A DNA stretch of 64,000 nt from Rufibacter sp. LB8 (GTDB taxonomy: Bacteria; Bacteroidota; Bacteroidia; Cytophagales; Hymenobacteraceae). Every line of letters starts with the position of its first letter. The first letter of the stretch is position 1. The DNA is taken from the NCBI RefSeq assembly GCF_014876185.1, contig NZ_JADALJ010000001.1, forward strand, positions 3,907,001 to 3,971,000, in the 5' to 3' direction. Below are positions 1 through 64,000 of the stretch, one piece after another. Under the pieces are notes generated by a model that was given only the letters and a program-made list of their open reading frames with translations, was not told where the DNA came from and did no database searches. The position numbers were made by a program, and so were the translations under genes.

Positions 1-169
1 CGGCATCCTGGGCGGGACGCACGGGGACTTTGTCTAATTGCTCGCGCAGGCGCACCAGATCTTCCTGCATGTGGCGCAGATCAGCGCGGTTCGCCAGTAA
101 TTGGTTTGAGATTCTACTCCCGAACCAGAGTACCACTACCACCAACACTAACAGCAGCAAAATTTCCAT
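1..169 (-). CDS. N-terminal part of an unrecognised membrane-anchored protein
   Basis: The gene begins with an ATG at 167-169 on the minus strand and runs off the left edge, so only the first 56 residues are visible. They start MEILLLLVLVVVVLWFGS, one strong transmembrane helix or uncleaved signal anchor. A charged stretch follows (roughly residues 27-50, rich in Arg, Glu, Asp, Leu and Gln) that looks like the start of a coiled coil. This layout is seen in DUF2339-type multi-pass proteins and in other short-anchor coiled-coil proteins, but the visible part cannot decide between them. The reading frame has no stop to the window edge. Confidence 0.6.
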   Translation of the reverse strand, partial: MEILLLLVLVVVVLWFGSRISNQLLANRADLRHMQEDLVRLREQLDKVPVRPAQDA

Positions 170-266
170 AGAGGCCTTTATTGTCTAGCCCCTATATTAC
201 TATTTTATCTGGTAAAACAGTGCGGTTGGCGGTAGGAGTTGTCATGCGTGTGTGCAGAGCGATTCC

Positions 267-304
267 CGTTTTTGGCTTCGTTTCCAGAAATGAGGGCAAA
301 AACG
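267..304. repeat. 38-bp intergenic palindrome, copy 1
   Basis: First of 26 copies of a dispersed inverted repeat with half-site CGTTTTCGGGCTCATTTC and a 2-nt centre (CA), the right half being its reverse complement. Many copies extend the arms with TTCC/GGAA. In this copy the outer TTTTTG/CAAAAA arm pairs well but the inner arm is imperfect (GCTTCG against TGAGGG). It could form a hairpin in DNA or RNA. No associated transposase is in the window. Confidence 0.85.
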
Positions 305-318
305 GAAATTGATTTCAC

Positions 319-474
319 GCATATCGTCCCCCTTTGAAGGGGGTAGGAGGATGATTAACTTTTGCTGATAATCTGCATTTCCGAGAATCATTTCCCATTC
401 ACCTTGAGCATTGCCATCAGTTCTTCAACCGGCCTTGTCATCCCCCTACCCCCTTCAAAGGGGGACGATATGCG
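319..474. repeat. Inverted-repeat (MITE-like) element, purine-tract type
   Basis: Two 36-bp arms, 319-354 and 439-474, are reverse complements of each other with one mismatch and enclose 84 bp that code for nothing obvious. Each arm carries its own small hairpin, CCCCCTTTGAAGGGGG, followed by a TAGGGGGATGA-like tail. The element starts 14 bp after a 38-bp palindrome. A related single arm occurs at 34568-34602, also next to such a palindrome. The shape resembles a non-autonomous miniature element, but target-site duplications were not identified. Confidence 0.7.
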
Positions 475-514
475 CTGATAAAATATTTTAGAAGGCTTTT
501 TAAAAAAAAGAGCA

Positions 515-549
515 CGAAAAAAGGCCTCACCATAACAGTGAGGCCTTTC
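515..549 (-). terminator. Intrinsic terminator of sodA
   Basis: A 10-bp G/C-rich stem, GTGAGGCCTT paired with AAGGCCTCAC around a 7-nt loop, lies 24 bp beyond the sodA stop. Read on the minus strand it ends in a run of six T, the standard form of a Rho-independent terminator. Confidence 0.85.
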
Positions 550-571
550 CCATAAATAAGATTAAGTCAGA

Positions 572-1183
572 TTATCCGTTGGCTTCCGCGAAGCGACGGT
601 TTACTTCATCCCAGTTAATCAGGTTGAAAAACGCGGTGATGTATTCTGGTCTGCGGTTCTGGTAGTTGAGGTAATATGCGTGCTCCCATACGTCAAGACC
701 CAAGATGGGAACACCACCGCATGAATCAACGCCTTCCATCAAAGGGTTGTCTTGGTTGGCGGTAGAGCAGATCTGCACAGAACCACCTTCCACGGCGCAC
801 AGCCAGGCCCAGCCAGACCCGAATCGGGTGGTAGCGGCCTTGGTGAATTCCTCTTTGAAGCCTTCATAAGAACCGAAGGCTCTTTCAATGGCATCGGCCA
901 CGGGGCCGGTGGGGTTGCCGCCGCCGTTGGGGGCCAAGATAGTCCAGAACAGGTTGTGGTTGTAAAAGCCGCCGCCGTTGTTTCTGATGGCCGGGGTTTT
1001 AGCCGCGTCACGCAGGATTTCCTCAATAGACTGACCTTCTTTCTCAGTGCCGGCAATGGCGTTGTTCAAGTTGGTCGTGTAGGCCTGGTGGTGCTTGGTA
1101 TGGTGGATTTCCATGGTCTGACGGTCAATGTGCGGCTCAAGCGCATCATACGCATACGGAAGTTGCGGAAGTTCAAATGCCAT
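572..1183 (-). CDS. sodA: Superoxide dismutase [Fe/Mn]
   Basis: Cytosolic superoxide dismutase that converts superoxide to oxygen and hydrogen peroxide. The 203-residue length and start [17 protein letters not shown] match the family. The open frame continues 38 codons upstream of ATG 1181-1183, but that part has no family resemblance, so the inner start is chosen. Metal ligands are visible: His27 ([12 protein letters not shown]), the His of NHNLFW, and the Asp and His of DVWEHAYY. The GSGWAWL motif lines the active site. Sequence alone does not settle whether Fe or Mn is used. The gene is probably monocistronic: a TAnnTTTG element lies upstream and a strong terminator downstream. The adjacent tadA is on the same strand 68 bp away. 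Confidence 0.95.
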
Positions 1184-1241
1184 AGTTTTTATGTGTTTTA
1201 GGTTAGAAAATACTAGGTTCTGTTTTATATACGGAACGGGC

Positions 1242-1249
1242 CAAAGATA
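1242..1249 (-). promoter_or_regulatory. Candidate -7 element for sodA
   Basis: On the minus strand this reads TATCTTTG, a match to the Bacteroidota -7 consensus TAnnTTTG, about 58 bp upstream of the sodA ATG. No TTG was found at the usual 17-23 bp upstream, so the call is tentative. The element overlaps the 3' edge of the region just below the tadA stop. Confidence 0.35.
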
Positions 1250-1251
1250 AA

Positions 1252-1698
1252 CTAAATTCTTTTGGAGCGAAAAAACTCGGTCATCAATTGCCCGCACTCG
1301 TGCGCCAGAATGCCGGTGACCAACTCCGTCTTAGGATGGAGCAGGTTCACGCCGGTTCTGCGGTAGCCGCGTTTCTCGTCGGCGGTGGCGTATACTACGC
1401 GTTTTAATTGAGACCAATAACTCGCGCCGGCGCACATTACGCAGGGTTCCACGGTCACGTACAAGGTGCAATCATGCAGGTATTTGTTGCCCAAGTGGTT
1501 GGCGGCGGCGGTGAAGGCCAGCATTTCGGCGTGCGCCGTTACGTCATTCAGTTTTTCGGTTTGGTTGTAGGCGCGCGCGATGATTTTGTTGTTGCACACC
1601 ACCACGGCCCCAATCGGGATTTCGCCTTCTTCCTGGGCGTACAAGGCCTGTTTGTAGGCTTCGCGCATGAAATGTTCGTCTGAATGAATGCTGAGCAC
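1252..1698 (-). CDS. tadA: tRNA-specific adenosine deaminase (CMP/dCMP deaminase fold)
   Basis: Zinc deaminase expected to convert adenosine 34 to inosine in tRNA-Arg(ACG), which is essential for reading several codons. The zinc and catalytic motifs are intact: His56-Ala-Glu58 (HAEM) and Pro85-Cys86-x-x-Cys89 (PCVMCAGA). The 148-residue length fits bacterial TadA. The start is a GTG at 1696-1698. A Met at residue 11 (MREAYKQAL) is the alternative, but the family normally has about ten residues before that helix, so the GTG start is preferred. A wider role as a nucleoside or guanine deaminase is less likely given the PCVMCAGA and HAEM context. Confidence 0.88.
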
Positions 1699-1769
1699 GG
1701 TTGGTTTGGGTTAAATAGAAAACGGGTAGCAATATATAACTGCCACCCGTGCTGCAATGTTACAAAATA

Positions 1770-1807
1770 CGTTTTCGGCTTCATTTCTGAAAATGAGCCC
1801 GAAAACG
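1770..1807. repeat. 38-bp intergenic palindrome, copy 2
   Basis: Near-perfect copy: CGTTTTCGGCTTCATTTC pairs with GAAAATGAGCCCGAAAACG with two internal mismatches. It lies upstream of tadA and 6 bp before the inverted-repeat element at 1814-1944. Confidence 0.9.
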
Positions 1808-1813
1808 GAATTA

Positions 1814-1944
1814 CCTCACCCTAAATCCCTCTCCCGCGGAGAGGGACTTTAAAGCAGATGTGTTTTCAGGCTGTTTTACTCAAACAGGCCGAAAACGGAA
1901 AGACAGAGCTCCCCTCTCCGTGGGAGAGGGGCCGGGGGTGAGGT
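1814..1944. repeat. Inverted-repeat (MITE-like) element, CCTCACCC type, with nested palindrome
   Basis: Left arm 1814-1850 (CCTCACCC...CCCTCTCC CGC GGAGAGGG) is the approximate reverse complement of right arm 1910-1944. Each arm contains its own CCCTCTCC/GGAGAGGG hairpin. Exactly between them, at 1861-1897, sits a variant of the 38-bp palindrome. The same organisation recurs at 12291-12421. The element fills the gap between two minus-strand genes and lies just beyond the stop of the gene at 1947-2501. Confidence 0.75.
1861..1897. repeat. 38-bp palindrome variant nested inside the inverted-repeat element, copy 3
   Basis: The inner arm differs from the consensus on both sides in a paired manner (GGCTGTTT on the left, AAACAGGCC on the right), so the stem is kept although the sequence has changed. 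This argues that base pairing is what is conserved. Confidence 0.75.
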
Positions 1945-1946
1945 GT

Positions 1947-2501
1947 CTATTTCACATTCGCGCTGGCCATTACGGCCTGGGCGGTGGCTTGCCATTCTTT
2001 CTGCAAGGCCACTGGGGCGTTGAAACTGAAGATCACCATCTGGTCTTTCAGAAACGTGTACTGGATCATGGTGTATTTGCGTACCGGGGCCAGATTGCGG
2101 GATTTGCGCTCATCACGCACGGTAGACACAAATTCATAGACCAAGTACTCCCGCCCGTTGATGGTTTGTTTTCCTTCAGTTAAGAACTGCACTTCGGTGA
2201 ACATGCGCTGAATAGAAGCCTTGTAAAAGTCTTTGAGTACGGCAATGTCGTTGGTGGGGAAGGTGCTGGGGCGCTGGTTCACGCTGATGTCCACCTGGCC
2301 GTCTGGGCTGGTGTACACGCCCAGCGGTTTGCGGGCGGCCGGGTATTCGCGGGCAATGCCATCGTCGGGCATGATCTCAAAGGTCTGCGGAATGGAAAGC
2401 GTGATGTTCTTGGCCACCGTCACTTTTTTGAGTTTGGGCGGGGCAAAAGCCATAAAGCCCGGAAGCAACAGCAGCACTACTAAAAGGAATTTACTTTTCA
2501 T
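1947..2501 (-). CDS. Exported protein of unknown function
   Basis: A 184-residue protein. The ATG at 2499-2501 is chosen because it gives a textbook signal peptide (MKSKFLLVVLLLLPGFMAFA, cleavage expected near residue 20), whereas the longer frame adds only unrelated residues. The mature part is about 160 residues of mixed alpha/beta character without cysteines. It includes a SIPQTFEIMPDDG-type opening followed by beta-strand stretches and a C-terminal helix (LQKEWQATAQAVMASANVK). That pattern resembles DUF1795/PsbP-like folds (strands, then an amphipathic helix with W), but no diagnostic motif proves membership. A promoter fits well upstream at 2569-2600. It is probably monocistronic. Confidence 0.75.
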   Translation of the reverse strand: MKSKFLLVVLLLLPGFMAFAPPKLKKVTVAKNITLSIPQTFEIMPDDGIAREYPAARKPLGVYTSPDGQVDISVNQRPSTFPTNDIAVLKDFYKASIQRMFTEVQFLTEGKQTINGREYLVYEFVSTVRDERKSRNLAPVRKYTMIQYTFLKDQMVIFSFNAPVALQKEWQATAQAVMASANVK

Positions 2502-2568
2502 AAGGATAATTAGCAAACAGGTACCCGCCAGCCAAGGCAAATACTAAGCCAGAATGAACGGTAAGCGG

Positions 2569-2600
2569 CAAAGGTACGGGTTTAGGCGGGTCTGGCGCAA
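2569..2600 (-). promoter_or_regulatory. Promoter of the exported protein gene
   Basis: On the minus strand: TTG (2598-2600), a 21-bp spacer, then TACCTTTG (2569-2576), an exact match to the Bacteroidota form TTG-N17..23-TAnnTTTG. The predicted start of transcription is about 7 bp downstream, giving a leader of roughly 60 nt before the ATG at 2501. Confidence 0.65.
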
Positions 2601-2618
2601 GCAAACCACGGGCGTAGA

Positions 2619-2648
2619 AAAAGCCCGGCTAAGGTAACCGGGCTTTTA
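2619..2648. terminator. Terminator-like hairpin between divergent genes
   Basis: AAAAGCCCGG pairs with CCGGGCTTTT around a short loop, with A and T tracts on the two sides, so it could act on both strands. It lies upstream of both flanking genes, which are divergent, so it does not terminate either. It may end an unseen short transcript or belong to a leader. Confidence 0.5.
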
Positions 2649-2867
2649 TCTAGGGTTGAAGAAAACTTACTATTAAATGTTATAGGCAACAGGCGCGGCC
2701 TGTGGGCGTTAGTAGTAAAAGCACTTAGTGCATTAGTTGCCTAAATTTTATTAATAATTATCTTAAATGCTACTATTTTTTAGTTTTTTTTAAACTACAT
2801 CGTGGTCTGTTAGTTAAAATAATAAAATGGCAACTGACCTGCTCGTTTCTCAGGCGGTTCTAACCAA

Positions 2868-2896
2868 TTGCCGCTATTACCTGTTTTTTACCTTTG
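2868..2896 (+). promoter_or_regulatory. Promoter of the nuo operon
   Basis: TTG (2868-2870), an 18-bp spacer, then TACCTTTG (2889-2896), matching the Bacteroidota vegetative consensus. The expected start of transcription is about 2903, giving a leader of about 45 nt before the nuoA ATG at 2947. This supports the ATG start over an upstream in-frame TTG at 2911. Confidence 0.6.
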
Positions 2897-2946
2897 AATC
2901 TTAGGCAGAGTTGTCTAATTTTGCACGAATTTGTATAGTTACTACT

Positions 2947-3330
2947 ATGGAACCTACCGTAACCCCTCAATATGTGCCCGCAGATTGGCTGCCCATCGTG
3001 ATTCAGTTCGCGGCGGCCCTGGGCTTTGTGATTTTCGCCATGACCGTGACCCACTTGATTGGCCCCAAACGCAAGAGTGCCGTGAAAAACGCCTCCTGGG
3101 AATGCGGGATTGAATCTAAAGGCGATGCCCGCGTGCCTATTTCCATCAAATACTTCCTGATTGCCATTCTGTTTGTACTTTTTGATGTGGAGATTATCTT
3201 CCTGTACCCTTGGGCGGTAAACTTCAGGGCAATGGGTTTAGACGGCTTTATCTGGATGCTGCTGTTCATGGCCACCCTTTTAATCGGGTTCTATTACGTG
3301 ATTAAAAAGGGTGTTTTGAAGTGGGAGTAG
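2947..3330 (+). CDS. nuoA: NADH-quinone oxidoreductase subunit A
   Basis: Small membrane subunit of respiratory complex I, located at the junction of peripheral and membrane arms. The 127-residue product has three transmembrane helices. It also has the conserved loop NASWECGIES, equivalent to the YECG loop near the quinone channel, and KYFLIAILFVLFDVEIIFLYPWA, the family signature. The ATG at 2947 is chosen: a TTG-initiated frame from 2911 adds 12 residues but would begin only about 8 nt from the predicted transcription start. First gene of the 14-subunit operon. Confidence 0.95.
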   Translation: MEPTVTPQYVPADWLPIVIQFAAALGFVIFAMTVTHLIGPKRKSAVKNASWECGIESKGDARVPISIKYFLIAILFVLFDVEIIFLYPWAVNFRAMGLDGFIWMLLFMATLLIGFYYVIKKGVLKWE

Positions 3331-3392
3331 AATTAGATTTTTCCGCAGAAGGCGGCAAACTTTTATAGGCTGAGGTTTGTTCAGGAAAAAGG

Positions 3393-3430
3393 CGATTTTG
3401 GCCTCTATTTCTGAAATACAAGCGAAAACG
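3393..3430. repeat. 38-bp palindrome, degenerate copy 4, in the nuoB leader
   Basis: CGATTTTGGCCTCTATTTC and its imperfect partner ending GCGAAAACG occupy almost the whole nuoA-nuoB gap and stop 3 bp before the nuoB ATG. The hairpin would overlap the ribosome landing region of nuoB. An in-frame TTG upstream would translate the repeat, but the family start is the ATG after it. Confidence 0.65.
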
Positions 3431-3433
3431 AAC

Positions 3434-3988
3434 ATGACCGATAACAAAACTGATATAACCACGGTGAATGCCCCAGAAGGGGTGGAGGGGTCTGGTTTCT
3501 TTGCCACTTCCCTGGAGAAAGTAGTAGGTCTGGCCCGCAAGCACTCGCTTTGGCCCTTGCCGTTTGCTACCTCTTGCTGCGGTATTGAGTACATGGCCAC
3601 TATGGGTGCGCACTATGACATCTCCCGTTTCGGGTCTGAGCGCCCCAGCTTCTCGCCACGTCAGGCAGATTTGCTGATGGTGATGGGTACTATCGCCAAG
3701 AAAATGGGTCCGGTGGTGAAGCAGGTGTACGAGCAGATGGCCGAGCCGCGCTGGGTGATTGCCGTAGGCGCCTGTGCCACTTCTGGTGGTATTTTTGACT
3801 CGTACAGCGTGTTGCAGGGTATTGACCGCATTATTCCGGTTGACGTGTATGTGCCCGGTTGCCCGCCACGTCCTGAGCAGATTCTGGACGGCCTTATGCG
3901 GATTCAGGATTTGGCCGAAAACGAGTCTTTGCGCCGCCGCAACTCCCCAGAATACGAAGCGCTTTTAAGTTCTTACAACATTAAATAA
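3434..3988 (+). CDS. nuoB: NADH-quinone oxidoreductase subunit B
   Basis: Peripheral-arm subunit that carries iron-sulfur cluster N2, the last cluster before quinone. The cluster ligands are visible: tandem Cys48-Cys49 in ATSCCGIEY, the Cys of VGACATSGG, and the Cys of VPGCPPRPE. The product is 184 residues, normal for the family. The start ATG at 3434 follows a degenerate palindrome; a longer TTG-initiated frame would translate through that repeat and is rejected. nuoC starts 3 bp after the stop. Confidence 0.96.
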   Translation: MTDNKTDITTVNAPEGVEGSGFFATSLEKVVGLARKHSLWPLPFATSCCGIEYMATMGAHYDISRFGSERPSFSPRQADLLMVMGTIAKKMGPVVKQVYEQMAEPRWVIAVGACATSGGIFDSYSVLQGIDRIIPVDVYVPGCPPRPEQILDGLMRIQDLAENESLRRRNSPEYEALLSSYNIK

Positions 3989-3991
3989 GGC

Positions 3992-4498
3992 ATGGCCGAG
4001 ATAACTAATGAGCAGCTGGTTGCCAGGCTTCAGGAGAAGTTTGGCGAGCAGGTGTTTGATATTCAGGAGCCGTACGGGCTAGTCACCGTTACCACCACGC
4101 GGGAGAACATCATTCCTATGCTGCAGGCGCTGTATGAAGATGATCTGCTGCAGATGCAGTTTCTGACCACTCTTTGCGGCATGCACTTCCCAGACAACAA
4201 AGGACAGGAATTGGGCGTGGTGTACCACGTGCACAGCTTGCAGAACAACCTTCGGCTGCGGATCAAAATTTTCTTCCCTGAAGATGATGCCGTGGTGCCG
4301 ACGGCCACCGAACTGTACCAAACCGCCAACTGGATGGAGCGCGAGACCTTTGATTTCTACGGCATCCGGTTTGAGGGGCACCCTAACTTGATTCGCATTC
4401 TGAATGTGGAGGAGATGGAGGCGTTCCCGATGCGCAAGGAGTTCCCGCTGGAAGACCAAACCCGCGAAGACAAGATTAACACCTTCTTCGGAAGATAA
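3992..4498 (+). CDS. nuoC: NADH-quinone oxidoreductase subunit C
   Basis: A 168-residue 30-kDa-type subunit of the hydrophilic arm of complex I. The family signature is present near the C-terminus: ERETFDFYGIRFEGHPNLIR followed by RKEFPLED. It is separate from nuoD, unlike the nuoCD fusion of enterobacteria. It is spaced 3 bp from nuoB, so the two are probably translationally coupled. A stable hairpin follows before nuoD. Confidence 0.95.
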   Translation: MAEITNEQLVARLQEKFGEQVFDIQEPYGLVTVTTTRENIIPMLQALYEDDLLQMQFLTTLCGMHFPDNKGQELGVVYHVHSLQNNLRLRIKIFFPEDDAVVPTATELYQTANWMERETFDFYGIRFEGHPNLIRILNVEEMEAFPMRKEFPLEDQTREDKINTFFGR

Positions 4499-4506
4499 AA
4501 AACAGG

Positions 4507-4547
4507 GAAACCCCCACGGCTGGCGCTAAACCAGCCGCCGGGGTTTC
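4507..4547. promoter_or_regulatory. Stable hairpin between nuoC and nuoD
   Basis: GAAACCCC...CGGCTGG pairs with CCAGCCG...GGGGTTTC, about 15 pairs with one small internal bulge and a 7-nt loop. No T-run follows, so it is not a classic terminator. It may be a processing site, a partial attenuator or a stabiliser of the upstream message. Confidence 0.55.
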
Positions 4548-4570
4548 TGCTTATACTACTAACAGCCACC

Positions 4571-5785
4571 ATGGAGTTAGCCAAACAGAATACGCAGATA
4601 GTGACCCCAGATTCCTACATGCAGGAGCTCACCACCCTGAATCTAGGACCTACGCACCCGGCCACGCACGGCATCTTCCAGAACATCCTGCAAATGGATG
4701 GCGAGAAGATTGTGTCGGGCGTGCCCACCATTGGGTACATTCACCGCGCGTTTGAGAAAATTGCCGAGCGCCGCAACTTCTACCAAATCACCCCGCTCAC
4801 CGACCGCATGAACTACTGCTCCTCGCCCATCAACAACATGGGCTGGTGGATGACGGTAGAGAAATTGCTGGGTGTGACGGTGCCAAAACGTGCTGAATAC
4901 ATCAGGGTGATTGTGATGGAACTGGCCCGTATTGCCGACCACTTGATCTGTAACTCTATTCTTGGGGTAGATACCGGTGCTTTTACCGGCTTCTTGTATG
5001 TGTTCCAAGAAAGAGAGAAAATCTACGAAATCTACGAGGAAATTTGCGGTGCCCGCTTAACTACCAACATGGGCCGCGTAGGTGGCATGGAGCGTGATTT
5101 GTCTCCTATTGCCATTCAGAAAATCAGAGATTTCCTGCGTGACTTCCCCAAGGTAATGCGTGAATTTGAGGCCATGTTCAACCGCAACCGCATCTTCATT
5201 GACCGCGTGGAGAACGTAGGCCCTATCACCGCCGAGCGTGCCTTGAACTACGGTTTCACCGGCCCTAACCTTAGAGCCGCCGGGGTGGACTATGACGTAC
5301 GCGTAATGAACCCTTATTCTTCTTACCAAGACTTCGATTTTGAGATTCCGGTAGGCACCAAGGGCGATACGTATGACCGCTTCATGGTCCGTAACGAGGA
5401 AATCTGGCAGAGCTTGCGAATCATTCAGCAAGCCATGGACAACCTTCCCGAAGGCCCTTTCCACGCGGATGCGCCAGAGTTTTACTTGCCACCAAAGCAA
5501 GAGGTGTACCGCAACATGGAAGCGCTTATCTACCACTTCAAGATTGTGATGGGTGAGATTGACGCGCCGGTAGGTGAGGTGTACCATGCGGTGGAAGGCG
5601 GAAACGGCGAGCTTGGTTTCTACCTAGTATCTGACGGTGGCCGTACGCCGTACCGTCTGCACTTCCGGAGACCTTGCTTCATTTATTACCAGGCCTATCC
5701 AGAAATGGTGGTAGGCACGCAGTTGTCAGATGCCATCGTGATTCTGTCCAGCATGAACGTGATTGCAGGGGAACTAGACGCTTAA
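4571..5785 (+). CDS. nuoD: NADH-quinone oxidoreductase subunit D
   Basis: A 404-residue 49-kDa-type subunit, related to the large subunit of NiFe hydrogenases but without metal ligands. It forms the quinone-binding cavity together with NuoB. Visible marks are LNLGPTHPATHG near the N-terminus (the conserved quinone-site His), GYIHRAFEK, the MGRVGGMERD stretch, and the C-terminal hydrogenase-like end SSMNVIAGELDA. Full length with an ATG start. The downstream toxin-antitoxin pair begins 9 bp after its stop, so the pair is likely co-transcribed with complex I. Confidence 0.96.
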   Translation: MELAKQNTQIVTPDSYMQELTTLNLGPTHPATHGIFQNILQMDGEKIVSGVPTIGYIHRAFEKIAERRNFYQITPLTDRMNYCSSPINNMGWWMTVEKLLGVTVPKRAEYIRVIVMELARIADHLICNSILGVDTGAFTGFLYVFQEREKIYEIYEEICGARLTTNMGRVGGMERDLSPIAIQKIRDFLRDFPKVMREFEAMFNRNRIFIDRVENVGPITAERALNYGFTGPNLRAAGVDYDVRVMNPYSSYQDFDFEIPVGTKGDTYDRFMVRNEEIWQSLRIIQQAMDNLPEGPFHADAPEFYLPPKQEVYRNMEALIYHFKIVMGEIDAPVGEVYHAVEGGNGELGFYLVSDGGRTPYRLHFRRPCFIYYQAYPEMVVGTQLSDAIVILSSMNVIAGELDA

Positions 5786-5794
5786 GTTGTAGCC

Positions 5795-6088
5795 ATGCAA
5801 TTGACAGAACAGGAACTGCAAGAGATTCGGGAGTACTTTAAAAGTCAGCCCGTGTTGAATGCCTACTTGTTCGGGTCTTATGCGCGGGGCGAGGCAGATG
5901 CCGATAGTGACATTGATTTATTGGTTGATTTAGATTATTCGGCAAAGATTGGGTACCAGTTCTTCGGAATGCACCAGGATTTGCAGAAGATATTGAAACG
6001 AAAAGTAGATGTAGTGCCCTCAGACGGAGTGTCACGCCATCTGCAGCCTTTTATAGAAAAAGACAAAAAGCTTATTTATGCGAAATAA
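5795..6088 (+). CDS. MNT-domain nucleotidyltransferase, antitoxin of a HepT-MntA type pair
   Basis: A 97-residue minimal nucleotidyltransferase. The active-site motif GSX10DXD is intact: Gly27-Ser28, then Asp39-Ile-Asp41 (GSYARGEADADSDIDLLVD). Proteins of this family paired with a HEPN partner act as antitoxins that transfer AMP to a tyrosine of the toxin. The partner gene overlaps its 3' end by 11 bp, typical of this pair. The odd point is location: the pair sits inside the nuo operon between nuoD and nuoE, 9 bp after nuoD. Activity and toxin-antitoxin function are inferred from family and context, not shown. Confidence 0.85.
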   Translation: MQLTEQELQEIREYFKSQPVLNAYLFGSYARGEADADSDIDLLVDLDYSAKIGYQFFGMHQDLQKILKRKVDVVPSDGVSRHLQPFIEKDKKLIYAK

Positions 6089-6437
6089 GCTGGGAGACTT
6101 ACAACGGCTTCAACATATAACAGATGCTATCTCTGAGATTGAGGATTTCACCAAAGGAACTACCTTTGAAACTTTCTCAGAGAACCGCATGATGGTGTTG
6201 GCCTGCGTGAAGTGCTTTGAGATAATTGGAGAGGCAGTTGGCCATCTTTCTGAAGAGGTGAAAGCAGAACACGCATCCATTGATTGGCGCAACGTGAAAG
6301 CGTTCCGGAATCTGATGGTGCATGAATATTATAAAGTAAGTGACCGGTTGGTGTGGCAAATCATTGAGAACAACCTGCCGGAATTGAAGCAAGTAATTGC
6401 CCAAGCAATAACAGCATTGAAGAATAATCCAGCATAA
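6078..6437 (+). CDS. HEPN-domain (DUF86) protein, HepT-like toxin
   Basis: A 119-residue, mainly helical protein of the DUF86/HepT family. The catalytic RNase motif RX4HXY is present as Arg77-Asn-Leu-Met-Val-His82-Glu-Tyr84; the Tyr is the residue that MntA partners modify in studied pairs. Expected role: a ribonuclease toxin neutralised by the upstream nucleotidyltransferase. It overlaps that gene by 11 bp and ends 36 bp before nuoE. Because both genes are intact and in the operon direction, they would be transcribed whenever complex I is. Confidence 0.85.
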   Translation: MRNKLGDLQRLQHITDAISEIEDFTKGTTFETFSENRMMVLACVKCFEIIGEAVGHLSEEVKAEHASIDWRNVKAFRNLMVHEYYKVSDRLVWQIIENNLPELKQVIAQAITALKNNPA

Positions 6438-6473
6438 TGTTCCCTGGAAAGGGCATTAGGAGCAAATAAGTAC

Positions 6474-7013
6474 ATGGAGCAAACAGCAAGTATCAACAAA
6501 GTAGAGTTCTCTGAAGGGGCCATGGCCGAAATCCGGCGCTACTTGTCCCATTATCCGGCTGACCGTCAGAAGTCGGCTATTTTGCCTATCCTGCACATCG
6601 CGCAAGCGGAGTTTGGGGGGTGGGTGAGCCCAGAGGTAATGGATAAGGTGGCTGAAATCCTGAACATACAGCCTATTGAGGTGTACGAGGTGGCTACCTT
6701 CTATACCATGTTCAACTTGAAGCCGGTAGGCAAGCACGTGCTGGAGGTTTGCCGCACGGGCCCTTGCATGCTGCGTGGCTCTGACCAACTGATTGAGCAC
6801 CTGGAGAACCGCCTAGGCTGCAAAGTAGGGGAGACCTCCGCCGACGGCAACTTCACCCTGAAAACCGTGGAATGCCTGGCTTCTTGCGGAACTGGCCCTA
6901 TGCTGCAAGTACGCGAGCAATTCTACGAAAACCTGGACCCCGCTAGCGCTGACCAACTGCTGGAAGACCTGAAAGCCTTAACCGTAAGGAAACCATGGGA
7001 AGAAAATTACTAA
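6474..7013 (+). CDS. nuoE: NADH-quinone oxidoreductase subunit E
   Basis: A 179-residue 24-kDa-type subunit carrying the [2Fe-2S] cluster N1a in the NADH-oxidising module. Four ligands are visible: CRTGPC (with C-x4-C spacing) and, about 40 residues later, CLASC. The N-terminal helical part (ILPILHIAQAEFGGWV, EVATFYTMF) is typical. The gene overlaps nuoF by 19 bp. It resumes the operon after the toxin-antitoxin insertion. Confidence 0.96.
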   Translation: MEQTASINKVEFSEGAMAEIRRYLSHYPADRQKSAILPILHIAQAEFGGWVSPEVMDKVAEILNIQPIEVYEVATFYTMFNLKPVGKHVLEVCRTGPCMLRGSDQLIEHLENRLGCKVGETSADGNFTLKTVECLASCGTGPMLQVREQFYENLDPASADQLLEDLKALTVRKPWEENY

Positions 7014-8338
7014 CTGAACATATCAACGTTGAGGGCATCCATACCTTTGACGTGTACCGCAAGCACGGCGGCTACGCCTCGGTAGAGAAGGCTTTGAAAA
7101 CCATGACCCCCGAGGAAGTGGTGGAAGAAGTGAAAGCCTCTGGCCTGCGTGGCCGGGGTGGTGCTGGTTTCCCGACCGGTATGAAGTGGAGCTTTTTGGC
7201 CAAGCCTGAAGGAAAGCCCCGCTATTTAGTCTGCAACGCCGATGAATCAGAGCCCGGAACGTTCAAAGACCGGTACCTGATGGAGAAACTGCCGCACCTT
7301 TTGATTGAAGGCATGATCACGTCTTCGTTCGCGCTGGGTGCCCGCACGTCTTATATTTATATAAGAGGCGAGTTGTTGTACGTGCTTCGCATTTTGGAGA
7401 AAGCCATTGCGGAAGCCTACGCCAACGGTTTCTTAGGTGAAAACATCCTGGGCAGCGGTTATTCTTTGGATTTGCACGTGCACCCCGGTGGGGGCGCGTA
7501 CATTTGCGGCGAGGAAACAGCCCTGCTGGAATCTCTGGAAGGCAAGCGCGGAAACCCGCGTAACAAACCTCCGTTCCCGGCGGTGTGGGGCCTTTACGGT
7601 TGCCCAACCGTGGTAAACAACGTGGAGTCCATTGCCACCGTGCCGTGGATTGTGAACAACACCGCCGCTGAATATGCCAAGATTGGCGTTGGGCGCAGCG
7701 CGGGCACCAAACTGATTTCGGCGGGCGGGAACATCAACAAGCCCGGTGTGTACGAGATTGAACTAGGCGTAACCGTTGATGAATTCATTTATTCAGACGA
7801 GTACTGCGGTGGTATCTGGAAAGGCCGTGACATGAAAGCGGTGATTGCCGGAGGTTCCTCGGTTCCAATTCTGCCCAAAGATTTAATCCTGAAAACCGCT
7901 GCCGACGAAGACAGATTAATGACTTACGAGTCGTTGTCGGACGGAGGTTTTGCCACGGGTACCATGCTGGGCTCCGGCGGATTCTTCGTGCTGGATGACC
8001 ATGCCTGTATTGTGCGCCATACCTGGACCCTCGCCCGTTTCTACCACCACGAGTCCTGCGGCCAATGCAGCCCTTGCCGTGAGGGAACCGGCTGGATGGA
8101 GAAAGTCTTGCACCGCATTGAACACGGTCATGGCCACATGCATGACATTGACCTGCTCGTGAGCGTTGCTAAGCAGATAGAAGGAAATACCATCTGTCCG
8201 TTGGGAGACGCTGCAGCTTGGCCGGTTTCTGCCGCTGTGTTGCACTTCAGAGATGAATTTGAGTGGCATGTGAAATATCCGCAAGAAGCCACGGCTCCAG
8301 GCGCGGTGTTCCGCAAAGAAGCATCGGTGCTGGCTTAA
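6995..8338 (+). CDS. nuoF: NADH-quinone oxidoreductase subunit F
   Basis: A 447-residue 51-kDa-type subunit that binds NADH, FMN and cluster N3. Motifs in order: GLRGRGGAGFPTGMKWSF (NADH/FMN site), CNADESEPGTFKDR, GAYICGEETALLESLEGK (FMN), and the cluster motif ESCGQCSPCREG with a distant Cys in NTICPLGDA. The presence of intact E, F and G shows that this complex I uses NADH, unlike the 11-subunit forms that lack the module. The start overlaps nuoE. Confidence 0.97.
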   Translation: MGRKLLTEHINVEGIHTFDVYRKHGGYASVEKALKTMTPEEVVEEVKASGLRGRGGAGFPTGMKWSFLAKPEGKPRYLVCNADESEPGTFKDRYLMEKLPHLLIEGMITSSFALGARTSYIYIRGELLYVLRILEKAIAEAYANGFLGENILGSGYSLDLHVHPGGGAYICGEETALLESLEGKRGNPRNKPPFPAVWGLYGCPTVVNNVESIATVPWIVNNTAAEYAKIGVGRSAGTKLISAGGNINKPGVYEIELGVTVDEFIYSDEYCGGIWKGRDMKAVIAGGSSVPILPKDLILKTAADEDRLMTYESLSDGGFATGTMLGSGGFFVLDDHACIVRHTWTLARFYHHESCGQCSPCREGTGWMEKVLHRIEHGHGHMHDIDLLVSVAKQIEGNTICPLGDAAAWPVSAAVLHFRDEFEWHVKYPQEATAPGAVFRKEASVLA

Positions 8339-8346
8339 TTGAATTG

Positions 8347-8384
8347 CGTTTTCGGCCTCGTTTTCAGAAATGAAGCCAAAAACA
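8347..8384. repeat. 38-bp intergenic palindrome, copy 5
   Basis: CGTTTTCGGCCTCGTTTTC with right half GAAATGAAGCCAAAAACA; arms pair with a few mismatches. It starts 8 bp after the nuoF stop and forms the left border of the unrecognised gene at 8438-8872. Confidence 0.85.
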
Positions 8385-8437
8385 GAAACTTAGAGGTATC
8401 GTTTCTGAGGTGATTGTGAACATAAACTTCTTGCTGA

Positions 8438-8872
8438 ATGAAGTTAACCATTGAAGCAAATCAAGTCATATATGAAATGGACCCTAGGAATAAGTGGGTT
8501 ATGGATATAGGCAAGATTAAATTCATTGGGGAGGATACCACGGCGAATGGCCCTTGGGAGCCAGATTATTTTTTTGTCTTTGCAGAAAAAGAAAATGAAT
8601 GGTGGCAAGCTCCTAACGAGGCTGTGAAGGAAATGGGGTTTTGGACACAGTTAAGCGAAAAGCTAAATTGTGAAGTTGGTCCAACTTTAGCTGCTTCAAC
8701 ACAATGGGCAACTAAGGTGTTGTACCCTGTGTCCTTAGCGGGACAGGAGATGTTTGAAATAATTCAGATTGACCAAAAGTCAAAGTCATTTTGGCAAAGA
8801 ATTTTTGGAAGTGCAGCCACGGAAAGACTTGTCTTAACTGAAAATGTGAGGAAGCTTTTTCATCAGGGATAA
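8438..8872 (+). CDS. Unrecognised protein encoded inside the nuo operon
   Basis: A 144-residue soluble protein starting MKLTIEANQVIYEMDPRNKW. It is acidic and aromatic-rich (PWEPDYFFVFAEKENEWW), without signal peptide, transmembrane helix or cysteine cluster motif. I do not recognise the family. It has the look of small immunity/SUKH-like or phage-type helper proteins, but no motif supports that. The coding stretch looks more A/T-rich than the nuo genes around it. It is flanked by a 38-bp palindrome on each side, which suggests a later insertion between nuoF and nuoG. Confidence 0.7.
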   Translation: MKLTIEANQVIYEMDPRNKWVMDIGKIKFIGEDTTANGPWEPDYFFVFAEKENEWWQAPNEAVKEMGFWTQLSEKLNCEVGPTLAASTQWATKVLYPVSLAGQEMFEIIQIDQKSKSFWQRIFGSAATERLVLTENVRKLFHQG

Positions 8873-8885
8873 AAATATAAAAAGC

Positions 8886-8923
8886 CGTTTTTGGCCTCGT
8901 TTTCCGAAACAGAGCCAAAAACA
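8886..8923. repeat. 38-bp intergenic palindrome, copy 6
   Basis: CGTTTTTGGCCTCGTTTTC with right half GAAACAGAGCCAAAAACA. Right border of the unrecognised gene, about 70 bp before nuoG, in the same orientation as the copy at 8347. Confidence 0.85.
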
Positions 8924-8992
8924 GAAATACAAATAAACAGCCATTTGTTGCGCGGCAAGCAATTGACAACCAGCAATCAACAATAATTTGAA

Positions 8993-9997
8993 ATGGTAAA
9001 AATTACGTTTGATGGCATAGAGGTGGAGGTAGAGGAAGGAACTACCATCCTCAACGCGGCCCGCAAGATTGGCGGCGAGGTGGTGCCCCCTGCCATGTGT
9101 TACTATACGCCTTTGAAGGGCAGCGGCGGTAAATGCCGCGCCTGTTTGGTGAAGGTGGCGGCCGGTTCTGCCAAAGACCCGCGCCCTATGCCTAAGTTGG
9201 TGGCCAGCTGCGTGACGCCGGTACAGGATGGAATGGTGGTAGAAAATACGACCAACCCAGATGTATTGGCCGCTCGCAAAGGCGTGGTTGAGATGCTCTT
9301 GATTAACCACCCGTTGGATTGCCCGGTCTGCGACCAGGCCGGGGAGTGCGATTTGCAGAACTTCGCCTACGAACACGGTACTTCGGGTACCCGTTACGAG
9401 GAAGAGCGTCGCACCTTTGATAAAATAGACATCGGGCCATTGATTCAGCTGCACATGACGCGTTGCATTCTGTGCTACCGCTGCGTGTACACCGCTGACC
9501 AAATCACCGAGAAGCGCGTGCACGGTGTGTTGGGCCGGGGCGATGCCGCCGAGATAGGAACCTACATTGAGAACGTCATCGACAATGATTTCTCCGGAAA
9601 CGTGATTGACGTGTGTCCGGTAGGCGCTTTGACCGACAAGACGTTCCGCTTTAAAAACCGCGTGTGGTTCACCAAGCCCGTAGATGCGCACCGCGATTGC
9701 CCCACCTGCTCCGGCAAAACGGTGCTCTGGATGCGTGGCAATGATGTGTTGCGTGTGACCGCCCGCAAAGACCAATACAACGAAGTACAGGAGTTCATCT
9801 GCAACACCTGCCGCTTTGACAAGAAAGACCCCAACGACTGGACCATTGAAGGACCGCGCAAGATTGACCGCAGTTCGGTGATTTCTGCCAATCATTACGA
9901 GTTGCCGGTGCTCAATGTAGACGTTATCTCTAACTTGCCGGGCTCTACTGAACAAGACTTAGAATCCACTCCTTTTAACCTAGGAAGACACGTATAA
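8993..9997 (+). CDS. nuoG: NADH-quinone oxidoreductase subunit G, short form
   Basis: A 334-residue subunit with the iron-sulfur N-terminal part only. The [2Fe-2S] ligands are in the stretch AMCYYTP...GKCRACLVKV plus the Cys of LVASC. The His/Cys4 cluster is HPLDCPVCDQAGECDLQ. A 4Fe-4S cluster follows (CILCYRCV...CPVGAL). A further set of cysteines (DCPTC and CNTCRFD) begins the molybdopterin-oxidoreductase-like domain. That large domain, which makes the E. coli and Thermus proteins 780-900 residues, is absent. The stop (TAA 9995-9997) overlaps the nuoH start by 1 bp, so this is the true end, not a frameshift. Short NuoG forms are, to my knowledge, common in this phylum. Confidence 0.93.
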   Translation: MVKITFDGIEVEVEEGTTILNAARKIGGEVVPPAMCYYTPLKGSGGKCRACLVKVAAGSAKDPRPMPKLVASCVTPVQDGMVVENTTNPDVLAARKGVVEMLLINHPLDCPVCDQAGECDLQNFAYEHGTSGTRYEEERRTFDKIDIGPLIQLHMTRCILCYRCVYTADQITEKRVHGVLGRGDAAEIGTYIENVIDNDFSGNVIDVCPVGALTDKTFRFKNRVWFTKPVDAHRDCPTCSGKTVLWMRGNDVLRVTARKDQYNEVQEFICNTCRFDKKDPNDWTIEGPRKIDRSSVISANHYELPVLNVDVISNLPGSTEQDLESTPFNLGRHV

Positions 9998-11055
9998 TGG
10001 AGTTATCTGTATTAGTAGTTAAAGCGCTTATCATCTTCGGGGTATTTGGGATTACGTTGCTGATTGCCACGTATTCTACCTACGCTGAACGCAAAGTGGC
10101 GGCCTTCATTCAAGACCGCGTGGGTCCTAACCGGGCCGGTCCGCTGGGCTTGTTTCAGCCATTGGCCGATGCCGTGAAACTGTTCTTCAAAGAAGAATTC
10201 GTGCCGGCCAATGCCAACAAATTCCTGTTCATTGCGGGACCGTCTTTGGCTATGTTAACGGCCTGTATGTCCAGCGCGGTGATTCCGTTTGGCAATACCT
10301 TGTTGATTGACGGTCAGTACATTGCGGTGCAGGCCATTGAGGTGAACATCGGGATTCTCTACATCTTTGGCGTAGTGGCGTTGGGTGTGTACGGCATCAT
10401 GATTGGCGGCTGGGCGTCTAACAACAAATTCTCGTTGTTGGGAGCCATTCGCGCGGCGTCACAGAACATCAGTTACGAGTTGGCCATGGGTATGTCCATC
10501 ATCGCGCTGTTAGTCTTGACCGGCTCTCTTTCTTTGGGCGTGATTGCAAGGCAGCAGGGCGAAACGCTGTTCGGTATCTCCGGCATGAACTGGAACATTT
10601 TCTATCAGCCGGTAGGCTTTTTAATTTTCCTGGTGTGTGCCTTCGCCGAAACCAACCGCGTGCCCTTTGACTTACCTGAGTGCGAGACGGAGCTGGTAGG
10701 AGGTTATCACACCGAGTATAGCTCTATGGGTATGGGCTTATATTTGTTTGCCGAATATGTGAACATCTTCGTGGCCTCGGCCGTGATGGCGACGCTGTAC
10801 TTTGGCGGCTACAACTTCCCGTTCATGTATGACCTGGGCTTGCCGCACAACGTGGTGACCATTTTGGGTACGGTGGTGCTGTTTATAAAAATTCTGATGT
10901 TCATTTTCTTCTTCATGTGGGTGCGCTGGACCTTGCCGCGTTTCCGGTATGACCAATTGATGAACTTGGGCTGGAAAATCTTGATTCCGCTTTCTATCGC
11001 CAATGTGGTGATTACGGCTGCGGTTATTCTGCTGAAAGAAGAATATTTCAGATAG
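9997..11055 (+). CDS. nuoH: NADH-quinone oxidoreductase subunit H
   Basis: A 352-residue membrane subunit with about eight helices that forms part of the quinone chamber. Family marks: YAERKVAAFIQDRVGPNRAGP near the N-terminus, GWASNNKFSLLGAIRAASQNISYE, and the acidic-rich loop AETNRVPFDLPECETELVGGYHTEY. The ATG overlaps the nuoG stop codon (TAATG), a sign of translational coupling. Confidence 0.97.
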   Translation: MELSVLVVKALIIFGVFGITLLIATYSTYAERKVAAFIQDRVGPNRAGPLGLFQPLADAVKLFFKEEFVPANANKFLFIAGPSLAMLTACMSSAVIPFGNTLLIDGQYIAVQAIEVNIGILYIFGVVALGVYGIMIGGWASNNKFSLLGAIRAASQNISYELAMGMSIIALLVLTGSLSLGVIARQQGETLFGISGMNWNIFYQPVGFLIFLVCAFAETNRVPFDLPECETELVGGYHTEYSSMGMGLYLFAEYVNIFVASAVMATLYFGGYNFPFMYDLGLPHNVVTILGTVVLFIKILMFIFFFMWVRWTLPRFRYDQLMNLGWKILIPLSIANVVITAAVILLKEEYFR

Positions 11056-11106
11056 CAGCTTGCGGGTTTTGTGAAAATCCCACAGACAATTTAACGACTG
11101 AACGAG

Positions 11107-11631
11107 ATGCAATCATTAAGTAATAGAGCGAAGAAACTGGAGAAAAAGCCCATGACTTTCTCGGAGAGAATGTATCTCCCGGCAATCTTCTCGGGCTTGA
11201 GTATCACCATGCGGCACTTCTTCAAGAAGAAAGCCACCATTAGATATCCAGAGGAAACCCGCCCCATGAGCACCGTATGGCGCGGTCTGCACGTGCTCAA
11301 GCGCGACGAAAAAGGCAGAGAGCGTTGCACGGCCTGCGGGCTGTGCGCGGTGGCCTGTCCGGCCGAGGCCATTACCATGGTCTCCGGTGAGCGCAAGCGC
11401 GGCGAGGAGCATCTGTACCGTGAGGAGAAATACGCGGTGAGTTACGAGATTAACATGCTGCGCTGCATTTTCTGCGGTCTGTGCGAGGAAGCCTGCCCCA
11501 AAGCGGCCATCTTCCTGCAGAACGATAAAACCGCCCCGGCCCGTTACGAGCGTGACGAGTTCATCTACGGCAAAGACCGCCTGGTAGAACCCATGCCCAT
11601 TGACTTAACTTCTTACGCCGCCCAGCGCTAA
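11107..11631 (+). CDS. nuoI: NADH-quinone oxidoreductase subunit I
   Basis: A 174-residue ferredoxin-like subunit with two [4Fe-4S] clusters (N6a and N6b) that relay electrons to NuoB. Both motifs are complete: CTACGLCAVACP and CIFCGLCEEACP. The amphipathic N-terminus contacts the membrane arm. It is 51 bp after nuoH and 14 bp before nuoJ. Confidence 0.96.
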   Translation: MQSLSNRAKKLEKKPMTFSERMYLPAIFSGLSITMRHFFKKKATIRYPEETRPMSTVWRGLHVLKRDEKGRERCTACGLCAVACPAEAITMVSGERKRGEEHLYREEKYAVSYEINMLRCIFCGLCEEACPKAAIFLQNDKTAPARYERDEFIYGKDRLVEPMPIDLTSYAAQR

Positions 11632-11645
11632 TCTCCTACAAAACT

Positions 11646-12161
11646 ATGACGGGTAATCTGTTTTACTTTCTCACGTTCCTGACCTTGTTTGCCGCCATTG
11701 GCGTGGTGGTGTCTAAAAACCCCGTGTACAGCGTGCTGTTCATGATTTTGACGTTCTTCTCGCTCACCGGGCATTACATTCTGCTCAACGCTCAGTTTGT
11801 GGCGGCGGTGAACTTTATTGTGTACATGGGCGCCATCATGGTGTTGTTCCTGTTCGTGATTATGTTCCTGAACCTGCGCGAAGACACCGAGCAGCACAAA
11901 CCGGCCCTAAGCAAGATTGCCGCTGCCATTGCCGGCGGCTTGCTGTTTGTGATTATGATTGCCGCTCTCAAAGATGTGGATACCAACGTGTACCACCCGG
12001 CGGTGTTCGACTCACAGATTGGTCTGGTGGAGAACCTGGGCATTGTCTTGTTCAGAGATTACCTGTTACCGTTTGAGTTAGCGTCTATCTTGTTGCTGGC
12101 GGCCATGGCCGGGGCAGTACTGTTAGGCAAGCGCGAGCCGGGCGAAAGAAATAGATTCTAA
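11646..12161 (+). CDS. nuoJ: NADH-quinone oxidoreductase subunit J
   Basis: A 171-residue membrane subunit with five predicted helices. It contains the conserved third-helix region NFIVYMGAIMVLFLFVIMFLN, which shifts conformation in the coupling mechanism. After its stop the operon has a 350-bp gap holding a terminator and repeats, unlike the tight spacing elsewhere. Confidence 0.94.
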   Translation: MTGNLFYFLTFLTLFAAIGVVVSKNPVYSVLFMILTFFSLTGHYILLNAQFVAAVNFIVYMGAIMVLFLFVIMFLNLREDTEQHKPALSKIAAAIAGGLLFVIMIAALKDVDTNVYHPAVFDSQIGLVENLGIVLFRDYLLPFELASILLLAAMAGAVLLGKREPGERNRF

Positions 12162-12180
12162 GGGTTCTCCGGAGCCCGAG

Positions 12181-12210
12181 AAAGGACAGCCATTCCGTTG
12201 TCCTTTTTTT
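12181..12210 (+). terminator. Intrinsic terminator between nuoJ and nuoK
   Basis: AAAGGACA pairs with TGTCCTTT and is followed by further T (seven T in total). It reads in the operon direction 20 bp after nuoJ. It should end part of the transcripts, so nuoK-N would depend on read-through or on a promoter in the gap. Confidence 0.7.
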
Positions 12211-12244
12211 CATGCCGCTTTTGGTGGTATAGAATAGTAACTGC

Positions 12245-12282
12245 CATTTTTGGCCACATTTTTGAAAACGAGGCCGAAAACA
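12245..12282. repeat. 38-bp intergenic palindrome, copy 7
   Basis: Diverged copy (CATTTTTGGCCACATTTTTG with right half ending GAGGCCGAAAACA). It lies 8 bp before the inverted-repeat element at 12291-12421 in the nuoJ-nuoK gap. Confidence 0.75.
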
Positions 12283-12290
12283 GAAAAACA

Positions 12291-12421
12291 CCTCACCCCC
12301 GGCCCCTCTCCCACTGAGAGGGACTTTGAAGCCTTTGCTTTTTTGGCCTGTTTTGGCGAAAAGAGGCCAAAAAAGCAAACGAGTACTCCCCTCTCTATGG
12401 GAGAGGGGCCGGGGGTGAGGT
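12291..12421. repeat. Inverted-repeat (MITE-like) element, CCTCACCC type, with nested palindrome
   Basis: Left arm 12291-12330 (CCTCACCCCCGGCCCCTCTCC and on) matches the reverse complement of right arm 12387-12421. A long variant palindrome lies between them at 12336-12377. It has the same design and the same 131-bp length as the element at 1814-1944. It sits inside the nuo operon and appears tolerated there. Confidence 0.78.
12336..12377. repeat. 38-bp palindrome variant nested inside the inverted-repeat element, copy 8
   Basis: TGCTTTTTTGGCCTGTTTT and its partner AAAAGAGGCCAAAAAAGCA form about 17 pairs. The outer arm differs from the consensus (TTTTTT instead of GTTTTC) on both sides, so the changes are paired. 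Confidence 0.7.
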
Positions 12422-12512
12422 CTTATTTATTGTGGATTTACCAAAAAATGGAAATAACTTTGGCCCTGTTTCAAGGCAAGGCCAAGGCCGTTTCTAAGAA
12501 CGAATAGTAAAC

Positions 12513-12842
12513 ATGAACGAAATTCCAGAGGTCATTAGGACCATTCCGCTGAATCTGTACCTGTATTTCAGCACCGCCTTGTTCGTGATTGGAATCATTG
12601 GGGTTCTGATTCGGCGGAACGCCATCATCATCTTCATGAGTGTGGAGCTGATGCTCAACTCGGTGAATCTGCTGCTGACCGCTTTTTCAGCGTACCGTTC
12701 TGACCCCAACGGGCAGATTTTCGTGTTCTTCATCATGGCCGTGGCCGCCGCCGAAGTAGCCGTGGGCTTGGCCATTATTGTGATGATTTACCGCAACGTG
12801 CGCACCACCGATATCAACATCCTGAACAAACTGAAATGGTAA
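12513..12842 (+). CDS. nuoK: NADH-quinone oxidoreductase subunit K
   Basis: A 109-residue subunit with three helices and the two membrane glutamates of the proton path ([14 protein letters not shown] and [12 protein letters not shown]). Length and motifs are normal. It is the first gene after the long internal gap of the operon. Confidence 0.96.
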
Positions 12843-12901
12843 AGCGGGGTTTCCTGCTGCGCTGCTCTAGAAAGAATACCGTTCCATTTACGCTTTAACA
12901 A

Positions 12902-14857
12902 ATGCAAGAATTTATTTTGCCGGCAAACAACGCTGAGATGACTTGGGTCTGTTTGCTGATTCCGCTCCTGCCGCTGATCGGGTTTCTGATTAACGGGCTG
13001 GGGAACCGGAAATTGCCGAAAGGTTTGGCCGGGTTGGTGGGTTGTGCCACCGTCATTGGGTCGTTTGCGCTGTCTTTGTTCCTGTTCTTCGGGTTTGAGG
13101 GCTACGGCAACCGCCCGTACACCACAGATATCTTCGACTGGATTAATGTAGCGGCCCTTCAGATTCCGTTCTCGTTCCAGATTGATCAACTGTCTCTGAT
13201 AATGCTGCTGCTGGTGACGGGCGTGGGTTCGGTGATTCACATTTACAGCGCTGGCTACATGCATGATGACGAGAACTTCGGGAAGTTTTTCGCTTTCCTG
13301 AACCTGTTCGTGTTCTCCATGCTGCTGCTGGTGATGGGCTCTAACTACGTGATGATGTTTGTGGGCTGGGAAGGCGTGGGGCTTTGCTCTTACCTTTTGA
13401 TTGGCTTCTGGAACAAAGTCACACCGTATAACAACGCCGCCAAGAAAGCTTTCATCATCAACCGTATTGGTGACCTAGGCTTCTTGCTGGGTATCTTCTT
13501 AATCTTCATCACCTACGGCAGCGTGAGCTATGGCGAGGTGTTCAACCAAGCCTCACAGCTGAACGAAGTAAACGATGGCGTAGTGGTTGCTATCACGCTG
13601 TTGCTGTTTGTAGGTGCCATGGGTAAATCAGCGCAGCTGCCGCTCTACACGTGGTTACCAGACGCGATGGCGGGCCCTACGCCGGTTTCTGCCTTGATTC
13701 ACGCCGCTACCATGGTAACCGCCGGTATTTACATGGTCATCAGGTCAAACGTATTGTACACGCTGGCCCCAGATACTCTGGAAATTGTCGCGGTGATTGG
13801 TTTGGCTACGGCTTTATTCGCTGCTACCATCGGGCTTTTCCAGAACGACATCAAAAAAGTATTGGCGTACTCTACCGTGAGCCAGTTGGGGTATATGTTC
13901 CTGGCATTGGGTGTGATGGCTTATTCTTCGTCTCTGTTCCATGTATTGACGCACGCATTCTTCAAAGCTCTTCTGTTCTTGGGTGCCGGTAGCGTGATTC
14001 ACGCCATGTCTGGTGAGCAGGATTTGCGCCGAATGGGTGGTTTACGGAAAGCCTTGCCTATCACGTTCATCACCTTTTTAATAGGGACGCTAGCAATCTC
14101 CGGTATTCCGCCGTTTGCTGGTTTCTTCTCTAAAGACGAACTGTTGGCGCACGTGTACCAGCACAGCAAAGTGATGTGGGCGTTCGGTCTGTTGACGTCG
14201 TTCATGACGGCTTTTTACATGTTCCGGTTGCTGTATCTGGCCTTCTTCGGAAATTTCAGGGGCACCGAGGCGCAACGCCATCACCTGCACGAATCTCCGG
14301 CGGTCATGACCATTCCGTTGATTATTTTGGCCATTCTTTCCACCGTTGGTGGGTTCATGGGCTTGCCGCCGGTCTTCAGCGAAAACCACATGCTGGCCAA
14401 CTTCCTGTCGCCTATCTATGAACTGGCCAGAAGAGCCGTGCCGAGCGCGTTCCAGGTAGAGCACCTCTCGCATGAAATGGAGTACATCTTGATGGGTGTT
14501 TCGGTGGCGGTGGCGTTGGTGGCCATTATCCTGGCGTACATCATCTACGGAAAGAAAAAATCTGTTCCCGCTGAAGAAGGCACTACCTCTGGGCTGCACA
14601 AGCTGGTGTACAACAAATACTACGTGGATGAACTGTATGACACCATCATCGTGAAACCGATTATGGGTTTGTCAACGGGCTTGTACCGCTTCGTGGAAAA
14701 AGGCATTATTGACCCGATTGTAAACGGTCTGGGCAAAGGCGTGCTGGGCGGCGGACGGTCGTTGCGTCTTGTGCAGAGCGGAGCCATTGGCTCTTATATC
14801 CTGATTATGGTGCTGGGCATCGCGTTAATCTTATTGCTGAACTTTATTATACTATAG
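12902..14857 (+). CDS. nuoL: NADH-quinone oxidoreductase subunit L
   Basis: A 651-residue antiporter-like subunit at the tip of the membrane arm. Marks: the N-terminal NuoL extension, FVGWEGVGLCSYLLIGFW (the conserved Glu), KSAQLPLYTWLPDAMAGPTPVSALIHAATMVTAG (the proton-antiporter signature with Lys and His), and a long C-terminal part with the lateral helix. It is full length. nuoM follows 7 bp later. Confidence 0.97.
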   Translation: MQEFILPANNAEMTWVCLLIPLLPLIGFLINGLGNRKLPKGLAGLVGCATVIGSFALSLFLFFGFEGYGNRPYTTDIFDWINVAALQIPFSFQIDQLSLIMLLLVTGVGSVIHIYSAGYMHDDENFGKFFAFLNLFVFSMLLLVMGSNYVMMFVGWEGVGLCSYLLIGFWNKVTPYNNAAKKAFIINRIGDLGFLLGIFLIFITYGSVSYGEVFNQASQLNEVNDGVVVAITLLLFVGAMGKSAQLPLYTWLPDAMAGPTPVSALIHAATMVTAGIYMVIRSNVLYTLAPDTLEIVAVIGLATALFAATIGLFQNDIKKVLAYSTVSQLGYMFLALGVMAYSSSLFHVLTHAFFKALLFLGAGSVIHAMSGEQDLRRMGGLRKALPITFITFLIGTLAISGIPPFAGFFSKDELLAHVYQHSKVMWAFGLLTSFMTAFYMFRLLYLAFFGNFRGTEAQRHHLHESPAVMTIPLIILAILSTVGGFMGLPPVFSENHMLANFLSPIYELARRAVPSAFQVEHLSHEMEYILMGVSVAVALVAIILAYIIYGKKKSVPAEEGTTSGLHKLVYNKYYVDELYDTIIVKPIMGLSTGLYRFVEKGIIDPIVNGLGKGVLGGGRSLRLVQSGAIGSYILIMVLGIALILLLNFIIL

Positions 14858-14864
14858 GCCAAAC

Positions 14865-16316
14865 ATGTTAACCGCATTTTTAATCTTATGGCCTGCCCTG
14901 GCGGCGTTGCTGGTACTGTTGGTAAAAGGACAGGGTGCCAAGAAAGTCGCATTTGCGGCGGCGTTGGTGGAACTGGTGGCCGGCATCTGGGCCTGGGTGA
15001 ATTTTGACCCCAACCAAACCAGTCCGCAGTTTCTGTTGCATCTGCCGTGGGTAGAATCGGCGGGCATTGCCTTCAAAGTGGGCATGGACGGCATCAGTCT
15101 GTTGATGGTTCTTTTGACCGTGTTCCTGATGCCCTTGATTATCCTGGCATCGTTCAAGAATGACTACGAGAAACCGTCTTCATTCTTCGCCCTGATTCTG
15201 TTCATGCAGACCGGTTTGATTGGCGTATTCACGTCTTTAGACGCGTTCCTGTTCTATTTCTTCTGGGAAGTGGCCTTGATTCCGATTTATTTCATCGCCG
15301 CGCTGTGGGGCGGGGCCAACAGAATCAAAGTCACGTTCAAGTTCTTTATCTATACGGTTTTCGGGTCTTTGTTCATGCTGGCGGCGTTTGTGTATCTGTA
15401 TTTCCAGACGCCGGGCACGCACAGTTCAGAGGAAGTGGCCTTCTACCAGCTGGTGCTGGATTCTGGCACGCAGAGCTGGCTGTTCTGGTTTCTGTTCATT
15501 GCCTTCGCTATTAAAATGCCGGTGTTCCCGTTCCATACCTGGCAACCTGATACGTATGCCGAGGCTCCGGCCGCTGGTACCATGCTCTTGTCTGGTATCA
15601 TGCTGAAGATGGGTGTGTACGGCGTGCTGCGCTGGTTACTGCCGGTGGTGCCGCTGGGCGTGAGCCAATGGGCCGATGTGGCCTTGGTGCTGTCCATTAT
15701 CGGTATTATCTACGGCGCTATCATCGCCATTCGGCAGCAGGACATGAAGCGGTTGGTGGCGTTTTCGTCCATCTCGCACGTAGGTTTGATTGCCGCCGGT
15801 TTGTTTACCTTGAACGAGCAGGGTTTGCAAGGTGTCATGATTCAGATGTTGAGCCACGGCGTGAACGTGGTGGGCTTGTTCTTCATCATAGACATTATTC
15901 AGCGACGCACCGGCACCCGTGAGATTGCCGCCTTGGGTGGAATCACGCAAAACGCACCGTTCTTAACGGTTTGCTTTATGGTGCTGCTCTTGGGCGCCGT
16001 GGCCTTGCCGCTGACCAACGGGTTTGTGGGTGAGTTCCTGCTCTTGATGGGCGTGTTCCGGTACGAGGCCTGGATGGGCGCGGTGGCCGGTATCACCATC
16101 ATTTTAGGAGCCGTCTATATGCTGCGCATGTTCCAGCGCGTGATGTTCGGGGAGAAAAACGAAATCACCCAGGGCTTTACTGACTTGACCTTCACCGAGA
16201 AAGCCGTGCTGGTACCGTTGGTGGTGATGGTGTTCTGGATTGGATTGGCCCCCAACACGTTCCTGAAGCTTTCTGAGCCCGCGGTTCTGAACCTGCTGGA
16301 GGTAATCAAGCGCTAA
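14865..16316 (+). CDS. nuoM: NADH-quinone oxidoreductase subunit M
   Basis: A 483-residue antiporter-like proton-pumping subunit. It contains FYFFWEVALIPIYFI (the conserved Glu), KMPVFPFHTWQPDTYAEAPA with the key Lys, and FSSISHVGL. Length and helix number (about 14) are normal. Confidence 0.97.
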   Translation: MLTAFLILWPALAALLVLLVKGQGAKKVAFAAALVELVAGIWAWVNFDPNQTSPQFLLHLPWVESAGIAFKVGMDGISLLMVLLTVFLMPLIILASFKNDYEKPSSFFALILFMQTGLIGVFTSLDAFLFYFFWEVALIPIYFIAALWGGANRIKVTFKFFIYTVFGSLFMLAAFVYLYFQTPGTHSSEEVAFYQLVLDSGTQSWLFWFLFIAFAIKMPVFPFHTWQPDTYAEAPAAGTMLLSGIMLKMGVYGVLRWLLPVVPLGVSQWADVALVLSIIGIIYGAIIAIRQQDMKRLVAFSSISHVGLIAAGLFTLNEQGLQGVMIQMLSHGVNVVGLFFIIDIIQRRTGTREIAALGGITQNAPFLTVCFMVLLLGAVALPLTNGFVGEFLLLMGVFRYEAWMGAVAGITIILGAVYMLRMFQRVMFGEKNEITQGFTDLTFTEKAVLVPLVVMVFWIGLAPNTFLKLSEPAVLNLLEVIKR

Positions 16317-16349
16317 GATTTTAAGATACACAGGAGAAATCACCTGCAC

Positions 16350-17726
16350 ATGACATCTATAATACTACTTTCTATTTTCGGGATAGTGAACCTCTTTCTG
16401 GGGTTCATGAAATCTAAAAAAGCGTTGCTGCCCATTGTGCTGGTGTTCCTGCTGGTGGTGCTGGGCGCGACGGTGTATGACTGGGGCCTGAACCAATCGT
16501 TCTTCCAGAACATGCTCACCGTTGACAATTTCACCGTGGGCTTTACGGCGGTCATGGTTCTGTCTACCATTTTCATTCTGCCCTTCTCGCGCCGCTACGT
16601 GGTGAACGAAGAGCCCAACCTGGCCGAATATTACACCTTGATGATGTTTTCTCTGGTGGGTGGCATTATGATGGTGGGCTATGAAAACCTGCTGATGCTG
16701 TTCCTGGGCATTGAAATCATGTCGATTCCCATGTACGTGCTGGCCGGTTCTGACAAGCGCAACATTCTGTCTAACGAGGCGGCCATGAAGTACTTTTTGA
16801 TGGGCTCGTTCTTCACCGGCATCATTCTGTTTGGCATGGCCCTGATTTACGGCGCCACCGGGCACTTTGATTTGGTAGACATCGCCAACGTGGCCAACAC
16901 CCTAGACCCGAACATGGTACCATTGCTTTTGATGGGCATTCTCCTGATTCTGATTGGCATTACTTTTAAGATTGGTGCCGCGCCGTTCCATTTCTGGACT
17001 CCAGACGTGTACGAGGGCACACCTACGCTGTTTACCGGCTACATGTCTACGGTAGTGAAAACGGCTGGTATTGCCGCTTTCTACAAACTGATGAACGTGG
17101 CGTTTCCGGCCGTGTATGACGAGTGGTTCCCGACCGTGGTGGCCATTACCGTGCTCACCTTGCTGGTGGGCAACATTGGTGCGGTGGCCCAGACCAGCAT
17201 GAAACGGATGCTGGCTTACTCCAGTATCTCGCACGCCGGTTACCTGCTAATGGCCTTGGCTGCCTTCAATGACCGCTCTGAAAATGCCATTCTGTTCTAT
17301 TCCCTGGCCTACTCGGTAGCCACCATCGCCGCCTTCGGGGTGTTGAAATACGTAGCCGATGAACGTGGGTCTGATGATTATTCGGCATTCAACGGCTTGG
17401 GCAAGACCAACCCGCTACTGGCGTTTGTGATGACCGTTTCCATGCTGTCTCTGGCGGGGATTCCGTTGACTGGCGGTTTCTTCGGGAAGCTGTTCCTGTT
17501 CTCCGCCGCCTTGGAGAAAGACATGCTCTGGCTGATTGTGGTGGCTATCTTGATGTCTGCTGTTGGTATTTACTACTACTTCCGGGTTATCATCGCCATG
17601 TACATGAAAGAGCCGGCCGGCGAGCGCGTGGCAGTAGATTCTTTTGCGACATTCACCTTGATTGCGTTGGTGTTCTTGACCGTGATTATGGGCGTAGTGC
17701 CTGGCTTGTTCAGTAACTTGCTGTAA
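16350..17726 (+). CDS. nuoN: NADH-quinone oxidoreductase subunit N
   Basis: A 458-residue antiporter-like subunit and last gene of the operon. Marks: LFLGIEIMSIPMYVL (the conserved Glu), KIGAAPFHFWTPDVYEGTP (the conserved Lys), and YSSISHAGYLLMA. A strong terminator hairpin follows 17 bp after the stop, closing the operon. Confidence 0.96.
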   Translation: MTSIILLSIFGIVNLFLGFMKSKKALLPIVLVFLLVVLGATVYDWGLNQSFFQNMLTVDNFTVGFTAVMVLSTIFILPFSRRYVVNEEPNLAEYYTLMMFSLVGGIMMVGYENLLMLFLGIEIMSIPMYVLAGSDKRNILSNEAAMKYFLMGSFFTGIILFGMALIYGATGHFDLVDIANVANTLDPNMVPLLLMGILLILIGITFKIGAAPFHFWTPDVYEGTPTLFTGYMSTVVKTAGIAAFYKLMNVAFPAVYDEWFPTVVAITVLTLLVGNIGAVAQTSMKRMLAYSSISHAGYLLMALAAFNDRSENAILFYSLAYSVATIAAFGVLKYVADERGSDDYSAFNGLGKTNPLLAFVMTVSMLSLAGIPLTGGFFGKLFLFSAALEKDMLWLIVVAILMSAVGIYYYFRVIIAMYMKEPAGERVAVDSFATFTLIALVFLTVIMGVVPGLFSNLL

Positions 17727-17743
17727 GATTTTACTTTTTTGAT

Positions 17744-17781
17744 AAACCAGAAGAGGCGCCCATGGGTGCCTCTTCTGGTTT
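17744..17781 (+). terminator. Terminator at the end of the nuo operon
   Basis: AAACCAGAAGAGGC(GCC) pairs with (GG)TGCCTCTTCTGGTTT around a CATG centre, about 16 pairs. It is preceded by a T/A-rich stretch and followed by TTATA. The near-symmetry means it could also act for the minus-strand gene ending at 17838. Confidence 0.75.
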
Positions 17782-17785
17782 ATAG

Positions 17786-17823
17786 CGTTTTCGGCCTCGT
17801 TTTGGAAAATGGAGCCAAAAACG
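17786..17823. repeat. 38-bp intergenic palindrome, copy 9
   Basis: CGTTTTCGGCCTCGTTTTGG with right half ending GGAGCCAAAAACG. It lies directly after the nuo terminator and before the stop of the minus-strand DUF2625 gene (convergent genes). Confidence 0.85.
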
Positions 17824-17837
17824 GAAAATAGGGGAAG

Positions 17838-18566
17838 TTACTCCTGAGTTTCATTGTATAACAACCATAACTCTTCCATGGGCACTGGTTTTCTGCTGAC
17901 TTTGTTGATGTCTTTTCCACCAGAGGTCCAGAGATATGGAAAACAATGAATTCCTTTGTCTCCTGCTAAATCTTTGATTTCGTTTTGCCAGCCGTTCCAG
18001 CGCATGCCTTCATAAAAGGATTCAAGATTGCCGGAGAAACAGAATTGAAGAAACTCTGAATAGCCTAACTCAGTGTATTCCCATTCTAAGCGGTCTGGTG
18101 AGAAGTAGAAGACTTTGCCAATGCCTTCTTTTCCTAGTCCGCCCGCATTGACGGCAAAGAACCCGCCTAATACATCATCGGCTATCAAAAGAAACGTGGG
18201 CTGCTGGCCCTCTTGCAAAAATGATTTCCCTTTGTTCCAGGCCATCAGGCTACGGGGCATACGGTCTGACCCAGAACCTAAAATCCGAAGCCAGCCATGG
18301 TCTACCAATATGCCGCCGGTTTCATAGACAATGGCTCCCATAGCAGAGCGCGTGGTTACCTGGGCTTGCAGTAAAGCTGCTTCGGCATTGGCTTGGGTTT
18401 TAGGGAGGATTTCGACTTTATTTTTGGCCACCTTCATCCAGTCTTTCACTAGCTCCCAACCGGGTTCCTGCGTATTAACCAATTCTGCCAAGGTGCGTTT
18501 TTTAATGGCTTGGCCTTGAGCATAGAAAGCGAACATAAAAAGGAGGAGCGGGAGAAAGTATTTCAT
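17838..18566 (-). CDS. DUF2625 family protein, exported
   Basis: A 242-residue protein with signal peptide MKYFLPLLLFMFAFYAQGQA. The rest matches what I recall of DUF2625: RTLAELVNTQEPGWELVKDW near the start, then a long conserved block TTRSAMGAIVYETGGILVDHGWLRILGSGSDRMPRSL, GGFFAVNAGG, and the C-terminal WNGWQNEI. No catalytic function is established for the family. Most homologues I know lack a signal peptide, so export here is notable, though the signal is clear. It lies downstream of the LytTR regulator on the same strand, separated by a 38-bp palindrome. Confidence 0.8.
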   Translation of the reverse strand: MKYFLPLLLFMFAFYAQGQAIKKRTLAELVNTQEPGWELVKDWMKVAKNKVEILPKTQANAEAALLQAQVTTRSAMGAIVYETGGILVDHGWLRILGSGSDRMPRSLMAWNKGKSFLQEGQQPTFLLIADDVLGGFFAVNAGGLGKEGIGKVFYFSPDRLEWEYTELGYSEFLQFCFSGNLESFYEGMRWNGWQNEIKDLAGDKGIHCFPYLWTSGGKDINKVSRKPVPMEELWLLYNETQE

Positions 18567-18586
18567 GGCGTAAGATACAGAATTTC

Positions 18587-18624
18587 CGTTTTCGGCTTCA
18601 TTTCCCGAAACGAGGTCAAAAACG
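18587..18624. repeat. 38-bp intergenic palindrome, copy 10
   Basis: TTTCCGTTTTCGGCTTCATT with the right half CGAGGTCAAAAACGGAAA; the outer TTTCC/GGAAA extension pairs fully. It lies between the DUF2625 gene and the LytTR regulator. Confidence 0.87.
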
Positions 18625-18628
18625 GAAA

Positions 18629-19348
18629 CTACAGGCTCATCAGGTCTTTGAACACCTGGGTTTGTCTTCGGCTTACTTCCACCTCCTCGCCGCCTTTGAG
18701 GAGGAGCTTGATGCTGCCGCTGAACCAGGGGTTGATTTGCTCAATGTAGTGCACGTTGATAATCTGCTGGCGGTTGGCCCTGAAAAAGACTTTCGGGTCA
18801 AGGCGGTTCTCCAGGTAGTTCAGGGATTTTAAGATGCAGGGCCGTTCTTGGTCGAAGTACAGGAATGCGTAGTTGCCATTGGATTCAATCAGGCGCACTT
18901 GTTTGAGGGCCACAAACCAGCAGCGCTCGCCGTCTTTCACAAACACGCGGTCTTCCTCGCGCAACTGGGCGGGAGGCGCAGCGGTGGGCTTGGCGGTTTC
19001 CTGCTTGGCCAGGGCTTTCTCCACAGCCTGTCTCAACCGACTTTCCTCAATAGGCTTCATCAAGTAATCCAGCGCGTTCCGTTCGAAGGCCTGCAGCGCA
19101 TACTGGTCATAGGCGGTGGTGAAGATGACCTGCGGCGTGTATTCCAGGGCTTCCAGCAGCTCAAACCCGTTTTTCTGGGGCAGGTGGATGTCCAGGAACA
19201 GCAGGTCGGGGCGCTGGGCTTCAATCAGGGCAATGCCTTCTTCGGCATTTTCGGCCTCGCCCACCAGTTCCAGCTCCGGGAATTTGGTCAACAGGTGCTT
19301 CAGTTCCAGGCGGGCCAGGCGCGAATCTTCAACGATGCAGATTTTCAT
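18629..19348 (-). CDS. LytTR-family response regulator
   Basis: A 239-residue regulator. Receiver domain in the first ~120 residues, with acidic pocket Glu7-Asp8, phospho-acceptor Asp53 (LLFLDIHLP), the Thr of FTTAYDQYA and the Lys of YLMKPI. An Ala/Pro/Gln linker follows, then a LytTR DNA-binding domain (about 135-239: RCWFVALKQVRLIESNGNYAFLY...FFRANRQQIINVHYI). It overlaps the sensor kinase gene by 20 bp, so the two form a two-component system of the LytS/LytR type that is common in Bacteroidota. The target genes cannot be told from the sequence. Confidence 0.93.
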   Translation of the reverse strand: MKICIVEDSRLARLELKHLLTKFPELELVGEAENAEEGIALIEAQRPDLLFLDIHLPQKNGFELLEALEYTPQVIFTTAYDQYALQAFERNALDYLMKPIEESRLRQAVEKALAKQETAKPTAAPPAQLREEDRVFVKDGERCWFVALKQVRLIESNGNYAFLYFDQERPCILKSLNYLENRLDPKVFFRANRQQIINVHYIEQINPWFSGSIKLLLKGGEEVEVSRRQTQVFKDLMSL

Positions 19349-20387
19349 ATTCTTTGTAAGGAAGCGTGAGCGTGGCGGTCACGCCGTTTTCTGAAGTTTG
19401 GGTAAGCATGAACGAGCCGGGTTTTTCCATGGAATGCGCCACACGCTCCAGCAGCCGCTCCAGCCCAATGCCTGCCGGGGCGGAAGAGGGTTTCAAGGTG
19501 CCCGTGTTCTCCACCTGTATCTGTAAATGACCGTTCAGGCGGTGCAAAGAGAGCTGAATCTGCCCGCCTTTGGCCTGCGTTCCAATGCCGTGCTTGATGG
19601 CGTTCTCCACCAACAGTTGAATGCCCAGCGGCGGAATAGCGGCGGTTTGCACGTCAGGCGCCACGTTGGCGGTAAACGTAAGTTTGTCCTCGAAATGGAT
19701 TTTCTCCAGCGCCACGTAATTCTCCAGAAAGGCCAGTTCCTCGCTTACCGGCACTAAATTGTTTTGGTTGTAGCCAATCACGTACCGCATCATGGCAGAG
19801 AGGCGCGTAATCATCTCGCGGGCCTTCGTCTGGTCTTCCAACACCAAGGAACGGATGTTGTTCAAACTGTTGAACAGAAAGTGCGGATTCAGCTGAGACC
19901 GAATAGCCTGCAATTCAGATTCTTTCAACGATAACTGCAGTTTCCAGGCTTCCACTTCCTTTTCTTTCCAGCGTTTTATGGCCTGGAAGGCGAAGTAAAT
20001 GGTGGACCAGAACGTGAGCATGACCAAACCGTTGGCAGAGTACATCATCAACATACCGAAGCTGAATTCCCCCAGCGTGAACATGCCCATGGCCAACATG
20101 AAAAGGCACACCAATAACTGGCAGATGATGGATGCCACGGTATTATAGGCTAAAATCAGGACCGCCAATTTGCCCACGGGCAAGTGAATCCAATTATATT
20201 TATGGTTCAGGTGGCGTTGCAAGTGCGTAAGGCCCAGGAAAATGCCCGTGCCCACAAACTGCACGGCAAACATGCCCGGCTGTTTATTAAAGAACAGGAA
20301 ACTCATCAGGAGGCCAATGCAAAGGTAAAAGGTCCAGCCAAGTGCTTGGCAGACCCAATACCATTTCTGTTGACGTTGAACGGTCAT
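19329..20387 (-). CDS. Membrane sensor histidine kinase (LytS/His_kinase type)
   Basis: A 352-residue kinase. Four predicted transmembrane helices occupy residues ~10-135. A short coiled coil follows (KRWKEKEVEAWKLQLSLKESELQA). The His_kinase domain has phospho-acceptor His169 in SQLNPHFLFNSLNNIRS, and the ATP-binding part has the N-box IPPLGIQLLVENAIKHGIG and the G-box GIGLERLLERV. There is no extracellular sensor domain, so the signal probably acts within the membrane. It overlaps its response regulator gene by 20 bp and begins 17 bp after the alpha/beta hydrolase stop. Confidence 0.93.
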   Translation of the reverse strand: MTVQRQQKWYWVCQALGWTFYLCIGLLMSFLFFNKQPGMFAVQFVGTGIFLGLTHLQRHLNHKYNWIHLPVGKLAVLILAYNTVASIICQLLVCLFMLAMGMFTLGEFSFGMLMMYSANGLVMLTFWSTIYFAFQAIKRWKEKEVEAWKLQLSLKESELQAIRSQLNPHFLFNSLNNIRSLVLEDQTKAREMITRLSAMMRYVIGYNQNNLVPVSEELAFLENYVALEKIHFEDKLTFTANVAPDVQTAAIPPLGIQLLVENAIKHGIGTQAKGGQIQLSLHRLNGHLQIQVENTGTLKPSSAPAGIGLERLLERVAHSMEKPGSFMLTQTSENGVTATLTLPYKEYENLHR

Positions 20388-20404
20388 GTAGGAGAGTAGC
20401 GTGA

Positions 20405-21268
20405 TTATTTCTTCAGGAATGCATCCATCTGCGCGAACATCCAGATTGGCTCGTCATACATGATGAAGTGCTTGGCGGTGTCCGCTACTTTTATGTCAGC
20501 CGAAGGCAAGTTAGCGAATTGCATCTTAAAGGTGTTGGTGGTCATCTCCCTCGTTACGCCATAATCTTTGTACCCGTACCACGCGCCCAGTACCAATACC
20601 GGACTCTTAATGGCAACAATGTCTTTGCGCAAGTCTGAGGTGTACATTTCATACATAGCCTGTCCCGTGGTGGCGTAGTCAGATTTACGGCCCCATTCAA
20701 TGATTTTCTTGATGTGTATCGAGTCTTTGGCCATGGTGCCCATGCTGGCTTCCTGCTGCTTCTGCGCGATTGGGTTGGGCGTAGCCATTTGCTTTTTCAT
20801 CTGGTCTGCCATTGGTTTGATGCTCTCAAGCGTAGCCGTGGGGTTCTGGGCTGCGCCGATAAAAGGCAAACCGTCTACCACCACCGTCTTCCCGAACAAT
20901 TCCGGCGCTTTCACATTCAAGGCCAAGACCAGGTAACCGCCCAGGCTGTGGCCTACCAACACTGGCTTCTTCAATTTGTTTTCCTGCACGTAGGTAATGA
21001 TTTCGTCCCGAACGGAATTTAAGAAATGGTCTGTTTTTACCGCAGGCTGACCAGCGAAGCCCGGCAAGGTCAAAACATAACACGTGAAGTTTTTCTGGTA
21101 ATGTTTCACCGTCTCGTCCCACACCTCGCCGGCTGAGTTGAGGCCAGGAATTAGAATCATGGCCGGGCCCTTGCCGGTTTTTACTACTTTAAACGAAGGC
21201 GCTTTGGCTTGCACTGTTAATGTAATGAACAACAGCAGCGCGAAGAGGGAGGTTAGTTTTGCTTTCAT
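20405..21268 (-). CDS. Secreted alpha/beta hydrolase
   Basis: A 287-residue hydrolase with signal peptide MKAKLTSLFALLLFITLTVQAKA. The alpha/beta fold is clear: GPAMILIPGLNSAGEVWDET (oxyanion region), nucleophile elbow GHSLGGYL with the catalytic Ser, and the late catalytic His in TAKHFIMYDEP. The likely acid is in the VLVLGAWYGYKDYG region. The open frame extends 81 codons further upstream, but that part translates the 38-bp palindrome at 21414-21451 and is rejected. The substrate is unknown. It is probably co-transcribed with the two-component genes 17 bp downstream. Confidence 0.85.
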   Translation of the reverse strand: MKAKLTSLFALLLFITLTVQAKAPSFKVVKTGKGPAMILIPGLNSAGEVWDETVKHYQKNFTCYVLTLPGFAGQPAVKTDHFLNSVRDEIITYVQENKLKKPVLVGHSLGGYLVLALNVKAPELFGKTVVVDGLPFIGAAQNPTATLESIKPMADQMKKQMATPNPIAQKQQEASMGTMAKDSIHIKKIIEWGRKSDYATTGQAMYEMYTSDLRKDIVAIKSPVLVLGAWYGYKDYGVTREMTTNTFKMQFANLPSADIKVADTAKHFIMYDEPIWMFAQMDAFLKK

Positions 21269-21839
21269 GGTTTCTTTGGGTTTTAAATAGTTTTTTATGC
21301 GATTGATGTTCCAAAGGTGCAGCATGAAAGACCGTTTGCGAAGCGAAATATGATGAACGGTTTCTGGAAATGGTGAACGGCGGCAAGGATGGGTTTTAGA
21401 ATTTGCAAGAATGCGTTTTTGGCTTCGTTTCTGGAAACGGAGCCGAAAACAGGAGGGTGGTTCCTGTAGGATTTCCGGTTTTCGCGGAGCGAATGAACTG
21501 ATTGGTTGCATGGGTAGGATATGCGCTCAAGGCCGCGAGGCCTCGTCCTCCAGCTTCGCACTGCTACTTTTCCTGGGCCTGTGGGGCCCTGCCGCTGACG
21601 CGGCACCAGAAAACTAGAGGCGCTCAGCTGAAGGACTGGAAAAGGTTCCTTTCTGTCGGCTGCCATGGCTGGGAGTGGGAATTGGTCATTACATCAGCTG
21701 TTGTTGGGCTAGAGTCACTCGTGCTGCGCACGGGTTTTGCCTAGGGCAATATCTTTTAACTACCCATGGCCCACCTGAGGTGATTTAACTGGTAAAAGAG
21801 CTTATTCAATGCAAAACAGCCTCAAAGATAAAAAAGCGC
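21269..21839. other. Non-coding stretch upstream of the hydrolase gene
   Basis: Short open frames are present on both strands, but none has coding character or family resemblance. A 38-bp palindrome lies at 21414-21451. The rest, 21452-21839, holds small G/C-rich inverted motifs only. I see no RNA gene or clear promoter. Confidence 0.5.
21414..21451. repeat. 38-bp intergenic palindrome, copy 11
   Basis: CGTTTTTGGCTTCGTTTCTG with right half GAAACGGAGCCGAAAACA. It pairs along nearly the full arm and lies about 145 bp upstream of the hydrolase ATG. Confidence 0.87.
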
Positions 21840-21954
21840 AGTTCCTTCTCCCTCGGGGAGAAGGGTAGGATGAGGGGATTCTTTCTAAACTAAAAAGCTT
21901 TGAATTTAAAAATGACGCCCTCACCCTAGCCCTCTCCCCGAGGGAGAAGGAACT
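21840..21954. repeat. Inverted-repeat (MITE-like) element, CCTCACCC type
   Basis: Left arm 21840-21876 (AGTTCCTTCTCCCTCGGGGA and on) matches the reverse complement of right arm 21918-21954 with few mismatches. Each arm has a CTCCC/GGGAG hairpin. The central 41 bp is A/T-rich and lacks the nested palindrome seen in the elements at 1814 and 12291. A degenerate 38-bp palindrome follows 11 bp later. Confidence 0.78.
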
Positions 21955-21965
21955 CCCTACTTCCC

Positions 21966-22004
21966 CGTTTCTGGCTTCGTTTTCTGAAAACGGCCCCTGA
22001 AACG
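21966..22004. repeat. 38-bp palindrome, degenerate copy 12
   Basis: CGTTTCTGGCTTCGTTTTC with right half GAAAACGGCCCCTGAAACG. The outer arm carries a paired change (GTTTC and GAAAC). It sits between the inverted-repeat element and the hairpin beyond aspS. Confidence 0.65.
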
Positions 22005-22005
22005 C

Positions 22006-22041
22006 AGAACGGGTGAAGTCATTTAAGACCTCACCCGTTCT
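22006..22041 (-). terminator. Hairpin beyond aspS, probable terminator
   Basis: AGAACGGGTGA pairs with TCACCCGTTCT (11 pairs) around a 14-nt loop, 27 bp after the aspS stop. No T-run follows on the minus strand, so termination by this hairpin alone is uncertain. Confidence 0.45.
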
Positions 22042-22067
22042 AACAACTAATTACTTATAACGAACAA

Positions 22068-23822
22068 CTATCCGCGCAGGCGCGTGTCAATCTGCAACTC
22101 ATCTAACTGCGCTTGCGCAATGGGCGAAGGTGCGTCAATCATCACATCACGGCCGGAGTTGTTTTTAGGGAACGCAATGAAGTCTCTGATAGAATCAGCC
22201 CCACCGAACAAAGAGCACAGACGGTCAAACCCGAAGGCGATGCCACCGTGTGGCGGCGCACCGTACTCAAATGCATCCAGCAGAAACCCGAACTGCGCTT
22301 GCGCTTCCTCGGCCGTGAAGCCCAACAAATCAAACATGCGAGACTGCACGGCACGGTCATGGATTCTGATGGAGCCGCCGCCTACTTCCACGCCGTTGAT
22401 CACCATGTCATAGGCGTTGGCGCGAACGGCGCCGGGGTTGGTGTCAATCAGGGCCATGTCCTCGGGTTTGGGCGAGGTGAACGGGTGGTGCATGGCGTGG
22501 TAGCGGCCGGCTTCTTCGTCAAATTCCAGGAGTGGGAAATCCAGCACCCACAGCGTGGAGAAGGTGTCTTTGTCGCGCATGCCTAAGCGGGTGCCCATTT
22601 CCAGGCGGAGTTCGCTTAAGGCTTTGCGGGTTTTATCGGTGCCACCGGCTAGTACCAACAGCAAGTCGCCAGGCTGGGCGTTGAAGGCTTGCACCCAAGC
22701 TTGTAAATCTTCTGGGGAGTAGAACTTGTCAACAGAGGACTTCACGCTGCCGTCTTCCTGCACGCGGGCGTAGACCAGACCGGTAGCACCAACCTGTGGC
22801 CGCTTCACAAAGTCAGTCAGTTCATCTAGTTGCTTGCGGGTGAAATGGGCGCTGCCGCTGGCGTTGATGCCTACCACCAACTCAGCATCGTCAAATACTT
22901 TGAAGCCTTTGTTTTTCACCACGTCATTCAGCTCCACAAACTGCATCCCGAAGCGGGTGTCTGGTTTGTCTGACCCGTACAAGCGCATGGCATCGGCGTA
23001 ATCCATGCGCGGAAAGTCGGGCAGGTCAATGCCTTTCACGGCTTTAAATAAATGCTTCACCAGGCCTTCAAAGGTGTTCAGAATATCTTCCTGCGTCACG
23101 AACGACATTTCACAGTCAATCTGGGTAAACTCGGGTTGGCGGTCGGCGCGCAGGTCTTCGTCTCTAAAGCACTTCACAATCTGAAAATACTTGTCAAAAC
23201 CCGACACCATCAGCAACTGCTTGAACGTCTGCGGGGACTGCGGAAGAGCGTAGAATTCACCGGGATTCATGCGGCTGGGTACCACGAAATCGCGGGCACC
23301 TTCAGGCGTAGATTTAATCAGAACCGGCGTCTCTACCTCAATAAAGCCCTGACCGTCTAAATACGCGCGGGTCTGCTGGCCGATGCGGTGGCGCAGTTCC
23401 AGGCTTTTGCGTACCGGCGAGCGGCGAAGATCCAGGTAGCGGTATTTCATGCGTAGGTCGTCGCCGCCGTCGGTGTCGTCCTCAATTAAGAAAGGAGGAA
23501 GTTTGGCGGGGTTCAGGATTTCCAGCGCGGTCACTTTTATCTCAATGTCGCCTGTGGCGATTTTGTCATTCTTAGACTCGCGCTCAATCACGGTGCCGGT
23601 GGCCTTGATCACGAATTCGCGGCCCAGGGTACGTGCCAAGGTTAAGGCCTCTGGGGCAGAAACGCCTTCCTCCAGGCTCAGCTGCGTGATGCCGTAGCGG
23701 TCTCTGAGGTCAACCCACAGCATGCCGCCTTTGTCACGTGATTTTTGTACCCAACCGGTCAAGGTCACTTCCTGACCAACATGTTCCAGGCGCAAGTCGC
23801 CGCAGGTGTGTGAACGAAGCAT
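22068..23822 (-). CDS. aspS: Aspartate--tRNA ligase
   Basis: A 584-residue class II aminoacyl-tRNA synthetase. N-terminal OB-fold anticodon domain ([28 protein letters not shown]). The catalytic core has motif 1 around [20 protein letters not shown], motif 2 [18 protein letters not shown], the bacterial GAD insertion domain in the middle, and motif 3 [15 protein letters not shown] near the C-terminus. Length is normal for the bacterial type. A Bacteroidota-like TAnnTTTG lies 28 bp upstream of the ATG. Confidence 0.97.
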
Positions 23823-23849
23823 TGTCTCTCTTCTTTAGAAAATAAGCTG

Positions 23850-23857
23850 CAAAGGTA
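23850..23857 (-). promoter_or_regulatory. Candidate -7 element for aspS
   Basis: Reads TACCTTTG on the minus strand, an exact TAnnTTTG match, 28 bp upstream of the aspS ATG. No TTG at the standard spacing was found upstream, so this is tentative. Confidence 0.4.
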
Positions 23858-23884
23858 AGGATTGTTTCAATAGATGCGGCGGTG

Positions 23885-23922
23885 CGTTTTCGGGCTCATA
23901 TCCAGAAATGAAGCCGAAAAAG
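23885..23922. repeat. 38-bp intergenic palindrome, copy 13
   Basis: CGTTTTCGGGCTCATATCC with right half GAAATGAAGCCGAAAAAG. It lies between the divergent aspS and beta-barrel receptor genes. The remaining 250 bp up to 24174 shows no gene. Confidence 0.85.
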
Positions 23923-24174
23923 GAACCAGAATTATCTGTCCGGAAACTGAAAAATCAGCCCGGTTAATGTCCAGTCTTGAGACAAGATTGTCCGGTTTTG
24001 AACAACTATTTCAGAATAATTTTTCATAATCCTTTGAAAAACAGTCTTTTATAAGGTTGGCATGCCACTTGTAAAAGTACCAGGGGACTCGCTTGAATTT
24101 TTTTAGAGAATTTCTTTTTCACAAGCAGCCATCTACGAAATCTTTCGTCTTTACCGCAGAAACCCTTTTAAACC

Positions 24175-26655
24175 ATGATACACCCACACAAACTAACCCT
24201 TCTTTTATTCCTGCTCTTGTGGCAGATGGCCGCCTTTGCCCAGCAAACCGACCGGTTCGAAATCAAAGGCATTGCCAAAGGCGCCAAAGGTGAGCCGCTG
24301 CTGGCCGCGAACCTGCAATTGGTCAAAGACTCCAGCCAGACACTGGTGAAAGTGGAAGTGACCGGCGAGAAAGGCGACTTCGTGTTCAGTAATATTCCGG
24401 CCGGAAAGTATAAGCTGATGGCCATGCACTATGACTATGCGCAGTACACATCGCAAACCATACAGTTGAACCAGAACCTGAACCTGGGCGAAATTGTGTT
24501 ACCGGAACGCGCCGTGGCTCTCAAGGAAGTAAAGATTGAAGCCCAGAAGCCGTTTGTAGAGCAGCATTTTGACAAAACGGTACTCAACGTGGAAAACAGC
24601 ATTTCGGCGGCGGGCAGCACAGTGCTGGAAGTGCTGGAGAAAGCGCCCGGCCTGGCCGTGGACCAGAACGACAACATCAGTATGCGCGGCCGGACCGGCG
24701 TGATGGTCATGATCAACGGCAAGCGCGTGCCTATGTCGGGCTCAGAACTGGCCACCATGCTGCGCAGCCTCAATGCCAATGACGTGGCCAAGATTGATTT
24801 GATCACCAACCCATCGTCTAAATATGACGCAGCAGGCAACGCGGGTATTATTGACATCAAGCTCAAGAAAGACAGCCGCCAGGGCACCAACGGCAGCGTT
24901 ACGTCTTCTCTGGGGTACGGTGAATTGCCTAAACTGAGCCAGGGCCTGCAACTGAACCACCGCGCCAACAAACTCAATGTGTTCGGGTCCTACAACTATA
25001 ATCACCGCAAAGACTTCAATAAACTGGACCTGTACCGTGATTTCTTTACCCGCGAAGGCCGCACCCTCACCAATGTGAACAACCAGAAAAACGTGTTCCA
25101 CCACCAGATCAACGGGCACAACGGCCGCGTGGGTTTTGACTACAACCTGAGCCCCAGGACCATTGTGGGCTTGGTAGCCACCGGCAATTTTGTGGACATT
25201 AACCGCACCACTAGCAACGTGTCAGAGTTTTTCAATGCGCAGCGGCAATACGTAGAATCTACCACCACCAACGCCCTGAGCGGCACCAACCGAAACTCAC
25301 AGGCGGTGAACTTCAACATAAAACACACCCTGGACAGCACCGGCAAAGAATTGAGCGCTGATGTGGACTACGCCGCCTTCCAGTCTGGTGACATCCAGAA
25401 TTTCAATACCACCTACCTTGACCGGACACCCGCCCAAGACAATTTTCTGCTCTACGGCGATTTGAACGGGAAACTCACCATTAAATCGGCCAAGGTGGAC
25501 TACTCGCAGCGTTTAAAAAGCCTGGAAGCGAACTTGGAAGCCGGCCTGAAATCAAGCTTGGTAGACGCTGACAACAGCCTGGGCTTCTACAACCGCACCG
25601 GCGGAAGAAATGACTTTGACACCAACCGCAGCAACCATTTCCTGTATTCAGAGAACATCAACGCGGCGTATTTGAACCTGAACAAGAAATGGGCGAAGGT
25701 AAGTCTGCAGCTGGGTCTGCGCCTGGAAAACACCATTGCCAAAGGAAACCAGGTGGCTGAGTACGCCAAGGTAGAAGGAGACCGCTCGTTTGACCGCAAC
25801 TACACCCAGTTTTTCCCCAGCGCGTTTGTGGGCTACACGGTGAACAAGACGCATGATGTAGGTCTTTCGGTGAGCCGCCGCATTGACCGCCCCACCTACA
25901 ACCAGTTGAACCCGTTTGTGTTCTTAATTGACAACAGCACTGAGTCGGCTGGAAATCCTTACCTGTTGCCCCAGATGACGTATTCCTTTGAGTTTACGCA
26001 CACCTTCCTGCAGAAATACGTGACCAAGCTCAGCTACAGCCGCACCACAGACGTGATTATCTCCGTGCTGTCGCCTAAGCCAAGACCGGTGCCAGATCCC
26101 AACCCAGATGCCATACCGGTAGTGGTGCAGAAAGACCAGAACCTGGCCGAGTTCCATTATTACGGCGCCAGTTTCTCTGTGCCGGTGCAAGTAGCCCGCT
26201 GGTTCACCAGCACCAACAACCTGGAGATGTATTACGGGTTGTACAAAGGAAATCTGGGCGTGACCGCCCTGCGGGCCGGAAGACCAACCTTCAGCCTCAA
26301 CTCCAACAACAACATCAAATTACCCCGTGACTGGTCAGCCGAAGTGATTGGCGTGTACCGCGCCCGCCAGGTATACGGGCCTTTGGATGTGGAGCCCGTT
26401 CGGTTCCTGACCGTGGGGGTGCAGAAACAGTTCCTGGACAAAAAAGCCAACCTGAAACTGAGCGTGAGTGATGTGTTCTACTCCAACAAAACCCGGGCCG
26501 TTACAGAACTGGCAGATTACGCAGAGCGCTTCTACCAACGCCGCGACACCCGCGTGGGCACCCTCAGCTTCACGTACCGTTTTGGCGGCGCGCAGGTAGC
26601 CCCCAGCCGCAGACGCACCGGCGGCGCCGAAGACGAGAAACGCCGCGCCGGCTAA
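24175..26655 (+). CDS. TonB-dependent-receptor-like outer-membrane beta-barrel protein
   Basis: An 826-residue protein. Signal peptide MIHPHKLTLLLFLLLWQMAAFA. Residues ~28-115 form a carboxypeptidase-regulatory-like beta domain (GIAKGAKGEPLLAANLQLVKDSS...GKYKLMAMHYDY). Residues ~125-240 form a plug-like domain (VLEVLEKAPGLAVDQNDNISMRGRTGVMVMINGKR...NDVAKIDLITNPSSKYDAAG). The rest is a large outer-membrane beta-barrel (OMP_b-brl_3 type). There is no SusD partner next door, so polysaccharide uptake is not suggested; the ligand is unknown. It ends in an Arg-rich tail (RRRTGGAEDEKRRAG) rather than a typical C-terminal Phe. A terminator follows. Confidence 0.9.
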   Translation: MIHPHKLTLLLFLLLWQMAAFAQQTDRFEIKGIAKGAKGEPLLAANLQLVKDSSQTLVKVEVTGEKGDFVFSNIPAGKYKLMAMHYDYAQYTSQTIQLNQNLNLGEIVLPERAVALKEVKIEAQKPFVEQHFDKTVLNVENSISAAGSTVLEVLEKAPGLAVDQNDNISMRGRTGVMVMINGKRVPMSGSELATMLRSLNANDVAKIDLITNPSSKYDAAGNAGIIDIKLKKDSRQGTNGSVTSSLGYGELPKLSQGLQLNHRANKLNVFGSYNYNHRKDFNKLDLYRDFFTREGRTLTNVNNQKNVFHHQINGHNGRVGFDYNLSPRTIVGLVATGNFVDINRTTSNVSEFFNAQRQYVESTTTNALSGTNRNSQAVNFNIKHTLDSTGKELSADVDYAAFQSGDIQNFNTTYLDRTPAQDNFLLYGDLNGKLTIKSAKVDYSQRLKSLEANLEAGLKSSLVDADNSLGFYNRTGGRNDFDTNRSNHFLYSENINAAYLNLNKKWAKVSLQLGLRLENTIAKGNQVAEYAKVEGDRSFDRNYTQFFPSAFVGYTVNKTHDVGLSVSRRIDRPTYNQLNPFVFLIDNSTESAGNPYLLPQMTYSFEFTHTFLQKYVTKLSYSRTTDVIISVLSPKPRPVPDPNPDAIPVVVQKDQNLAEFHYYGASFSVPVQVARWFTSTNNLEMYYGLYKGNLGVTALRAGRPTFSLNSNNNIKLPRDWSAEVIGVYRARQVYGPLDVEPVRFLTVGVQKQFLDKKANLKLSVSDVFYSNKTRAVTELADYAERFYQRRDTRVGTLSFTYRFGGAQVAPSRRRTGGAEDEKRRAG

Positions 26656-26678
26656 GTCCTTCTAAATTCAAAGGCATA

Positions 26679-26713
26679 AAAAAACCGCCCTGGCGTTTTG
26701 CTGGGGCGGTTTT
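26679..26713 (+). terminator. Intrinsic terminator after the beta-barrel receptor
   Basis: AAAACCGCCC pairs with GGGGCGGTTTT around a 12-nt loop; A-rich before and T-rich after, so it can serve both convergent genes (receptor and LuxR-type regulator). Confidence 0.85.
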
Positions 26714-26714
26714 C

Positions 26715-26752
26715 TGTTTTCGGGCTCGTTTTCAGAAATGAAGCCGAAAACG
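26715..26752. repeat. 38-bp intergenic palindrome, copy 14
   Basis: TGTTTTCGGGCTCGTTTTC with right half GAAATGAAGCCGAAAACG. It lies 2 bp after the receptor terminator, between convergent genes. Confidence 0.88.
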
Positions 26753-26762
26753 GCAATGCGTT

Positions 26763-27455
26763 TTACACCAGATCAAAAGCCATGGCGTACTGCGACAGCT
26801 CAAACGTGGAGGCGGCGTGCAGTTTGGCTTTGATGTTGCGGCGGTGGGTGTTCACGGTTTTCTCTGAGATGCAGAGCTCATCGCTAATTTCCTGGGAGCT
26901 TTTGCCCAGCACCACCATTTTCAGGATTTCCTGCTCGCGTTTGCCCAGCTGTGCAAACAAGGCATAGTTCTCACGGTAAAAAACGGTTTCCTTGAGCAGG
27001 CGGTCCACTTTGGGCGTGAGGTGCTTTACGGGGTCCACGGAGATGGCAATGGAAATGGTGAGCAGAGGCAGACCCTCATCATCTTGCAGCAGAATTTTAA
27101 GGGTGGTCAGGTGCCAGTGGTAGTCCAGGTTGCCCCTGAACTTGACCTGCTCAAAAAACGAAATCACTTCATCGGGGTCGTTCTGCTCAAACAGGGTGCG
27201 GGCCAGCTGTCCAAAATATTCCACCGCTTCCTCTGGGTTGAAATAGTGCAGGTAATACTCCGGGCCTACTGATTTTAACTCTTCCAGGGTCACGCCCAGC
27301 AGTTTAAGCCCCCGCGGCGACATGTATTCCACCGCAAAATTACGCGTGATGTCATGAATAATGATGACGCCCGGCATCTGGTCGGCTACGGCGGCAATGC
27401 CGGCAATGGTCTCGTCAACTCTTCTCTGTAGTTGTGGACTCCGCTGTTTTTTCAT
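26763..27455 (-). CDS. PAS-like sensor with LuxR-type DNA-binding domain
   Basis: A 230-residue transcription regulator. Residues ~20-140 resemble a PAS fold (ADQMPGVIIIHDITRNFAVEYMSPRGLKLLGVTLEEL...). Residues ~165-225 are a LuxR-type helix-turn-helix (LGKREQEILKMVVLGKSSQEISDELCISEKTVNTHRRNIKAKL). It has no receiver domain, so it probably senses a ligand or interacts directly. This PAS-LuxR form is frequent in Bacteroidota. It is convergent with the beta-barrel receptor; target unknown. Confidence 0.88.
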   Translation of the reverse strand: MKKQRSPQLQRRVDETIAGIAAVADQMPGVIIIHDITRNFAVEYMSPRGLKLLGVTLEELKSVGPEYYLHYFNPEEAVEYFGQLARTLFEQNDPDEVISFFEQVKFRGNLDYHWHLTTLKILLQDDEGLPLLTISIAISVDPVKHLTPKVDRLLKETVFYRENYALFAQLGKREQEILKMVVLGKSSQEISDELCISEKTVNTHRRNIKAKLHAASTFELSQYAMAFDLV

Positions 27456-27724
27456 TAGTACTTCTACGTAGGGGAAAGTAAGGTTAAATTACGGGGGACG
27501 TGGTTTAAATATAGGATTTTCCCTACGCTTGACCAAAGCCGAAAGGTACTTTATGTTAAATTCAGTATTAATTCATTGTTAAATTTTGGCGTTTTGTACT
27601 CTTGTAAGAATAAATTGAATAATTGCCAAAATTGTAACGTGCTCATATTCAGTGGTTAGGTAGGTTTGTTGGGTAAAGGTAAGGTGAGAAGCAATCTCAG
27701 AAGTCTAAATTTGCTGATGAACAT
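27456..27724. other. Non-coding stretch between divergent LuxR-type and ABC genes
   Basis: A/T-rich with no gene. TAAATTTG at 27706-27713 fits the -7 element for the ABC operon, but no TTG at the right distance was seen, so I do not call a promoter. Confidence 0.4.
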
Positions 27725-27774
27725 CCAAGCCGTTTTCGGGCTCATTTCCAGAAATGAGCCCGAAAACGGCTTGG
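27725..27774. repeat. 38-bp palindrome, copy 15, perfect with extended arms (50 bp)
   Basis: Perfect inverted repeat with 24-bp arms around a 2-nt CA centre; the 38-bp core is 27731-27768. The extra arm CCAAGC/GCTTGG is not found in other copies, so it was either recruited from flanking sequence or evolved here by pairing. It lies 108 bp upstream of the ABC ATPase start, so it would be in the leader if transcription begins upstream. Confidence 0.92.
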
Positions 27775-27881
27775 GCGGCAAAATTCTGAAGGCCCCTTGG
27801 TTTTTCTTGTTGTAAGTTTTCTTACCTTCTCTCTACTAATCGCTTAAAAACCAATCCTTTTCACCCCAAACCCTACCAAAC

Positions 27882-28793
27882 ATGGAACTCGTCATCCAGA
27901 ACCTTTCCAAAACCTACGCCAACGGTGTGCAGGCGCTCAAGAACGTGAACCTCACCATTCCCACGGGCATGTTCGGGCTTCTGGGGCCCAACGGCGCGGG
28001 CAAGTCGTCGCTTATGCGCACCATTGCCACCCTGCAGGAAGCCGACAGCGGTAGCATAAGGCTGGGCGAGTTGGATGTGTTTCAGGAGAAGGACGAGATG
28101 CGCAAAGTGCTGGGTTATCTTCCGCAGGAATTCGGGGTTTATCCCAAGGTGAGCGCCGAGGAACTGCTGGACCATTTTGCGGTGCTCAAGGGCATTCATA
28201 ACAACAAAGAGCGCAAAGAAACCGTGGCCGCGCTGCTGCAACAGACCAATTTGTATGACGTGCGCAAGAAAAACCTGGGTGGCTACTCGGGTGGCATGAA
28301 ACAACGGTTTGGCATTGCGCAGGCTTTGTTGGGCAACCCCAGGATTATTATTGTAGACGAACCCACCGCCGGACTGGACCCCGCGGAGCGCAACCGTTTC
28401 CATAATTTACTGAGCGAGATAGGGGAGAACATCATTGTGATTCTCTCCACCCACATTGTAGATGACGTGAGTGATTTGTGCCGCAACATGGCCATCATTA
28501 ACAAAGGCGAAGTGCTGGTGACCGGCGAGCCGCTGCAGGCCATTGAGCAGATGCAGGGCTTGATCTTCCGTAAATTCATCAAGAAAGAAGAGCTGCCGAA
28601 ATACCAGGCGGAATACGCGGTGATCTCCAGCAGATTGTTCGCCGGCAGAACCATGATTCACGTGTACGCCGATGGCAGACCTAGCATTGACTTTGAGCAA
28701 GTGCAGCCAGACCTGGAAGACGTGTACTTTGCCACCATTGGCGGCGTGACCGGAAAAGCGCAGATGCAGGCCTCAGAAGAAGTGATAGCCTAG
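27882..28793 (+). CDS. ABC transporter ATP-binding protein
   Basis: A 303-residue ATPase of the multidrug/ABC-2 type. Walker A GPNGAGKSS (residues 35-43), Q-loop YLPQEFG, signature YSGGMKQRFGIAQAL, Walker B IIIVDEPTAGLDPAER, and the H-loop His in STHIVDD. The C-terminal ~70 residues form the usual accessory domain. It lies 47 bp upstream of the permease-peptidase fusion and is co-directional, so the two form one transport system. Substrate unknown. Confidence 0.93.
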   Translation: MELVIQNLSKTYANGVQALKNVNLTIPTGMFGLLGPNGAGKSSLMRTIATLQEADSGSIRLGELDVFQEKDEMRKVLGYLPQEFGVYPKVSAEELLDHFAVLKGIHNNKERKETVAALLQQTNLYDVRKKNLGGYSGGMKQRFGIAQALLGNPRIIIVDEPTAGLDPAERNRFHNLLSEIGENIIVILSTHIVDDVSDLCRNMAIINKGEVLVTGEPLQAIEQMQGLIFRKFIKKEELPKYQAEYAVISSRLFAGRTMIHVYADGRPSIDFEQVQPDLEDVYFATIGGVTGKAQMQASEEVIA

Positions 28794-28795
28794 TC

Positions 28796-28833
28796 CGTTT
28801 TCGGGCTCTAAATCTCAAATAAGACCAAAACTG
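28796..28833. repeat. 38-bp palindrome, degenerate copy 16, inside the ABC operon
   Basis: CGTTTTCGGGCTCTAAATC with an eroded right half (AAATAAGACCAAAACTG). It fills the 47-bp gap between the ATPase and permease genes. The weak right arm suggests decay where read-through is needed. Confidence 0.6.
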
Positions 28834-28840
28834 ACGCTGT

Positions 28841-31800
28841 ATGTTCCTGCAAATCTTTCTCTTTGAGCTGAAGTACCGCCTCCAGCGGCCAGCCACCTAT
28901 ATCTATTTCCTGATTTTCTTTTTGATGGCGCTGCTGGCCGTGTTTGGCGTGAGCGGCGTGTTTGGCGGCACCATTATTATTGGCGGCGGAAGCAGTGCCA
29001 GCCTCAAAGCCAACGCGCCCTACCAAATCAACTGGGTCATTACGCTGCTGAGTTGGTTTGGCGTGCTGGTGACCTCGGCCATGATGGGCAATTCCATTTA
29101 CCGCGATTTTGAGCACAAGACCCACGCGCTGTTCTTTACGTCGCCTATCTCCAAATGGGGTTACCTGGGCGGCCGGTTCTGGGGCTCTTTTCTGGTGACT
29201 TTGTTCGTGTTCTCGGGCATGGCGTTCGGGTATATTTTCGCCTCAGCCATTGCGCCGCTGTTCCCAGGAGTGGAAGCCAGCAAGTTCGGACCGTTTGTCT
29301 TGATGCATTACGTGCAGCCCTACTTGTTAATCGTCATCCCGAATCTGCTGTTCACCGGCGCTATTTTCTTTGCGCTGGGCACGCTCACGCGCAACATGCT
29401 GGCCGTGTACATTGGCAGCGTGCTAGTGCTGGTGCTCTACGGCGTGTCCAGCGCACTCACCGCAGATTTGGACAATGAATTTCTGTCGAATTTATTAGAT
29501 CCCTTCGGAGCCACGGCCGTGAACTTGACCACGCGTTACTGGACCGCCGCCGAGCAGAACACCTTGCTTTTGCCCCTGAACGAGCACATACTCTGGAACC
29601 GTCTGCTTTGGATGGGTGTGGGGTTAGTTTTGCTGATTTTCTGCTTCTGGAAATTCAGTTTTTCGTTCTTCGCCTCTGAAGGCAAGGCCCGCAAGGTCAG
29701 AAAAGAGGAAAACCTTGGTGTTGCAGTGCCAAACAAACTAATCTTACCCAAAGTACATCAGGAGTTCTCCTTTAGCCGCAGCTTCGGGCAATTCTGGAAA
29801 CTGGCCAAGTTGGAGTTCAAGGGCATTGTGCGCAGCGTGTATTTCATTGCTATTGTGGTGGCGGGCATTGTGTTTCTGCTTTCCACCGGAAGTCAGATTG
29901 GCAAGCTGTACGGTACCACTACGTTCCCGGTCACGTCTGAAGTTATCTCTTTGTTAGGCGGCACGTTTTCGTTGTTCATGCTCATCATCATCACGTTTTA
30001 CTCCGGCGAACTGGTCTGGCGAGAGCGCGATGCCCGCATGAACCAACTCTATGATGCGCTGCCAATTCCCAACTGGGTGCCGTTCACGTCTAAAGTAGTG
30101 GCCTTGATGAGCATACAGGTAGTCTTGATGGCGGTAGTTTTGCTCTGTGGCATTATTATTCAGGTGGCCAAGGGCTACTATAATTTTGAGCTGGGGTTGT
30201 ATGTAAAGGGCTTGTTTGGTGTGCAGTTGATAGATTTTCTGCTGATGAGCGTGCTGGCCATGCTGGTGCAGGTGCTGGTGAACAACAAATTCCTGGGCCA
30301 TTTTATCATGGTCATTTATTATCTGGCAAACATTTTCAAAGGGCAATTGGGTTTTGAGCATTTGCTGTATTCATTTAGCTCAGACCCGGGCATGCGGTAT
30401 TCGGCCATGAACGGCTACGGGCATTTTGTAAAGCCGTTTCTGCTGTTCAAGCTGTACTGGGGCGCGTTTGCGGTGATCTTGGCCTTGCTTTCCAATTTGC
30501 TGTGGGTGCGGGGCACCGAAGCCAGTATCAAAGGCCGGTTCAAGCTGGCGAGTTTGCAGCTGAGAAAATCCACCTTGCTGGTGCTGGGTTCGGCGGCATT
30601 GGTGTTCTTGATTTCCGGTGGGTTCATCTTTTACAACACCAACATGCTGCATGAGTACCGTGACTCAGATGACAACGAGAAACTGCAGGCCGCCTTTGAG
30701 AAAACCTACAAGAAATACCAGGGCCTGCCGCAACCCAAAGTAGTGGATGTGTACCTGGAAACCGACCTGTACCCGCAGGAGCGCGAATTCCATTTCAAAG
30801 GTTATTTCTGGCTTAAAAACAAAACCAACGTGGCCCTTGACTCCATACATATCATGCTGGATGAAGACGCCGTAATCAAGCAACTGGCCTTCGCGCGGCC
30901 GGCCAAAGAAGTGTTGTTTGACAAAAAAATGGGCTACCACATCTTCCGGCTGGCCCAGCCACTGGTGCCTGGTGACTCCATCAAACTGAACCTGGACCTG
31001 CGCTACCAGACCAAAGGTTTCAAAGACCGAAGCTACAACACCGGCATTGTCTACAACGGCTCCTTCATCAACAGCCAATACCTGCCGCACATTGGGTACC
31101 AGGAAGGCTTTGAACTAGGTGACGATGATACACGCAAAGAACATGGCCTCAAGCCCAAAGAGCGCATGGCCAAGGTAGACGACCTTAAGGCGCGCCAGAC
31201 CACCTACATTGGCAATGACGCCGACTGGATCACTTTTGAAACCGTGGTGAGCACCGTGCCGGGCCAGATTGCCCTGGCGCCCGGCTATTTGCAGAAAGAA
31301 TGGATCAAAGACGGCCGCCGCTATTTCCATTACAAGATGGATTCCAAAATCCTGAATTTCTATGCCTTTCTGTCAGCGGATTATGAGGTGAGGAAAGACA
31401 AATGGAACGATGTGGCCATTGAGGTCTATTACCAGAAAGGCCATGAGTACAATATAGACCGCATGATCAAGGGCGTGAAGAAATCACTGGACTATTACAC
31501 CGCCAATTTCAGCCCGTACCAGCACCGGCAGGTGCGCATTCTGGAGTTTCCGGGGTATGCGGCGTTTGCGCAGGCGTTTCCCAACACCATTCCGTTCTCA
31601 GAGTCCATTGGGTTTATTGCCGATGTAGATGACAAAGACCCCGAGGACATTGACTATCCGTTCTACGTGACTGCCCATGAGGTGGCGCACCAGTGGTGGG
31701 CGCACCAAGTCATCGGTGGCGATGTGCAAGGCTCCACGCTGATGTCAGAAACCATGAGCCAGTATTCGGCCTTAATGGTGATGAAGAAAGAGTACGGCGC

Positions 31801-32467
31801 AGAGCGCATGAAGAAGTTCCTGCAGTATGAGATGCGCAATTACCTCACCGGCCGCGCCGGCGAACGCAAAAAGGAACTGCCCTTGTATTTGGTGGAAAAC
31901 CAGCAGTACATTCATTACCGCAAAGGCTCTGTGGTGATGTACGCGCTGGCAGATTACATTGGCGAAGACAAACTCAACGCGGCGCTTAAGGCCTACGTAC
32001 AGAAAGTGGCGTTCCAGGAAGCGCCGTTCACCAACAGCCTGGAGTTCATGACCTACATCAAGCAAGTTACGCCAGACTCACTGCAGTATTTGGTAGAGGA
32101 TATGTTTGAGCATATCACGCTCTATGAGAACAAAGCCACTGAAGCCACCGCCCAGAGACAGAAAGACGGTACCTACAAAGTGACGTTCACGGTAGATGCC
32201 AAGAAATTCAGGGCCGACAGCCTGGGCAACGAGAGCCTGGCTAAGCTCCAGGACTACGTAGACGTGGCCGTGATGACCCGCAAGAAAGTAGACGGCCACT
32301 GGCAAGACGTGCCGCTGTACCTGCAGAAGCAACTCATTAAAGCCGGGCAGAACAAGCTGGAAGTCACCGTCAAAGAGAAGCCCTTGAAAGCCGGCGTGGA
32401 CCCATACCAAAAACTCATTGACCGCAATCCCGAGGACAACATGAAAGACGTGACCGTGAAGTCATAA
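28841..32467 (+). CDS. ABC-2 type permease fused to an M1-family metallopeptidase domain
   Basis: A 1208-residue protein. Residues ~1-600 are membrane: two ABC-2 permease-like halves, each with about six helices, joined by a short soluble linker. After a last helix (LLVLGSAALVFLISGGFIFY) the C-terminal ~590 residues are extracytoplasmic and resemble an M1 aminopeptidase. The zinc site is intact: His946-Glu-Val-Ala-His950 (HEVAHQWW) and the third ligand Glu about 18 residues on (LMSETMSQYSAL). The typical GAMEN-type substrate motif is not obvious; the equivalent stretch reads FPGYAAFAQAFPNTIPFSE. The upstream ATPase is its energy partner. Fusions of this form are known in Bacteroidota, but their substrate is not. 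Confidence 0.9.
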   Translation: MFLQIFLFELKYRLQRPATYIYFLIFFLMALLAVFGVSGVFGGTIIIGGGSSASLKANAPYQINWVITLLSWFGVLVTSAMMGNSIYRDFEHKTHALFFTSPISKWGYLGGRFWGSFLVTLFVFSGMAFGYIFASAIAPLFPGVEASKFGPFVLMHYVQPYLLIVIPNLLFTGAIFFALGTLTRNMLAVYIGSVLVLVLYGVSSALTADLDNEFLSNLLDPFGATAVNLTTRYWTAAEQNTLLLPLNEHILWNRLLWMGVGLVLLIFCFWKFSFSFFASEGKARKVRKEENLGVAVPNKLILPKVHQEFSFSRSFGQFWKLAKLEFKGIVRSVYFIAIVVAGIVFLLSTGSQIGKLYGTTTFPVTSEVISLLGGTFSLFMLIIITFYSGELVWRERDARMNQLYDALPIPNWVPFTSKVVALMSIQVVLMAVVLLCGIIIQVAKGYYNFELGLYVKGLFGVQLIDFLLMSVLAMLVQVLVNNKFLGHFIMVIYYLANIFKGQLGFEHLLYSFSSDPGMRYSAMNGYGHFVKPFLLFKLYWGAFAVILALLSNLLWVRGTEASIKGRFKLASLQLRKSTLLVLGSAALVFLISGGFIFYNTNMLHEYRDSDDNEKLQAAFEKTYKKYQGLPQPKVVDVYLETDLYPQEREFHFKGYFWLKNKTNVALDSIHIMLDEDAVIKQLAFARPAKEVLFDKKMGYHIFRLAQPLVPGDSIKLNLDLRYQTKGFKDRSYNTGIVYNGSFINSQYLPHIGYQEGFELGDDDTRKEHGLKPKERMAKVDDLKARQTTYIGNDADWITFETVVSTVPGQIALAPGYLQKEWIKDGRRYFHYKMDSKILNFYAFLSADYEVRKDKWNDVAIEVYYQKGHEYNIDRMIKGVKKSLDYYTANFSPYQHRQVRILEFPGYAAFAQAFPNTIPFSESIGFIADVDDKDPEDIDYPFYVTAHEVAHQWWAHQVIGGDVQGSTLMSETMSQYSALMVMKKEYGAERMKKFLQYEMRNYLTGRAGERKKELPLYLVENQQYIHYRKGSVVMYALADYIGEDKLNAALKAYVQKVAFQEAPFTNSLEFMTYIKQVTPDSLQYLVEDMFEHITLYENKATEATAQRQKDGTYKVTFTVDAKKFRADSLGNESLAKLQDYVDVAVMTRKKVDGHWQDVPLYLQKQLIKAGQNKLEVTVKEKPLKAGVDPYQKLIDRNPEDNMKDVTVKS

Positions 32468-32483
32468 CTCGCATAACCAATGC

Positions 32484-32522
32484 AAAAAGAAGGCCCGGCA
32501 ATTTGCTGGGCCTTCTTTTTTT
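32484..32522 (+). terminator. Intrinsic terminator after the ABC operon
   Basis: AAAGAAGGCCC pairs with GGGCCTTCTTT around an 11-nt loop and is followed by a run of seven T. It starts 17 bp after the stop. Confidence 0.92.
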
Positions 32523-33038
32523 AACTTACTGAGTTAACTTGTGCTTGAGTAACTGTGGAAGGGTAGTCCAAATTTTTGTCCGGAAAGTTAAATTGTAGAC
32601 ATTTGATTATCAATGAGTTGGTTTTGGATGTGTAGCTTCAGGTAGAAAACGACTTCCATTATGCGCTATTTCAAATATAAATTTGTCACATCTGGAGAAT
32701 CGTAGAAATATTTCTTTTTATTTTTGGATTGAACAGGCTGGATTTGCGAGCTGCTTTGAGGTTTGCCACGGTTTTCTGGGAAATTTCATCGTGTTTCTGA
32801 AGAAATTCAGCGTCTGAAACAGCTTGTTTGACGGTCAGGGAAGGCTATTCACCTAAGAGTTCCGTAGAAGGATGCTTTTTTTATACAAAGTCTTGTTTTT
32901 GTTATCATTACGAGCGTATATTTGTGTCATTCTTGTAACAAGTTGTATTCTTTATAAGTAAACATAAAAGACAACGGACCTGCGGAATACCTCCCCCACT
33001 GACGAATTGCTTAAAAAATCAAGTTTTATATCAACGCG
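32523..33038. other. Non-coding stretch before the TPR gene
   Basis: About 500 bp of A/T-rich sequence with no gene on either strand and none of the repeat families found elsewhere. The only signal is the promoter at 32893-32924. The leader of the TPR gene would be about 105 nt. Confidence 0.5.
32893..32924 (+). promoter_or_regulatory. Promoter of the TPR gene
   Basis: TTG (32893-32895), a 21-bp spacer, then TATATTTG (32917-32924), fitting TTG-N17..23-TAnnTTTG. The predicted start is near 32931. Confidence 0.6.
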
Positions 33039-33668
33039 ATGCAAAATCTAAAGAATGTTCTGGCTCTGCTCTTTTTTGTAGCTATGTCATTGAATGTAAT
33101 GGCCGGTGGTGGTGGAGGAGATGTAGCCAAGTCAGCGGCTGCGTCTAAAGTACGCATCAAAGAAATTTCCTTGGTGATTAAGCAAAACCCACAGAACGCA
33201 CAAGCCTTCGCAGAGCGCGCGGCCGCCAAGCTGGAATTGGGTGATGCCTTTGGCGCCATCAAAGACTACAACAACGCGGTGGAGATTGCTCCAAGCAACA
33301 CTGAGTTTTTGCAAGCCCGTGGCAATGCCTTTGTAATGGTAGAGGCCTTCAAAGAAGCCTTAACTGATTTCAATACCGCGCTTTTAAACTCTACTTCTTT
33401 GGAGTTGATTTATGACCGCGCCGTGGCCAAGTTCCACCTAGATGACTATGAAGGTGCCCTAGCCGACTTAAACCAGGTATTGGCCGCTGCTCCCAGCCAT
33501 TCTAAAGCGCTGTTCAACCGCGCCGTGGTAAAGTTAGACATGCAACAAACCGAAGGTGCCATTGCTGACTTAACTACCTTCTTAGCAAGCAACCCCAACC
33601 ACGAGCAAGCTTTGTTCACCCTGGAGTTAGCCAAAACCCAATTAGCTAAAAAAGTAGCCAAGCGTTAA
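33039..33668 (+). CDS. Exported TPR-repeat protein
   Basis: A 209-residue protein with signal peptide MQNLKNVLALLFFVAMSLNVMA, then a Gly-rich patch (GGGGGD). About five tetratricopeptide repeats follow (for example NAQAFAERAAAKLELGDAFG, NTEFLQARGNAFVMVEAFKE, SKALFNRAVVKLDMQQTEGA), ending in a Lys-rich tail. Such repeats hold proteins together; the partner is unknown. It stands alone with its own promoter and a perfect-stem terminator. It may reside in the periplasm. Confidence 0.85.
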   Translation: MQNLKNVLALLFFVAMSLNVMAGGGGGDVAKSAAASKVRIKEISLVIKQNPQNAQAFAERAAAKLELGDAFGAIKDYNNAVEIAPSNTEFLQARGNAFVMVEAFKEALTDFNTALLNSTSLELIYDRAVAKFHLDDYEGALADLNQVLAAAPSHSKALFNRAVVKLDMQQTEGAIADLTTFLASNPNHEQALFTLELAKTQLAKKVAKR

Positions 33669-33686
33669 GCAACACTACTTACTCTA

Positions 33687-33730
33687 TAAAGCAGAAGGGC
33701 CAGATGTTTTCATCTGGCCCTTCTGCTTTA
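33687..33730 (+). terminator. Terminator after the TPR gene
   Basis: Perfect 20-bp arms, TAAAGCAGAAGGGCCAGATG and its reverse complement, around a TTTT loop, starting 18 bp after the stop. The A- and T-rich arm ends allow action on both strands. Confidence 0.9.
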
Positions 33731-33778
33731 TATGTGTTTAGGAAGTCAAATTCTATATTTCGAAAAATCTCCCGTTTC

Positions 33779-33816
33779 CGTTTTTGGGCTCAATTATAGA
33801 ATTGAGCCCAAAAGCG
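33779..33816. repeat. 38-bp intergenic palindrome, copy 17
   Basis: TTTCCGTTTTTGGGCTCAAT with right half ATTGAGCCCAAAAGCGGAAA. Compared with the consensus, the inner arm has changed on both sides (CAAT/ATTG in place of CATTTC/GAAATG), keeping the pairing. It lies between convergent TPR and methyltransferase genes. Confidence 0.88.
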
Positions 33817-33895
33817 GAAATTGTTACTGATTACTTCTTAAGCCTCACAGGAAATTTAGCGGCACGTTCAGTTTTGCCCGGTCAGAGAGAATCTT

Positions 33896-34432
33896 TTACT
33901 GTTTCACTAAAATTTTACTCAAAGCATCCCAGACCACCACGCCTACCGTCACTGACACGTTCAGGCTGTGCTTGGTGCCAAACTGCGGAATCTCCAGTAC
34001 GCCATCGGCGGCTTGAATCACGTCTTCCTCCACGCCAAACACCTCATTCCCGAACACAAACGCATGCTTTTGCCCAGCTTCCGGCTGAAAGTCAGCCAAC
34101 GAGGTGCTGCCCTCCGTCTGTTCAATGGCCCACACAGTGTAGCCTTCGGTTTTAAGACATTCTACTGCTTCTAAGGTTGTGCCCACGTGTTCCCACTCCA
34201 CCGACTCCGTGGCGCCCAACGCGGTCTTGTGGATCTCTTTGTTGGGCGGCGTGCCCGTGATGCCGCAGAGGAAGATTTTGGCCACGGCAAACGCATCAGC
34301 GGTCCTGAACGCTGAGCCCACATTGTGCAGGCTTCGCACATTGTCCAGTACCAACACCAACGGATTTTTTTGCTTATTTTTGAAGTCCTCCACCGAGTCG
34401 CGTTGAAGGTCATCCATGCTTAACTTGCGCAT
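33896..34432 (-). CDS. tRNA/rRNA methyltransferase, SpoU/TrmH family
   Basis: A 178-residue SAM-dependent 2'-O-ribose methyltransferase of the knotted SPOUT class. Motif 1 LVLVLDNVRSLHNVGSAFRTADAF, motif 2 HAFVFGNEVFGVEEDVI, motif 3 IPQFGTKHSLNVSVTVGVVVWD. The ATG at 34430-34432 (MRKLSMDDLQ) is chosen. The open frame runs 45 codons further through the 38-bp palindrome at 34516-34553, but that part is not family sequence. The RNA target is not evident. The -7 element TATCTTTG (minus strand, 34487-34494) lies upstream. Confidence 0.9.
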   Translation of the reverse strand: MRKLSMDDLQRDSVEDFKNKQKNPLVLVLDNVRSLHNVGSAFRTADAFAVAKIFLCGITGTPPNKEIHKTALGATESVEWEHVGTTLEAVECLKTEGYTVWAIEQTEGSTSLADFQPEAGQKHAFVFGNEVFGVEEDVIQAADGVLEIPQFGTKHSLNVSVTVGVVVWDALSKILVKQ

Positions 34433-34486
34433 ATATAAAAGAATAATCGGCGAATAAAAGAGTAATCGGCGAAGCCGAATCAACTG

Positions 34487-34494
34487 CAAAGATA
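34487..34494 (-). promoter_or_regulatory. Candidate -7 element for the methyltransferase gene
   Basis: Reads TATCTTTG on the minus strand (TAnnTTTG), 55 bp upstream of the ATG. A -33 TTG at normal spacing is not seen. Confidence 0.35.
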
Positions 34495-34515
34495 GGACAA
34501 AGCAAGCTAGTCCAG

Positions 34516-34553
34516 CGTTTTTGGCCTCGTTTCTGAAAATGAAGCCGAAAACA
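34516..34553. repeat. 38-bp intergenic palindrome, copy 18
   Basis: CGTTTTTGGCCTCGTTTCTG with right half GAAAATGAAGCCGAAAACA. It opens a 350-bp stack of four kinds of inverted repeat between the methyltransferase gene and mutS. Confidence 0.87.
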
Positions 34554-34567
34554 GAATTTGACTGCAC

Positions 34568-34602
34568 GCATTCCGTCCCCCTTTGAAGGGGTAGGGGAAT
34601 GC
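34568..34602. repeat. Single arm of the purine-tract inverted-repeat type
   Basis: GCATTCCGTCCCCCTTTGAA and on, closing with GGGGAATGC, so it also pairs end to end (GCATTCC with GGAATGC). It matches the arms of the element at 319-474 (GTCCCCCTTTGAAGGGG). It lies 14 bp after a 38-bp palindrome, the same spacing as at 304-319. Confidence 0.65.
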
Positions 34603-34625
34603 TACGGCGGTTGAATAACCTGGAA

Positions 34626-34714
34626 CTGCCGCAAGTTTAGCGCAAGCGTAACTTGTGGTTATAAACTTACAACGTGTTTAGCCAAAAGTTACGCTTGCGC
34701 TAAACTTGCGGCAG
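34626..34714. repeat. Large perfect hairpin A
   Basis: Arms of 28 bp, 34626-34653 and 34687-34714, are exact reverse complements (left arm begins CTGCCGCAAGTTTAGCGCAA) around a 33-nt spacer. No coding content. No second copy is seen in the window. Confidence 0.88.
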
Positions 34715-34720
34715 GCAGAA

Positions 34721-34801
34721 AGCCTTCTATGGCGCGGAAGTTTCTTCCGTGACTTTAGTATATCATTAGTCACGGAAGAAACTTCCGCGCCATAGAAGGC
34801 T
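34721..34801. repeat. Large perfect hairpin B
   Basis: Arms of 34 bp, 34721-34754 and 34768-34801, are exact reverse complements (left arm begins AGCCTTCTATGGCGCGGAAG) around a 13-nt A/T-rich loop. It starts 6 bp after hairpin A. Each arm itself includes GGAAG...CTTCC inner symmetry, so alternative folds exist. Confidence 0.9.
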
Positions 34802-34821
34802 TGAGAATAAAAGTGAAGTTT

Positions 34822-34859
34822 CGTTTTTGGCTCCATTTTCAGAATTGAGGCCAAAAACA
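34822..34859. repeat. 38-bp intergenic palindrome, copy 19
   Basis: CGTTTTTGGCTCCATTTTC with right half GAATTGAGGCCAAAAACA; flanks GTTT/AAAC also pair. It lies 84 bp before the mutS start. Confidence 0.87.
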
Positions 34860-34943
34860 GAAACCAAGATAGAAATTAGCTGCTGAAGCGACTTCTTCCA
34901 AAAAGTAGCACATCAGCACATTACCATATTAGCACATTAAATT

Positions 34944-37565
34944 TTGAGTAAAGCCGCCGAGTTCAGCGCCACGCCGCTGATGAAACAGTACAATGCCATC
35001 AAAGCCAAGCACCCGGGCGCGCTGCTGCTGTTTAGGGTGGGGGACTTTTACGAGACCTTCGGGGAAGATGCCATCAAGGCCAGCAAAATTCTGGGCATCA
35101 TGCTCACCAAGCGAGGCAACGGCAGTGCGTCTGAAACGGCGCTGGCGGGCTTTCCGCACCACAGCTTAGACACGTATCTGCCTAAGTTGGTGCGGGCCGG
35201 TGAAAGGGTGGCCATCTGCGACCAGTTGGAGGACCCCAAAACCGTGAAAGGCATTGTGAAGCGCGGCGTGACCGAGCTGGTGACGCCTGGCGTGTCATTT
35301 AATGACCAGGTGCTGGACCAGAAACGGAACAACTATTTGGCCTCGGTGCATTTTGGGAAGGCCGAAGTGGGCATTGCGTTCTTGGATGCCTCTACGGGCG
35401 AGTTTCTGTTGGCGCAAGGCGATGCTGGGTATGTGGGCAAACTACTCCAGAATTTCGGCCCCGCCGAGGTCTTGTTTTGCAAGGGTCAGAAAGAAGCGTT
35501 TGCGCAAAACTTCGGGCCGGATTTTTGTCAGTTTGCGCTGGATGAATGGGTGTACAGCTATGATTTCGGCCATGACCTGCTCACCAAACAGCTGAACACA
35601 AAATCTTTGAAAGGTTTTGGGGTGGAAGGCTTGACCGAAGGCATTACCGCCGCCGGTGCCATTCTGCATTACATGGCCGAGACGCAGCACCATGACCTTC
35701 GGCACATTTCGGCGCTGAGCCGCCTGGAGGAAGACAAATACGTGTGGCTGGACCGGTTCACGGTGCGCAACTTGGAGCTGATCTTTCCGCAGCACCCCGA
35801 GGGCGTGCCGCTGATTGACATTCTGGACCGCACCATCACGCCTATGGGCGCACGGCAACTCCGTAAATGGCTGGTGTTGCCGCTCAAAGATGCCGCGCAA
35901 ATAAGACGACGGTTAGATACCGTGGAGGCGCTGCAGGACCGTCCTGAGTTGTTGCAGGACATCAACCATTATTTAAAACAAATCCATGACCTGGAGCGCT
36001 TAATCTCCAAGGTGGCGGTGCGCCGGGTGAATCCGAGGGAGTTGCTGCAATTGTCGCGCGCGCTAGAGGCCACGTTGCCCATTAAGGAACTTCTGGCCGT
36101 GAGCGGCGTACCCGCCCTGCAGAAACTAGCCGACCAACTCTTGCCCTGCGAAAGCATACGCGAGGAAATCAAAAAGATCCTGAAGCCAGACGCGCCTGTG
36201 CTCACGCACCAGGGAAACATGGTCAACGACGGCATTGACGCCGAACTGGATGAACTGCGCGCCATCGCGTTCTCGGGGAAAGATTACTTATTGCAGATTC
36301 AGCAGCGCGAAGTGCAGAATACCGGTATTTCCAGCCTGAAGATTGCTTATAACAAAGTGTTCGGGTATTTTCTGGAGGTCACGCATGCACACAAAGACAA
36401 AGTGCCGAGTTCCTGGATTAGAAAGCAAACCCTAGTAAATGCTGAGCGCTACATTACCGAAGAGCTTAAAACCTACGAAGAGAAAATCCTGCACGCCGAG
36501 GACCGTTTGTTTGTGATTGAGCAGCGCATCTTCAATGAATTAATGCTGAGCGCCGCCGAGTTTGTGCCTCAAATTCTGCAGAACGCCCGCGCCCTGGCCG
36601 TGCTGGACTGCCTGGCGAACTTCGCGCAACTGGCCCGACAGAATGGTTACGTAAAGCCCGAAGTGGACGAAAGCACGGTGCTCAACATCAAACAGGGTCG
36701 GCATCCGGTCATAGAAAAGCAGCTGCCGCCGGGCGAGCAGTATGTGCCCAATGATATCTCACTGGACAACGAGGAGCAGCAAATCATCATCATCACGGGC
36801 CCCAACATGGCGGGTAAAAGTGCCTTGCTTCGGCAGACGGCCTTGATTGTCTTGATGGCGCAGATTGGCTCTTTCGTGCCGGCGCAGAGTGCCCATATTG
36901 GCGTGATTGACAAGATTTTCACCCGCGTGGGTGCTTCAGATAACCTTAGCCGGGGCGAAAGTACCTTTATGGTGGAGATGACCGAAACGGCCAGTATTCT
37001 CAATAATATCTCAGATAGAAGTCTGGTCTTGATGGACGAGATTGGCCGCGGCACCAGCACCTATGACGGTATTTCCATTGCCTGGGCCATTGTAGAGCAC
37101 TTGCACAACGCACCCAAAGGACGAGCTAAAACGTTGTTCGCTACGCATTACCATGAACTGAACCAACTCACCGAAGATTTCCCGCGCGTACGCAACTTCA
37201 ACGTGAGCGTGAAGGAGAGCAACGGCAAGATTCTGTTCATGCGCAAGCTGGTGGAAGGCGGGAGCGCGCACAGCTTCGGGATTCAGGTGGCCCAGATGGC
37301 AGGCATGCCTAACACCGTGGTCATTCGCGCCAGCGAGATCATGCACCACCTGGAACAGGAGAAGATAAGCCATCCGCACCAAGACCCGCAGGAGGTCATG
37401 AAGAGCCTTCCCAAGCAGCCGTACCAACTCAGTATGTTTGAACTCAACGACCCGCAGTTGGTCCGTATTAAAGAAATGTTTGAAAAGCTGGACATCAACA
37501 CCATCACCCCCGTGGAAGCGCTCTTGAAGCTGAATGAGCTGAAGATGCTGGTGGACAAAAAATGA
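34944..37565 (+). CDS. mutS: DNA mismatch repair protein MutS
   Basis: An 873-residue protein that recognises base mismatches and starts repair. The N-terminal mismatch motif is in LLFRVGDFYETFGEDA (the Phe and Glu that wedge the mismatch). The core and lever domains are full length. Walker A is at about residue 619 (GPNMAGKSALLRQ), Walker B is LVLMDEIGRGTSTYDG, and the ATPase signature includes RVGASDNLSRGESTFMVEM. The start is a TTG at 34944. The next in-frame ATG, 12 codons on, would remove residues normally present (SATPLMKQYN), so the TTG is favoured. No mutL is in the window. Confidence 0.96.
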   Translation: MSKAAEFSATPLMKQYNAIKAKHPGALLLFRVGDFYETFGEDAIKASKILGIMLTKRGNGSASETALAGFPHHSLDTYLPKLVRAGERVAICDQLEDPKTVKGIVKRGVTELVTPGVSFNDQVLDQKRNNYLASVHFGKAEVGIAFLDASTGEFLLAQGDAGYVGKLLQNFGPAEVLFCKGQKEAFAQNFGPDFCQFALDEWVYSYDFGHDLLTKQLNTKSLKGFGVEGLTEGITAAGAILHYMAETQHHDLRHISALSRLEEDKYVWLDRFTVRNLELIFPQHPEGVPLIDILDRTITPMGARQLRKWLVLPLKDAAQIRRRLDTVEALQDRPELLQDINHYLKQIHDLERLISKVAVRRVNPRELLQLSRALEATLPIKELLAVSGVPALQKLADQLLPCESIREEIKKILKPDAPVLTHQGNMVNDGIDAELDELRAIAFSGKDYLLQIQQREVQNTGISSLKIAYNKVFGYFLEVTHAHKDKVPSSWIRKQTLVNAERYITEELKTYEEKILHAEDRLFVIEQRIFNELMLSAAEFVPQILQNARALAVLDCLANFAQLARQNGYVKPEVDESTVLNIKQGRHPVIEKQLPPGEQYVPNDISLDNEEQQIIIITGPNMAGKSALLRQTALIVLMAQIGSFVPAQSAHIGVIDKIFTRVGASDNLSRGESTFMVEMTETASILNNISDRSLVLMDEIGRGTSTYDGISIAWAIVEHLHNAPKGRAKTLFATHYHELNQLTEDFPRVRNFNVSVKESNGKILFMRKLVEGGSAHSFGIQVAQMAGMPNTVVIRASEIMHHLEQEKISHPHQDPQEVMKSLPKQPYQLSMFELNDPQLVRIKEMFEKLDINTITPVEALLKLNELKMLVDKK

Positions 37566-37606
37566 GTCCTGAGTAGTAAATAAGGTAGGTGGTGACTTTG
37601 GGTTTC

Positions 37607-37644
37607 TGTTTTGGTGCTCATTTTTAAGAACGAGGCCAAAAACG
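37607..37644. repeat. 38-bp intergenic palindrome, copy 20
   Basis: TGTTTTGGTGCTCATTTTT with right half GAACGAGGCCAAAAACG. It lies 42 bp after mutS and 15 bp before the inverted-repeat element at 37660. Confidence 0.75.
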
Positions 37645-37659
37645 GGAACCGAGAAATCT

Positions 37660-37774
37660 CTTCTCCCTCTGGGAGAGGGCTAGGGTGAGGGAGATTTCAA
37701 AGAGCAATGGCTCATGATCAGGCCAACCTGAAAGTTGCACCCTCATCCTAACCTTCTCCCAAAGGGAGAAGGAA
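37660..37774. repeat. Inverted-repeat (MITE-like) element, CCTCACCC type
   Basis: Left arm 37660-37692 (CTTCTCCCTCTGGGAGAGGG and on) and right arm 37741-37774 (ending CCCAAAGGGAGAAGGAAC) are reverse complements with several mismatches. It has the same 115-bp length as the element at 21840-21954. A 38-bp palindrome lies on each side (37607 and 37786). Confidence 0.75.
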
Positions 37775-37785
37775 CTGGGCTCCTG

Positions 37786-37823
37786 CGTTTTCGGGCTCAT
37801 TTCTGGAAACGGAGCTAAAAACT
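37786..37823. repeat. 38-bp intergenic palindrome, copy 21
   Basis: CGTTTTCGGGCTCATTTCTG with right half GAAACGGAGCTAAAAACT. Pairing is partial in the outer right arm. It is the right neighbour of the inverted-repeat element. Confidence 0.8.
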
Positions 37824-37907
37824 CTCCGGACAAGGGCTGAACAGAAAAATTTCTGCCTGATTTTCAGCGGGATTAGCGGTTTTAGAAGATTTTTTTGGGC
37901 TGGGCTC

Positions 37908-37937
37908 TTGACAAAAGGGATTTTGTGTTTACCTTTG
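37908..37937 (+). promoter_or_regulatory. Promoter of the tRNA-Gly / tRNA-Leu pair
   Basis: TTG (37908-37910), a 19-bp spacer, then TACCTTTG (37930-37937), an ideal Bacteroidota promoter. The predicted start is about 37944, 26 bp before the tRNA-Gly 5' end. Confidence 0.8.
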
Positions 37938-37969
37938 TATCACTAATTCAAACAGCGGATTAGTAAAAC

Positions 37970-38042
37970 GCGAAAGTAGCTCAGTTGGTAGAGCGCGACC
38001 TTGCCAAGGTCGAGGTCGCGGGTTCGAACCCCGTCTTTCGCT
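37970..38042 (+). tRNA. tRNA-Gly (anticodon GCC)
   Basis: A 73-nt cloverleaf. Acceptor GCGAAAG pairs with CTTTCGC; D arm GCTC/GAGC with AGTTGGTA loop; anticodon stem CGACC/GGTCG with loop TTGCCAA, giving anticodon GCC; T arm GCGGG-TTCGAAC-CCCGT (one G-T pair); discriminator T. CCA is not encoded. Confidence 0.97.
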
Positions 38043-38046
38043 CAAA

Positions 38047-38076
38047 GAAAAAAGACGTTGCCTCGGTGACGTCTTT
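38047..38076 (+). terminator. Hairpin between the two tRNAs
   Basis: AAAGACGT pairs with ACGTCTTT around a 10-nt loop and is followed by TCTTT. It may be a terminator or the processing spacer of a joint precursor. Confidence 0.5.
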
Positions 38077-38118
38077 TCTTTATCTGCCTATTTCGTTTTT
38101 CGCCAGAAAGACGAGGTC

Positions 38119-38202
38119 GCCGGGATGGTGGAACTGGTAGACACGCAAGACTTAAAATCTTGTTTCCATTAGGAAGTGCGGGTTCGATTCCCGCTCCTGG
38201 TA
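38119..38202 (+). tRNA. tRNA-Leu (anticodon TAA)
   Basis: An 84-nt class II tRNA. Acceptor GCCGGGA pairs with TCCTGGT (two G-T pairs); anticodon stem CAAGA/TCTTG with loop CTTAAAA, giving anticodon TAA; long variable arm TTTCCATTAGGAAGT; T arm GCGGG-TTCGATT-CCCGC; discriminator A. CCA is not encoded. Confidence 0.95.
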
Positions 38203-38207
38203 CAAAA

Positions 38208-38244
38208 CAAAAGAGCCGCTTCTAGTATAGAAGTGGCTCTTTTG
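38208..38244 (+). terminator. Terminator after tRNA-Leu
   Basis: AAAAGAGCC(G)CTTCTA pairs with TAGAAG(T)GGCTCTTTT, followed by GTTTTTG. It closes the tRNA transcript. Confidence 0.85.
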
Positions 38245-38345
38245 TTTTTGCCAATTAAGAAGTTAAACTGAGGAATATCTTTAAATTGGCGCCGTTAGTA
38301 AAGTTGAAGCTATTTTTCTGAAGCTTACAGAAAATTTTAATAGTA

Positions 38346-39341
38346 ATGCGCGCAAAACATTCCCATCTCCTCCTGCTTTTCCTTCTCCTAACCTTCACCA
38401 CCCAAGCCCAAGTCCTCCGTAAGCGCACGGTAAAACTCATGGGGAGCCGGTTTGATATTTCCATTGTGGCCGCTGACAAGGCTACCGCAGAAAAGAGCAT
38501 TGACGAAGTGGTGGCCGAGGTGACCAGAATCGAGCACTTGATTTCTGACTGGATTCCAGAGACGCAGATTTCTGAAGTGAACAGAATGGCGGGCATTGCA
38601 CCGGTGCAGGTAGACGCAGAAGTGTTCGCTTTGACGGAACGGGCGCTTTGTCTCTCCAAAATAACGAAGGGTGGCTTTGACATCAGTTTTGCGGCCATGG
38701 ACCTTATCTGGAAGTTTGATGGATCTATGGAGGCGATGCCCAGCCCAGAAGCGGTGAAGAAATCAGTGGAGAAAGTAGGCTACAAGAACATCATCCTAGA
38801 CAAGAAGAACTCTACTATTTTCCTGAAGAAGAAGGGCATGAAAATTGGCTTCGGGGCGCTGGGCGAAGGCTATGCCACTGACCGTTGCCGTGACCTGATG
38901 CTGGCCAAAGGCATCAAAGCAGGTATTGTGAACGGCTCCGGGGACATGACCACCTGGGGCACACAGCCAGACGGCACCGACTGGATGATCGGTATCACCA
39001 ACCCCCTGGACAGAGACACGCTGTTGGCCGTGGTACCGCTCAAGGAAGGCGCGGTGGTGACCTCGGGCAGCTACGAAAAGTTTGTGGAGTTCAACGGAAA
39101 GCGCTATTCCCACATCATCAATCCGGCCACGGGTTACCCGGTGACAGGGCTCACCAGCGTCACGGTGTTTGGGCCCAGCGCCGAGATTGCCAATGGGTTC
39201 AGTACGTCCATCATGGTCTTGGGACAGAAGAAGGGCCTGAAACTTCTGAAGAAATACCCCAATTACCGCTGCCTCCTTATAACAGACAAAGGAGAAGTCA
39301 TTACCTCCCCAAACCTAGATTTAAGTCAGTTCAAATTGTAA
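38346..39341 (+). CDS. apbE: FAD:protein FMN transferase
   Basis: A 331-residue flavin transferase that attaches FMN from FAD to a Ser or Thr of a target protein outside the cytosol. Signal peptide MRAKHSHLLLLFLLLTFTTQAQ. ApbE marks: LMGSRFDISIVA, SDWIPETQISEVNRMAG, GFDISFAAM, KIGFGALGEGYATDRC, IVNGSGDMTTWG, the Mg/FAD site IINPATGYPVTGLTSVTV. It is convergent with the PepSY-DUF2271-ankyrin operon, whose DUF2271 product carries a plausible acceptor motif. So the whole block is likely one flavinylation-dependent redox system. Confidence 0.93.
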   Translation: MRAKHSHLLLLFLLLTFTTQAQVLRKRTVKLMGSRFDISIVAADKATAEKSIDEVVAEVTRIEHLISDWIPETQISEVNRMAGIAPVQVDAEVFALTERALCLSKITKGGFDISFAAMDLIWKFDGSMEAMPSPEAVKKSVEKVGYKNIILDKKNSTIFLKKKGMKIGFGALGEGYATDRCRDLMLAKGIKAGIVNGSGDMTTWGTQPDGTDWMIGITNPLDRDTLLAVVPLKEGAVVTSGSYEKFVEFNGKRYSHIINPATGYPVTGLTSVTVFGPSAEIANGFSTSIMVLGQKKGLKLLKKYPNYRCLLITDKGEVITSPNLDLSQFKL

Positions 39342-39493
39342 GCAAAGGTTGGGTTTAAGTCGCTGGGCGATATCTAATTCAGAATAAAGTTCGATGAACT
39401 TATCCGGTAAAAGCGAGCGCTGACAGACTGAAAGCAGCGAGAACCTTTCTGTAGTAATCTCGGGGAAAACGGAAAGAGCGGAAATGGGACTTC
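39342..39493. other. Non-coding stretch after apbE
   Basis: No gene and no strong terminator seen. Together with the palindromes at 39494 and 39631 it fills the gap between convergent genes. Confidence 0.4.
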
Positions 39494-39531
39494 CGTTTTC
39501 GGCTTCATTTCCAGAAATGAGCCCGAAAACG
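39494..39531. repeat. 38-bp intergenic palindrome, copy 22
   Basis: CGTTTTCGGCTTCATTTCC with right half GAAATGAGCCCGAAAACG; one mismatch in the arms, plus outer C/G pairs. Among the best-preserved copies. Confidence 0.92.
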
Positions 39532-39630
39532 GCACAAGCTTCAATCAGGTCAAATTGATTTCATAAGGTTGTTTATCAAGGCCTTAGAAATGCCTTTCCG
39601 TTCATGTCATCTTCTGACTTGCTCCATTCC

Positions 39631-39668
39631 TGTATTTGGCTTCGTTTTGAGAAATGAGGCCGAAAACG
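39631..39668. repeat. 38-bp intergenic palindrome, copy 23
   Basis: TGTATTTGGCTTCGTTTTG with right half GAAATGAGGCCGAAAACG. It lies 11 bp beyond the stop of the PepSY reductase gene. Confidence 0.83.
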
Positions 39669-39679
39669 GGAATTGGGCT

Positions 39680-41875
39680 TTAATAGCAGTCCGTCAGGAT
39701 TTGGCCGTGGGCTTGGTAGTGGCTGATGCTTTCGCCGGACTGCGCCTGGCAAATGGTTTCTAGCAGAGCCAACACGTCTTTCTGCATGGCCAAAGAACCG
39801 CAAATCATAATTATGCCACCCGTTACCAAGGTTTGGGAAAGTTTCTCGGCGTCTCGCTGTAAGACATCATTCACGTAGTGCTTTTCCGCTTCGCGGGAGA
39901 GGGCCACTTGTAGGGTAGTCAAGTGTTGACTAGCCTGGTATTGTTGCAGGAACGGCTGGTAAAGGGCAAAGGAGGCGCTGTTCCTGAAACCGCAGTAGAG
40001 ATGGATTGGGGTTTTCTGGCGGTTCTGATGAAGCATGCCCAAAAACGGGCCAATACCGGTGCCGTTGGCAATCATGACCACCTGTGGCGCCTTTTCAGGG
40101 AAATGGAAATGGGGGTTTTGGACAATGCGCGCCTGTAGCGTGTCGCCGGTCTTTAGACGGTGCAGGAGCTCAGAGCCGATGCCGTTGGGGTGTAACCTGA
40201 CGCTTATCTGTAATTCCTGGTCCACCACGCCCAGCGAGTAAAGCCGCTCACGGTGGTCATTGGCCGGATAAATAGCCAGCAAATCGCCGGAAGTAATTTT
40301 CAGTTTTCTGGTTGGCTTCAGCCTGAGCAAGAAAGTGCCCTCAGATTGGGGCGTGCCGGTGTTGCTGGTGACGGTAAGCGTTTCCAGGCGTTTGGTATGC
40401 GGCTGAAGCAGCTCCGGCAGAACGGTCAGCTGAATCCCGCTCTGCTGGGACCAGGCCTCGGCCCACAACTTGAATTCCTCCGGAGACCTATCATTCACGG
40501 TATGGATGTCCACTGCCGGTGTGGCCCATTCTTGCTGGGTCAACGCTTGGTGCACTTCAAAAGCATACTGGCAGAAATCTGGGTATGCGTGCGACCCAAA
40601 CCCCAGCACAGAGAACTGGACCGGCTTGGCCTGCGGGAACTTCTGGAGCAGCGCCCCGAACTTCTGCGCATTGGTAGGGGCATCGCCCAGGCCATAGGTG
40701 GCCGTAAGCACCAGCAAATGTTGGGCGGCTGGAAATACCTGGTATTGGTTCAGTTCAGTGATAAATGATTTCTTTCTCTGTTTGAGCAATTGCTGGTGAA
40801 TGGCCTGCGCAAACCGGAAGGTGCTGCCGTTCTCTGAGCCCACTAAAATAACAAAATGACTTTCCTCTGCCGTGTAGTTGTTCTTAACGCGGTTGCCTCT
40901 TCGTTTTAACGTGATGGCAAACCCAGAGTAAATAAAGAACAGTATATTGCCGCAGGCCACCGCCAAAATAAGGGCCCATACTATGCTGGTTCGGCCGGTG
41001 TGCCAGTCCAGGCTCAGGGTGGTGAGCAGTTGGGCGGTGGGGTACTTGGCTTCGCTGAGAATGTCGCCGGTGATTTGGTTAACCGCCACTTCGCGGTCTT
41101 TTAGCTTGAGCGTAAAATAATCTTCCGGGTCCTCAGAGAACGGGAATTCAACTTCCAGAACCTCGCTCAAAGATGTTTCCTGGAAGATAGGAAAGTCTGA
41201 ATATGATTTAGCAGGCTGGGTTTTAATGGCATCATAGTCCACCTGCATAGAAGTTTTCTCGGCAGGAATTAGCTCAAACCGAGCCAGGGAAAGATAGGTG
41301 CCGCTCAGCGCGATGATAAAGATGGGAATCAATGACAACCGGCCCAGCACCACGTGGTAGTACTGCGCGAAGCTGTCTTTGACTATTCTGGTAAAAAAGC
41401 ACTTGAAGCCCCGCTGCCGCTGAAGAATGAGCATGGTGCCCGATACAGTAATCAGCAACAACAAAAAAGAAGTAAGCCCGATGATAAACCGGCCGGTCTC
41501 TTTAAAGAACAGAGAGCGGTGCAGGTTGGTGGTCCACTGGAAGAACTCGCTCTGTTTTTCAGGCGTGCCTAAAATCGCCCCGGTACTTGGGTTTACATAG
41601 ACTTCAATGTTCTCTCCCTCTTCATTGCTGCCCTTTACCTGCACAAATCCGTGCACGTTCACCAACAGGTTAGAAATGCCAGGGTGTTTTTCCTTGAGAA
41701 GCGGTAGGGTCTGGGCCAAGGTGCGTTGCTCCGTGCCGTCTACCTTGTAGGGCTGCAGTTTCTCGGCTACGGGCTCCAGGGCCAGAATAGTGCCGGTGAT
41801 GGCTGCCAGGGCTAGAAAAAGAAAAGAAGATACAGCCAGGGCTAAGTGGCTGTATCTCCAGATGGAAATGGTCAT
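39680..41875 (-). CDS. PepSY membrane protein fused to flavodoxin and FAD/NAD(P)H reductase domains
   Basis: A 731-residue protein. Residues ~1-330: PepSY-associated transmembrane region with four helices and an extracytoplasmic PepSY-type insertion. Residues ~345-490: flavodoxin-like domain (VGSENGSTFRFAQ for FMN phosphate, TATYGLGDAPTNA). Residues ~500-731: ferredoxin-NADP reductase-like domain with FAD motif RLYSLGVV, NAD(P) site GTGIGPFLGML and C-terminal ICGSLAMQKDV. It can carry electrons from cytosolic NAD(P)H through two flavins to the membrane. The genes for DUF2271 and ankyrin proteins lie directly upstream (14-bp and 4-bp gaps), and apbE is convergent. The electron acceptor is inferred, not shown. 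Confidence 0.9.
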   Translation of the reverse strand: MTISIWRYSHLALAVSSFLFLALAAITGTILALEPVAEKLQPYKVDGTEQRTLAQTLPLLKEKHPGISNLLVNVHGFVQVKGSNEEGENIEVYVNPSTGAILGTPEKQSEFFQWTTNLHRSLFFKETGRFIIGLTSFLLLLITVSGTMLILQRQRGFKCFFTRIVKDSFAQYYHVVLGRLSLIPIFIIALSGTYLSLARFELIPAEKTSMQVDYDAIKTQPAKSYSDFPIFQETSLSEVLEVEFPFSEDPEDYFTLKLKDREVAVNQITGDILSEAKYPTAQLLTTLSLDWHTGRTSIVWALILAVACGNILFFIYSGFAITLKRRGNRVKNNYTAEESHFVILVGSENGSTFRFAQAIHQQLLKQRKKSFITELNQYQVFPAAQHLLVLTATYGLGDAPTNAQKFGALLQKFPQAKPVQFSVLGFGSHAYPDFCQYAFEVHQALTQQEWATPAVDIHTVNDRSPEEFKLWAEAWSQQSGIQLTVLPELLQPHTKRLETLTVTSNTGTPQSEGTFLLRLKPTRKLKITSGDLLAIYPANDHRERLYSLGVVDQELQISVRLHPNGIGSELLHRLKTGDTLQARIVQNPHFHFPEKAPQVVMIANGTGIGPFLGMLHQNRQKTPIHLYCGFRNSASFALYQPFLQQYQASQHLTTLQVALSREAEKHYVNDVLQRDAEKLSQTLVTGGIIMICGSLAMQKDVLALLETICQAQSGESISHYQAHGQILTDCY

Positions 41876-41889
41876 GCGGGTGGGTCAGG

Positions 41890-42372
41890 TCAATTAGCGC
41901 TGAAACGCACGTAGCGGATAAAACCAGTGCCGTCGTTCTTGCCAGAAAGTGCTTCAGTGGTCAAGGGAATCTCCAGGTCTTTCACGTAGTATTCCTTGTC
42001 TTCCACAGAGGTCTCAAAGCGCAGTTTGTAATTCTTGTTGATTTTGGCCGTCTCAATCTCAAACACGGTTACGCTGCGGTCACCGCCAGCCACGGAAGCC
42101 CCCGTAATGGCACTGATGTTGGCTTTTTTCCTGGTCTGGAACTTGTGCCACTCTTTCAGGCTGTTGTACCAGCGCTTGTCTGGGCCCATCACGTACAGTG
42201 TCTTTTCATATTGACCCTTCGGGTTGATGAGCGACACTACTATATAGGCTTCTTCGCCCACGTAGTTAGACATCTGCAGCAGACACTTGTACTTAGACGT
42301 TTGTGCCGAAGCTTGGAATGAAAAAAGGCCTGCCAGCAACACTACTAAGCCAAATCTAAGAAATGAAGTCAT
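41890..42372 (-). CDS. DUF2271 protein with a likely flavin-attachment motif
   Basis: A 160-residue exported protein. Signal peptide MTSFLRFGLVVLLAGLFSFQASAQ, then a compact beta-rich DUF2271 domain (YKCLLQMSNYVGEEAYIVVSLINPKG...LYVMGPDKRWYNSLKEWHKF). Residues 90-93 are Thr-Gly-Ala-Ser, inside AITGASVAGGDRSV. This fits the [S/T]GA[S/T] form that ApbE modifies in FMN-binding domains, where the last residue takes the FMN; here that is Ser93. It is 14 bp upstream of the PepSY reductase gene, which could reduce the flavin. Flavinylation is inference from motif and neighbours. Confidence 0.83.
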   Translation of the reverse strand: MTSFLRFGLVVLLAGLFSFQASAQTSKYKCLLQMSNYVGEEAYIVVSLINPKGQYEKTLYVMGPDKRWYNSLKEWHKFQTRKKANISAITGASVAGGDRSVTVFEIETAKINKNYKLRFETSVEDKEYYVKDLEIPLTTEALSGKNDGTGFIRYVRFSAN

Positions 42373-42376
42373 TCTG

Positions 42377-43870
42377 TTATTTTAAAAAATCAATAGATAC
42401 GTTGTTTTTGCTCAGGAGCTCGTTTTCCTTGGCCAGGGAATAAGCCGTTTCATCAAACTCTGTGGCAATGTCTTTCTTGGCGCCAATAGATACCAGGTAT
42501 TTCAAAATGGTGTCGTCTTTGGATAGCATGGCCGCTTTGTGCAGCACCGTAATACCTTCTTTGTTTTTGGCGTTCACATCAATGTTCAAAGGAGCCAGGC
42601 GCTTGAGCAAGGCCAGGTCATTTTTAATGATGGCCGCATGGTACAAGGTGCTGCCGTCTTTCTGAGGGGCCACCAAATTGACGCCTTTCTCTTGCAGGGC
42701 CTGCATCTTGGCTCCAAATTCATCTGGTGCGCCTGCCGGGGCTCCGCCTCTAGGCACTGCGTATGACTGTATCAAATAGTAGGCCAGGTTGTTTCCGTCT
42801 TTGTCCTGCACTTTGGAGTCTGCGCCTTTGCTGAGCAGAAAAGAAACAACCTCGGGTGAGCTGCTTTTTACGGCCATGGTCAAGGCAGATTCATTTTTGG
42901 CGTTCACGGCGTTGATGTTCTGCACTTTGGGCAATAGAAGTTCTACTAACGCTAAGTCTTTACCCGCCGCGGCGTTCATAAATGGAGTAATTCCAGCTTT
43001 GTTAGGTTTGTTCACATCTGCGCCCCTGGTCAGAAAATAAGAGACTAACTCGGTTTGGTTGGGTCTGCGCGCCAGAGCATGTAAAGCAGTTTCGCCGTCT
43101 TTGTCCGCAAACGTAGGTTTCAGTTTCAGGTCCTCTACCAAGTACTTGAAAACAGGCAACGTGTTAGCGCCACGCCGACTACCCTGAGCCGCCATCACTA
43201 CAGCGTTATCAGTATATTTTACGCCTTTTTGCACCAGGTTCTTCAAGAAAGTTACATTAGCGGTTCTGGCTGCGTAGTTGAAAGCGGTGTTGCCGTCATC
43301 GTCTACATCTGTTAAAGACAAGCCTTTGGAGACAAGGTAATTGGTGAGTTTGAAGTCACTGTCATTGGCAATGCCTAAGAGTAACAGGTTAGCGCCGTCT
43401 TTGTACTTCTTTTTAACGTCTAGCCCGGCCTTGAAAAAGGCTTCATAGATAGCTGGGTTGCTTTGCCCCCCGTTAGCCGCGAAAGCCAGGGGCGTGTTGC
43501 CGTTACTATCTCCCAGGTTTATGTCGGCGCCTTTGGAGAGCAGGTGCTCCACTATTTCCACGTTTCCTCTGTTGGCGGCCCAGTGCAGGTAGATGCGGCC
43601 GTCATGGGTGAGTTTCTTGACAGGGTTGCCCGGTTGCGCCAGCAGGAATTTAATGGTGGCGTTGGGGGCGTCATTGTTGATGGCCAGCACGGTGGCGTCA
43701 AACAGGCCCGGGTTGAAAGCGGAGGCGCTGTTGCCTCTGGCTATCTCTGCCTGTACGGCGGCTACGTCTGGTTTCGCTTTCCAGAAAGCCTGGTCAAGCA
43801 GCGTATTCGCCTGTTGGGCCTTCACCCCAAACGTGGCCAGCAGAAACGTGAGCAGCAGAAATTTTTTCAT
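42377..43870 (-). CDS. Exported ankyrin-repeat protein
   Basis: A 497-residue protein with signal peptide MKKFLLLTFLLATFGVKAQ. The ATG at 43868-43870 is chosen over one 10 codons upstream because it gives a proper signal. It consists almost wholly of ankyrin repeats, about twelve, many with a recognisable core such as DGRIYLHWAANRGNVEIVEH, DSNGNTPLAFAANGG, DDGNTAFNYAARTANVTFLK, and KEGITVLHKAAMLSKDDTIL. It starts the operon ankyrin - DUF2271 - PepSY reductase with 4-bp and 14-bp gaps. Periplasmic ankyrin proteins are uncommon; a scaffold role for the redox partners is possible. Confidence 0.85.
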   Translation of the reverse strand: MKKFLLLTFLLATFGVKAQQANTLLDQAFWKAKPDVAAVQAEIARGNSASAFNPGLFDATVLAINNDAPNATIKFLLAQPGNPVKKLTHDGRIYLHWAANRGNVEIVEHLLSKGADINLGDSNGNTPLAFAANGGQSNPAIYEAFFKAGLDVKKKYKDGANLLLLGIANDSDFKLTNYLVSKGLSLTDVDDDGNTAFNYAARTANVTFLKNLVQKGVKYTDNAVVMAAQGSRRGANTLPVFKYLVEDLKLKPTFADKDGETALHALARRPNQTELVSYFLTRGADVNKPNKAGITPFMNAAAGKDLALVELLLPKVQNINAVNAKNESALTMAVKSSSPEVVSFLLSKGADSKVQDKDGNNLAYYLIQSYAVPRGGAPAGAPDEFGAKMQALQEKGVNLVAPQKDGSTLYHAAIIKNDLALLKRLAPLNIDVNAKNKEGITVLHKAAMLSKDDTILKYLVSIGAKKDIATEFDETAYSLAKENELLSKNNVSIDFLK

Positions 43871-44242
43871 AATGGTAGTAGAAGTTGTGGTCATGGCCAA
43901 GGGCTACCAAGGTAACGCTTAGGCGCTTTGATTATTTAGACTAATTCAAAATAATGACAAATATAGCAAGTGAAACGAAAACTAAAGGCTTCTTCTGGAA
44001 TTTTCTTCTAGCTAGTGTCACCAGAAAGGGCGTTGGGGAGGGGCCTTGGCTTACGAGCAGAATGGTTTAGCGATCTTGTTTTGCCTAATGTTTGTTGACC
44101 GTTTATATTGCCAATGATGGGTGAAAAAAATCCAGTGGAAATCTGCAAATGATGAAATTTCTGGCGAAAATTCTGTGTTATCGGCTTGCAAAAAAGGCTT
44201 TCCAATTTTTTAGATTTAACAATCACAAGCAGCATTCATTTT
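43871..44242. other. Non-coding stretch between divergent operons
   Basis: No gene and none of the repeat families. On the minus strand TATATTTG at 43958-43965 fits the -7 element for the ankyrin operon, without a clear -33 partner. A/T-rich towards the start of the gene at 44243. Confidence 0.4.
43958..43965 (-). promoter_or_regulatory. Candidate -7 element of the ankyrin-DUF2271-PepSY operon
   Basis: TATATTTG on the minus strand matches TAnnTTTG, 88 bp upstream of the ankyrin ATG. The -33 TTG is not at the usual distance. Confidence 0.35.
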
Positions 44243-44665
44243 ATGATTCAGGAACTCACCAACTCGTTTGGGAAAGTATATTTAACCATTAAAACAGACG
44301 CAGTAAACAAATGGGTGCAGGTGAGTTGGAAAGGGTATCTTACCCCAGAAAATTTGCGCACCGGCGCCAAGGCGTACGTAGAGGTGTTGCAGCAGGCCAA
44401 TTTCAACCGGGTACTCAATGACACCAGAGCGGTGATCGGGTCTTGGGACCATTCCATTGACTGGGTGTTGAACGAGTGGGCACCTAAAGCGGCGCAGGCG
44501 GGCCTCAGGTATTTTGCCATGGTGGCCGCCCCAGAAAGCTTAGCAGATACCACCGCAGGGGACTTCAGCAAAAAACTGGTGTCGTTCAAAGCCGAAGTCT
44601 TCCAAGATTTGCAGGCCGCCCAGGCATGGCTGGCCAAGCCCTATCTGGACCCTGTTGCCAGGTAA
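44243..44665 (+). CDS. STAS/SpoIIAA-like domain protein
   Basis: A 140-residue cytosolic protein starting MIQELTNSFGKVYLTIKTDA. The pattern of strands and helices, with WVQVSWKGYLTPENLRTGAKAYVEVLQQ, VLNDTRAVIGSWDHSIDWV and PKAAQAGLRYFAMVA, resembles single-domain SpoIIAA-like/STAS proteins of Bacteroidota. The open frame extends 19 codons upstream without family resemblance, so the inner ATG is used. The usual phospho-acceptor Ser is not clearly identified. It is 32 bp upstream of the fatty acid hydroxylase gene on the same strand. Function unknown. Confidence 0.7.
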   Translation: MIQELTNSFGKVYLTIKTDAVNKWVQVSWKGYLTPENLRTGAKAYVEVLQQANFNRVLNDTRAVIGSWDHSIDWVLNEWAPKAAQAGLRYFAMVAAPESLADTTAGDFSKKLVSFKAEVFQDLQAAQAWLAKPYLDPVAR

Positions 44666-44697
44666 GAAGGTACTATTTAACTCTAAAAGTTTAAAGC

Positions 44698-45474
44698 ATG
44701 CAGGCGCAGTTCTGGCTTTTCTATGCGGTTCTGGCAATCAGATACCTGGTTATTGCAGGTGGGGCGTTCCTGCTAGTGTATGTTTGCCTTCACAAGAAAC
44801 TGGCCCGGCGTAAAATTCAGCCTTTACTCCCTAAACAGAAAGACTATTTGCGCGAGGTGGGACACTCCCTCTTCACGTTTTTGGTCTTTGCCTTCTATGG
44901 CGTGGTACTGTCCTCTGAGGCTGTGCAGCCCTACACCCAGATCTATACAGAGGTTTCCAAATACGGGTGGGCTTATTTTGGGCTGAGTGTGGTGTTGGCC
45001 TTGGTGATCCATGACACCTATTTTTATTGGACACACCGGCTGATGCACCACCCTAAACTGTTCAGGGCCTTTCATCTCACGCACCACCAATCAGTGAACC
45101 CTTCGCCGTGGGCGGCGTTTTCTTTCAGCCCGCTGGAAGCCGTGGTGGAGGGCGGGATTATCTTTGTGGTCGCGTTCCTGATTCCCATGCACCCGCTGGC
45201 CATTGTGGCATTCCTGTTTTTTATGACGGTGTATAATGTGTATGGGCACTTGGGCTATGAAATTTATCCGGCCTGGCTGGTGAATAGCCGCTTGGGCCGC
45301 TGGTTTAACACGTCTACCAACCACAACATGCACCACAAATTCTTCAAAGGGAATTACGGGCTATATTTCAGGTGCTGGGATGAATGGCTGGGAACCACTC
45401 ATGCCAGGTATGATGAAACCCTGGCAAAATTGGTGGCACCACCGTCAGAGAAGAAAGCTACTCATTCAGCATAA
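44698..45474 (+). CDS. Membrane-bound fatty acid hydroxylase / sterol desaturase family protein
   Basis: A 258-residue integral membrane di-iron enzyme. The His clusters are complete: HDTYFYWTHRLMHH (HX6HX3HH), HLTHHQS (HX3HH after HLTHH), a middle His in YGHLGYE, and TNHNMHHKFF. About five helices. Members hydroxylate or desaturate lipids or carotenoid-like substrates; the target is not evident here. It may be co-transcribed with the STAS-like gene 32 bp upstream. Confidence 0.9.
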   Translation: MQAQFWLFYAVLAIRYLVIAGGAFLLVYVCLHKKLARRKIQPLLPKQKDYLREVGHSLFTFLVFAFYGVVLSSEAVQPYTQIYTEVSKYGWAYFGLSVVLALVIHDTYFYWTHRLMHHPKLFRAFHLTHHQSVNPSPWAAFSFSPLEAVVEGGIIFVVAFLIPMHPLAIVAFLFFMTVYNVYGHLGYEIYPAWLVNSRLGRWFNTSTNHNMHHKFFKGNYGLYFRCWDEWLGTTHARYDETLAKLVAPPSEKKATHSA

Positions 45475-45513
45475 AAAAAAAGGGACAGCCTAATACTAGG
45501 ATGGGCAAACAGC

Positions 45514-46899
45514 TTAGAGCCACCTGAACACCTTTTTCATCCAATTCATTTTGTTAAGGTAGGGCGGGTAACGCAAAGGTACGTCTGGCCAGAATGTTTT
45601 GTGGAGCACACTTTTCTGGTGCGAAAACGCATCAAAACTGTATTTGCCATGGTAGCTGCCCTGCCCGCTGGTACCAACTCCGCCAAAGGGAAGGCGTGGA
45701 TTAGCCAGGTGAGACACGGTCTCATTGATGCAAGCTCCACCAGAAGATGTCTGCGCCAACACCTGTTCCTGCGCCTGTGTAGAATTGGAGAAGAAATACA
45801 GCGCCAGCGGTTTAGGCTGAGCGTTTACCTGGGCAATGGCTTCTGTCAGGTTTTGGAAAGGCATTACCGGCAGAATTGGACCAAAGATTTCTTCCTGCAT
45901 GATAGGGTGTTGCCAAGTCACCTCCGTTACCACCGTAGGGGCAATGTAGCGTTTGGCCGCATCTGTTTCTCCCCCAGTAAAAACAACGCAGGTTTTCAGG
46001 ATCTCAGTAAGGCGGGTAAAGTGCCGGTCATTGATAATACGGGCATAATCTGGGCTTTGGGCCGGGTCTTGCCCGTAAAATTGAGCAATTGTTTTTTTTA
46101 ACTGTTCTAGAAAAGAGGGCATGACGGTTTCCTGCACAAGCAGATAATCTGGGGCTACGCACGTTTGACCGGCATTGATGAATTTCCCCCAGACAATGCG
46201 GCGGGCCGCCACCTGCAAATCAGCGGTTTCATCAATGAGGCAAGGGCTTTTGCCACCCAGTTCCAACGTTACGGGTATAAGCTGTTGCGCTGCGGCCTGG
46301 GCCACCAGCTTGCCTACTGGTACGCTTCCGGTGAAAAATATTTTGTCAAAAGGTAGTTGCAATAAAGCTTGGCTTGTTTCGGCCCCACCTTCCACCACCG
46401 TGATATACTCTGCCGGAAAGTGGGATTGCAGCAAGGCAGCGGTCACTGCGCTGGTGGCAGGGGTGAGTTCTGATGGTTTCAAAATTGAGCAGCAGCCGGC
46501 GGCAATAGCACCTATCACCGGGGCCAGGGTAAGCTGAAAAGGGTAGTTCCAGGCACCAATGATCAAGGAAACGCCCAAAGGTTCTGAGTAGACCGCATCT
46601 TTTGAAGGGAAATTGAGAAGGCTAGGGCGCACTCGTTTGGGCTTCATCCATTTATGGAGATGCTTAAGAGTGAATTTGATTTCGGCCAGCAGTATGGCAA
46701 TCTCAGTGGCGTAAGTTTCAAAGGCAGGCTTGCCGAAGTCCTCCGCCAAGGCAGAGATGATGTTCTTTTCTTCAGTTTGTATGGCCTGCTGCAGCCGCAG
46801 TAGCATCTCTTTTCTGAAGGCGTAGGTACGGGTGTAGCCCTGCCGAAAAAAGGTCTTCTGCCGCATGACCAGCGTGGTAAGATCAACCTGATTTGTCAT
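45514..46899 (-). CDS. Aldehyde dehydrogenase (class 3-like)
   Basis: A 461-residue NAD(P)-dependent enzyme that oxidises aldehydes to acids. The ATG at 46897-46899 (MTNQVDLTTL) is chosen; 39 more upstream codons are open but not family sequence. Active-site residues are visible: Asn118 in IIGAWNYPF, Glu213 in TLELGGKSP, catalytic Cys247 in NAGQTCVAPDY, and the EEIFGPILPV stretch. The short length and hydrophobic C-terminus (YLNKMNWMKKVFRWL) match the fatty-aldehyde branch of class 3. It is convergent with the hydroxylase gene, 39 bp apart. Confidence 0.94.
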   Translation of the reverse strand: MTNQVDLTTLVMRQKTFFRQGYTRTYAFRKEMLLRLQQAIQTEEKNIISALAEDFGKPAFETYATEIAILLAEIKFTLKHLHKWMKPKRVRPSLLNFPSKDAVYSEPLGVSLIIGAWNYPFQLTLAPVIGAIAAGCCSILKPSELTPATSAVTAALLQSHFPAEYITVVEGGAETSQALLQLPFDKIFFTGSVPVGKLVAQAAAQQLIPVTLELGGKSPCLIDETADLQVAARRIVWGKFINAGQTCVAPDYLLVQETVMPSFLEQLKKTIAQFYGQDPAQSPDYARIINDRHFTRLTEILKTCVVFTGGETDAAKRYIAPTVVTEVTWQHPIMQEEIFGPILPVMPFQNLTEAIAQVNAQPKPLALYFFSNSTQAQEQVLAQTSSGGACINETVSHLANPRLPFGGVGTSGQGSYHGKYSFDAFSHQKSVLHKTFWPDVPLRYPPYLNKMNWMKKVFRWL

Positions 46900-47176
46900 A
46901 ATGGATAATTGTTGATAGGCAAGATAGTATCCTGTACGCAGCCGAAAGCCAGGCAGATCACTATGCAGAAGGGTTAGGGGACATTTTTTGTTTTTTTGCC
47001 CCAAACGGGGAAGCAAATTGTTTTTAGTCTATTTTTGCTGAACCTACCAGAAGCCTGAAAAAAACCGCGAAGTTTACGCAGATTTGACTACCTCCCTTAA
47101 GGGCATTTGCGTAAGAAGGAAACTATTTTTGGTAAGGAGGAAAGCATTTATCTACCGTGAATTAAACAGAACAGAC

Positions 47177-47653
47177 ATGGCACCACGCAGCAATTATGAT
47201 GATGAGTATGGCTATGATGAAGACGACTTCAACAGCAACCACCTAGACGACGAATTTTCTCTGGACGATGATGACGATGACCTGCTAGGTGGCGGGAAAG
47301 GAGGTTTTGGGCCAGATGATGACGAGGAAGTGAACCTGCCGTATGAAGGCGAGCTCTTCAATGAGATGCTGAGCAAACTGCACGGTACCCTGATCATGTA
47401 CGGCGAAGATGACCCCACCTTGATGGACCTGCAGGCCGAGCTGCTGCAGATAGACTCAGACAAACAGGGCGCGGTAGATGAGATTTTCTACCTGGAAGAA
47501 GCCAGCCTCATTGCCAAAGTCCTTAAGAAGCACGTCAGCGCATCACCCAAAGTAAAGGAGATCCATGACAACTTCATGAAAGACATTGCCCGTTTCAGTG
47601 ATGAGAAAGCAGAAGGCCACGTGGGTGACTATTATCTGGAAGACGAGCTTTAA
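47177..47653 (+). CDS. Acidic protein of unknown function
   Basis: A 158-residue protein starting MAPRSNYDDEYGYDEDDFNS. The first ~50 residues are a low-complexity acidic tail (Asp and Glu, with a run of six Asp near residue 37). A Gly-rich link follows (GGGKGGFGPDDDEE), then a helical domain of ~100 residues (PYEGELFNEMLSKLHGTLIM...). No signal peptide or known motif. The family is not recognised, though the C-terminal half looks conserved in character. The inner ATG is preferred because the 31 upstream codons are basic and unlike the rest. TATTTTTG at 47030-47037 may be its -7 element. A repeat palindrome with T-run serves as terminator. Confidence 0.75.
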   Translation: MAPRSNYDDEYGYDEDDFNSNHLDDEFSLDDDDDDLLGGGKGGFGPDDDEEVNLPYEGELFNEMLSKLHGTLIMYGEDDPTLMDLQAELLQIDSDKQGAVDEIFYLEEASLIAKVLKKHVSASPKVKEIHDNFMKDIARFSDEKAEGHVGDYYLEDEL

Positions 47654-47717
47654 CAATCTCACCTTTGTGCTTCCTGGTATTGCCAAAAAGGTGGATGCCA
47701 TAGAGGAAGGTAAAACC

Positions 47718-47779
47718 AAAATTTCCGTTTTCGGGCTCATTTCCAGAAATGAGCCCGAAAACGGAAATTTTTTTTAAAG
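47718..47779 (+). terminator. Palindrome copy 24 acting as an intrinsic terminator
   Basis: The 38-bp core 47726-47763 is perfect and the arms extend to 26 bp (47718-47771), followed by T and A-rich sequence. In the plus direction this is a long stem plus a run of T, 65 bp after the stop of the acidic-protein gene, so it has the form of a Rho-independent terminator made from the repeat. Confidence 0.75.
47726..47763. repeat. 38-bp intergenic palindrome, copy 24, perfect
   Basis: Exact match to the consensus half-site CGTTTTCGGGCTCATTTC and its complement around CA, identical in its core to copy 15 at 27731. The two perfect copies define the consensus. Confidence 0.95.
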
Positions 47780-47840
47780 GTAATTGCCGTGTGGTAGTTT
47801 AATGTCTCTTTACAAAATGGAATGTAAGCTTGAGCAGTTG

Positions 47841-47880
47841 GCAAAAAGAAAGGCACCCATTTGGGTGCCTTTCTTTTTGC
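47841..47880. terminator. Bidirectional terminator between convergent genes
   Basis: Perfect palindrome with 19-bp arms (GCAAAAAGAAAGGCACCCA) around TT, A-tract on the left and T-tract on the right. It should end both the acidic-protein transcript and the T9SS protein transcript on the minus strand. Confidence 0.92.
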
Positions 47881-47895
47881 CCGTAAATAAATCAG

Positions 47896-50844
47896 TTACT
47901 GCTTAATGATTCTCAGAACTGTGGAGAAACCTTCGCCAGTGATTTTCACGATATACGTTCCGGCAGGCAGATTGCTTAAATCCAGTGTCTGACCTGACCC
48001 AAGGGTGACTGCCTGGGCGGCGTATACTTTCCCAGTGATGCCTTGTATGGTTGCCGTAGCCTTACTGCCGGAAGTTCCGGTAAAGGTGAGCTGCACCAAG
48101 CCGGTGGTGGGGTTAGGGTAGGCGTTGGCCGTCACCGGCAGTTGAGTGCCTTTCACCACTACTATCTTGCTGAGTTCGTCTTTGCCATCAAAGTCTACCT
48201 GGCGCAGGCGGTAATACACCGTGCCAGCGGCTTGGTTTACATCTAATAGACTGTAACGAGCTTCAATAGTAGTAGTGCCGCTGCCTTTCACGTTCCCAAT
48301 CACCTGGAAGGTCTTGCCGTCTACGCTGCGTTGCACTTCAAAGAAGTCATTGTCTTTCTCTGAGGCGGTTACCCATGTGAGCAATACGCCGTTGGGTTGT
48401 GCCTGGCCTGTAAAGCTTTTCAGGGTTACCGGCAATGTCACTCCGCCTGGGCCTGTTCCGTTGTTCACGGTCTGGTCTCTGAAGTCTGGTAAAGGAGCGT
48501 CTATTATCTGTGCAGGAATAGGTGTAATACCGCCGTTATCAGTGTCATATAAGTCCACCAAGCCGTCTTGGTCAGTGTCACGGTAATATTGGCCCCCGAA
48601 TACAGGGTCAAGGAAGTTGGGTAAGCCATTGGCGCTCTGATCTAACCAGTCAGGAATAGTATTTGGGTTGTTTGTAGTCACTCCGTCAGTCGTAGTCACT
48701 TGGCCACCTAAATCTGAGCTGCCATAATAAGTGGTGCCAGTACGGTCATTGAAAGCCTGACCTAAAGCAATCAGTTCAGCTATGGCCGTGCCGTTGTGGT
48801 TGTAGTCAAAGCCTTCGTAATAATCTGGTGCCAGGTCACCGTCTGAGTCAAGTTCCAGGTAATCTGGAATGGCATCTGGGTTCAGATAGGCCGCGTCTGT
48901 GTTCACCGGGATCAAAGGAAGTCCGCCCCCTTCTTCGGTGTCAAATTCATCATTCAACCCGTTCTGGTCGGCGTCAACATTCTCGCCCTCTTCCGTTAAT
49001 AGCACAGGCCTGTACCCAGCGGTATTTACCGAAGGTGCCTGCGCTTCAATTAAGTCTAGCAGACCGTCATTGTCGGTGTCTAGGTCATGGAAATCAGCGA
49101 ACTTGTCTTTGTCTGTGTTTATATAATGGACGTATTCTAAGCCACTGGTCTGGGTCTGGGTTTGAGTCGGACCAGTTCCAGATGTTGTAATAATGGCGAA
49201 GATAGAAATCAGGTCATCTTCTGGGGTAGCACCTGCTTTCAGGGCACTGGTTGGGATTCCATCGTCTGTCACAGGGTAATCATTGGAGACTACCATGGTG
49301 CCTGAAGCATGCGTATAGAGCGTAGCATCAGGATTTTTGCCGCCATTGGCTTCGGTAACATTGGTAATGCCGTCGCCGTCCATGTCTACGTCTAAGCTGT
49401 TGACAATGCCGTCTAGGTCAATATCATACCAGTCATTGATGCCGTCATTGTTATTATCTCTGAAGGCACCGTAGCTTGGATGGGTATAAGTTTGGTCAGC
49501 ATAAGTGAAATTGCTACTGCCGGGTTGAGTTGAGAAAGCATCTGCCGCTCCAAGATTAGCAATGAAATCTGTGATGCCGTCATTATTATCATCCAAGTCA
49601 GCTATTGCACCCTCAGGGTCGTTTTCATCTGTATAATCTACCACCCCATCATTATCCCAGTCTCTAGTGATGGCGAACTCTAATGTGGAGGTAGTAGTGC
49701 CACCTGCATTGTCAGTGGTTTGAATATCAATGGCATACGTCTCGGGGCGAAGCAGGAATTTATTGCTCACCACCAAGTTACCATTGGCTTGCAAACTGGT
49801 GCCCGCCGGTAAAACGTCGCCGTTGACTAAAGATGCAGATACAATGGTGCCGTCTCCGTCTATGGCTTGGCCTATAATATCATTGTTATTGAATTTATAG
49901 AAATGTTGGCTGGGGATTTCAATGGTATACTCCGCCTCACGGTCTTCTACAGTGAAGGTAAGGGTAGTGGTGTTGTTGCCGCCTGCGGTGTTTGCACCGT
50001 TAGGGTCAAAAGGAGCCGAATTAGTTTTAGAGGCTACATTGGTTTGGTCACCAAATGAGGTAAGTCTCACCGTAAGCACCAAAGAGGCGCTTGTATTAGA
50101 GGCCAACGCGCCAATGGTCCAGATGCCGTTGACATAGGTAGTACCCAATGAAGGTGTAGCGCTGATTAGCGTTGCCCCAGCTGGTAAAGACTCCAGTATC
50201 ACCACATCAGTGGCATTGTTTGGACCAACGTTAGCCGCATTTACGGTTAAGGAGACAACGTCTCCTAAATAATATGGCCCAGCATTAGGCAATATTTGGC
50301 TGGTAAGCTCAATATCAGCCGCTTCTTCTATTGTAATTGTCTCAGTGGCTGAATTCCCTGTTGTCCCTGGGTTAGATTCTGTGTTGATGACGGTTGAGGT
50401 AGTGAATTGCTCGCCGGTGGCTATGGGTTTTACTTCTAAAATTAAGGTTGCTGTAGCTTGGGGACCCAAATCGTCAGGTGACCATCTGTTAGTCAAGGGA
50501 TCATATGTGCCGCTAGAAGGAGTAGCTTTTACAAACTGGAGACCAGCTGAAATTGCTATGTCCACAGCAAACCCCATAGCCGTGCTTCCTGTATTCTGGT
50601 TAGTTATGAGAATGGTAAACGTAGTGTTCGTGTTGTTGTAGTGCGCCAGATCAGTCGCTGTGTTGGTAATGGTGATATCCGTTCCACCGAATAGGGAACC
50701 CTTTGTAAACACACCTGATGGAGCTAAAGGTATAGTGGAGTGTGCTCCCTTTTCAGGAGCCATGGTAGAGCTGCTTTTGTTTGCCTGACTAGCGGTAGAA
50801 AGAGAAAAGAAAGCTAAGAGCAATAAGAGTAACCGTGGAATCAT
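47896..50844 (-). CDS. T9SS-exported surface protein with DUF11 and TSP3-like repeats
   Basis: A 982-residue protein. The ATG at 50842-50844 gives signal peptide MIPRLLLLLLAFFSLSTASQA. Then two DUF11 (conserved-repeat) domains (~45-165 and ~166-300), a cadherin/Ig-like domain (~305-395), and an Asp-rich calcium-binding TSP3-like zone (DWDNDGVVDYTDENDPEGAI, DLDDNNDGITD and many more). A 95-residue fibronectin-like module follows (LPVTLKSFTGQ...EKDNDFFEVQRS). The C-terminus is a T9SS type A sorting domain (ANAYPNPTTGLVQLTFTGTS...GTYIVKITGEGFSTVLRIIKQ). It is probably exported by the type IX system and attached to the surface. It is a shorter paralogue of the next gene. Confidence 0.92.
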   Translation of the reverse strand: MIPRLLLLLLAFFSLSTASQANKSSSTMAPEKGAHSTIPLAPSGVFTKGSLFGGTDITITNTATDLAHYNNTNTTFTILITNQNTGSTAMGFAVDIAISAGLQFVKATPSSGTYDPLTNRWSPDDLGPQATATLILEVKPIATGEQFTTSTVINTESNPGTTGNSATETITIEEAADIELTSQILPNAGPYYLGDVVSLTVNAANVGPNNATDVVILESLPAGATLISATPSLGTTYVNGIWTIGALASNTSASLVLTVRLTSFGDQTNVASKTNSAPFDPNGANTAGGNNTTTLTFTVEDREAEYTIEIPSQHFYKFNNNDIIGQAIDGDGTIVSASLVNGDVLPAGTSLQANGNLVVSNKFLLRPETYAIDIQTTDNAGGTTTSTLEFAITRDWDNDGVVDYTDENDPEGAIADLDDNNDGITDFIANLGAADAFSTQPGSSNFTYADQTYTHPSYGAFRDNNNDGINDWYDIDLDGIVNSLDVDMDGDGITNVTEANGGKNPDATLYTHASGTMVVSNDYPVTDDGIPTSALKAGATPEDDLISIFAIITTSGTGPTQTQTQTSGLEYVHYINTDKDKFADFHDLDTDNDGLLDLIEAQAPSVNTAGYRPVLLTEEGENVDADQNGLNDEFDTEEGGGLPLIPVNTDAAYLNPDAIPDYLELDSDGDLAPDYYEGFDYNHNGTAIAELIALGQAFNDRTGTTYYGSSDLGGQVTTTDGVTTNNPNTIPDWLDQSANGLPNFLDPVFGGQYYRDTDQDGLVDLYDTDNGGITPIPAQIIDAPLPDFRDQTVNNGTGPGGVTLPVTLKSFTGQAQPNGVLLTWVTASEKDNDFFEVQRSVDGKTFQVIGNVKGSGTTTIEARYSLLDVNQAAGTVYYRLRQVDFDGKDELSKIVVVKGTQLPVTANAYPNPTTGLVQLTFTGTSGSKATATIQGITGKVYAAQAVTLGSGQTLDLSNLPAGTYIVKITGEGFSTVLRIIKQ

Positions 50845-51190
50845 ATTGGGGAGGAACAGCAAGCAAGTAAAGGTTGACCTAAAAGCGAAGTCCTCTTGCA
50901 AGCGCCCGTTCAACTCGACAGGAATACGTATTTATACTTACTTAAGTTCATATAATAAATATATATAAATATATTAATCAAGTTGTGCTTATAAAGCTTG
51001 GGGCGTCTGTGGGTTACCTCCCTCTCAAACAGGATTTCGTAAGATTTAATAGCTAAAATATATTTCGCAATGAATGCGTCGCTTTTTAATAATTAGGAAT
51101 TTATAAAACTCGGTTATAAGGGTATAAAAAGTAATTCCAGTGCAATTGGATTCATCTGAATAAATATTTTAGGCTGGTCGGAAAGCTCTT
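50845..51190. other. Non-coding stretch between the two T9SS protein genes
   Basis: About 350 bp, very A/T-rich (for example runs of TATATAAATATA near 50960). It holds no gene and no member of the repeat families. It contains the promoter region of the 982-residue protein gene, but I could not place a clear TAnnTTTG. Confidence 0.45.
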
Positions 51191-51235
51191 GTAAAAGAAA
51201 GAGGCACAGCGCCTTGTTAGGTGCTGTGCCTCTTT
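51191..51235 (-). terminator. Terminator of the giant DUF11 protein gene
   Basis: AAAGAGGCACAGC pairs with GCTGTGCCTCTTT around a 12-nt loop. On the minus strand it is followed by a T-rich stretch (CTTTTAC). It lies 21 bp after the stop at 51256. Confidence 0.85.
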
Positions 51236-51255
51236 GATGAGATGTACTTTAGTAG

Positions 51256-54200
51256 TTATTGTTTGATAAAGCGCAAGGTCTTTTCAAACTGCTCGCCTTT
51301 CACCTTCAGGATATACATCCCTACTGGCAGCGTGCTGATATCTAACACCTGTCCGGTTGAAATCTCAACCTCTTGGGTAGAAGCCAACTTGCCGTCTGCC
51401 CCATAGATTTGAACAGTTGCTTTACCGGTAGTGCCAGTAATGGTTAGGTTCAACACATCGGTAGCTGGGTTAGGGTATACTTTGGCTTCCACTTGAATGG
51501 CCACCGCTTTTGACTTGACAGAGATGATCTTGGTGTACTCAAACTTACCATCAAAGTCCACCTGGCGCAATCTGTAGTACACCGTGCCGTTGACCGAAGC
51601 TGCATCTAAGAAACTGTAGTCCATCTCAATGGTGGTGGTGCCGTTTCCTTTCACCTTGCCAATCATTTGGAAGTTCTTGCCGTCTGTGCTGCGTTCCACC
51701 TCAAAGAAGTCATTGTCTTTCTCAGAGGCTGTTTTCCAGTTCAGCAATACTCCATTGGTTTGCAACTTGCCGGTAAAGCTGATCATGGTTACAGGTAGCG
51801 GCGTGCTTACTGCGTTGTCTCTGAAGAGCGGTAACAGTGCTCCCTCTGGTTGAGCTGGTACAGTTTCCACTCCAAAGTTATCAGCATCAAACAAGTTCAC
51901 CAGGCCATCTTGGTCAGTATCTAAGTAGAAAGTGGTGTTTGAATCCAGAAAGTTAGGAATGCCTCTGTTGCTATTGTCCAGCCAGTCTGGTATACCGTTC
52001 CTGTTAGCGTCTGTGTTTCCATAAAGGTTAAACCCATTACCGGCTTGGGTATTGTAAATAGATCCGGCTAAGATTAGGTCATCAATGGCTCTTCCATTAA
52101 AGTTAAAGTCATGACCTTCAAAATAATCTTGGCCAAAGTCATTGTCTGTGTCCAAATCCAGATAGTCAGGAATAGCGTCAGATAAGGCAAACTCAGCATC
52201 TCTATTTACTGGCTCCAAGGTAAATCCGCCTCCTTGGGTAGCATCAAAGGCATCATCTATTCCGTTTCTGTTAACATCAAAACCAGAAGGAGCCCTGTAG
52301 CCTGTTTTGCCCACTGAAGCAGTTTGTGCCTCTATTAAGTCCTTGATTCCGTCATTGTCGGCATCTAAGTCTAAGAAGTCTTTACGGCCATCTTGGTCTG
52401 TGTCTGGCATTGAGAAGATAGAAGCTTCACCTGATACTGACAAGGCGCTGAGCGGCATACCTTGTGCGTTGATAATGCCACGCATGGTTGCAGTCAGGGC
52501 ATTGTAGATATCATTGCTAGGGCTTACACCACCATTGGCCTCTGTTACGTTGGCAATGCCATCACCGTCCATGTCAAGGTCTAAACTGTTGATGATACCG
52601 TCTAGGTCTAAATCAAACCAGTCATTGATGCCATCTTCGTTTTTGTCTCTGAAGGCTCCATACACCGGATGCACAAAACTTGGATTGGTGTAGTTTAAGA
52701 ATGGACTACCATCTGTGGTGCCAAACGGATCAACACCAGCACCAGAAATAACATCTGTGATTCCGTCGTTGTTGTCATCAATGTCTTCCAGGTAGCTGAT
52801 TCCGTCGCCGTCCCAATCCCCCAAGATGTTTAGAGCTACCAATTGATTCTCTGTAACATTTCCATTGATGTCTGTGGTAGATATTGTCAAGTTATACACC
52901 CCTGGGCGCAATAATCTGAAGTCTTCTACTACTATGGTACCTTGTGCGGTCAAACGTGTTCCTGCAGGCAAAGTGCCATCTGTAAGAGTTGCGCTGACAA
53001 TAGCGCCATCAGGGTCCGTAACTGTCGCCATCTCATCCGCATTCCTATAGTTGTAGAAGTGCTGCGCCACAGCTATTGTATAGAAAGCAGGGTTATCAAT
53101 AACAGTGATAAAGGCAGTAGCTGCATTATTTTCCTCAAAGGCATCAAAGGTAATGGTAGAGATAGAAGCGGTTACTAAAGTATTGCCCACTTCTTTAGCT
53201 ACCAATGAGAACTCCAAGGCGGCGGTTTGATTTCCTGCTAAGGTACCAATGGTCCAGATTCCGGTGTTGAAATCATAGGTGCCCACAGATGGAGTAGCGT
53301 TTTGATACTCCAGGGAACTTGGAACTGGCACCATAACTGAGACTCCTTCTGCCGCAATAGCAGAATTATTGGTGGCAGTCACCACAAAGGAAACCGTTTG
53401 GTTCAAGGAATGAGGGCCACCCACGAAAGCTGCGGCAATAGATACGTCTGCCATGGGTAGTACCGTAATAGACCTTGATTCACTGTTATTGGCAGTAACG
53501 TTGTCGTATTGATTAGCAGGCGTTACTATATTAGCGGTAGTAGTGAGCACTCCTGTAGTAACTGGTTTCACCACCAAAGTCAATATTTGCGTGCTGCCAG
53601 CAGCCAAATCAGAAGCCAAGGACCAAATGCCTGTTGTTTCATTGTAGATGCCATTCCCTGCAGTAGCAGTCACTAACTGTAAGCCTTCAGGTAAGAGGTT
53701 GGCTACCTGAACACCCGTAGCAGCATCTACTGTACTGTTGTTTTTAACACTAACAGTGAAGGTAGTGTTGATGCCTGCATAATAGGGACCATCTGCTACC
53801 GTATTGGTTACCTGCAAATCAGCACTTGGCGACACGAAAATGGTGGCAAAGGCCGTGTTGTTTGCTGTCAGGATGTCAACAGTACTTGCTTTTTGCGTTA
53901 ATTTCGTGGCACTTAGGGTGATACTACCCGTTACATTGGGATACCCCATCACCACCAGTTGCTTAGATTCACCAGGCTCCAGTCTTGCAATAAAACCTTC
54001 GCCGGTAGTATGGTCATACTGCACGCCTGGGTCCGCTTGTACTCCTGTAAAGGTGATAAATCCTGTACGGCTATCTTTGAAAGTCAAATCAGTAGCCGCA
54101 TCTGGACCTGTGTTGGTAACAGTCACCGTGAACGTGGCGATGGAGGCATTACGATAATATTCTGTACCAGTATTGCTTTTAACTGTCATGTCTACAGTTA

Positions 54201-57200
54201 TCTCAGCCTTGCCATTTATGAGAACATTCTCTGTGTCAGAATCATTAGCAGCATTTACATCTACTTCTGTAGTTGTAGTGCGGGTAGAAGTCAAGGTGTA
54301 ATTTCCGGCTGCAGTGGCTTTCCCAATTAAGGTAAGGGCAGTAGTAGTGTTGACGCCCAGGGTATTGATCGTCCAAATGCCTGTTTCAGAATCAAATGTT
54401 CCCATGCCAGGGGTAGCACTAACAAGGGAGAAACCTGTAGGCAAGCCAGTCTCAATATTAATGTCTGTTGCACCAACTGGACCATTATTTCTGGCATTAA
54501 CCGTAAATGTGACGTTATCGCCGTTATAGTATGTTCCTGCTGGTATGGTATTAGTGACGGCAATATCTACGCTTGGTGAAACTTCTATACTTGTTGTAAA
54601 AGTATTATTGGACGTAACTTGATCAACCTCGTTACTAGCATTTCTAGTTGTCGTGCTTGTTAAACTACCTGTTCTGTTAGGTCTTACAACCATAGTCAAT
54701 TCCTTCGTCTCATTTGCAGCTAAGTCACCAATGGTCCAAATACCATCATTGCTGGTATAGGTAGTGCCGTCTGGAGCAGAAGCACTCACGAAAGTGAATC
54801 CAGATGAAGAAATGAACCTGTCTAGAATCTTAACACCAGTTGCATTGTTTGGACCTTCATTCTTGGCAGTTACCGTGTAAATTATATCCTTTCCAATATA
54901 ATATGGTCCTTCAGCAAAGCTATTGGAAACTGCTATGTCAACTGATGGTAATATAGTTACGGTGTTGATAGCGTCATTATTTGCCAGAACACTTTCATAC
55001 TCTGCGCCCGCCACCTTACTAGCAGTTGTAATAATGTCACCAGCCATTGTAGGTAAAACAGTGATTGTTAAGGTTCTTATTAAGCTTGAGCTCGTTCCGG
55101 CGGCAAGACTTCCCACTGACCAAATGCCGGTAACTGGATTATACTCTCCTTGCGTAGTGGTTGAGCTTACGTAGGTAAGACCTGCTGGCAATAAGTCTTC
55201 AATGCTTACTTCTGTTGCAGGGCTTGGGCCGTAGTTTCTTACATTGACAGTATAAGTAAAAGGGACGCCATTGTACTTTGCCGCTGTAGTTACAGTATTG
55301 GTCACGGCAATGTCAACTGTTGGGTTTACTTCCAGAAGAACACCGGCAGTGTTGTTGCCGGCAATTAAATCCACTTCAGCGGATGACAACCTACTTGCGC
55401 TTTGAATGAGGGTTCCTGCTCTGTTTGGTTTGGCAATTACCGTTAAGGTGACACTCTCCCCAACTGCTAACTCACCAATTGCCCAGTCGCCAGAAGCATT
55501 TGCATAGGTTCCTTGGCTCGGATTTGCACTTACATAAATAAATCCAGCTGATGAAGAATATAGATCCCTTACTACTAATGATGTAGCTGCATTAGGGCCA
55601 TTATTAGTAACAGTTGTTGTAAATGTAACCTCGTCTGTTGCATTATAGGGGCCAGCGGAGATTGATTTTGTTACAGCTATATCAGCGGCAGCATTTACTG
55701 TTATGCTGTTAGAAGCAGCATCATTGGTGGTGACATTGTCTATTTCATTGCTGGCAATTTTGGAGGCCGTTGTGGTGTAAGTGCCAACTTCAGTTGGTCT
55801 AGCTACCAGGGTAAGGGTTCTAGTGGCATTTACGGCAATGCTTCCTACCTCCCAAATGCCAGTGCTAGCATCAAAATTGCCCACAGAAGGAGTGGCAGAG
55901 ATAAAGGTTAATCCTTCTGGCAAGTCATCTACTGCTACTACGCCAGATGACGCATTAGGGCCATTGTTTCTGATACTTACGGTATAAGTGACATCTTTGC
56001 CTACATAATAAGGTCCCGCAGAGACCGTATTGGTCACAGACAAATCAGCTTGTAAGGGTGCTCCCGCGCTAATAGCATTTGCCTCAGAGTTATTAGAAGT
56101 ATTTTTGTCATACTGATCTAACCGTACTGTAGCAGTGGTGGTTAATACATTCGTATTGGTAGGTCTTGCCACTAGGGTTAAAGTTTCTGAATCACCTGAA
56201 TCAAGATTGCCAATGGTCCAAAGACCGGTAGAAGCAACATAAGAGCCAACAGATGGTGAAGCAGAAACAAATGTTAATCCAGATGGTAATCTATCTGTTA
56301 CAGAAACCCCTGTGGCTCCGTCTGGGCCTAGGTTGGTGACAGTAACGGTATAGGTTACATTTGTGCCACTAAAGTATGGTCCTTCAGAAACTACATTCGT
56401 AATAGCCAAATCAGAAGCTGCACCTACTGTAATAGTGTTTGCTGCTGTATTATTTGCTACGTTATTATCAATTTCAGAAGAGCTTATTTTAGTGGCAGTA
56501 GTGGTAAAAGAGCCTGTGGTTGTAGGAATCACTACTAAAGTCAAGGTTTGAGCTGCTCCACTGGCTAAGTTGCCTACCGTCCATAATCCAGTAGCTGCAT
56601 CATAACTACCTAAGGTGGGTGTAGCGCTTACCAAAGTCAAATCCGCCGGTAACTGATCTTGGACAGAAACATTAGAAGTAGCACCTGGACCGTTATTCCG
56701 GGCAACAACTGTATATGTTAAGGTTTTACCATTGTAATATGGTCCTGCAGACACAGTATTAGTCACTGCAATGTCAGCTGTAGCTTCTACCGTTATAGTA
56801 TTAGAGGCGATATTGTTAGCTCCATTACCATCAAATTGATCCGCTGAAATTCTGGAAGCAGTGGTAGAAACACTACCAGATACCCTTGGCTTTACAACCA
56901 GTGTCAAAGTTTCAGTTGCACCCTTGGGAAGTGAAGCAATATCCCAATTACCTGTGGCAGAAGTATAGGTTCCGGTAGAAGTAGTAGCGCTAACGAAGGT
57001 AAAGTTAGTAGTAGATAGCAAATCTCTTATAAGAACATTGGTAGCATTATCTGGCCCATTATTGGAAGCAGTTACGGTGTAAGTTACTTCTTCCCCTTGT
57101 AAGTAAGGTCCGGCTGCAACAGTATTGGTCACAGCAATATCAGATTGTGGTAAGACTGTGATACTGGTAGAAGAGACGTTGTTAGAAGAAACAAGGTCCG

Positions 57201-60200
57201 TCTCATTTATAGAAACCAAAGTAGCCGTGGTGCTGATGGCACCTGTGGTATTGGGGGCTGCCACTACCGTAATCACAGCGGTTGCCCCACTCGCCAAGTT
57301 AGGAATTGACCAAGTTCGAGCCACGTTGTCAACAGTGGTGCCTTCAGGAGCCGTAAAACTCACTACCGTAAGACTGGCAGGAATCTGAGCACCAATTACT
57401 ACGCCAGTAGCGGTGTTAGGGCCGTTGTTTCTGATGGTTACGGTATAGGTCTCATTTACGCCATTGTAATAAGGGCCAGCTGAAACTACATTGGTGATAG
57501 CAATGTCAGCAGCCGCTTCTACCTCAATGACCGCTGGGCGTGCGTTGTTGGCAGTAACCGGGTCAAACTCTGTCTGGGCCGTTTTGGTAGCAGTTGTAGT
57601 AATAGACCCCGTGGTAGTAGGTTTAGCTACTAAGGTAAGCGTTTGCGTAGTGCCCGCTGGTAGAGCACCAATAGTCCAGAGTCCATTGCTAGAAACGTAG
57701 GTGCCTACCGTTGGGGTAGCACTTACAAACGTTAAGCCTGTAGGAAGTCTGTCTGTGATTACTACACCTGTGGCATCACTTGGGCCATTATTTGTAGCTG
57801 TAACGGTGTACGTTACATCCTGGCCATTCACATAAGGGCCGCTAGAGACAACATTGGTAACTGCTACGTCTGCAGATGCACCCACAGTAATAGAGTTTGA
57901 AGCGCTGTTATTCGTGCTTACCCCATCATTTTCATTGCCTGCTGTTCTGGCAGCAGTGGTGGCGTACGTGCCTACGGCTGTTGGAACAGCTACAATGGTA
58001 AGTGTCTGGGTAATGCCATTAGCAATAGGAAGGATCCAGGCACCAGTGGAAGCATTATATGTGCCAGCAGAAGCAGTAGCGCTTGCGAACGTCATGCCAG
58101 CCGGCAAAAGATCTGTAATGGTGGCACTGGTGGCGTCATTAGGACCAATGTTACGGGCCGTGACAGTGTACGTAACCGGTTGACCAACATAATATGGGCC
58201 GGTAGCCACCGTGTTGGTGACAGCTATATCAGCAGTAGGGTTTACCGTAATAGTGGCAGTCTGGCTGTTATTACCAGAAACATTGTCAAACTGGGTTCCG
58301 CCTGTTTTGGTAGCAATGGTGGAAATGGTTCCGGTGGTAGATACTTTAGCATTCAACGTAAGGGTTTTGGTTTCCCCAACAGCCAAGGCGCCAACTGTCC
58401 AAAGGCCGGAAGTAGCGTTGTAACCCGCAGGCGCAGTGCCTTGCAACGTTAATCCGGTTGGTAACTTGTCAGTTACTGTTACACCCGTAGCATTATTAGG
58501 GCCTAAGTTGGTGGCAGTGACGGTATAAGTCACAATGTCCCCATTGTTATAAGTGGTTTGCGCTACGGTATTTTTAACCTCAATGTCAGCAGCGGCTACC
58601 ACAGTGACGGTGGCCGTGGCTGTGTTATTAGCAGCCGTTGGGTCTGGGCTGAACTGCGTTTTATTAATGACGTTTGAGGCACTTCCTACTGCCAAAGGTT
58701 TTACGGTAAGGGTTAAGGTAGCACTACCAGTGGCTGCAATGTTACCTACATCCCACACACCAGTAGAAGCGTTGAAATTAGTACTGGAAGCGCTTACAAA
58801 TTCAAACTTCTCAGTATCTAACTGGTCAATTACTTTTACGCCATTGGCTACCACATTTGCGTTATTGTTCTTGGCGGTAATTGTAAAGTTAAAGGGTACA
58901 CCTACAGCAAAGGGGCCTGAGGCAGTTTTTGTAACGCCTACATCCACACTGCTGCTACAGTTGCCATAAGTGAAGGTAGAAGTCTCAGTCAATGAATTCG
59001 TGTAACCGTAAGTCCAGGTATTCATTGTTTTGGTATCTCCGGCAGCTGAAGTAGAGGAACCCCACTTATGGACACCTGTAGAGGAGTTTACCCCAAACAA
59101 CTCTCTAGGGACAGGGAAGTCAGTGGTAGAGGAGGTAGCTATGTTGCTATCATCCCAGAAGAGCAGACCATTATAGTTGGAACCAGCCAAAGGGCGCACA
59201 TCTTCCACCCGGAAGCCGTCGTTCCACTCAGCATCCCAAACCGGGAAATGCACCGGGCTTGAACCGTTCTTAAACTGGTAAGAAATATTGGTGCCTGAAG
59301 GTACTACGGCATTCAAACCGTCTCTACCATTCCAATCCAAGGTGCGTGCCCCAGCCAATCCTGACTGCTCTAGCAAAACGTCTCTTGTACCAGCTTGGTA
59401 GCCTGCAACTCCGTTTAGGTCTATATAAACAATAAAAGTACTCTTAACGCTGCTATTAATAAAGAAGGTAGCCTTTCCACCACCACCGGTAGCGGGATTA
59501 CAGGAGGAGGTAATGCCTACTGCAAAAGTAGGGGCAGTGGCACTTGGCCAGATAAGGGGGTCTGGGTTGTTCACGAAGTTGAAAAACTCAGCGTAGTCTG
59601 TCTGGCTGGTCTGGCTTCTGCGAAGTTGCTCTGGGGTGGTTCTGCCCGTGGCAGGTATAGACCCAGCGCTGTTGGTCACAAACCGGAAGAAGTTCTGCGG
59701 CGCAATACCCGCCAACTCAAATTTCTTTACAAAATAACGGTCTGTCTCATCATCGCTAGGCACCAATGGGAACATGTTGAAGGTGCTGGCAAACACGTTG
59801 GTGGTTCCGCCAGAAGAGAAAGACCACAACTTGCTGCGCATACGGCCTTGTCTTTCATCACCATTAGCGTCAATTACCGTGAAATCCCAGAAATCATAGA
59901 CAGAGAATCTCCGGCCATCATCTGTCCAGCCGGTTTCGCCTTCCTGCGTGAACTCCACATAGTAGTCATAGTCAACGTTGGTGTCATTGTAAATGCTGAG
60001 CGGACGGTAACCAGTATTTACCGATTTTCCGTTGATGCTTCTGTTAGGGCCAGCTTCTGCTTCAGCGGCGGTGTTGATGACCCCGTTCTGGTTGGCCACT
60101 AAAAGCATGTCTCTGGTGGAGGAAGTGTTAGCTAGCAAGGTATTGGCCTGCACAAAAGTGCCGTCATCTACCCCCGTAGCAGCGTTTGTGCGGCGTACCG

Positions 60201-60558
60201 TAAGAATAAGGTTGGCCTGGTTAGCCTGCGTCTGGTCATGAATAGCCCGGTGCACCCCGTAAAATAGGCGTTCCCCCGCCTTCACCCTAATATACAGCCG
60301 GTGGTCTCTGGAGTACGTAGCCCCATTCCGGCTAAAACCAGATGGCTTCAGAAAGCTCAAAGACGTAATGGCCACCCCAGTAGCGGTGGGGAAGTTGGCA
60401 TCATGTGCCAAGTAACCCGCCCTGGTGTTGCGAGGGTCTGTCAAGGCATAGCTTGCAGTACCGGTGGTATTGGGGGTAAGCTGCTTTGACCCTTCACCAA
60501 GAACGGTGAGCGGGAGTAGGAGCAAAGCGAAAAACAGAACGCGTAAGTTTTGGGGCAT
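51256..60558 (-). CDS. Giant T9SS-exported surface protein with 16 DUF11 repeats
   Basis: About 3100 residues. Signal peptide MPQNLRVLFFALLLLPLTVLG. Residues ~22-530: unique N-terminal region with Ser/Thr/Asn-rich beta segments. Residues ~533-2480: sixteen DUF11 repeats of about 122 residues, most beginning ADIAVTNTVSAGPYYNG and containing VTYTVTARNNGPNATGV-like text. They are followed by a cadherin-like domain, an Asp-rich calcium-binding zone (DWDGDGISYLEDIDDNNDGI), a fibronectin-like module, and a type A sorting domain (VYPNPATDVLNLTITGTTGK...KTLRFIKQ). The architecture equals the 982-residue paralogue with more repeats. No cysteine-rich or enzymatic domain is seen. Likely a long surface fibre or adhesin. 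Confidence 0.93.
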   Translation of the reverse strand: MPQNLRVLFFALLLLPLTVLGEGSKQLTPNTTGTASYALTDPRNTRAGYLAHDANFPTATGVAITSLSFLKPSGFSRNGATYSRDHRLYIRVKAGERLFYGVHRAIHDQTQANQANLILTVRRTNAATGVDDGTFVQANTLLANTSSTRDMLLVANQNGVINTAAEAEAGPNRSINGKSVNTGYRPLSIYNDTNVDYDYYVEFTQEGETGWTDDGRRFSVYDFWDFTVIDANGDERQGRMRSKLWSFSSGGTTNVFASTFNMFPLVPSDDETDRYFVKKFELAGIAPQNFFRFVTNSAGSIPATGRTTPEQLRRSQTSQTDYAEFFNFVNNPDPLIWPSATAPTFAVGITSSCNPATGGGGKATFFINSSVKSTFIVYIDLNGVAGYQAGTRDVLLEQSGLAGARTLDWNGRDGLNAVVPSGTNISYQFKNGSSPVHFPVWDAEWNDGFRVEDVRPLAGSNYNGLLFWDDSNIATSSTTDFPVPRELFGVNSSTGVHKWGSSTSAAGDTKTMNTWTYGYTNSLTETSTFTYGNCSSSVDVGVTKTASGPFAVGVPFNFTITAKNNNANVVANGVKVIDQLDTEKFEFVSASSTNFNASTGVWDVGNIAATGSATLTLTVKPLAVGSASNVINKTQFSPDPTAANNTATATVTVVAAADIEVKNTVAQTTYNNGDIVTYTVTATNLGPNNATGVTVTDKLPTGLTLQGTAPAGYNATSGLWTVGALAVGETKTLTLNAKVSTTGTISTIATKTGGTQFDNVSGNNSQTATITVNPTADIAVTNTVATGPYYVGQPVTYTVTARNIGPNDATSATITDLLPAGMTFASATASAGTYNASTGAWILPIANGITQTLTIVAVPTAVGTYATTAARTAGNENDGVSTNNSASNSITVGASADVAVTNVVSSGPYVNGQDVTYTVTATNNGPSDATGVVITDRLPTGLTFVSATPTVGTYVSSNGLWTIGALPAGTTQTLTLVAKPTTTGSITTTATKTAQTEFDPVTANNARPAVIEVEAAADIAITNVVSAGPYYNGVNETYTVTIRNNGPNTATGVVIGAQIPASLTVVSFTAPEGTTVDNVARTWSIPNLASGATAVITVVAAPNTTGAISTTATLVSINETDLVSSNNVSSTSITVLPQSDIAVTNTVAAGPYLQGEEVTYTVTASNNGPDNATNVLIRDLLSTTNFTFVSATTSTGTYTSATGNWDIASLPKGATETLTLVVKPRVSGSVSTTASRISADQFDGNGANNIASNTITVEATADIAVTNTVSAGPYYNGKTLTYTVVARNNGPGATSNVSVQDQLPADLTLVSATPTLGSYDAATGLWTVGNLASGAAQTLTLVVIPTTTGSFTTTATKISSSEIDNNVANNTAANTITVGAASDLAITNVVSEGPYFSGTNVTYTVTVTNLGPDGATGVSVTDRLPSGLTFVSASPSVGSYVASTGLWTIGNLDSGDSETLTLVARPTNTNVLTTTATVRLDQYDKNTSNNSEANAISAGAPLQADLSVTNTVSAGPYYVGKDVTYTVSIRNNGPNASSGVVAVDDLPEGLTFISATPSVGNFDASTGIWEVGSIAVNATRTLTLVARPTEVGTYTTTASKIASNEIDNVTTNDAASNSITVNAAADIAVTKSISAGPYNATDEVTFTTTVTNNGPNAATSLVVRDLYSSSAGFIYVSANPSQGTYANASGDWAIGELAVGESVTLTVIAKPNRAGTLIQSASRLSSAEVDLIAGNNTAGVLLEVNPTVDIAVTNTVTTAAKYNGVPFTYTVNVRNYGPSPATEVSIEDLLPAGLTYVSSTTTQGEYNPVTGIWSVGSLAAGTSSSLIRTLTITVLPTMAGDIITTASKVAGAEYESVLANNDAINTVTILPSVDIAVSNSFAEGPYYIGKDIIYTVTAKNEGPNNATGVKILDRFISSSGFTFVSASAPDGTTYTSNDGIWTIGDLAANETKELTMVVRPNRTGSLTSTTTRNASNEVDQVTSNNTFTTSIEVSPSVDIAVTNTIPAGTYYNGDNVTFTVNARNNGPVGATDINIETGLPTGFSLVSATPGMGTFDSETGIWTINTLGVNTTTALTLIGKATAAGNYTLTSTRTTTTEVDVNAANDSDTENVLINGKAEITVDMTVKSNTGTEYYRNASIATFTVTVTNTGPDAATDLTFKDSRTGFITFTGVQADPGVQYDHTTGEGFIARLEPGESKQLVVMGYPNVTGSITLSATKLTQKASTVDILTANNTAFATIFVSPSADLQVTNTVADGPYYAGINTTFTVSVKNNSTVDAATGVQVANLLPEGLQLVTATAGNGIYNETTGIWSLASDLAAGSTQILTLVVKPVTTGVLTTTANIVTPANQYDNVTANNSESRSITVLPMADVSIAAAFVGGPHSLNQTVSFVVTATNNSAIAAEGVSVMVPVPSSLEYQNATPSVGTYDFNTGIWTIGTLAGNQTAALEFSLVAKEVGNTLVTASISTITFDAFEENNAATAFITVIDNPAFYTIAVAQHFYNYRNADEMATVTDPDGAIVSATLTDGTLPAGTRLTAQGTIVVEDFRLLRPGVYNLTISTTDINGNVTENQLVALNILGDWDGDGISYLEDIDDNNDGITDVISGAGVDPFGTTDGSPFLNYTNPSFVHPVYGAFRDKNEDGINDWFDLDLDGIINSLDLDMDGDGIANVTEANGGVSPSNDIYNALTATMRGIINAQGMPLSALSVSGEASIFSMPDTDQDGRKDFLDLDADNDGIKDLIEAQTASVGKTGYRAPSGFDVNRNGIDDAFDATQGGGFTLEPVNRDAEFALSDAIPDYLDLDTDNDFGQDYFEGHDFNFNGRAIDDLILAGSIYNTQAGNGFNLYGNTDANRNGIPDWLDNSNRGIPNFLDSNTTFYLDTDQDGLVNLFDADNFGVETVPAQPEGALLPLFRDNAVSTPLPVTMISFTGKLQTNGVLLNWKTASEKDNDFFEVERSTDGKNFQMIGKVKGNGTTTIEMDYSFLDAASVNGTVYYRLRQVDFDGKFEYTKIISVKSKAVAIQVEAKVYPNPATDVLNLTITGTTGKATVQIYGADGKLASTQEVEISTGQVLDISTLPVGMYILKVKGEQFEKTLRFIKQ
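52560..58960 (-). repeat. Tandem DUF11-coding repeat array within the giant gene
   Basis: Sixteen units of about 365 bp each, spanning the DUF11 part (about 53100-58960), then the calcium-binding tail. Units share strong amino-acid motifs but are clearly diverged at the DNA level. So the array is old and not a recent tandem duplication. Boundaries are approximate. Confidence 0.7.
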
Positions 60559-60900
60559 ATACTTGGAATAATTGGTAAAGCAGATCTAAGACTCTGTTAA
60601 TATAAAATTTATAAGCAGTAAAAGGAATGAATAGTCGCTAATTCACTTTCTCATTTTATTAGTGCAAAAATGCTTGATTAGTTCAATTTGACTTCACAAA
60701 ATTCGGTAAATACGGACGGTTGCCCGTTGAATATTAAGCGTGCTAGGTGAATAAGCCCAAATCCTCGTTGAAAATTACTCTTATTAGTAGTGTCAAGCGG
60801 TTTTGCAAAAGCATCAGTCTGTATTCAAAGCTATGGTAGTGAGCATGATTGAGATAGGGCAGTAGGTTCTTATTAAATGCATATACGTTCACCTGTTTTC
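60559..60900. other. Non-coding stretch upstream of the giant gene
   Basis: A/T-rich upstream region of the giant gene with no open frame of coding character. A minus-strand TAnnTTTG with proper spacing was not found. Confidence 0.45.
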
Positions 60901-60938
60901 CGTTTTTGGCCTCCATTTTAGAAAGGAACCTGAAAACA
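60901..60938. repeat. 38-bp intergenic palindrome, copy 25
   Basis: CGTTTTTGGCCTCCATTTTAG with right half GAAAGGAACCTGAAAACA; outer flanks CTGTTTTC and GAAAACAG nearly pair. About 340 bp upstream of the giant gene. Confidence 0.78.
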
Positions 60939-61082
60939 GAAAGAGGTTAACTTACTAGAAGAGCCATTGTTTGCTTAGTATAGGGTGTTGACTTTCTGGC
61001 AATAAGTTGATGATCAAAAAAAATTCCATTGGTAAGCGGCCTGCGGAGGTAGCTAGAGCGCTTGGTGGTAAAATAGAAAATC

Positions 61083-61120
61083 CGCTTTGGGGCCTATTTA
61101 CGAAATAGAGCCCCAAAACG
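61083..61120. repeat. 38-bp palindrome variant, copy 26, with extended arms
   Basis: AAAATCCGCTTTGGGGCCTA on the left and the partner ending AAAACGGATTTT on the right (61077-61126). The inner arm GGGGCCTATTT/AAATAGAGCCCC differs from the consensus but still pairs apart from one mismatch. It lies about 100 bp after the stop of the next gene on the minus strand, so it may end its transcript. Confidence 0.75.
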
Positions 61121-61144
61121 GATTTTCTGAAAAGGTGGAAATTT

Positions 61145-61222
61145 TACGGCACTGCAGGAGTGTCTCTCAGTTCTTTGCAACCATCTGCTGCATTAACTTT
61201 TAGAGGAATACCTGTTGAGCTA
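61145..61222 (-). pseudogene. Possible 26-codon gene fragment after the last T9SS gene
   Basis: In one minus-strand frame the stretch reads NTSSSTGIPLKVNAADG, then CKELRDTPAVP, then a stop. The text looks like coding sequence but is cut by a stop just upstream. It may be a leftover of another surface-protein C-terminus or chance. Confidence 0.2.
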
Positions 61223-64000
61223 CTAGTGTTTCACTACGCGTACCATAGTTGTAAAACCATCGCCCGAAATTCTGAGAAGGTACGTGCCTGCGGCTAATGT
61301 GCTCAGGTCAATTTTTTCATCTGAGCCAATCATAACCTGTTGGGTACTGACGAGTGTGCCCATGGCGGAGTACATCTTGATGACTGCTTTGCCAGAAGTA
61401 ATGCCAGAAAACTGCAGCTGCACCCCGTCTGTGGTGGGGTTGGGATATACTTTGGCTTCCACTTGAATGGCTACCGCTTTTGACTTGACAGAGATGATCT
61501 TGGTGTGCTCAAACTTGCCGTCAAAGTCCACCTGGCGCAATCTGTAGTACACCGTACCGTTGACCGAAGCAGCATCTAAGAAGCTGTAGCCCATCTCAAC
61601 GGTGGTGGTGCCGTTGCCTTTCACTTTGCCAATCATTTGGAAGTTCTTGCCGTCTGTGCTGCGCTCCACCTCAAAGAAGTCATTGTCTTTCTCTGAGGCT
61701 GTTTTCCAGTTCAGCAGCGTGCCGTTATTCTGTACCTTACCAGTAAAGCTGATCAGTTTCACCGGTAATGGCACTTCCAGGTCGGCCAGCGCAAACCGGT
61801 TTAAGCTGGTTACTTCAGAAAGAGTAGCTGTGTTTTCAGTAGTTTCAAACGTTGATTTGCTTCTAGGCTGCATTAACCATTGTATGCCATTGGAGGACGT
61901 ATAGAAAGCCAGTTTTTCTTCAGGAACACCGTTTAGTTCATGCGTAAGGTAGTCTATCTCTACTATGGCAGCTAGCCCAGAGTTAACCCCGGTTGGTGTT
62001 ACTATAAAGCTTCGTTTTATACTGGTAGCATTGACGCCCACGGCGGTACCCGTTAACCGTGACACCTTGGTAAGACCGGTTGCCGCATTGGTAATGGTAA
62101 TTCCCAGATTCCCGAAAGTTTCTCTGCTTTGGGTGAGCGTGCGTGATGTCTCTACTGTGCCGGTGACAAAGGCGGTTTCGCTTTCAATGATGGATCCTTC
62201 GGCTTCGCCTAATGTGATTTTAGTGTTGCCGGTTCTTATCTCACCTTTGGACACCAATAATTGCTTTTTTACTGTAATCGGGCCCTGCAAGGTTTTGATG
62301 CCCTCTGCGGAAGAAGTCAGGTTACTGTACGCTAAACCCGGAATATTCTGAGCACGGGCACCGTTAAAATCTATGGTGTTTTCTTGGGTCAGAAGATCAG
62401 CTGAAGCGCCATCTGTCATTGTAAAGTCTGCCGCAATGCCTGTAGTACCCGAAAACGTTTTTAGGCTTCCGTTGCTTAATTTTAAATTATAGTAGTTAAT
62501 AGGCAAAACCTCTTGGGTATTTGCACCATTATACTCTACTGTCACATTCACCGCAGACGCATCAATAGATGTTGAGTTTTCTCTGATAAAAGCCCCTGCT
62601 ATGCCAGTGGTGCCTGCCTGTAATGTTTTAGCGCCAGTATTACTAATTACTAACGTTTTGTAATTAAGTGCTGCTATGCCTTGAGAGACAGCACCATTGT
62701 ATTCCATTACAGTTGGTAAAATAAGAACAGCTGCTGGGTCAATTGTGAAAGTGCCTGCTATCTGGGCGCTTTCACCATCAAAGGTTTTGGTGCCGGCTTT
62801 CAATAACTCTAAATTGCCATATTGCACACCTTTTATAGTCTGGTTAATGCCTTCATAAACCACCGTACTGTTTGCAGCAAATAGATGGGAGGCAAAAACA
62901 GGCATGGCTGCGCTTGCTATCCGGAAGGTGCCTCCGTCATTGATGGAGAATAAAGGAGAAGTAGGAAATTCAGTATCACTAATTGTGGTTATGGGTTGAC
63001 TTTTAGCATCTAGCGTCCCTGACTCAATCATCAGGCTTGTCACCGCGTTAAGTGGAGTTTCTAAGGTAAGAGTTCCTGCCCCGGTTTTGGCTACATGTAA
63101 ATGCTGTATGCTAACAGGTTCATTGTTGGCTGCTATAATGCTGGAAGCTCCCGTGCCTTTGAATTTAAACTCTGCTGTAGAGCCATCAAATGAAGTGCCG
63201 TTATGGGTGAAGTCTCCAAAGATGGTTACAATATCATGGGTTATGCTTAAATGGGCACCTGTAGCAACGGTAAGGTTGTTAACAGTGGAAGTGCCCGAGC
63301 CGCTGAAAATGGCGGGTTCTGTGGTTTGGCCTAATTCAGCTTTCTTAGAGGTGAATGTTATGTCAGCACCAAGGGCGTTTAAAACTCCATTGTTCACCAA
63401 GTTGCCATCTAATACATACTTTTTAGTGGCAGCGTGAAGCGTAGCGTTAGCAGCAATAATTAAGTCATCTGTTACACGGACTTCTGAACCTATTAAAGCT
63501 GCCATAGAAACACCATCTTCATGCGTGTTTTCCAAAACCAAACGGGTAAAGGAAGTAGGAAGGGTGCCTATTAATGCCACTTTCTGCGCCCCTCCAATTT
63601 GCAAGGTTCCAGTGCTCCGGAAAGAGGTAGATGATGCCCCGAAGTTTAATGGATAAGCCTGCAGCCCAGCCAGGGCTATTGGACTGAAAATAAGAGTGCC
63701 AGTGCTTAGAATGGTGCCGTTATTGTTAATAGAAGTATAAAAATTGTGGGTGTAGGGGCCTCCAATAAATTTTGCGCCGGCGGATACGTTAAAATCTAGG
63801 TTTACCGTCCAGCCCACACTTGCGCGTATGCCGGCAATATCAGTATTACTAATGGTCAATTTGCCAAAAGTAGGAACCATTGTAGAATTGAACAACGGAG
63901 CCACATTGCCAGCAAACTCTACAGTAGGAGGCACTGCTAAATTAGGAATAGAAGGGTGTGGCAAAGAGCCTTGGAGAGGGGCTTGCAGCTGAATATTTTG
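61223..64000 (-). CDS. C-terminal part of a T9SS-exported beta-helix-like surface protein (continues beyond the window)
   Basis: At least 925 residues. The frame is open to the window edge (the TTG at 63964 is an internal Leu), so the 5' end is missing. The visible N-terminal two thirds are beta-strand repeats. At least four units of ~65-70 residues contain VEYNGANTQEVLPINYYNLK / KTLQAGTTGIAGAF text, typical of parallel beta-helix surface proteins. Then comes the same fibronectin-like module as in the two other T9SS proteins (LPVKLISFTGKVQ...FEVERSTDGK). The end is a type A sorting domain (VYPNPTTDGVQLQFSGITSG...GDGFTTMVRVVKH). It is on the same strand as both other T9SS genes. Confidence 0.9.
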   Translation of the reverse strand, partial: QNIQLQAPLQGSLPHPSIPNLAVPPTVEFAGNVAPLFNSTMVPTFGKLTISNTDIAGIRASVGWTVNLDFNVSAGAKFIGGPYTHNFYTSINNNGTILSTGTLIFSPIALAGLQAYPLNFGASSTSFRSTGTLQIGGAQKVALIGTLPTSFTRLVLENTHEDGVSMAALIGSEVRVTDDLIIAANATLHAATKKYVLDGNLVNNGVLNALGADITFTSKKAELGQTTEPAIFSGSGTSTVNNLTVATGAHLSITHDIVTIFGDFTHNGTSFDGSTAEFKFKGTGASSIIAANNEPVSIQHLHVAKTGAGTLTLETPLNAVTSLMIESGTLDAKSQPITTISDTEFPTSPLFSINDGGTFRIASAAMPVFASHLFAANSTVVYEGINQTIKGVQYGNLELLKAGTKTFDGESAQIAGTFTIDPAAVLILPTVMEYNGAVSQGIAALNYKTLVISNTGAKTLQAGTTGIAGAFIRENSTSIDASAVNVTVEYNGANTQEVLPINYYNLKLSNGSLKTFSGTTGIAADFTMTDGASADLLTQENTIDFNGARAQNIPGLAYSNLTSSAEGIKTLQGPITVKKQLLVSKGEIRTGNTKITLGEAEGSIIESETAFVTGTVETSRTLTQSRETFGNLGITITNAATGLTKVSRLTGTAVGVNATSIKRSFIVTPTGVNSGLAAIVEIDYLTHELNGVPEEKLAFYTSSNGIQWLMQPRSKSTFETTENTATLSEVTSLNRFALADLEVPLPVKLISFTGKVQNNGTLLNWKTASEKDNDFFEVERSTDGKNFQMIGKVKGNGTTTVEMGYSFLDAASVNGTVYYRLRQVDFDGKFEHTKIISVKSKAVAIQVEAKVYPNPTTDGVQLQFSGITSGKAVIKMYSAMGTLVSTQQVMIGSDEKIDLSTLAAGTYLLRISGDGFTTMVRVVKH

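Follow-up and report, generated by a model that had tools for sequence, protein, structure and literature searches.

Dispersed palindromes in bacterial genomes are usually regarded as scattered selfish repeats, and the 38-bp palindromes that occupy many intergenic gaps of Rufibacter sp. LB8 raise the question of whether such repeats are junk or working parts, which this family makes directly testable. We studied it in a 64,000-nucleotide stretch of this genome (the window) and in samples of 16 Rufibacter genomes. Across these genomes, at the loci compared, a family of around 2,000 copies keeps mostly constant places between genes, with a sequence that shifts in step in each species. The palindromes therefore look more like boundary marks or protein-binding sites than ordinary mobile repeats.

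The first-pass annotation had counted 26 palindromes in the window, all outside coding regions and at a density far above chance, and each of these statements was borne out. A weight matrix trained on a sample of the genome found 24 full palindromes, and a genus matrix added two length variants (1861-1897 and 21966-22004, about 37 and 39 nt) not detected by the own-genome matrix. The half-site CGTTTTCGGGCTCATTTC has 21 matches in the window at up to 3 mismatches, whereas 100 shuffles yield 0.08 on average and never more than 1. Most of the own-matrix palindromes (22/24) form 11-18 of 18 Watson-Crick pairs, the weak ones being 3393 and 28796 (8/18 each). No called gene fully contains any of the 26, with the caveats that the last 16 bp of a called 58-codon frame overlap 60901 and that 21414 lies in a longer ORF. 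Three genus-matrix matches (485, 40010, and 47019; 13-17 bits), of which 40010 sits within a gene, were left out of this count as weak. An Rfam search of the window at the gathering score returned two tRNAs only, so the palindromes match no Rfam family. The copies outside the loci treated further below are as follows (no strand assigned):

267..304, palindrome copy (own-genome matrix 53 bits, 15/18 pairs)
1770..1807, palindrome copy (59 bits, 15 pairs)
1861..1897, variant of about 37 nt with CTGTTTT-type arms as in other species (genus matrix 25 bits, own matrix below 10)
3393..3430, weak palindrome (27 bits, 8 pairs)
21414..21451, palindrome with a longer ORF around it whose true start is uncertain (50 bits)
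21966..22004, variant of about 39 nt (genus matrix 25 bits)
26715..26752, palindrome in a convergent gap (56 bits)
27731..27768, perfect palindrome that forms 18/18 pairs and has a flush outer stem (62 bits)
28796..28833, weak palindrome in a 47-bp gap (22 bits, 8 pairs)
33779..33816, palindrome in a convergent gap, both arms with matched changes (42 bits, 16 pairs)
34516..34553, palindrome copy (55 bits)
34822..34859, palindrome copy (49 bits)
37607..37644, palindrome copy (41 bits)
37786..37823, palindrome copy (43 bits)
39494..39531, palindrome in a convergent gap (60 bits)
39631..39668, second palindrome in the convergent gap of 39494..39531 (47 bits)
47726..47763, perfect palindrome in a convergent gap, flush outer stem AAAATTTC/GAAATTTT (62 bits)
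60901..60938, palindrome overlapping the end of the called 58-codon frame by 16 bp (39 bits)
61083..61120, palindrome with an outer stem of 8 bp (31 bits)

In a 464-kb sample of the genome, 206 palindromes were found, compared to 0 in a Markov control, and their number hardly depends on the cut-off (208 sites at 10 bits and 202 at 20); by extrapolation, the genome holds about 2,000. A degenerate 38-mer matches 1,457 places genome-wide at up to 3 mismatches, and the reversed pattern matches none. Only 8 of 202 sites lie inside called genes, where 153 were expected, so that the expectation of many, nearly all intergenic copies holds in this sample as well. Their occurrence in all types of gap was likewise confirmed: among gaps of at least 45 bp in genome G000, palindromes are present in 35/40 convergent, 79/152 codirectional, and 24/48 divergent ones. 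The plasmid-size contig C2 is poor in them, with 5 in 80 kb compared to 8.9 per 20 kb of chromosome.

All 16 Rufibacter genomes share the pattern GTTTT-N6-GTTTT-N4-AAAAC-N6-AAAAC, that is, four phased T/A boxes, which has 1-3 matches each in 20 of 104 genomes (five other genera). In the sequence sampled, the family is confined to Rufibacter. Palindrome density is 35-60 per 100 kb in every one of the 16, each with its own consensus. Half-sites of at least 18 bits almost never stand alone (G000: 352 in palindromes, 1 isolated; G013: 329 in palindromes, 1 isolated), and they carry 24.5 and 24.8 bits of information in these two genomes, far more than a protein would need for some 2,000 sites, which suggests recent homogenization or copying there. 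Of 194 sampled sites, 76 have CA and 65 have TG as the 2-nt center, as expected for one oriented core (YCAG), and the core has an A-tract, not a T-tract, on its 3' side. Positions within an arm are linked, mostly over short range (1/29 and 2/37 distant pairs at z>3). Overall, the element behaves as a dyad of two half-sites of one consensus that vary largely independently at conserved spacing, with weak residual coupling.

Positional constancy, not mobility, is the standout property of these palindromes. Among 25 orthologous gaps, 8 hold a palindrome in all genomes, 7 in 47-93% of them, and 10 in none, so that 18 are all-or-none across the genomes compared. The sister genomes G007 and G013 share a palindrome in 44 of 47 gaps, and among one-to-one copies both gene distances agree within 3 bp in 18/29. 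Orthologous copies differ at 4.5 of 36 positions compared to 16.3 in the adjoining 40 bp (ungapped; 27 copies). Copies diverge less than their flanks in 14 of 15 genome pairs, though this advantage can be small (0.28 vs 0.30 in G004-G014, 0.33 vs 0.37 in G000-G001) and is reversed in G001-G010 (0.33 vs 0.26, n=4). A species-specific consensus is seen even at orthologous positions. The nuo, lytTR, and aspS loci of the window illustrate this constancy (palindromes without assigned strand):

8347..8384, palindrome 8 bp 3' of the nuoF stop codon, position kept in 16/16 Rufibacter genomes
8438..8872, plus strand, orphan ORF of 144 aa in the nuoF-nuoG gap and flanked by two palindromes
8886..8923, palindrome 69 bp 5' of nuoG, distance 69-72 in 16/16 genomes
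12245..12282, palindrome in the nuoJ-nuoK gap (44 bits)
12338..12375, second nuoJ-nuoK palindrome with genus-type arms, 16 pairs (own matrix 28 bits, genus matrix 41)
17742..17783, plus strand, separate hairpin just 5' of a palindrome after nuoN (inverted repeat, 95% complementary), read as the probable intrinsic terminator of nuoN
17786..17823, palindrome 62 bp past the final sense codon of nuoN, a distance that stays at 56-74 across 16/16 genomes
18587..18624, palindrome adjoining the lytTR stop, 5-12 bp away from the final sense codon in 14/14 genomes where the gene was located
23885..23922, palindrome in a divergent gap 62 bp upstream of the aspS ORF, at 61-70 in 15/16 genomes

The nuoJ-nuoK gap carries palindromes in all 16 genomes, and the nuoF-nuoG gap holds different inserts, or none, in other species; a Pfam search with the 144-aa ORF gave no match. 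The nuo loci of Adhaeribacter and Pontibacter that were scanned (L044-L048) gave no palindrome; there the nuoF-nuoG gap can be as short as 58-60 bp.

The first-pass annotation had further proposed that arm pairing is under selection, which proved true in part. When arms were re-dealt among the sites of a single genome, the real number of pairs out of 18 barely exceeded the control in G000 (14.31 vs 14.16, sd 0.08) and G013 (14.44 vs 14.35, sd 0.07) and showed a modest excess in G006 (13.64 vs 13.09) and G009 (10.59 vs 9.75). Two of its four examples of changes in both arms stand (33779 and 12338, 16 pairs each), while at fixed length 1861 and 21966 form only 9 and 7 pairs and require a 1-nt shift. 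Coupling is found mainly at core positions 6-8 and the flanking base pairs. Between-arm mutual information, whose z is inflated by counting both orientations, exceeds z 3 in 10/55 position pairs of G000 and 5/66 of G013, chiefly at mirrored positions, two of which in G000 (11 and 14) match less often than expected. Arms also change together between species at orthologous loci (combined z 13.7, core positions 1-9, under a control that keeps the species-wide consensus shift and with left and right gap entries that are often one same copy). Mismatches on the transcript strand comprise 115/115, 90/114, 51/67, and 70/86 GT/AC in four genomes, and none of these shows an excess of G-T over A-C. Nearly independent arms in G000 and G013 together with similar GT and AC counts fit a DNA-level site with two half-sites. 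Hairpin formation is nevertheless not irrelevant, given the pairing excess in G006 and G009, predicted folds stronger than with re-dealt arms (-16.1 vs -14.8, -12.8 vs -12.1, -12.9 vs -10.7, and, in G009, -8.1 vs -5.7 kcal/mol), and flush outer stems of at least 5 bp at 6-18% of sites in four genomes (re-dealt 0-3%). Pairing thus matters at the stem base and in this subset with an extra flush stem.

Could the palindromes then be RNA hairpins that act as bidirectional terminators or stabilize mRNA 3' ends? We consider this unlikely. Their near-ubiquity in convergent gaps and folds that beat re-dealt arms in 4/4 genomes speak for it, as do the outer stems, many of which have an A-tract/T-tract terminator layout, make up 26-32% in the convergent gaps of three genomes (G000, G013, and G006), and covary across genomes at loci top7 (paired fraction 0.84 vs 0.49, z 7.7), rny0 (0.93 vs 0.71, z 6.2), and top2 (0.38 vs 0.25, z 3.1). 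A GC-rich stem directly followed by a T-tract on the transcript strand is found in part of the outer-stem subset and not in the core alone. Against this reading, 18/24 locus sides lack outer-stem covariation at z above 3, and outer stems are not specific to convergent gaps in G009 (6%) or G006 (divergent gaps, 30% of 10). The core has its A-tract on the 3' side, the mean fold in G009 is weak, and in G000 and G013 the arms combine with hardly any constraint. At stem position 10, G/G and C/C are as frequent as G/C and C/G (93 vs 92 of 194 sites), G-U pairs are not preferred on the transcript strand, and palindromes occupy half of the divergent gaps in G000 as well as the gap upstream of aspS. 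A minority resembles intrinsic terminators as the tip of an A-tract/stem/T-tract hairpin, unlike the majority without an outer stem. An ancient REP-like mobile hairpin (BIME/REPIN type) that a transposase spread through the genome of the Rufibacter ancestor and that is now mostly immobile, with copies persisting as harmless or mildly useful, strikes us as possible, if rather doubtful. Di Nocera 2013 (PMC3733652) describes REP elements as extragenic palindromes of 20-40 bp and high copy number, mainly in convergent and codirectional gaps, with some families nested within other palindromes. Size, palindromy, copy number, gene avoidance, and preference for convergent gaps all agree with this description, and the depletion on C2 and the absence from the nuo loci scanned in Adhaeribacter and Pontibacter fit as well. 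However, mobile REP elements would be expected at different places in related genomes, whereas the Rufibacter palindromes have conserved positions, similar density in every genome sampled, a species-specific consensus even at orthologous sites, near-symmetric four-box arms, and no GT-pair preference. The first-pass remark that they match no known REP family agrees with the rarity of REP end tags (GTAG 3, GTGG 1, and CGTC 4 of 195 in G000; CGTC 8 and GTGG 5 of 181 in G013; CGTC 2 and GTGG 1 of 82 in G006). A RAYT partner, for which the first-pass annotation had suggested looking, found no support: the genus has 45 matches to PF01797 (Y1_Tnp), with some such gene in 15/16 genomes, but among the 33 loci examined 0, 4, and 12 are flanked by palindromes on both sides within 100, 200, and 500 bp, compared to 10%, 22%, and 26% of 58 control genes of G000, and the palindrome-rich G007 has no PF01797 match. 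The presence of Y1_Tnp genes in nearly all genomes and the figures at 500 bp speak for the REP reading, and the latter leave room for a loose association. In the Rufibacter Y1 proteins of about 180 aa, NH.H and YIH.NP motifs are frequent, as in the Bacteroidetes tnpA_REP subclass 2.6, for which PMC6006769 gives "atypical secondary structures", but the palindromes do not closely flank the genes of these Rufibacter proteins. In sum, the first-pass interpretation stands for copy number and intergenic location, only in part for pairing selection, and not for the RAYT partner.

A very unlikely alternative is that the palindromes are recombination sites at which a recombinase inserts and removes gene-plus-palindrome cassettes at resident copies. 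In integron attC and pdif modules, gene units come and go between imperfect palindromes, and some gene gain and loss in Rufibacter likewise spans exactly palindrome to palindrome. Where one sister genome has one palindrome and the other has two, both outer distances agree within 15 bp in 8/11 gaps, with inserts reaching 6 kb; in the remaining 3, only one of the two distances agrees. G013 and G006 possess a CLC channel gene that is missing from G007, where a single palindrome stands at that place. The oriented center, the re-assortment of arms, and linkage inside an arm would also suit such sites. Yet short direct repeats can produce the same result by ordinary deletion, the polarity of loss at the CLC locus favors deletion, and within-arm linkage is mainly short-range. 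Moreover, no palindromes bound the largest island (37.8 kb, G013), only 9/18 palindrome gaps with a length change of at least 60 bp keep both outer distances, and two thousand active sites spread chromosome-wide, unlike attC or pdif, would be ruinous. DNA uptake sequences (DUS/USS) have a similar number of short copies, about 2,000 per genome, but Rufibacter half-sites are almost never alone and are rare inside genes.

The reading that we favor, tentatively, is that the palindromes are an ancestral REP-like element that now serves as a putative protein-bound boundary site. A single dyad-symmetric family would have arisen in the Rufibacter ancestor and now number some 2,000 copies in each genome, most of them where neighboring genes or transcription units meet. 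Each half may be the recognition unit of a candidate symmetric (dimeric or tetrameric) DNA-binding protein, and the bound site could separate neighboring units as a boundary, road-block, or architectural element, so that selection would preserve a minimum of one copy at each border. A minority of copies would in addition have become the tip of an intrinsic-terminator hairpin, and paired copies would act as short repeats through which intervening DNA is deleted. More speculative, and in our view improbable as a whole, is a genus-specific, chromosome-wide boundary system in which a putative protein reads the four-box dyads and insulates or blocks transcription, site and protein specificity shift together between species, and whole units are deleted or exchanged from site to site. 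To our knowledge, no genome punctuation by a boundary protein has been described for bacteria, and such a protein, if it exists, would represent a new kind.

Two results weigh against the favored reading. Within codirectional gaps, palindromes show no association with the TAnnTTTG promoter motif in G000 (8/48 gaps with and 6/32 without palindrome) or G013 (10/54 and 8/62). A separate terminator was detected in 13/66 palindrome-bearing codirectional gaps of G000 by a crude finder that gave 8 in the antisense control.

The genome from which the window was taken (4.75 Mb in two contigs, with the window at C1:3907001-3971000; its NuoL is 96% identical to that of Rufibacter ruber, the closest named relative found in a contig search) is densely interspersed with 38-bp palindromes. 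A degenerate 38-mer allowing up to 3 mismatches matched at 1,457 places genome-wide and its reversed pattern at none, and a weight matrix built from the genome's own sites found 206 sites at 14 bits in a 464-kb sample (the window and twenty 20-kb stretches placed at even intervals) against 0 in a Markov control. This count barely depended on the cut-off, falling from 208 at 10 bits to 202 at 20 bits, and extrapolates to roughly 2,000 palindromes per genome. Called genes contained 8 of 202 palindromes where 153 were expected from the coding share, figures that are approximate because genes were called with a home-made codon-score caller (coding 0.76-0.81), as are all gap counts below. The expectation of the first-pass annotation that there would be hundreds of copies, nearly all intergenic, was thus borne out, and its 26 copies in the window were recovered as 24 sites found by the own-genome matrix, including weak members at 3393 and 28796, plus length variants at 1861 and 21966, to which that matrix is blind. 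The smaller contig C2 (155 kb; sampled stretches L227-L230) was poor in palindromes, with 5 in the 80 kb sampled compared to 8.9 per 20 kb on C1, or about one seventh of the density of the chromosome. A scan of one contig collection, from which the window's own genome is possibly absent, gave no match to the exact consensus 38-mer, and searches of open-licence literature found no account of these repeats in Rufibacter.

Each palindrome core has a 2-nt centre flanked by inverted half-sites of 18 nt. Genus-wide, the most constant positions are the T-tracts that each half carries at 3-5 and 15-17, giving a genus pattern of GTTTT-N6-GTTTT-N4-AAAAC-N6-AAAAC, in which the boxes are spaced by 11, 9, and 11 bp. 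In the genome of the window (G000), weaker symmetric conservation (TTTC) continues for about 4 nt beyond the core on either side, and the centre has an orientation, being YCAG or its complement in most cases. Relative to transcription, CA centres outnumbered TG centres by 42 to 34 in G000 and 38 to 24 in another Rufibacter genome, G013, which we did not take as a signal. Half-sites of at least 18 bits were found within palindromes 352 times and in isolation once in G000 (329 and 1 in G013).

With matrices fitted per genome, all 16 sampled Rufibacter genomes contained 35-60 sites per 100 kb; the controls gave a single site, in G009, and none in the other 15 genomes. Each matrix was scored on the stretches that had served to train it, and eleven genomes were represented by one 20-kb stretch each. 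Both consensus and sharpness differ by genome (per half, G000 has 24.5 bits, G013 24.8, and G009 12.0). The four-box pattern with up to 2 mismatches matched 28 times in G000, where the inner G box is replaced, and 180 to 1,756 times in the other 15 genomes. Outside Rufibacter, it gave 1-3 matches in 20 of 104 genomes of five genera, all 20 from two genera, and the reversed control matched in 7 of the 104. Patterns of the G000 type were confined to Rufibacter in a 79-genome search and matched once, in one other genome, among 59. At eight outgroup nuo loci, a looser matrix built across the genus found one weak match (Hymenobacter, 14 bits), compared to three in the reversed sequences. Protein co-evolution, gene conversion, or renewed copying could each account for the high half-site information in G000 and G013 together with consensus shifts at orthologous places.

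The positions of the palindromes are conserved. With distances counted from the last sense codon, a palindrome follows nuoF by 8-11 bp and nuoN by 56-74 bp, and precedes nuoG by 69-72 bp, in all 16 genomes. All 14 genomes in which lytTR was located have one 5-12 bp from it, and in 15 of 16 one occurs 61-70 bp upstream of aspS. Among 25 orthologous gaps from three 20-kb loci (at least 36 bp long and present in at least 10 genomes), 8 contained a palindrome in all genomes, 7 in 47-93% of them, and 10 in none. The sister genomes G007 and G013 (179 vs 247 kb compared) shared 80 gaps of at least 45 bp, of which 44 had a palindrome in both, 3 in one, and 33 in neither, and both gene distances were kept within 3 bp for 18 of 29 one-to-one copies. 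In most comparisons, copies also change more slowly than their surroundings: between these sisters they differed at 4.5 of 36 positions, compared to 16.3 in the adjoining 40 bp aligned without gaps (27 copies), and for 14 of 15 pairs of genomes a shift-tolerant comparison found them less divergent than the adjacent flank, if sometimes only slightly (0.28 vs 0.30 for G004-G014). Whether orthologous copies resemble each other more than non-orthologous ones varied with the comparison: they were closer among the 27 copies (4.5 vs 7.2 of 36) but not with the looser genus matrix (0.33 vs 0.33 for G000-G001, n = 8; 0.21 vs 0.22 for G007-G013, n = 15), the two results differing in both sets and matrices.

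The most economical account of these data has two parts: a REP-like element would have spread in the ancestor of Rufibacter, and its copies would then have been kept at their positions as functional DNA elements. The ancestral spread is suggested by restriction to the genus and by empty outgroup gaps, with palindrome-free nuoF-nuoG gaps of Pontibacter and Adhaeribacter as short as 58-60 bp. Retention is suggested by conserved position, by change slower than the flanks in most comparisons, by the behaviour of the half-sites, and by the scarcity of decayed copies of fixed length. The palindromes are most likely putative dyad binding sites for a symmetric protein that mark the boundaries between genes or transcription units; the binding protein and any effect on transcription are what we infer from this. 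Matches to the REP-associated tyrosine transposase (RAYT) domain PF01797 numbered 45 in 15 of 16 genomes, with none in palindrome-rich G007, and copies flanked 33 examined loci on both sides within 100, 200, and 500 bp in 0, 4, and 12 cases (10%, 22%, and 26% of 58 control genes). RAYT as mobiliser, the partner that the first-pass annotation proposed to look for, is therefore unsupported. GTAG, GTGG, and CGTC tags are rare at the palindrome ends, consistent with its view that the half-site matches no REP family known to it.

A rival reading is that the palindromes act as RNA hairpins. Re-dealing arms within a single genome addresses pairing more directly than a covariance model, which for a near-perfect dyad would show pairing by construction. 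When arms were re-dealt among the sites of one genome, paired positions hardly changed in G000 (14.31 observed vs 14.16, sd 0.08) or G013 (14.44 vs 14.35, sd 0.07), so that arms in these genomes are nearly independent draws from one half-site distribution; at stem position 10 of 194 G000 sites, G/G plus C/C (93) was as frequent as G/C plus C/G (92). A real excess of pairing was seen in G006 (13.64 vs 13.09, sd 0.13) and G009 (10.59 vs 9.75, sd 0.17), mainly at core positions 6-8. The earlier proposal that pairing is selected is only partly supported: pairing appears to matter in these two genomes and in the outer stems described below, and hardly for the arms in G000 and G013. Some linkage between arms remained, as 10 of 55 (G000) and 5 of 66 (G013) pairs of positions exceeded z 3 in mutual information. 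Most were mirrored positions, and some of them matched less often than expected. Across species, core positions 1-9 vary in concert (combined z 13.7, both sides of a gap often being the same copy), which species-wide consensus shifts alone would produce. Selection on an RNA hairpin should favour G-U pairs, yet along the direction of transcription in codirectional gaps G-T mismatches never exceeded A-C (115/115, 90/114, 51/67, and 70/86 in four genomes). According to Di Nocera et al. (PMC3733652), GT pairing in classical REPs points to RNA function, a sign that the Rufibacter palindromes lack. Conversely, each of the four genomes tested had stronger predicted folds for real sites than for sites with re-dealt arms. 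These folds and the residual linkage between arms count somewhat in favour of RNA hairpins, which we still consider unlikely, and somewhat against the protein-binding reading, which we hold tentatively, at rather less than an even chance. Rfam at gathering scores found two tRNAs only in the window.

Some copies carry an additional flush outer stem of at least 5 bp, which was far more frequent than with re-dealt arms (18% vs 3% in G000, 12% vs 0% in G013, 18% vs 1% in G006, and 6% vs 0% in G009). Among copies in convergent gaps, such stems occurred in 32%, 28%, 26%, and 6% in G000, G013, G006, and G009, respectively, and among the 10 copies in divergent gaps of G006 in 30%. The four bases next to the core partly follow a consensus in G000, and the stem farther out is unique to each site. 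Many of these copies show the order A-tract, stem, palindrome, stem, T-tract, and we read them as probable terminators with the palindrome as tip. At the orthologous gap top7, the outer stem varies among the 16 genomes yet stays complementary (0.84 vs 0.49, z 7.7), as it does at rny0 (0.93 vs 0.71) and more weakly at top2 (0.38 vs 0.25); these gaps make up 6 of 24 locus sides, and covariation was below z 3 on the other 18. Separate terminators beside palindromes gave a weak signal with a crude finder, and palindromes were not associated with a promoter motif.

Genes are gained and lost between palindromes. Eleven gaps had one palindrome in one of the sisters G007 and G013 and two in the other, with outer distances to both neighbouring genes agreeing within 15 bp in 8 and on one side only in 3. 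Inserts are up to 6 kb long (a frame of 1,970 codons); one of the 8 bounded on both sides holds a CLC chloride channel gene, and one of the one-sided inserts holds a gene encoding a type IX secretion sorting domain. The CLC gene occupies the same place in G006 and G013 and is missing in G007, which a seven-protein tree places as sister to G013; the simplest account is therefore loss leaving a single palindrome. Of 24 gaps whose length changed by at least 60 bp, 18 had a palindrome in at least one of the two genomes, and the outer distances on both sides were preserved in 9 of the 18. The largest island, which spans 37.8 kb of G013 and is flanked by the orthologues of genes 19 and 20 of G007, contains 9 palindromes and is not bounded by them. 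Simple deletion between repeats suffices to explain turnover from palindrome to palindrome, with no need for a recombinase. The nuoF-nuoG gap has two palindromes with differing contents between them in eleven genomes and one in five; its contents are a 144-aa orphan ORF in the window, and inserts elsewhere differ by species (L139-L153) and include MITE-like inverted repeats, one TGTCATCCTGAAAGGA-ended and one GTCCCCCTTTGAAGGGGG-ended. In the nuoJ-nuoK gap of G003 (L145), the insert between palindromes encodes two small ORFs, which we take to resemble a DUF433-type antitoxin and a DUF5615-like toxin. Upstream of nuoK in the same gap, the block TTTACCAAAAAATGGGAATAACTTTGG is nearly invariant in 16 genomes and presumably represents a Bacteroidota promoter. 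The window has these further features:

34626-34714 and 34720-34802: large neighbouring inverted repeats with arms of 41 nt (90%) and 35 nt (100%), unlike the 38-bp family and close to the palindromes at 34516 and 34822
51256-60558, minus strand: open frame of 3,100 codons
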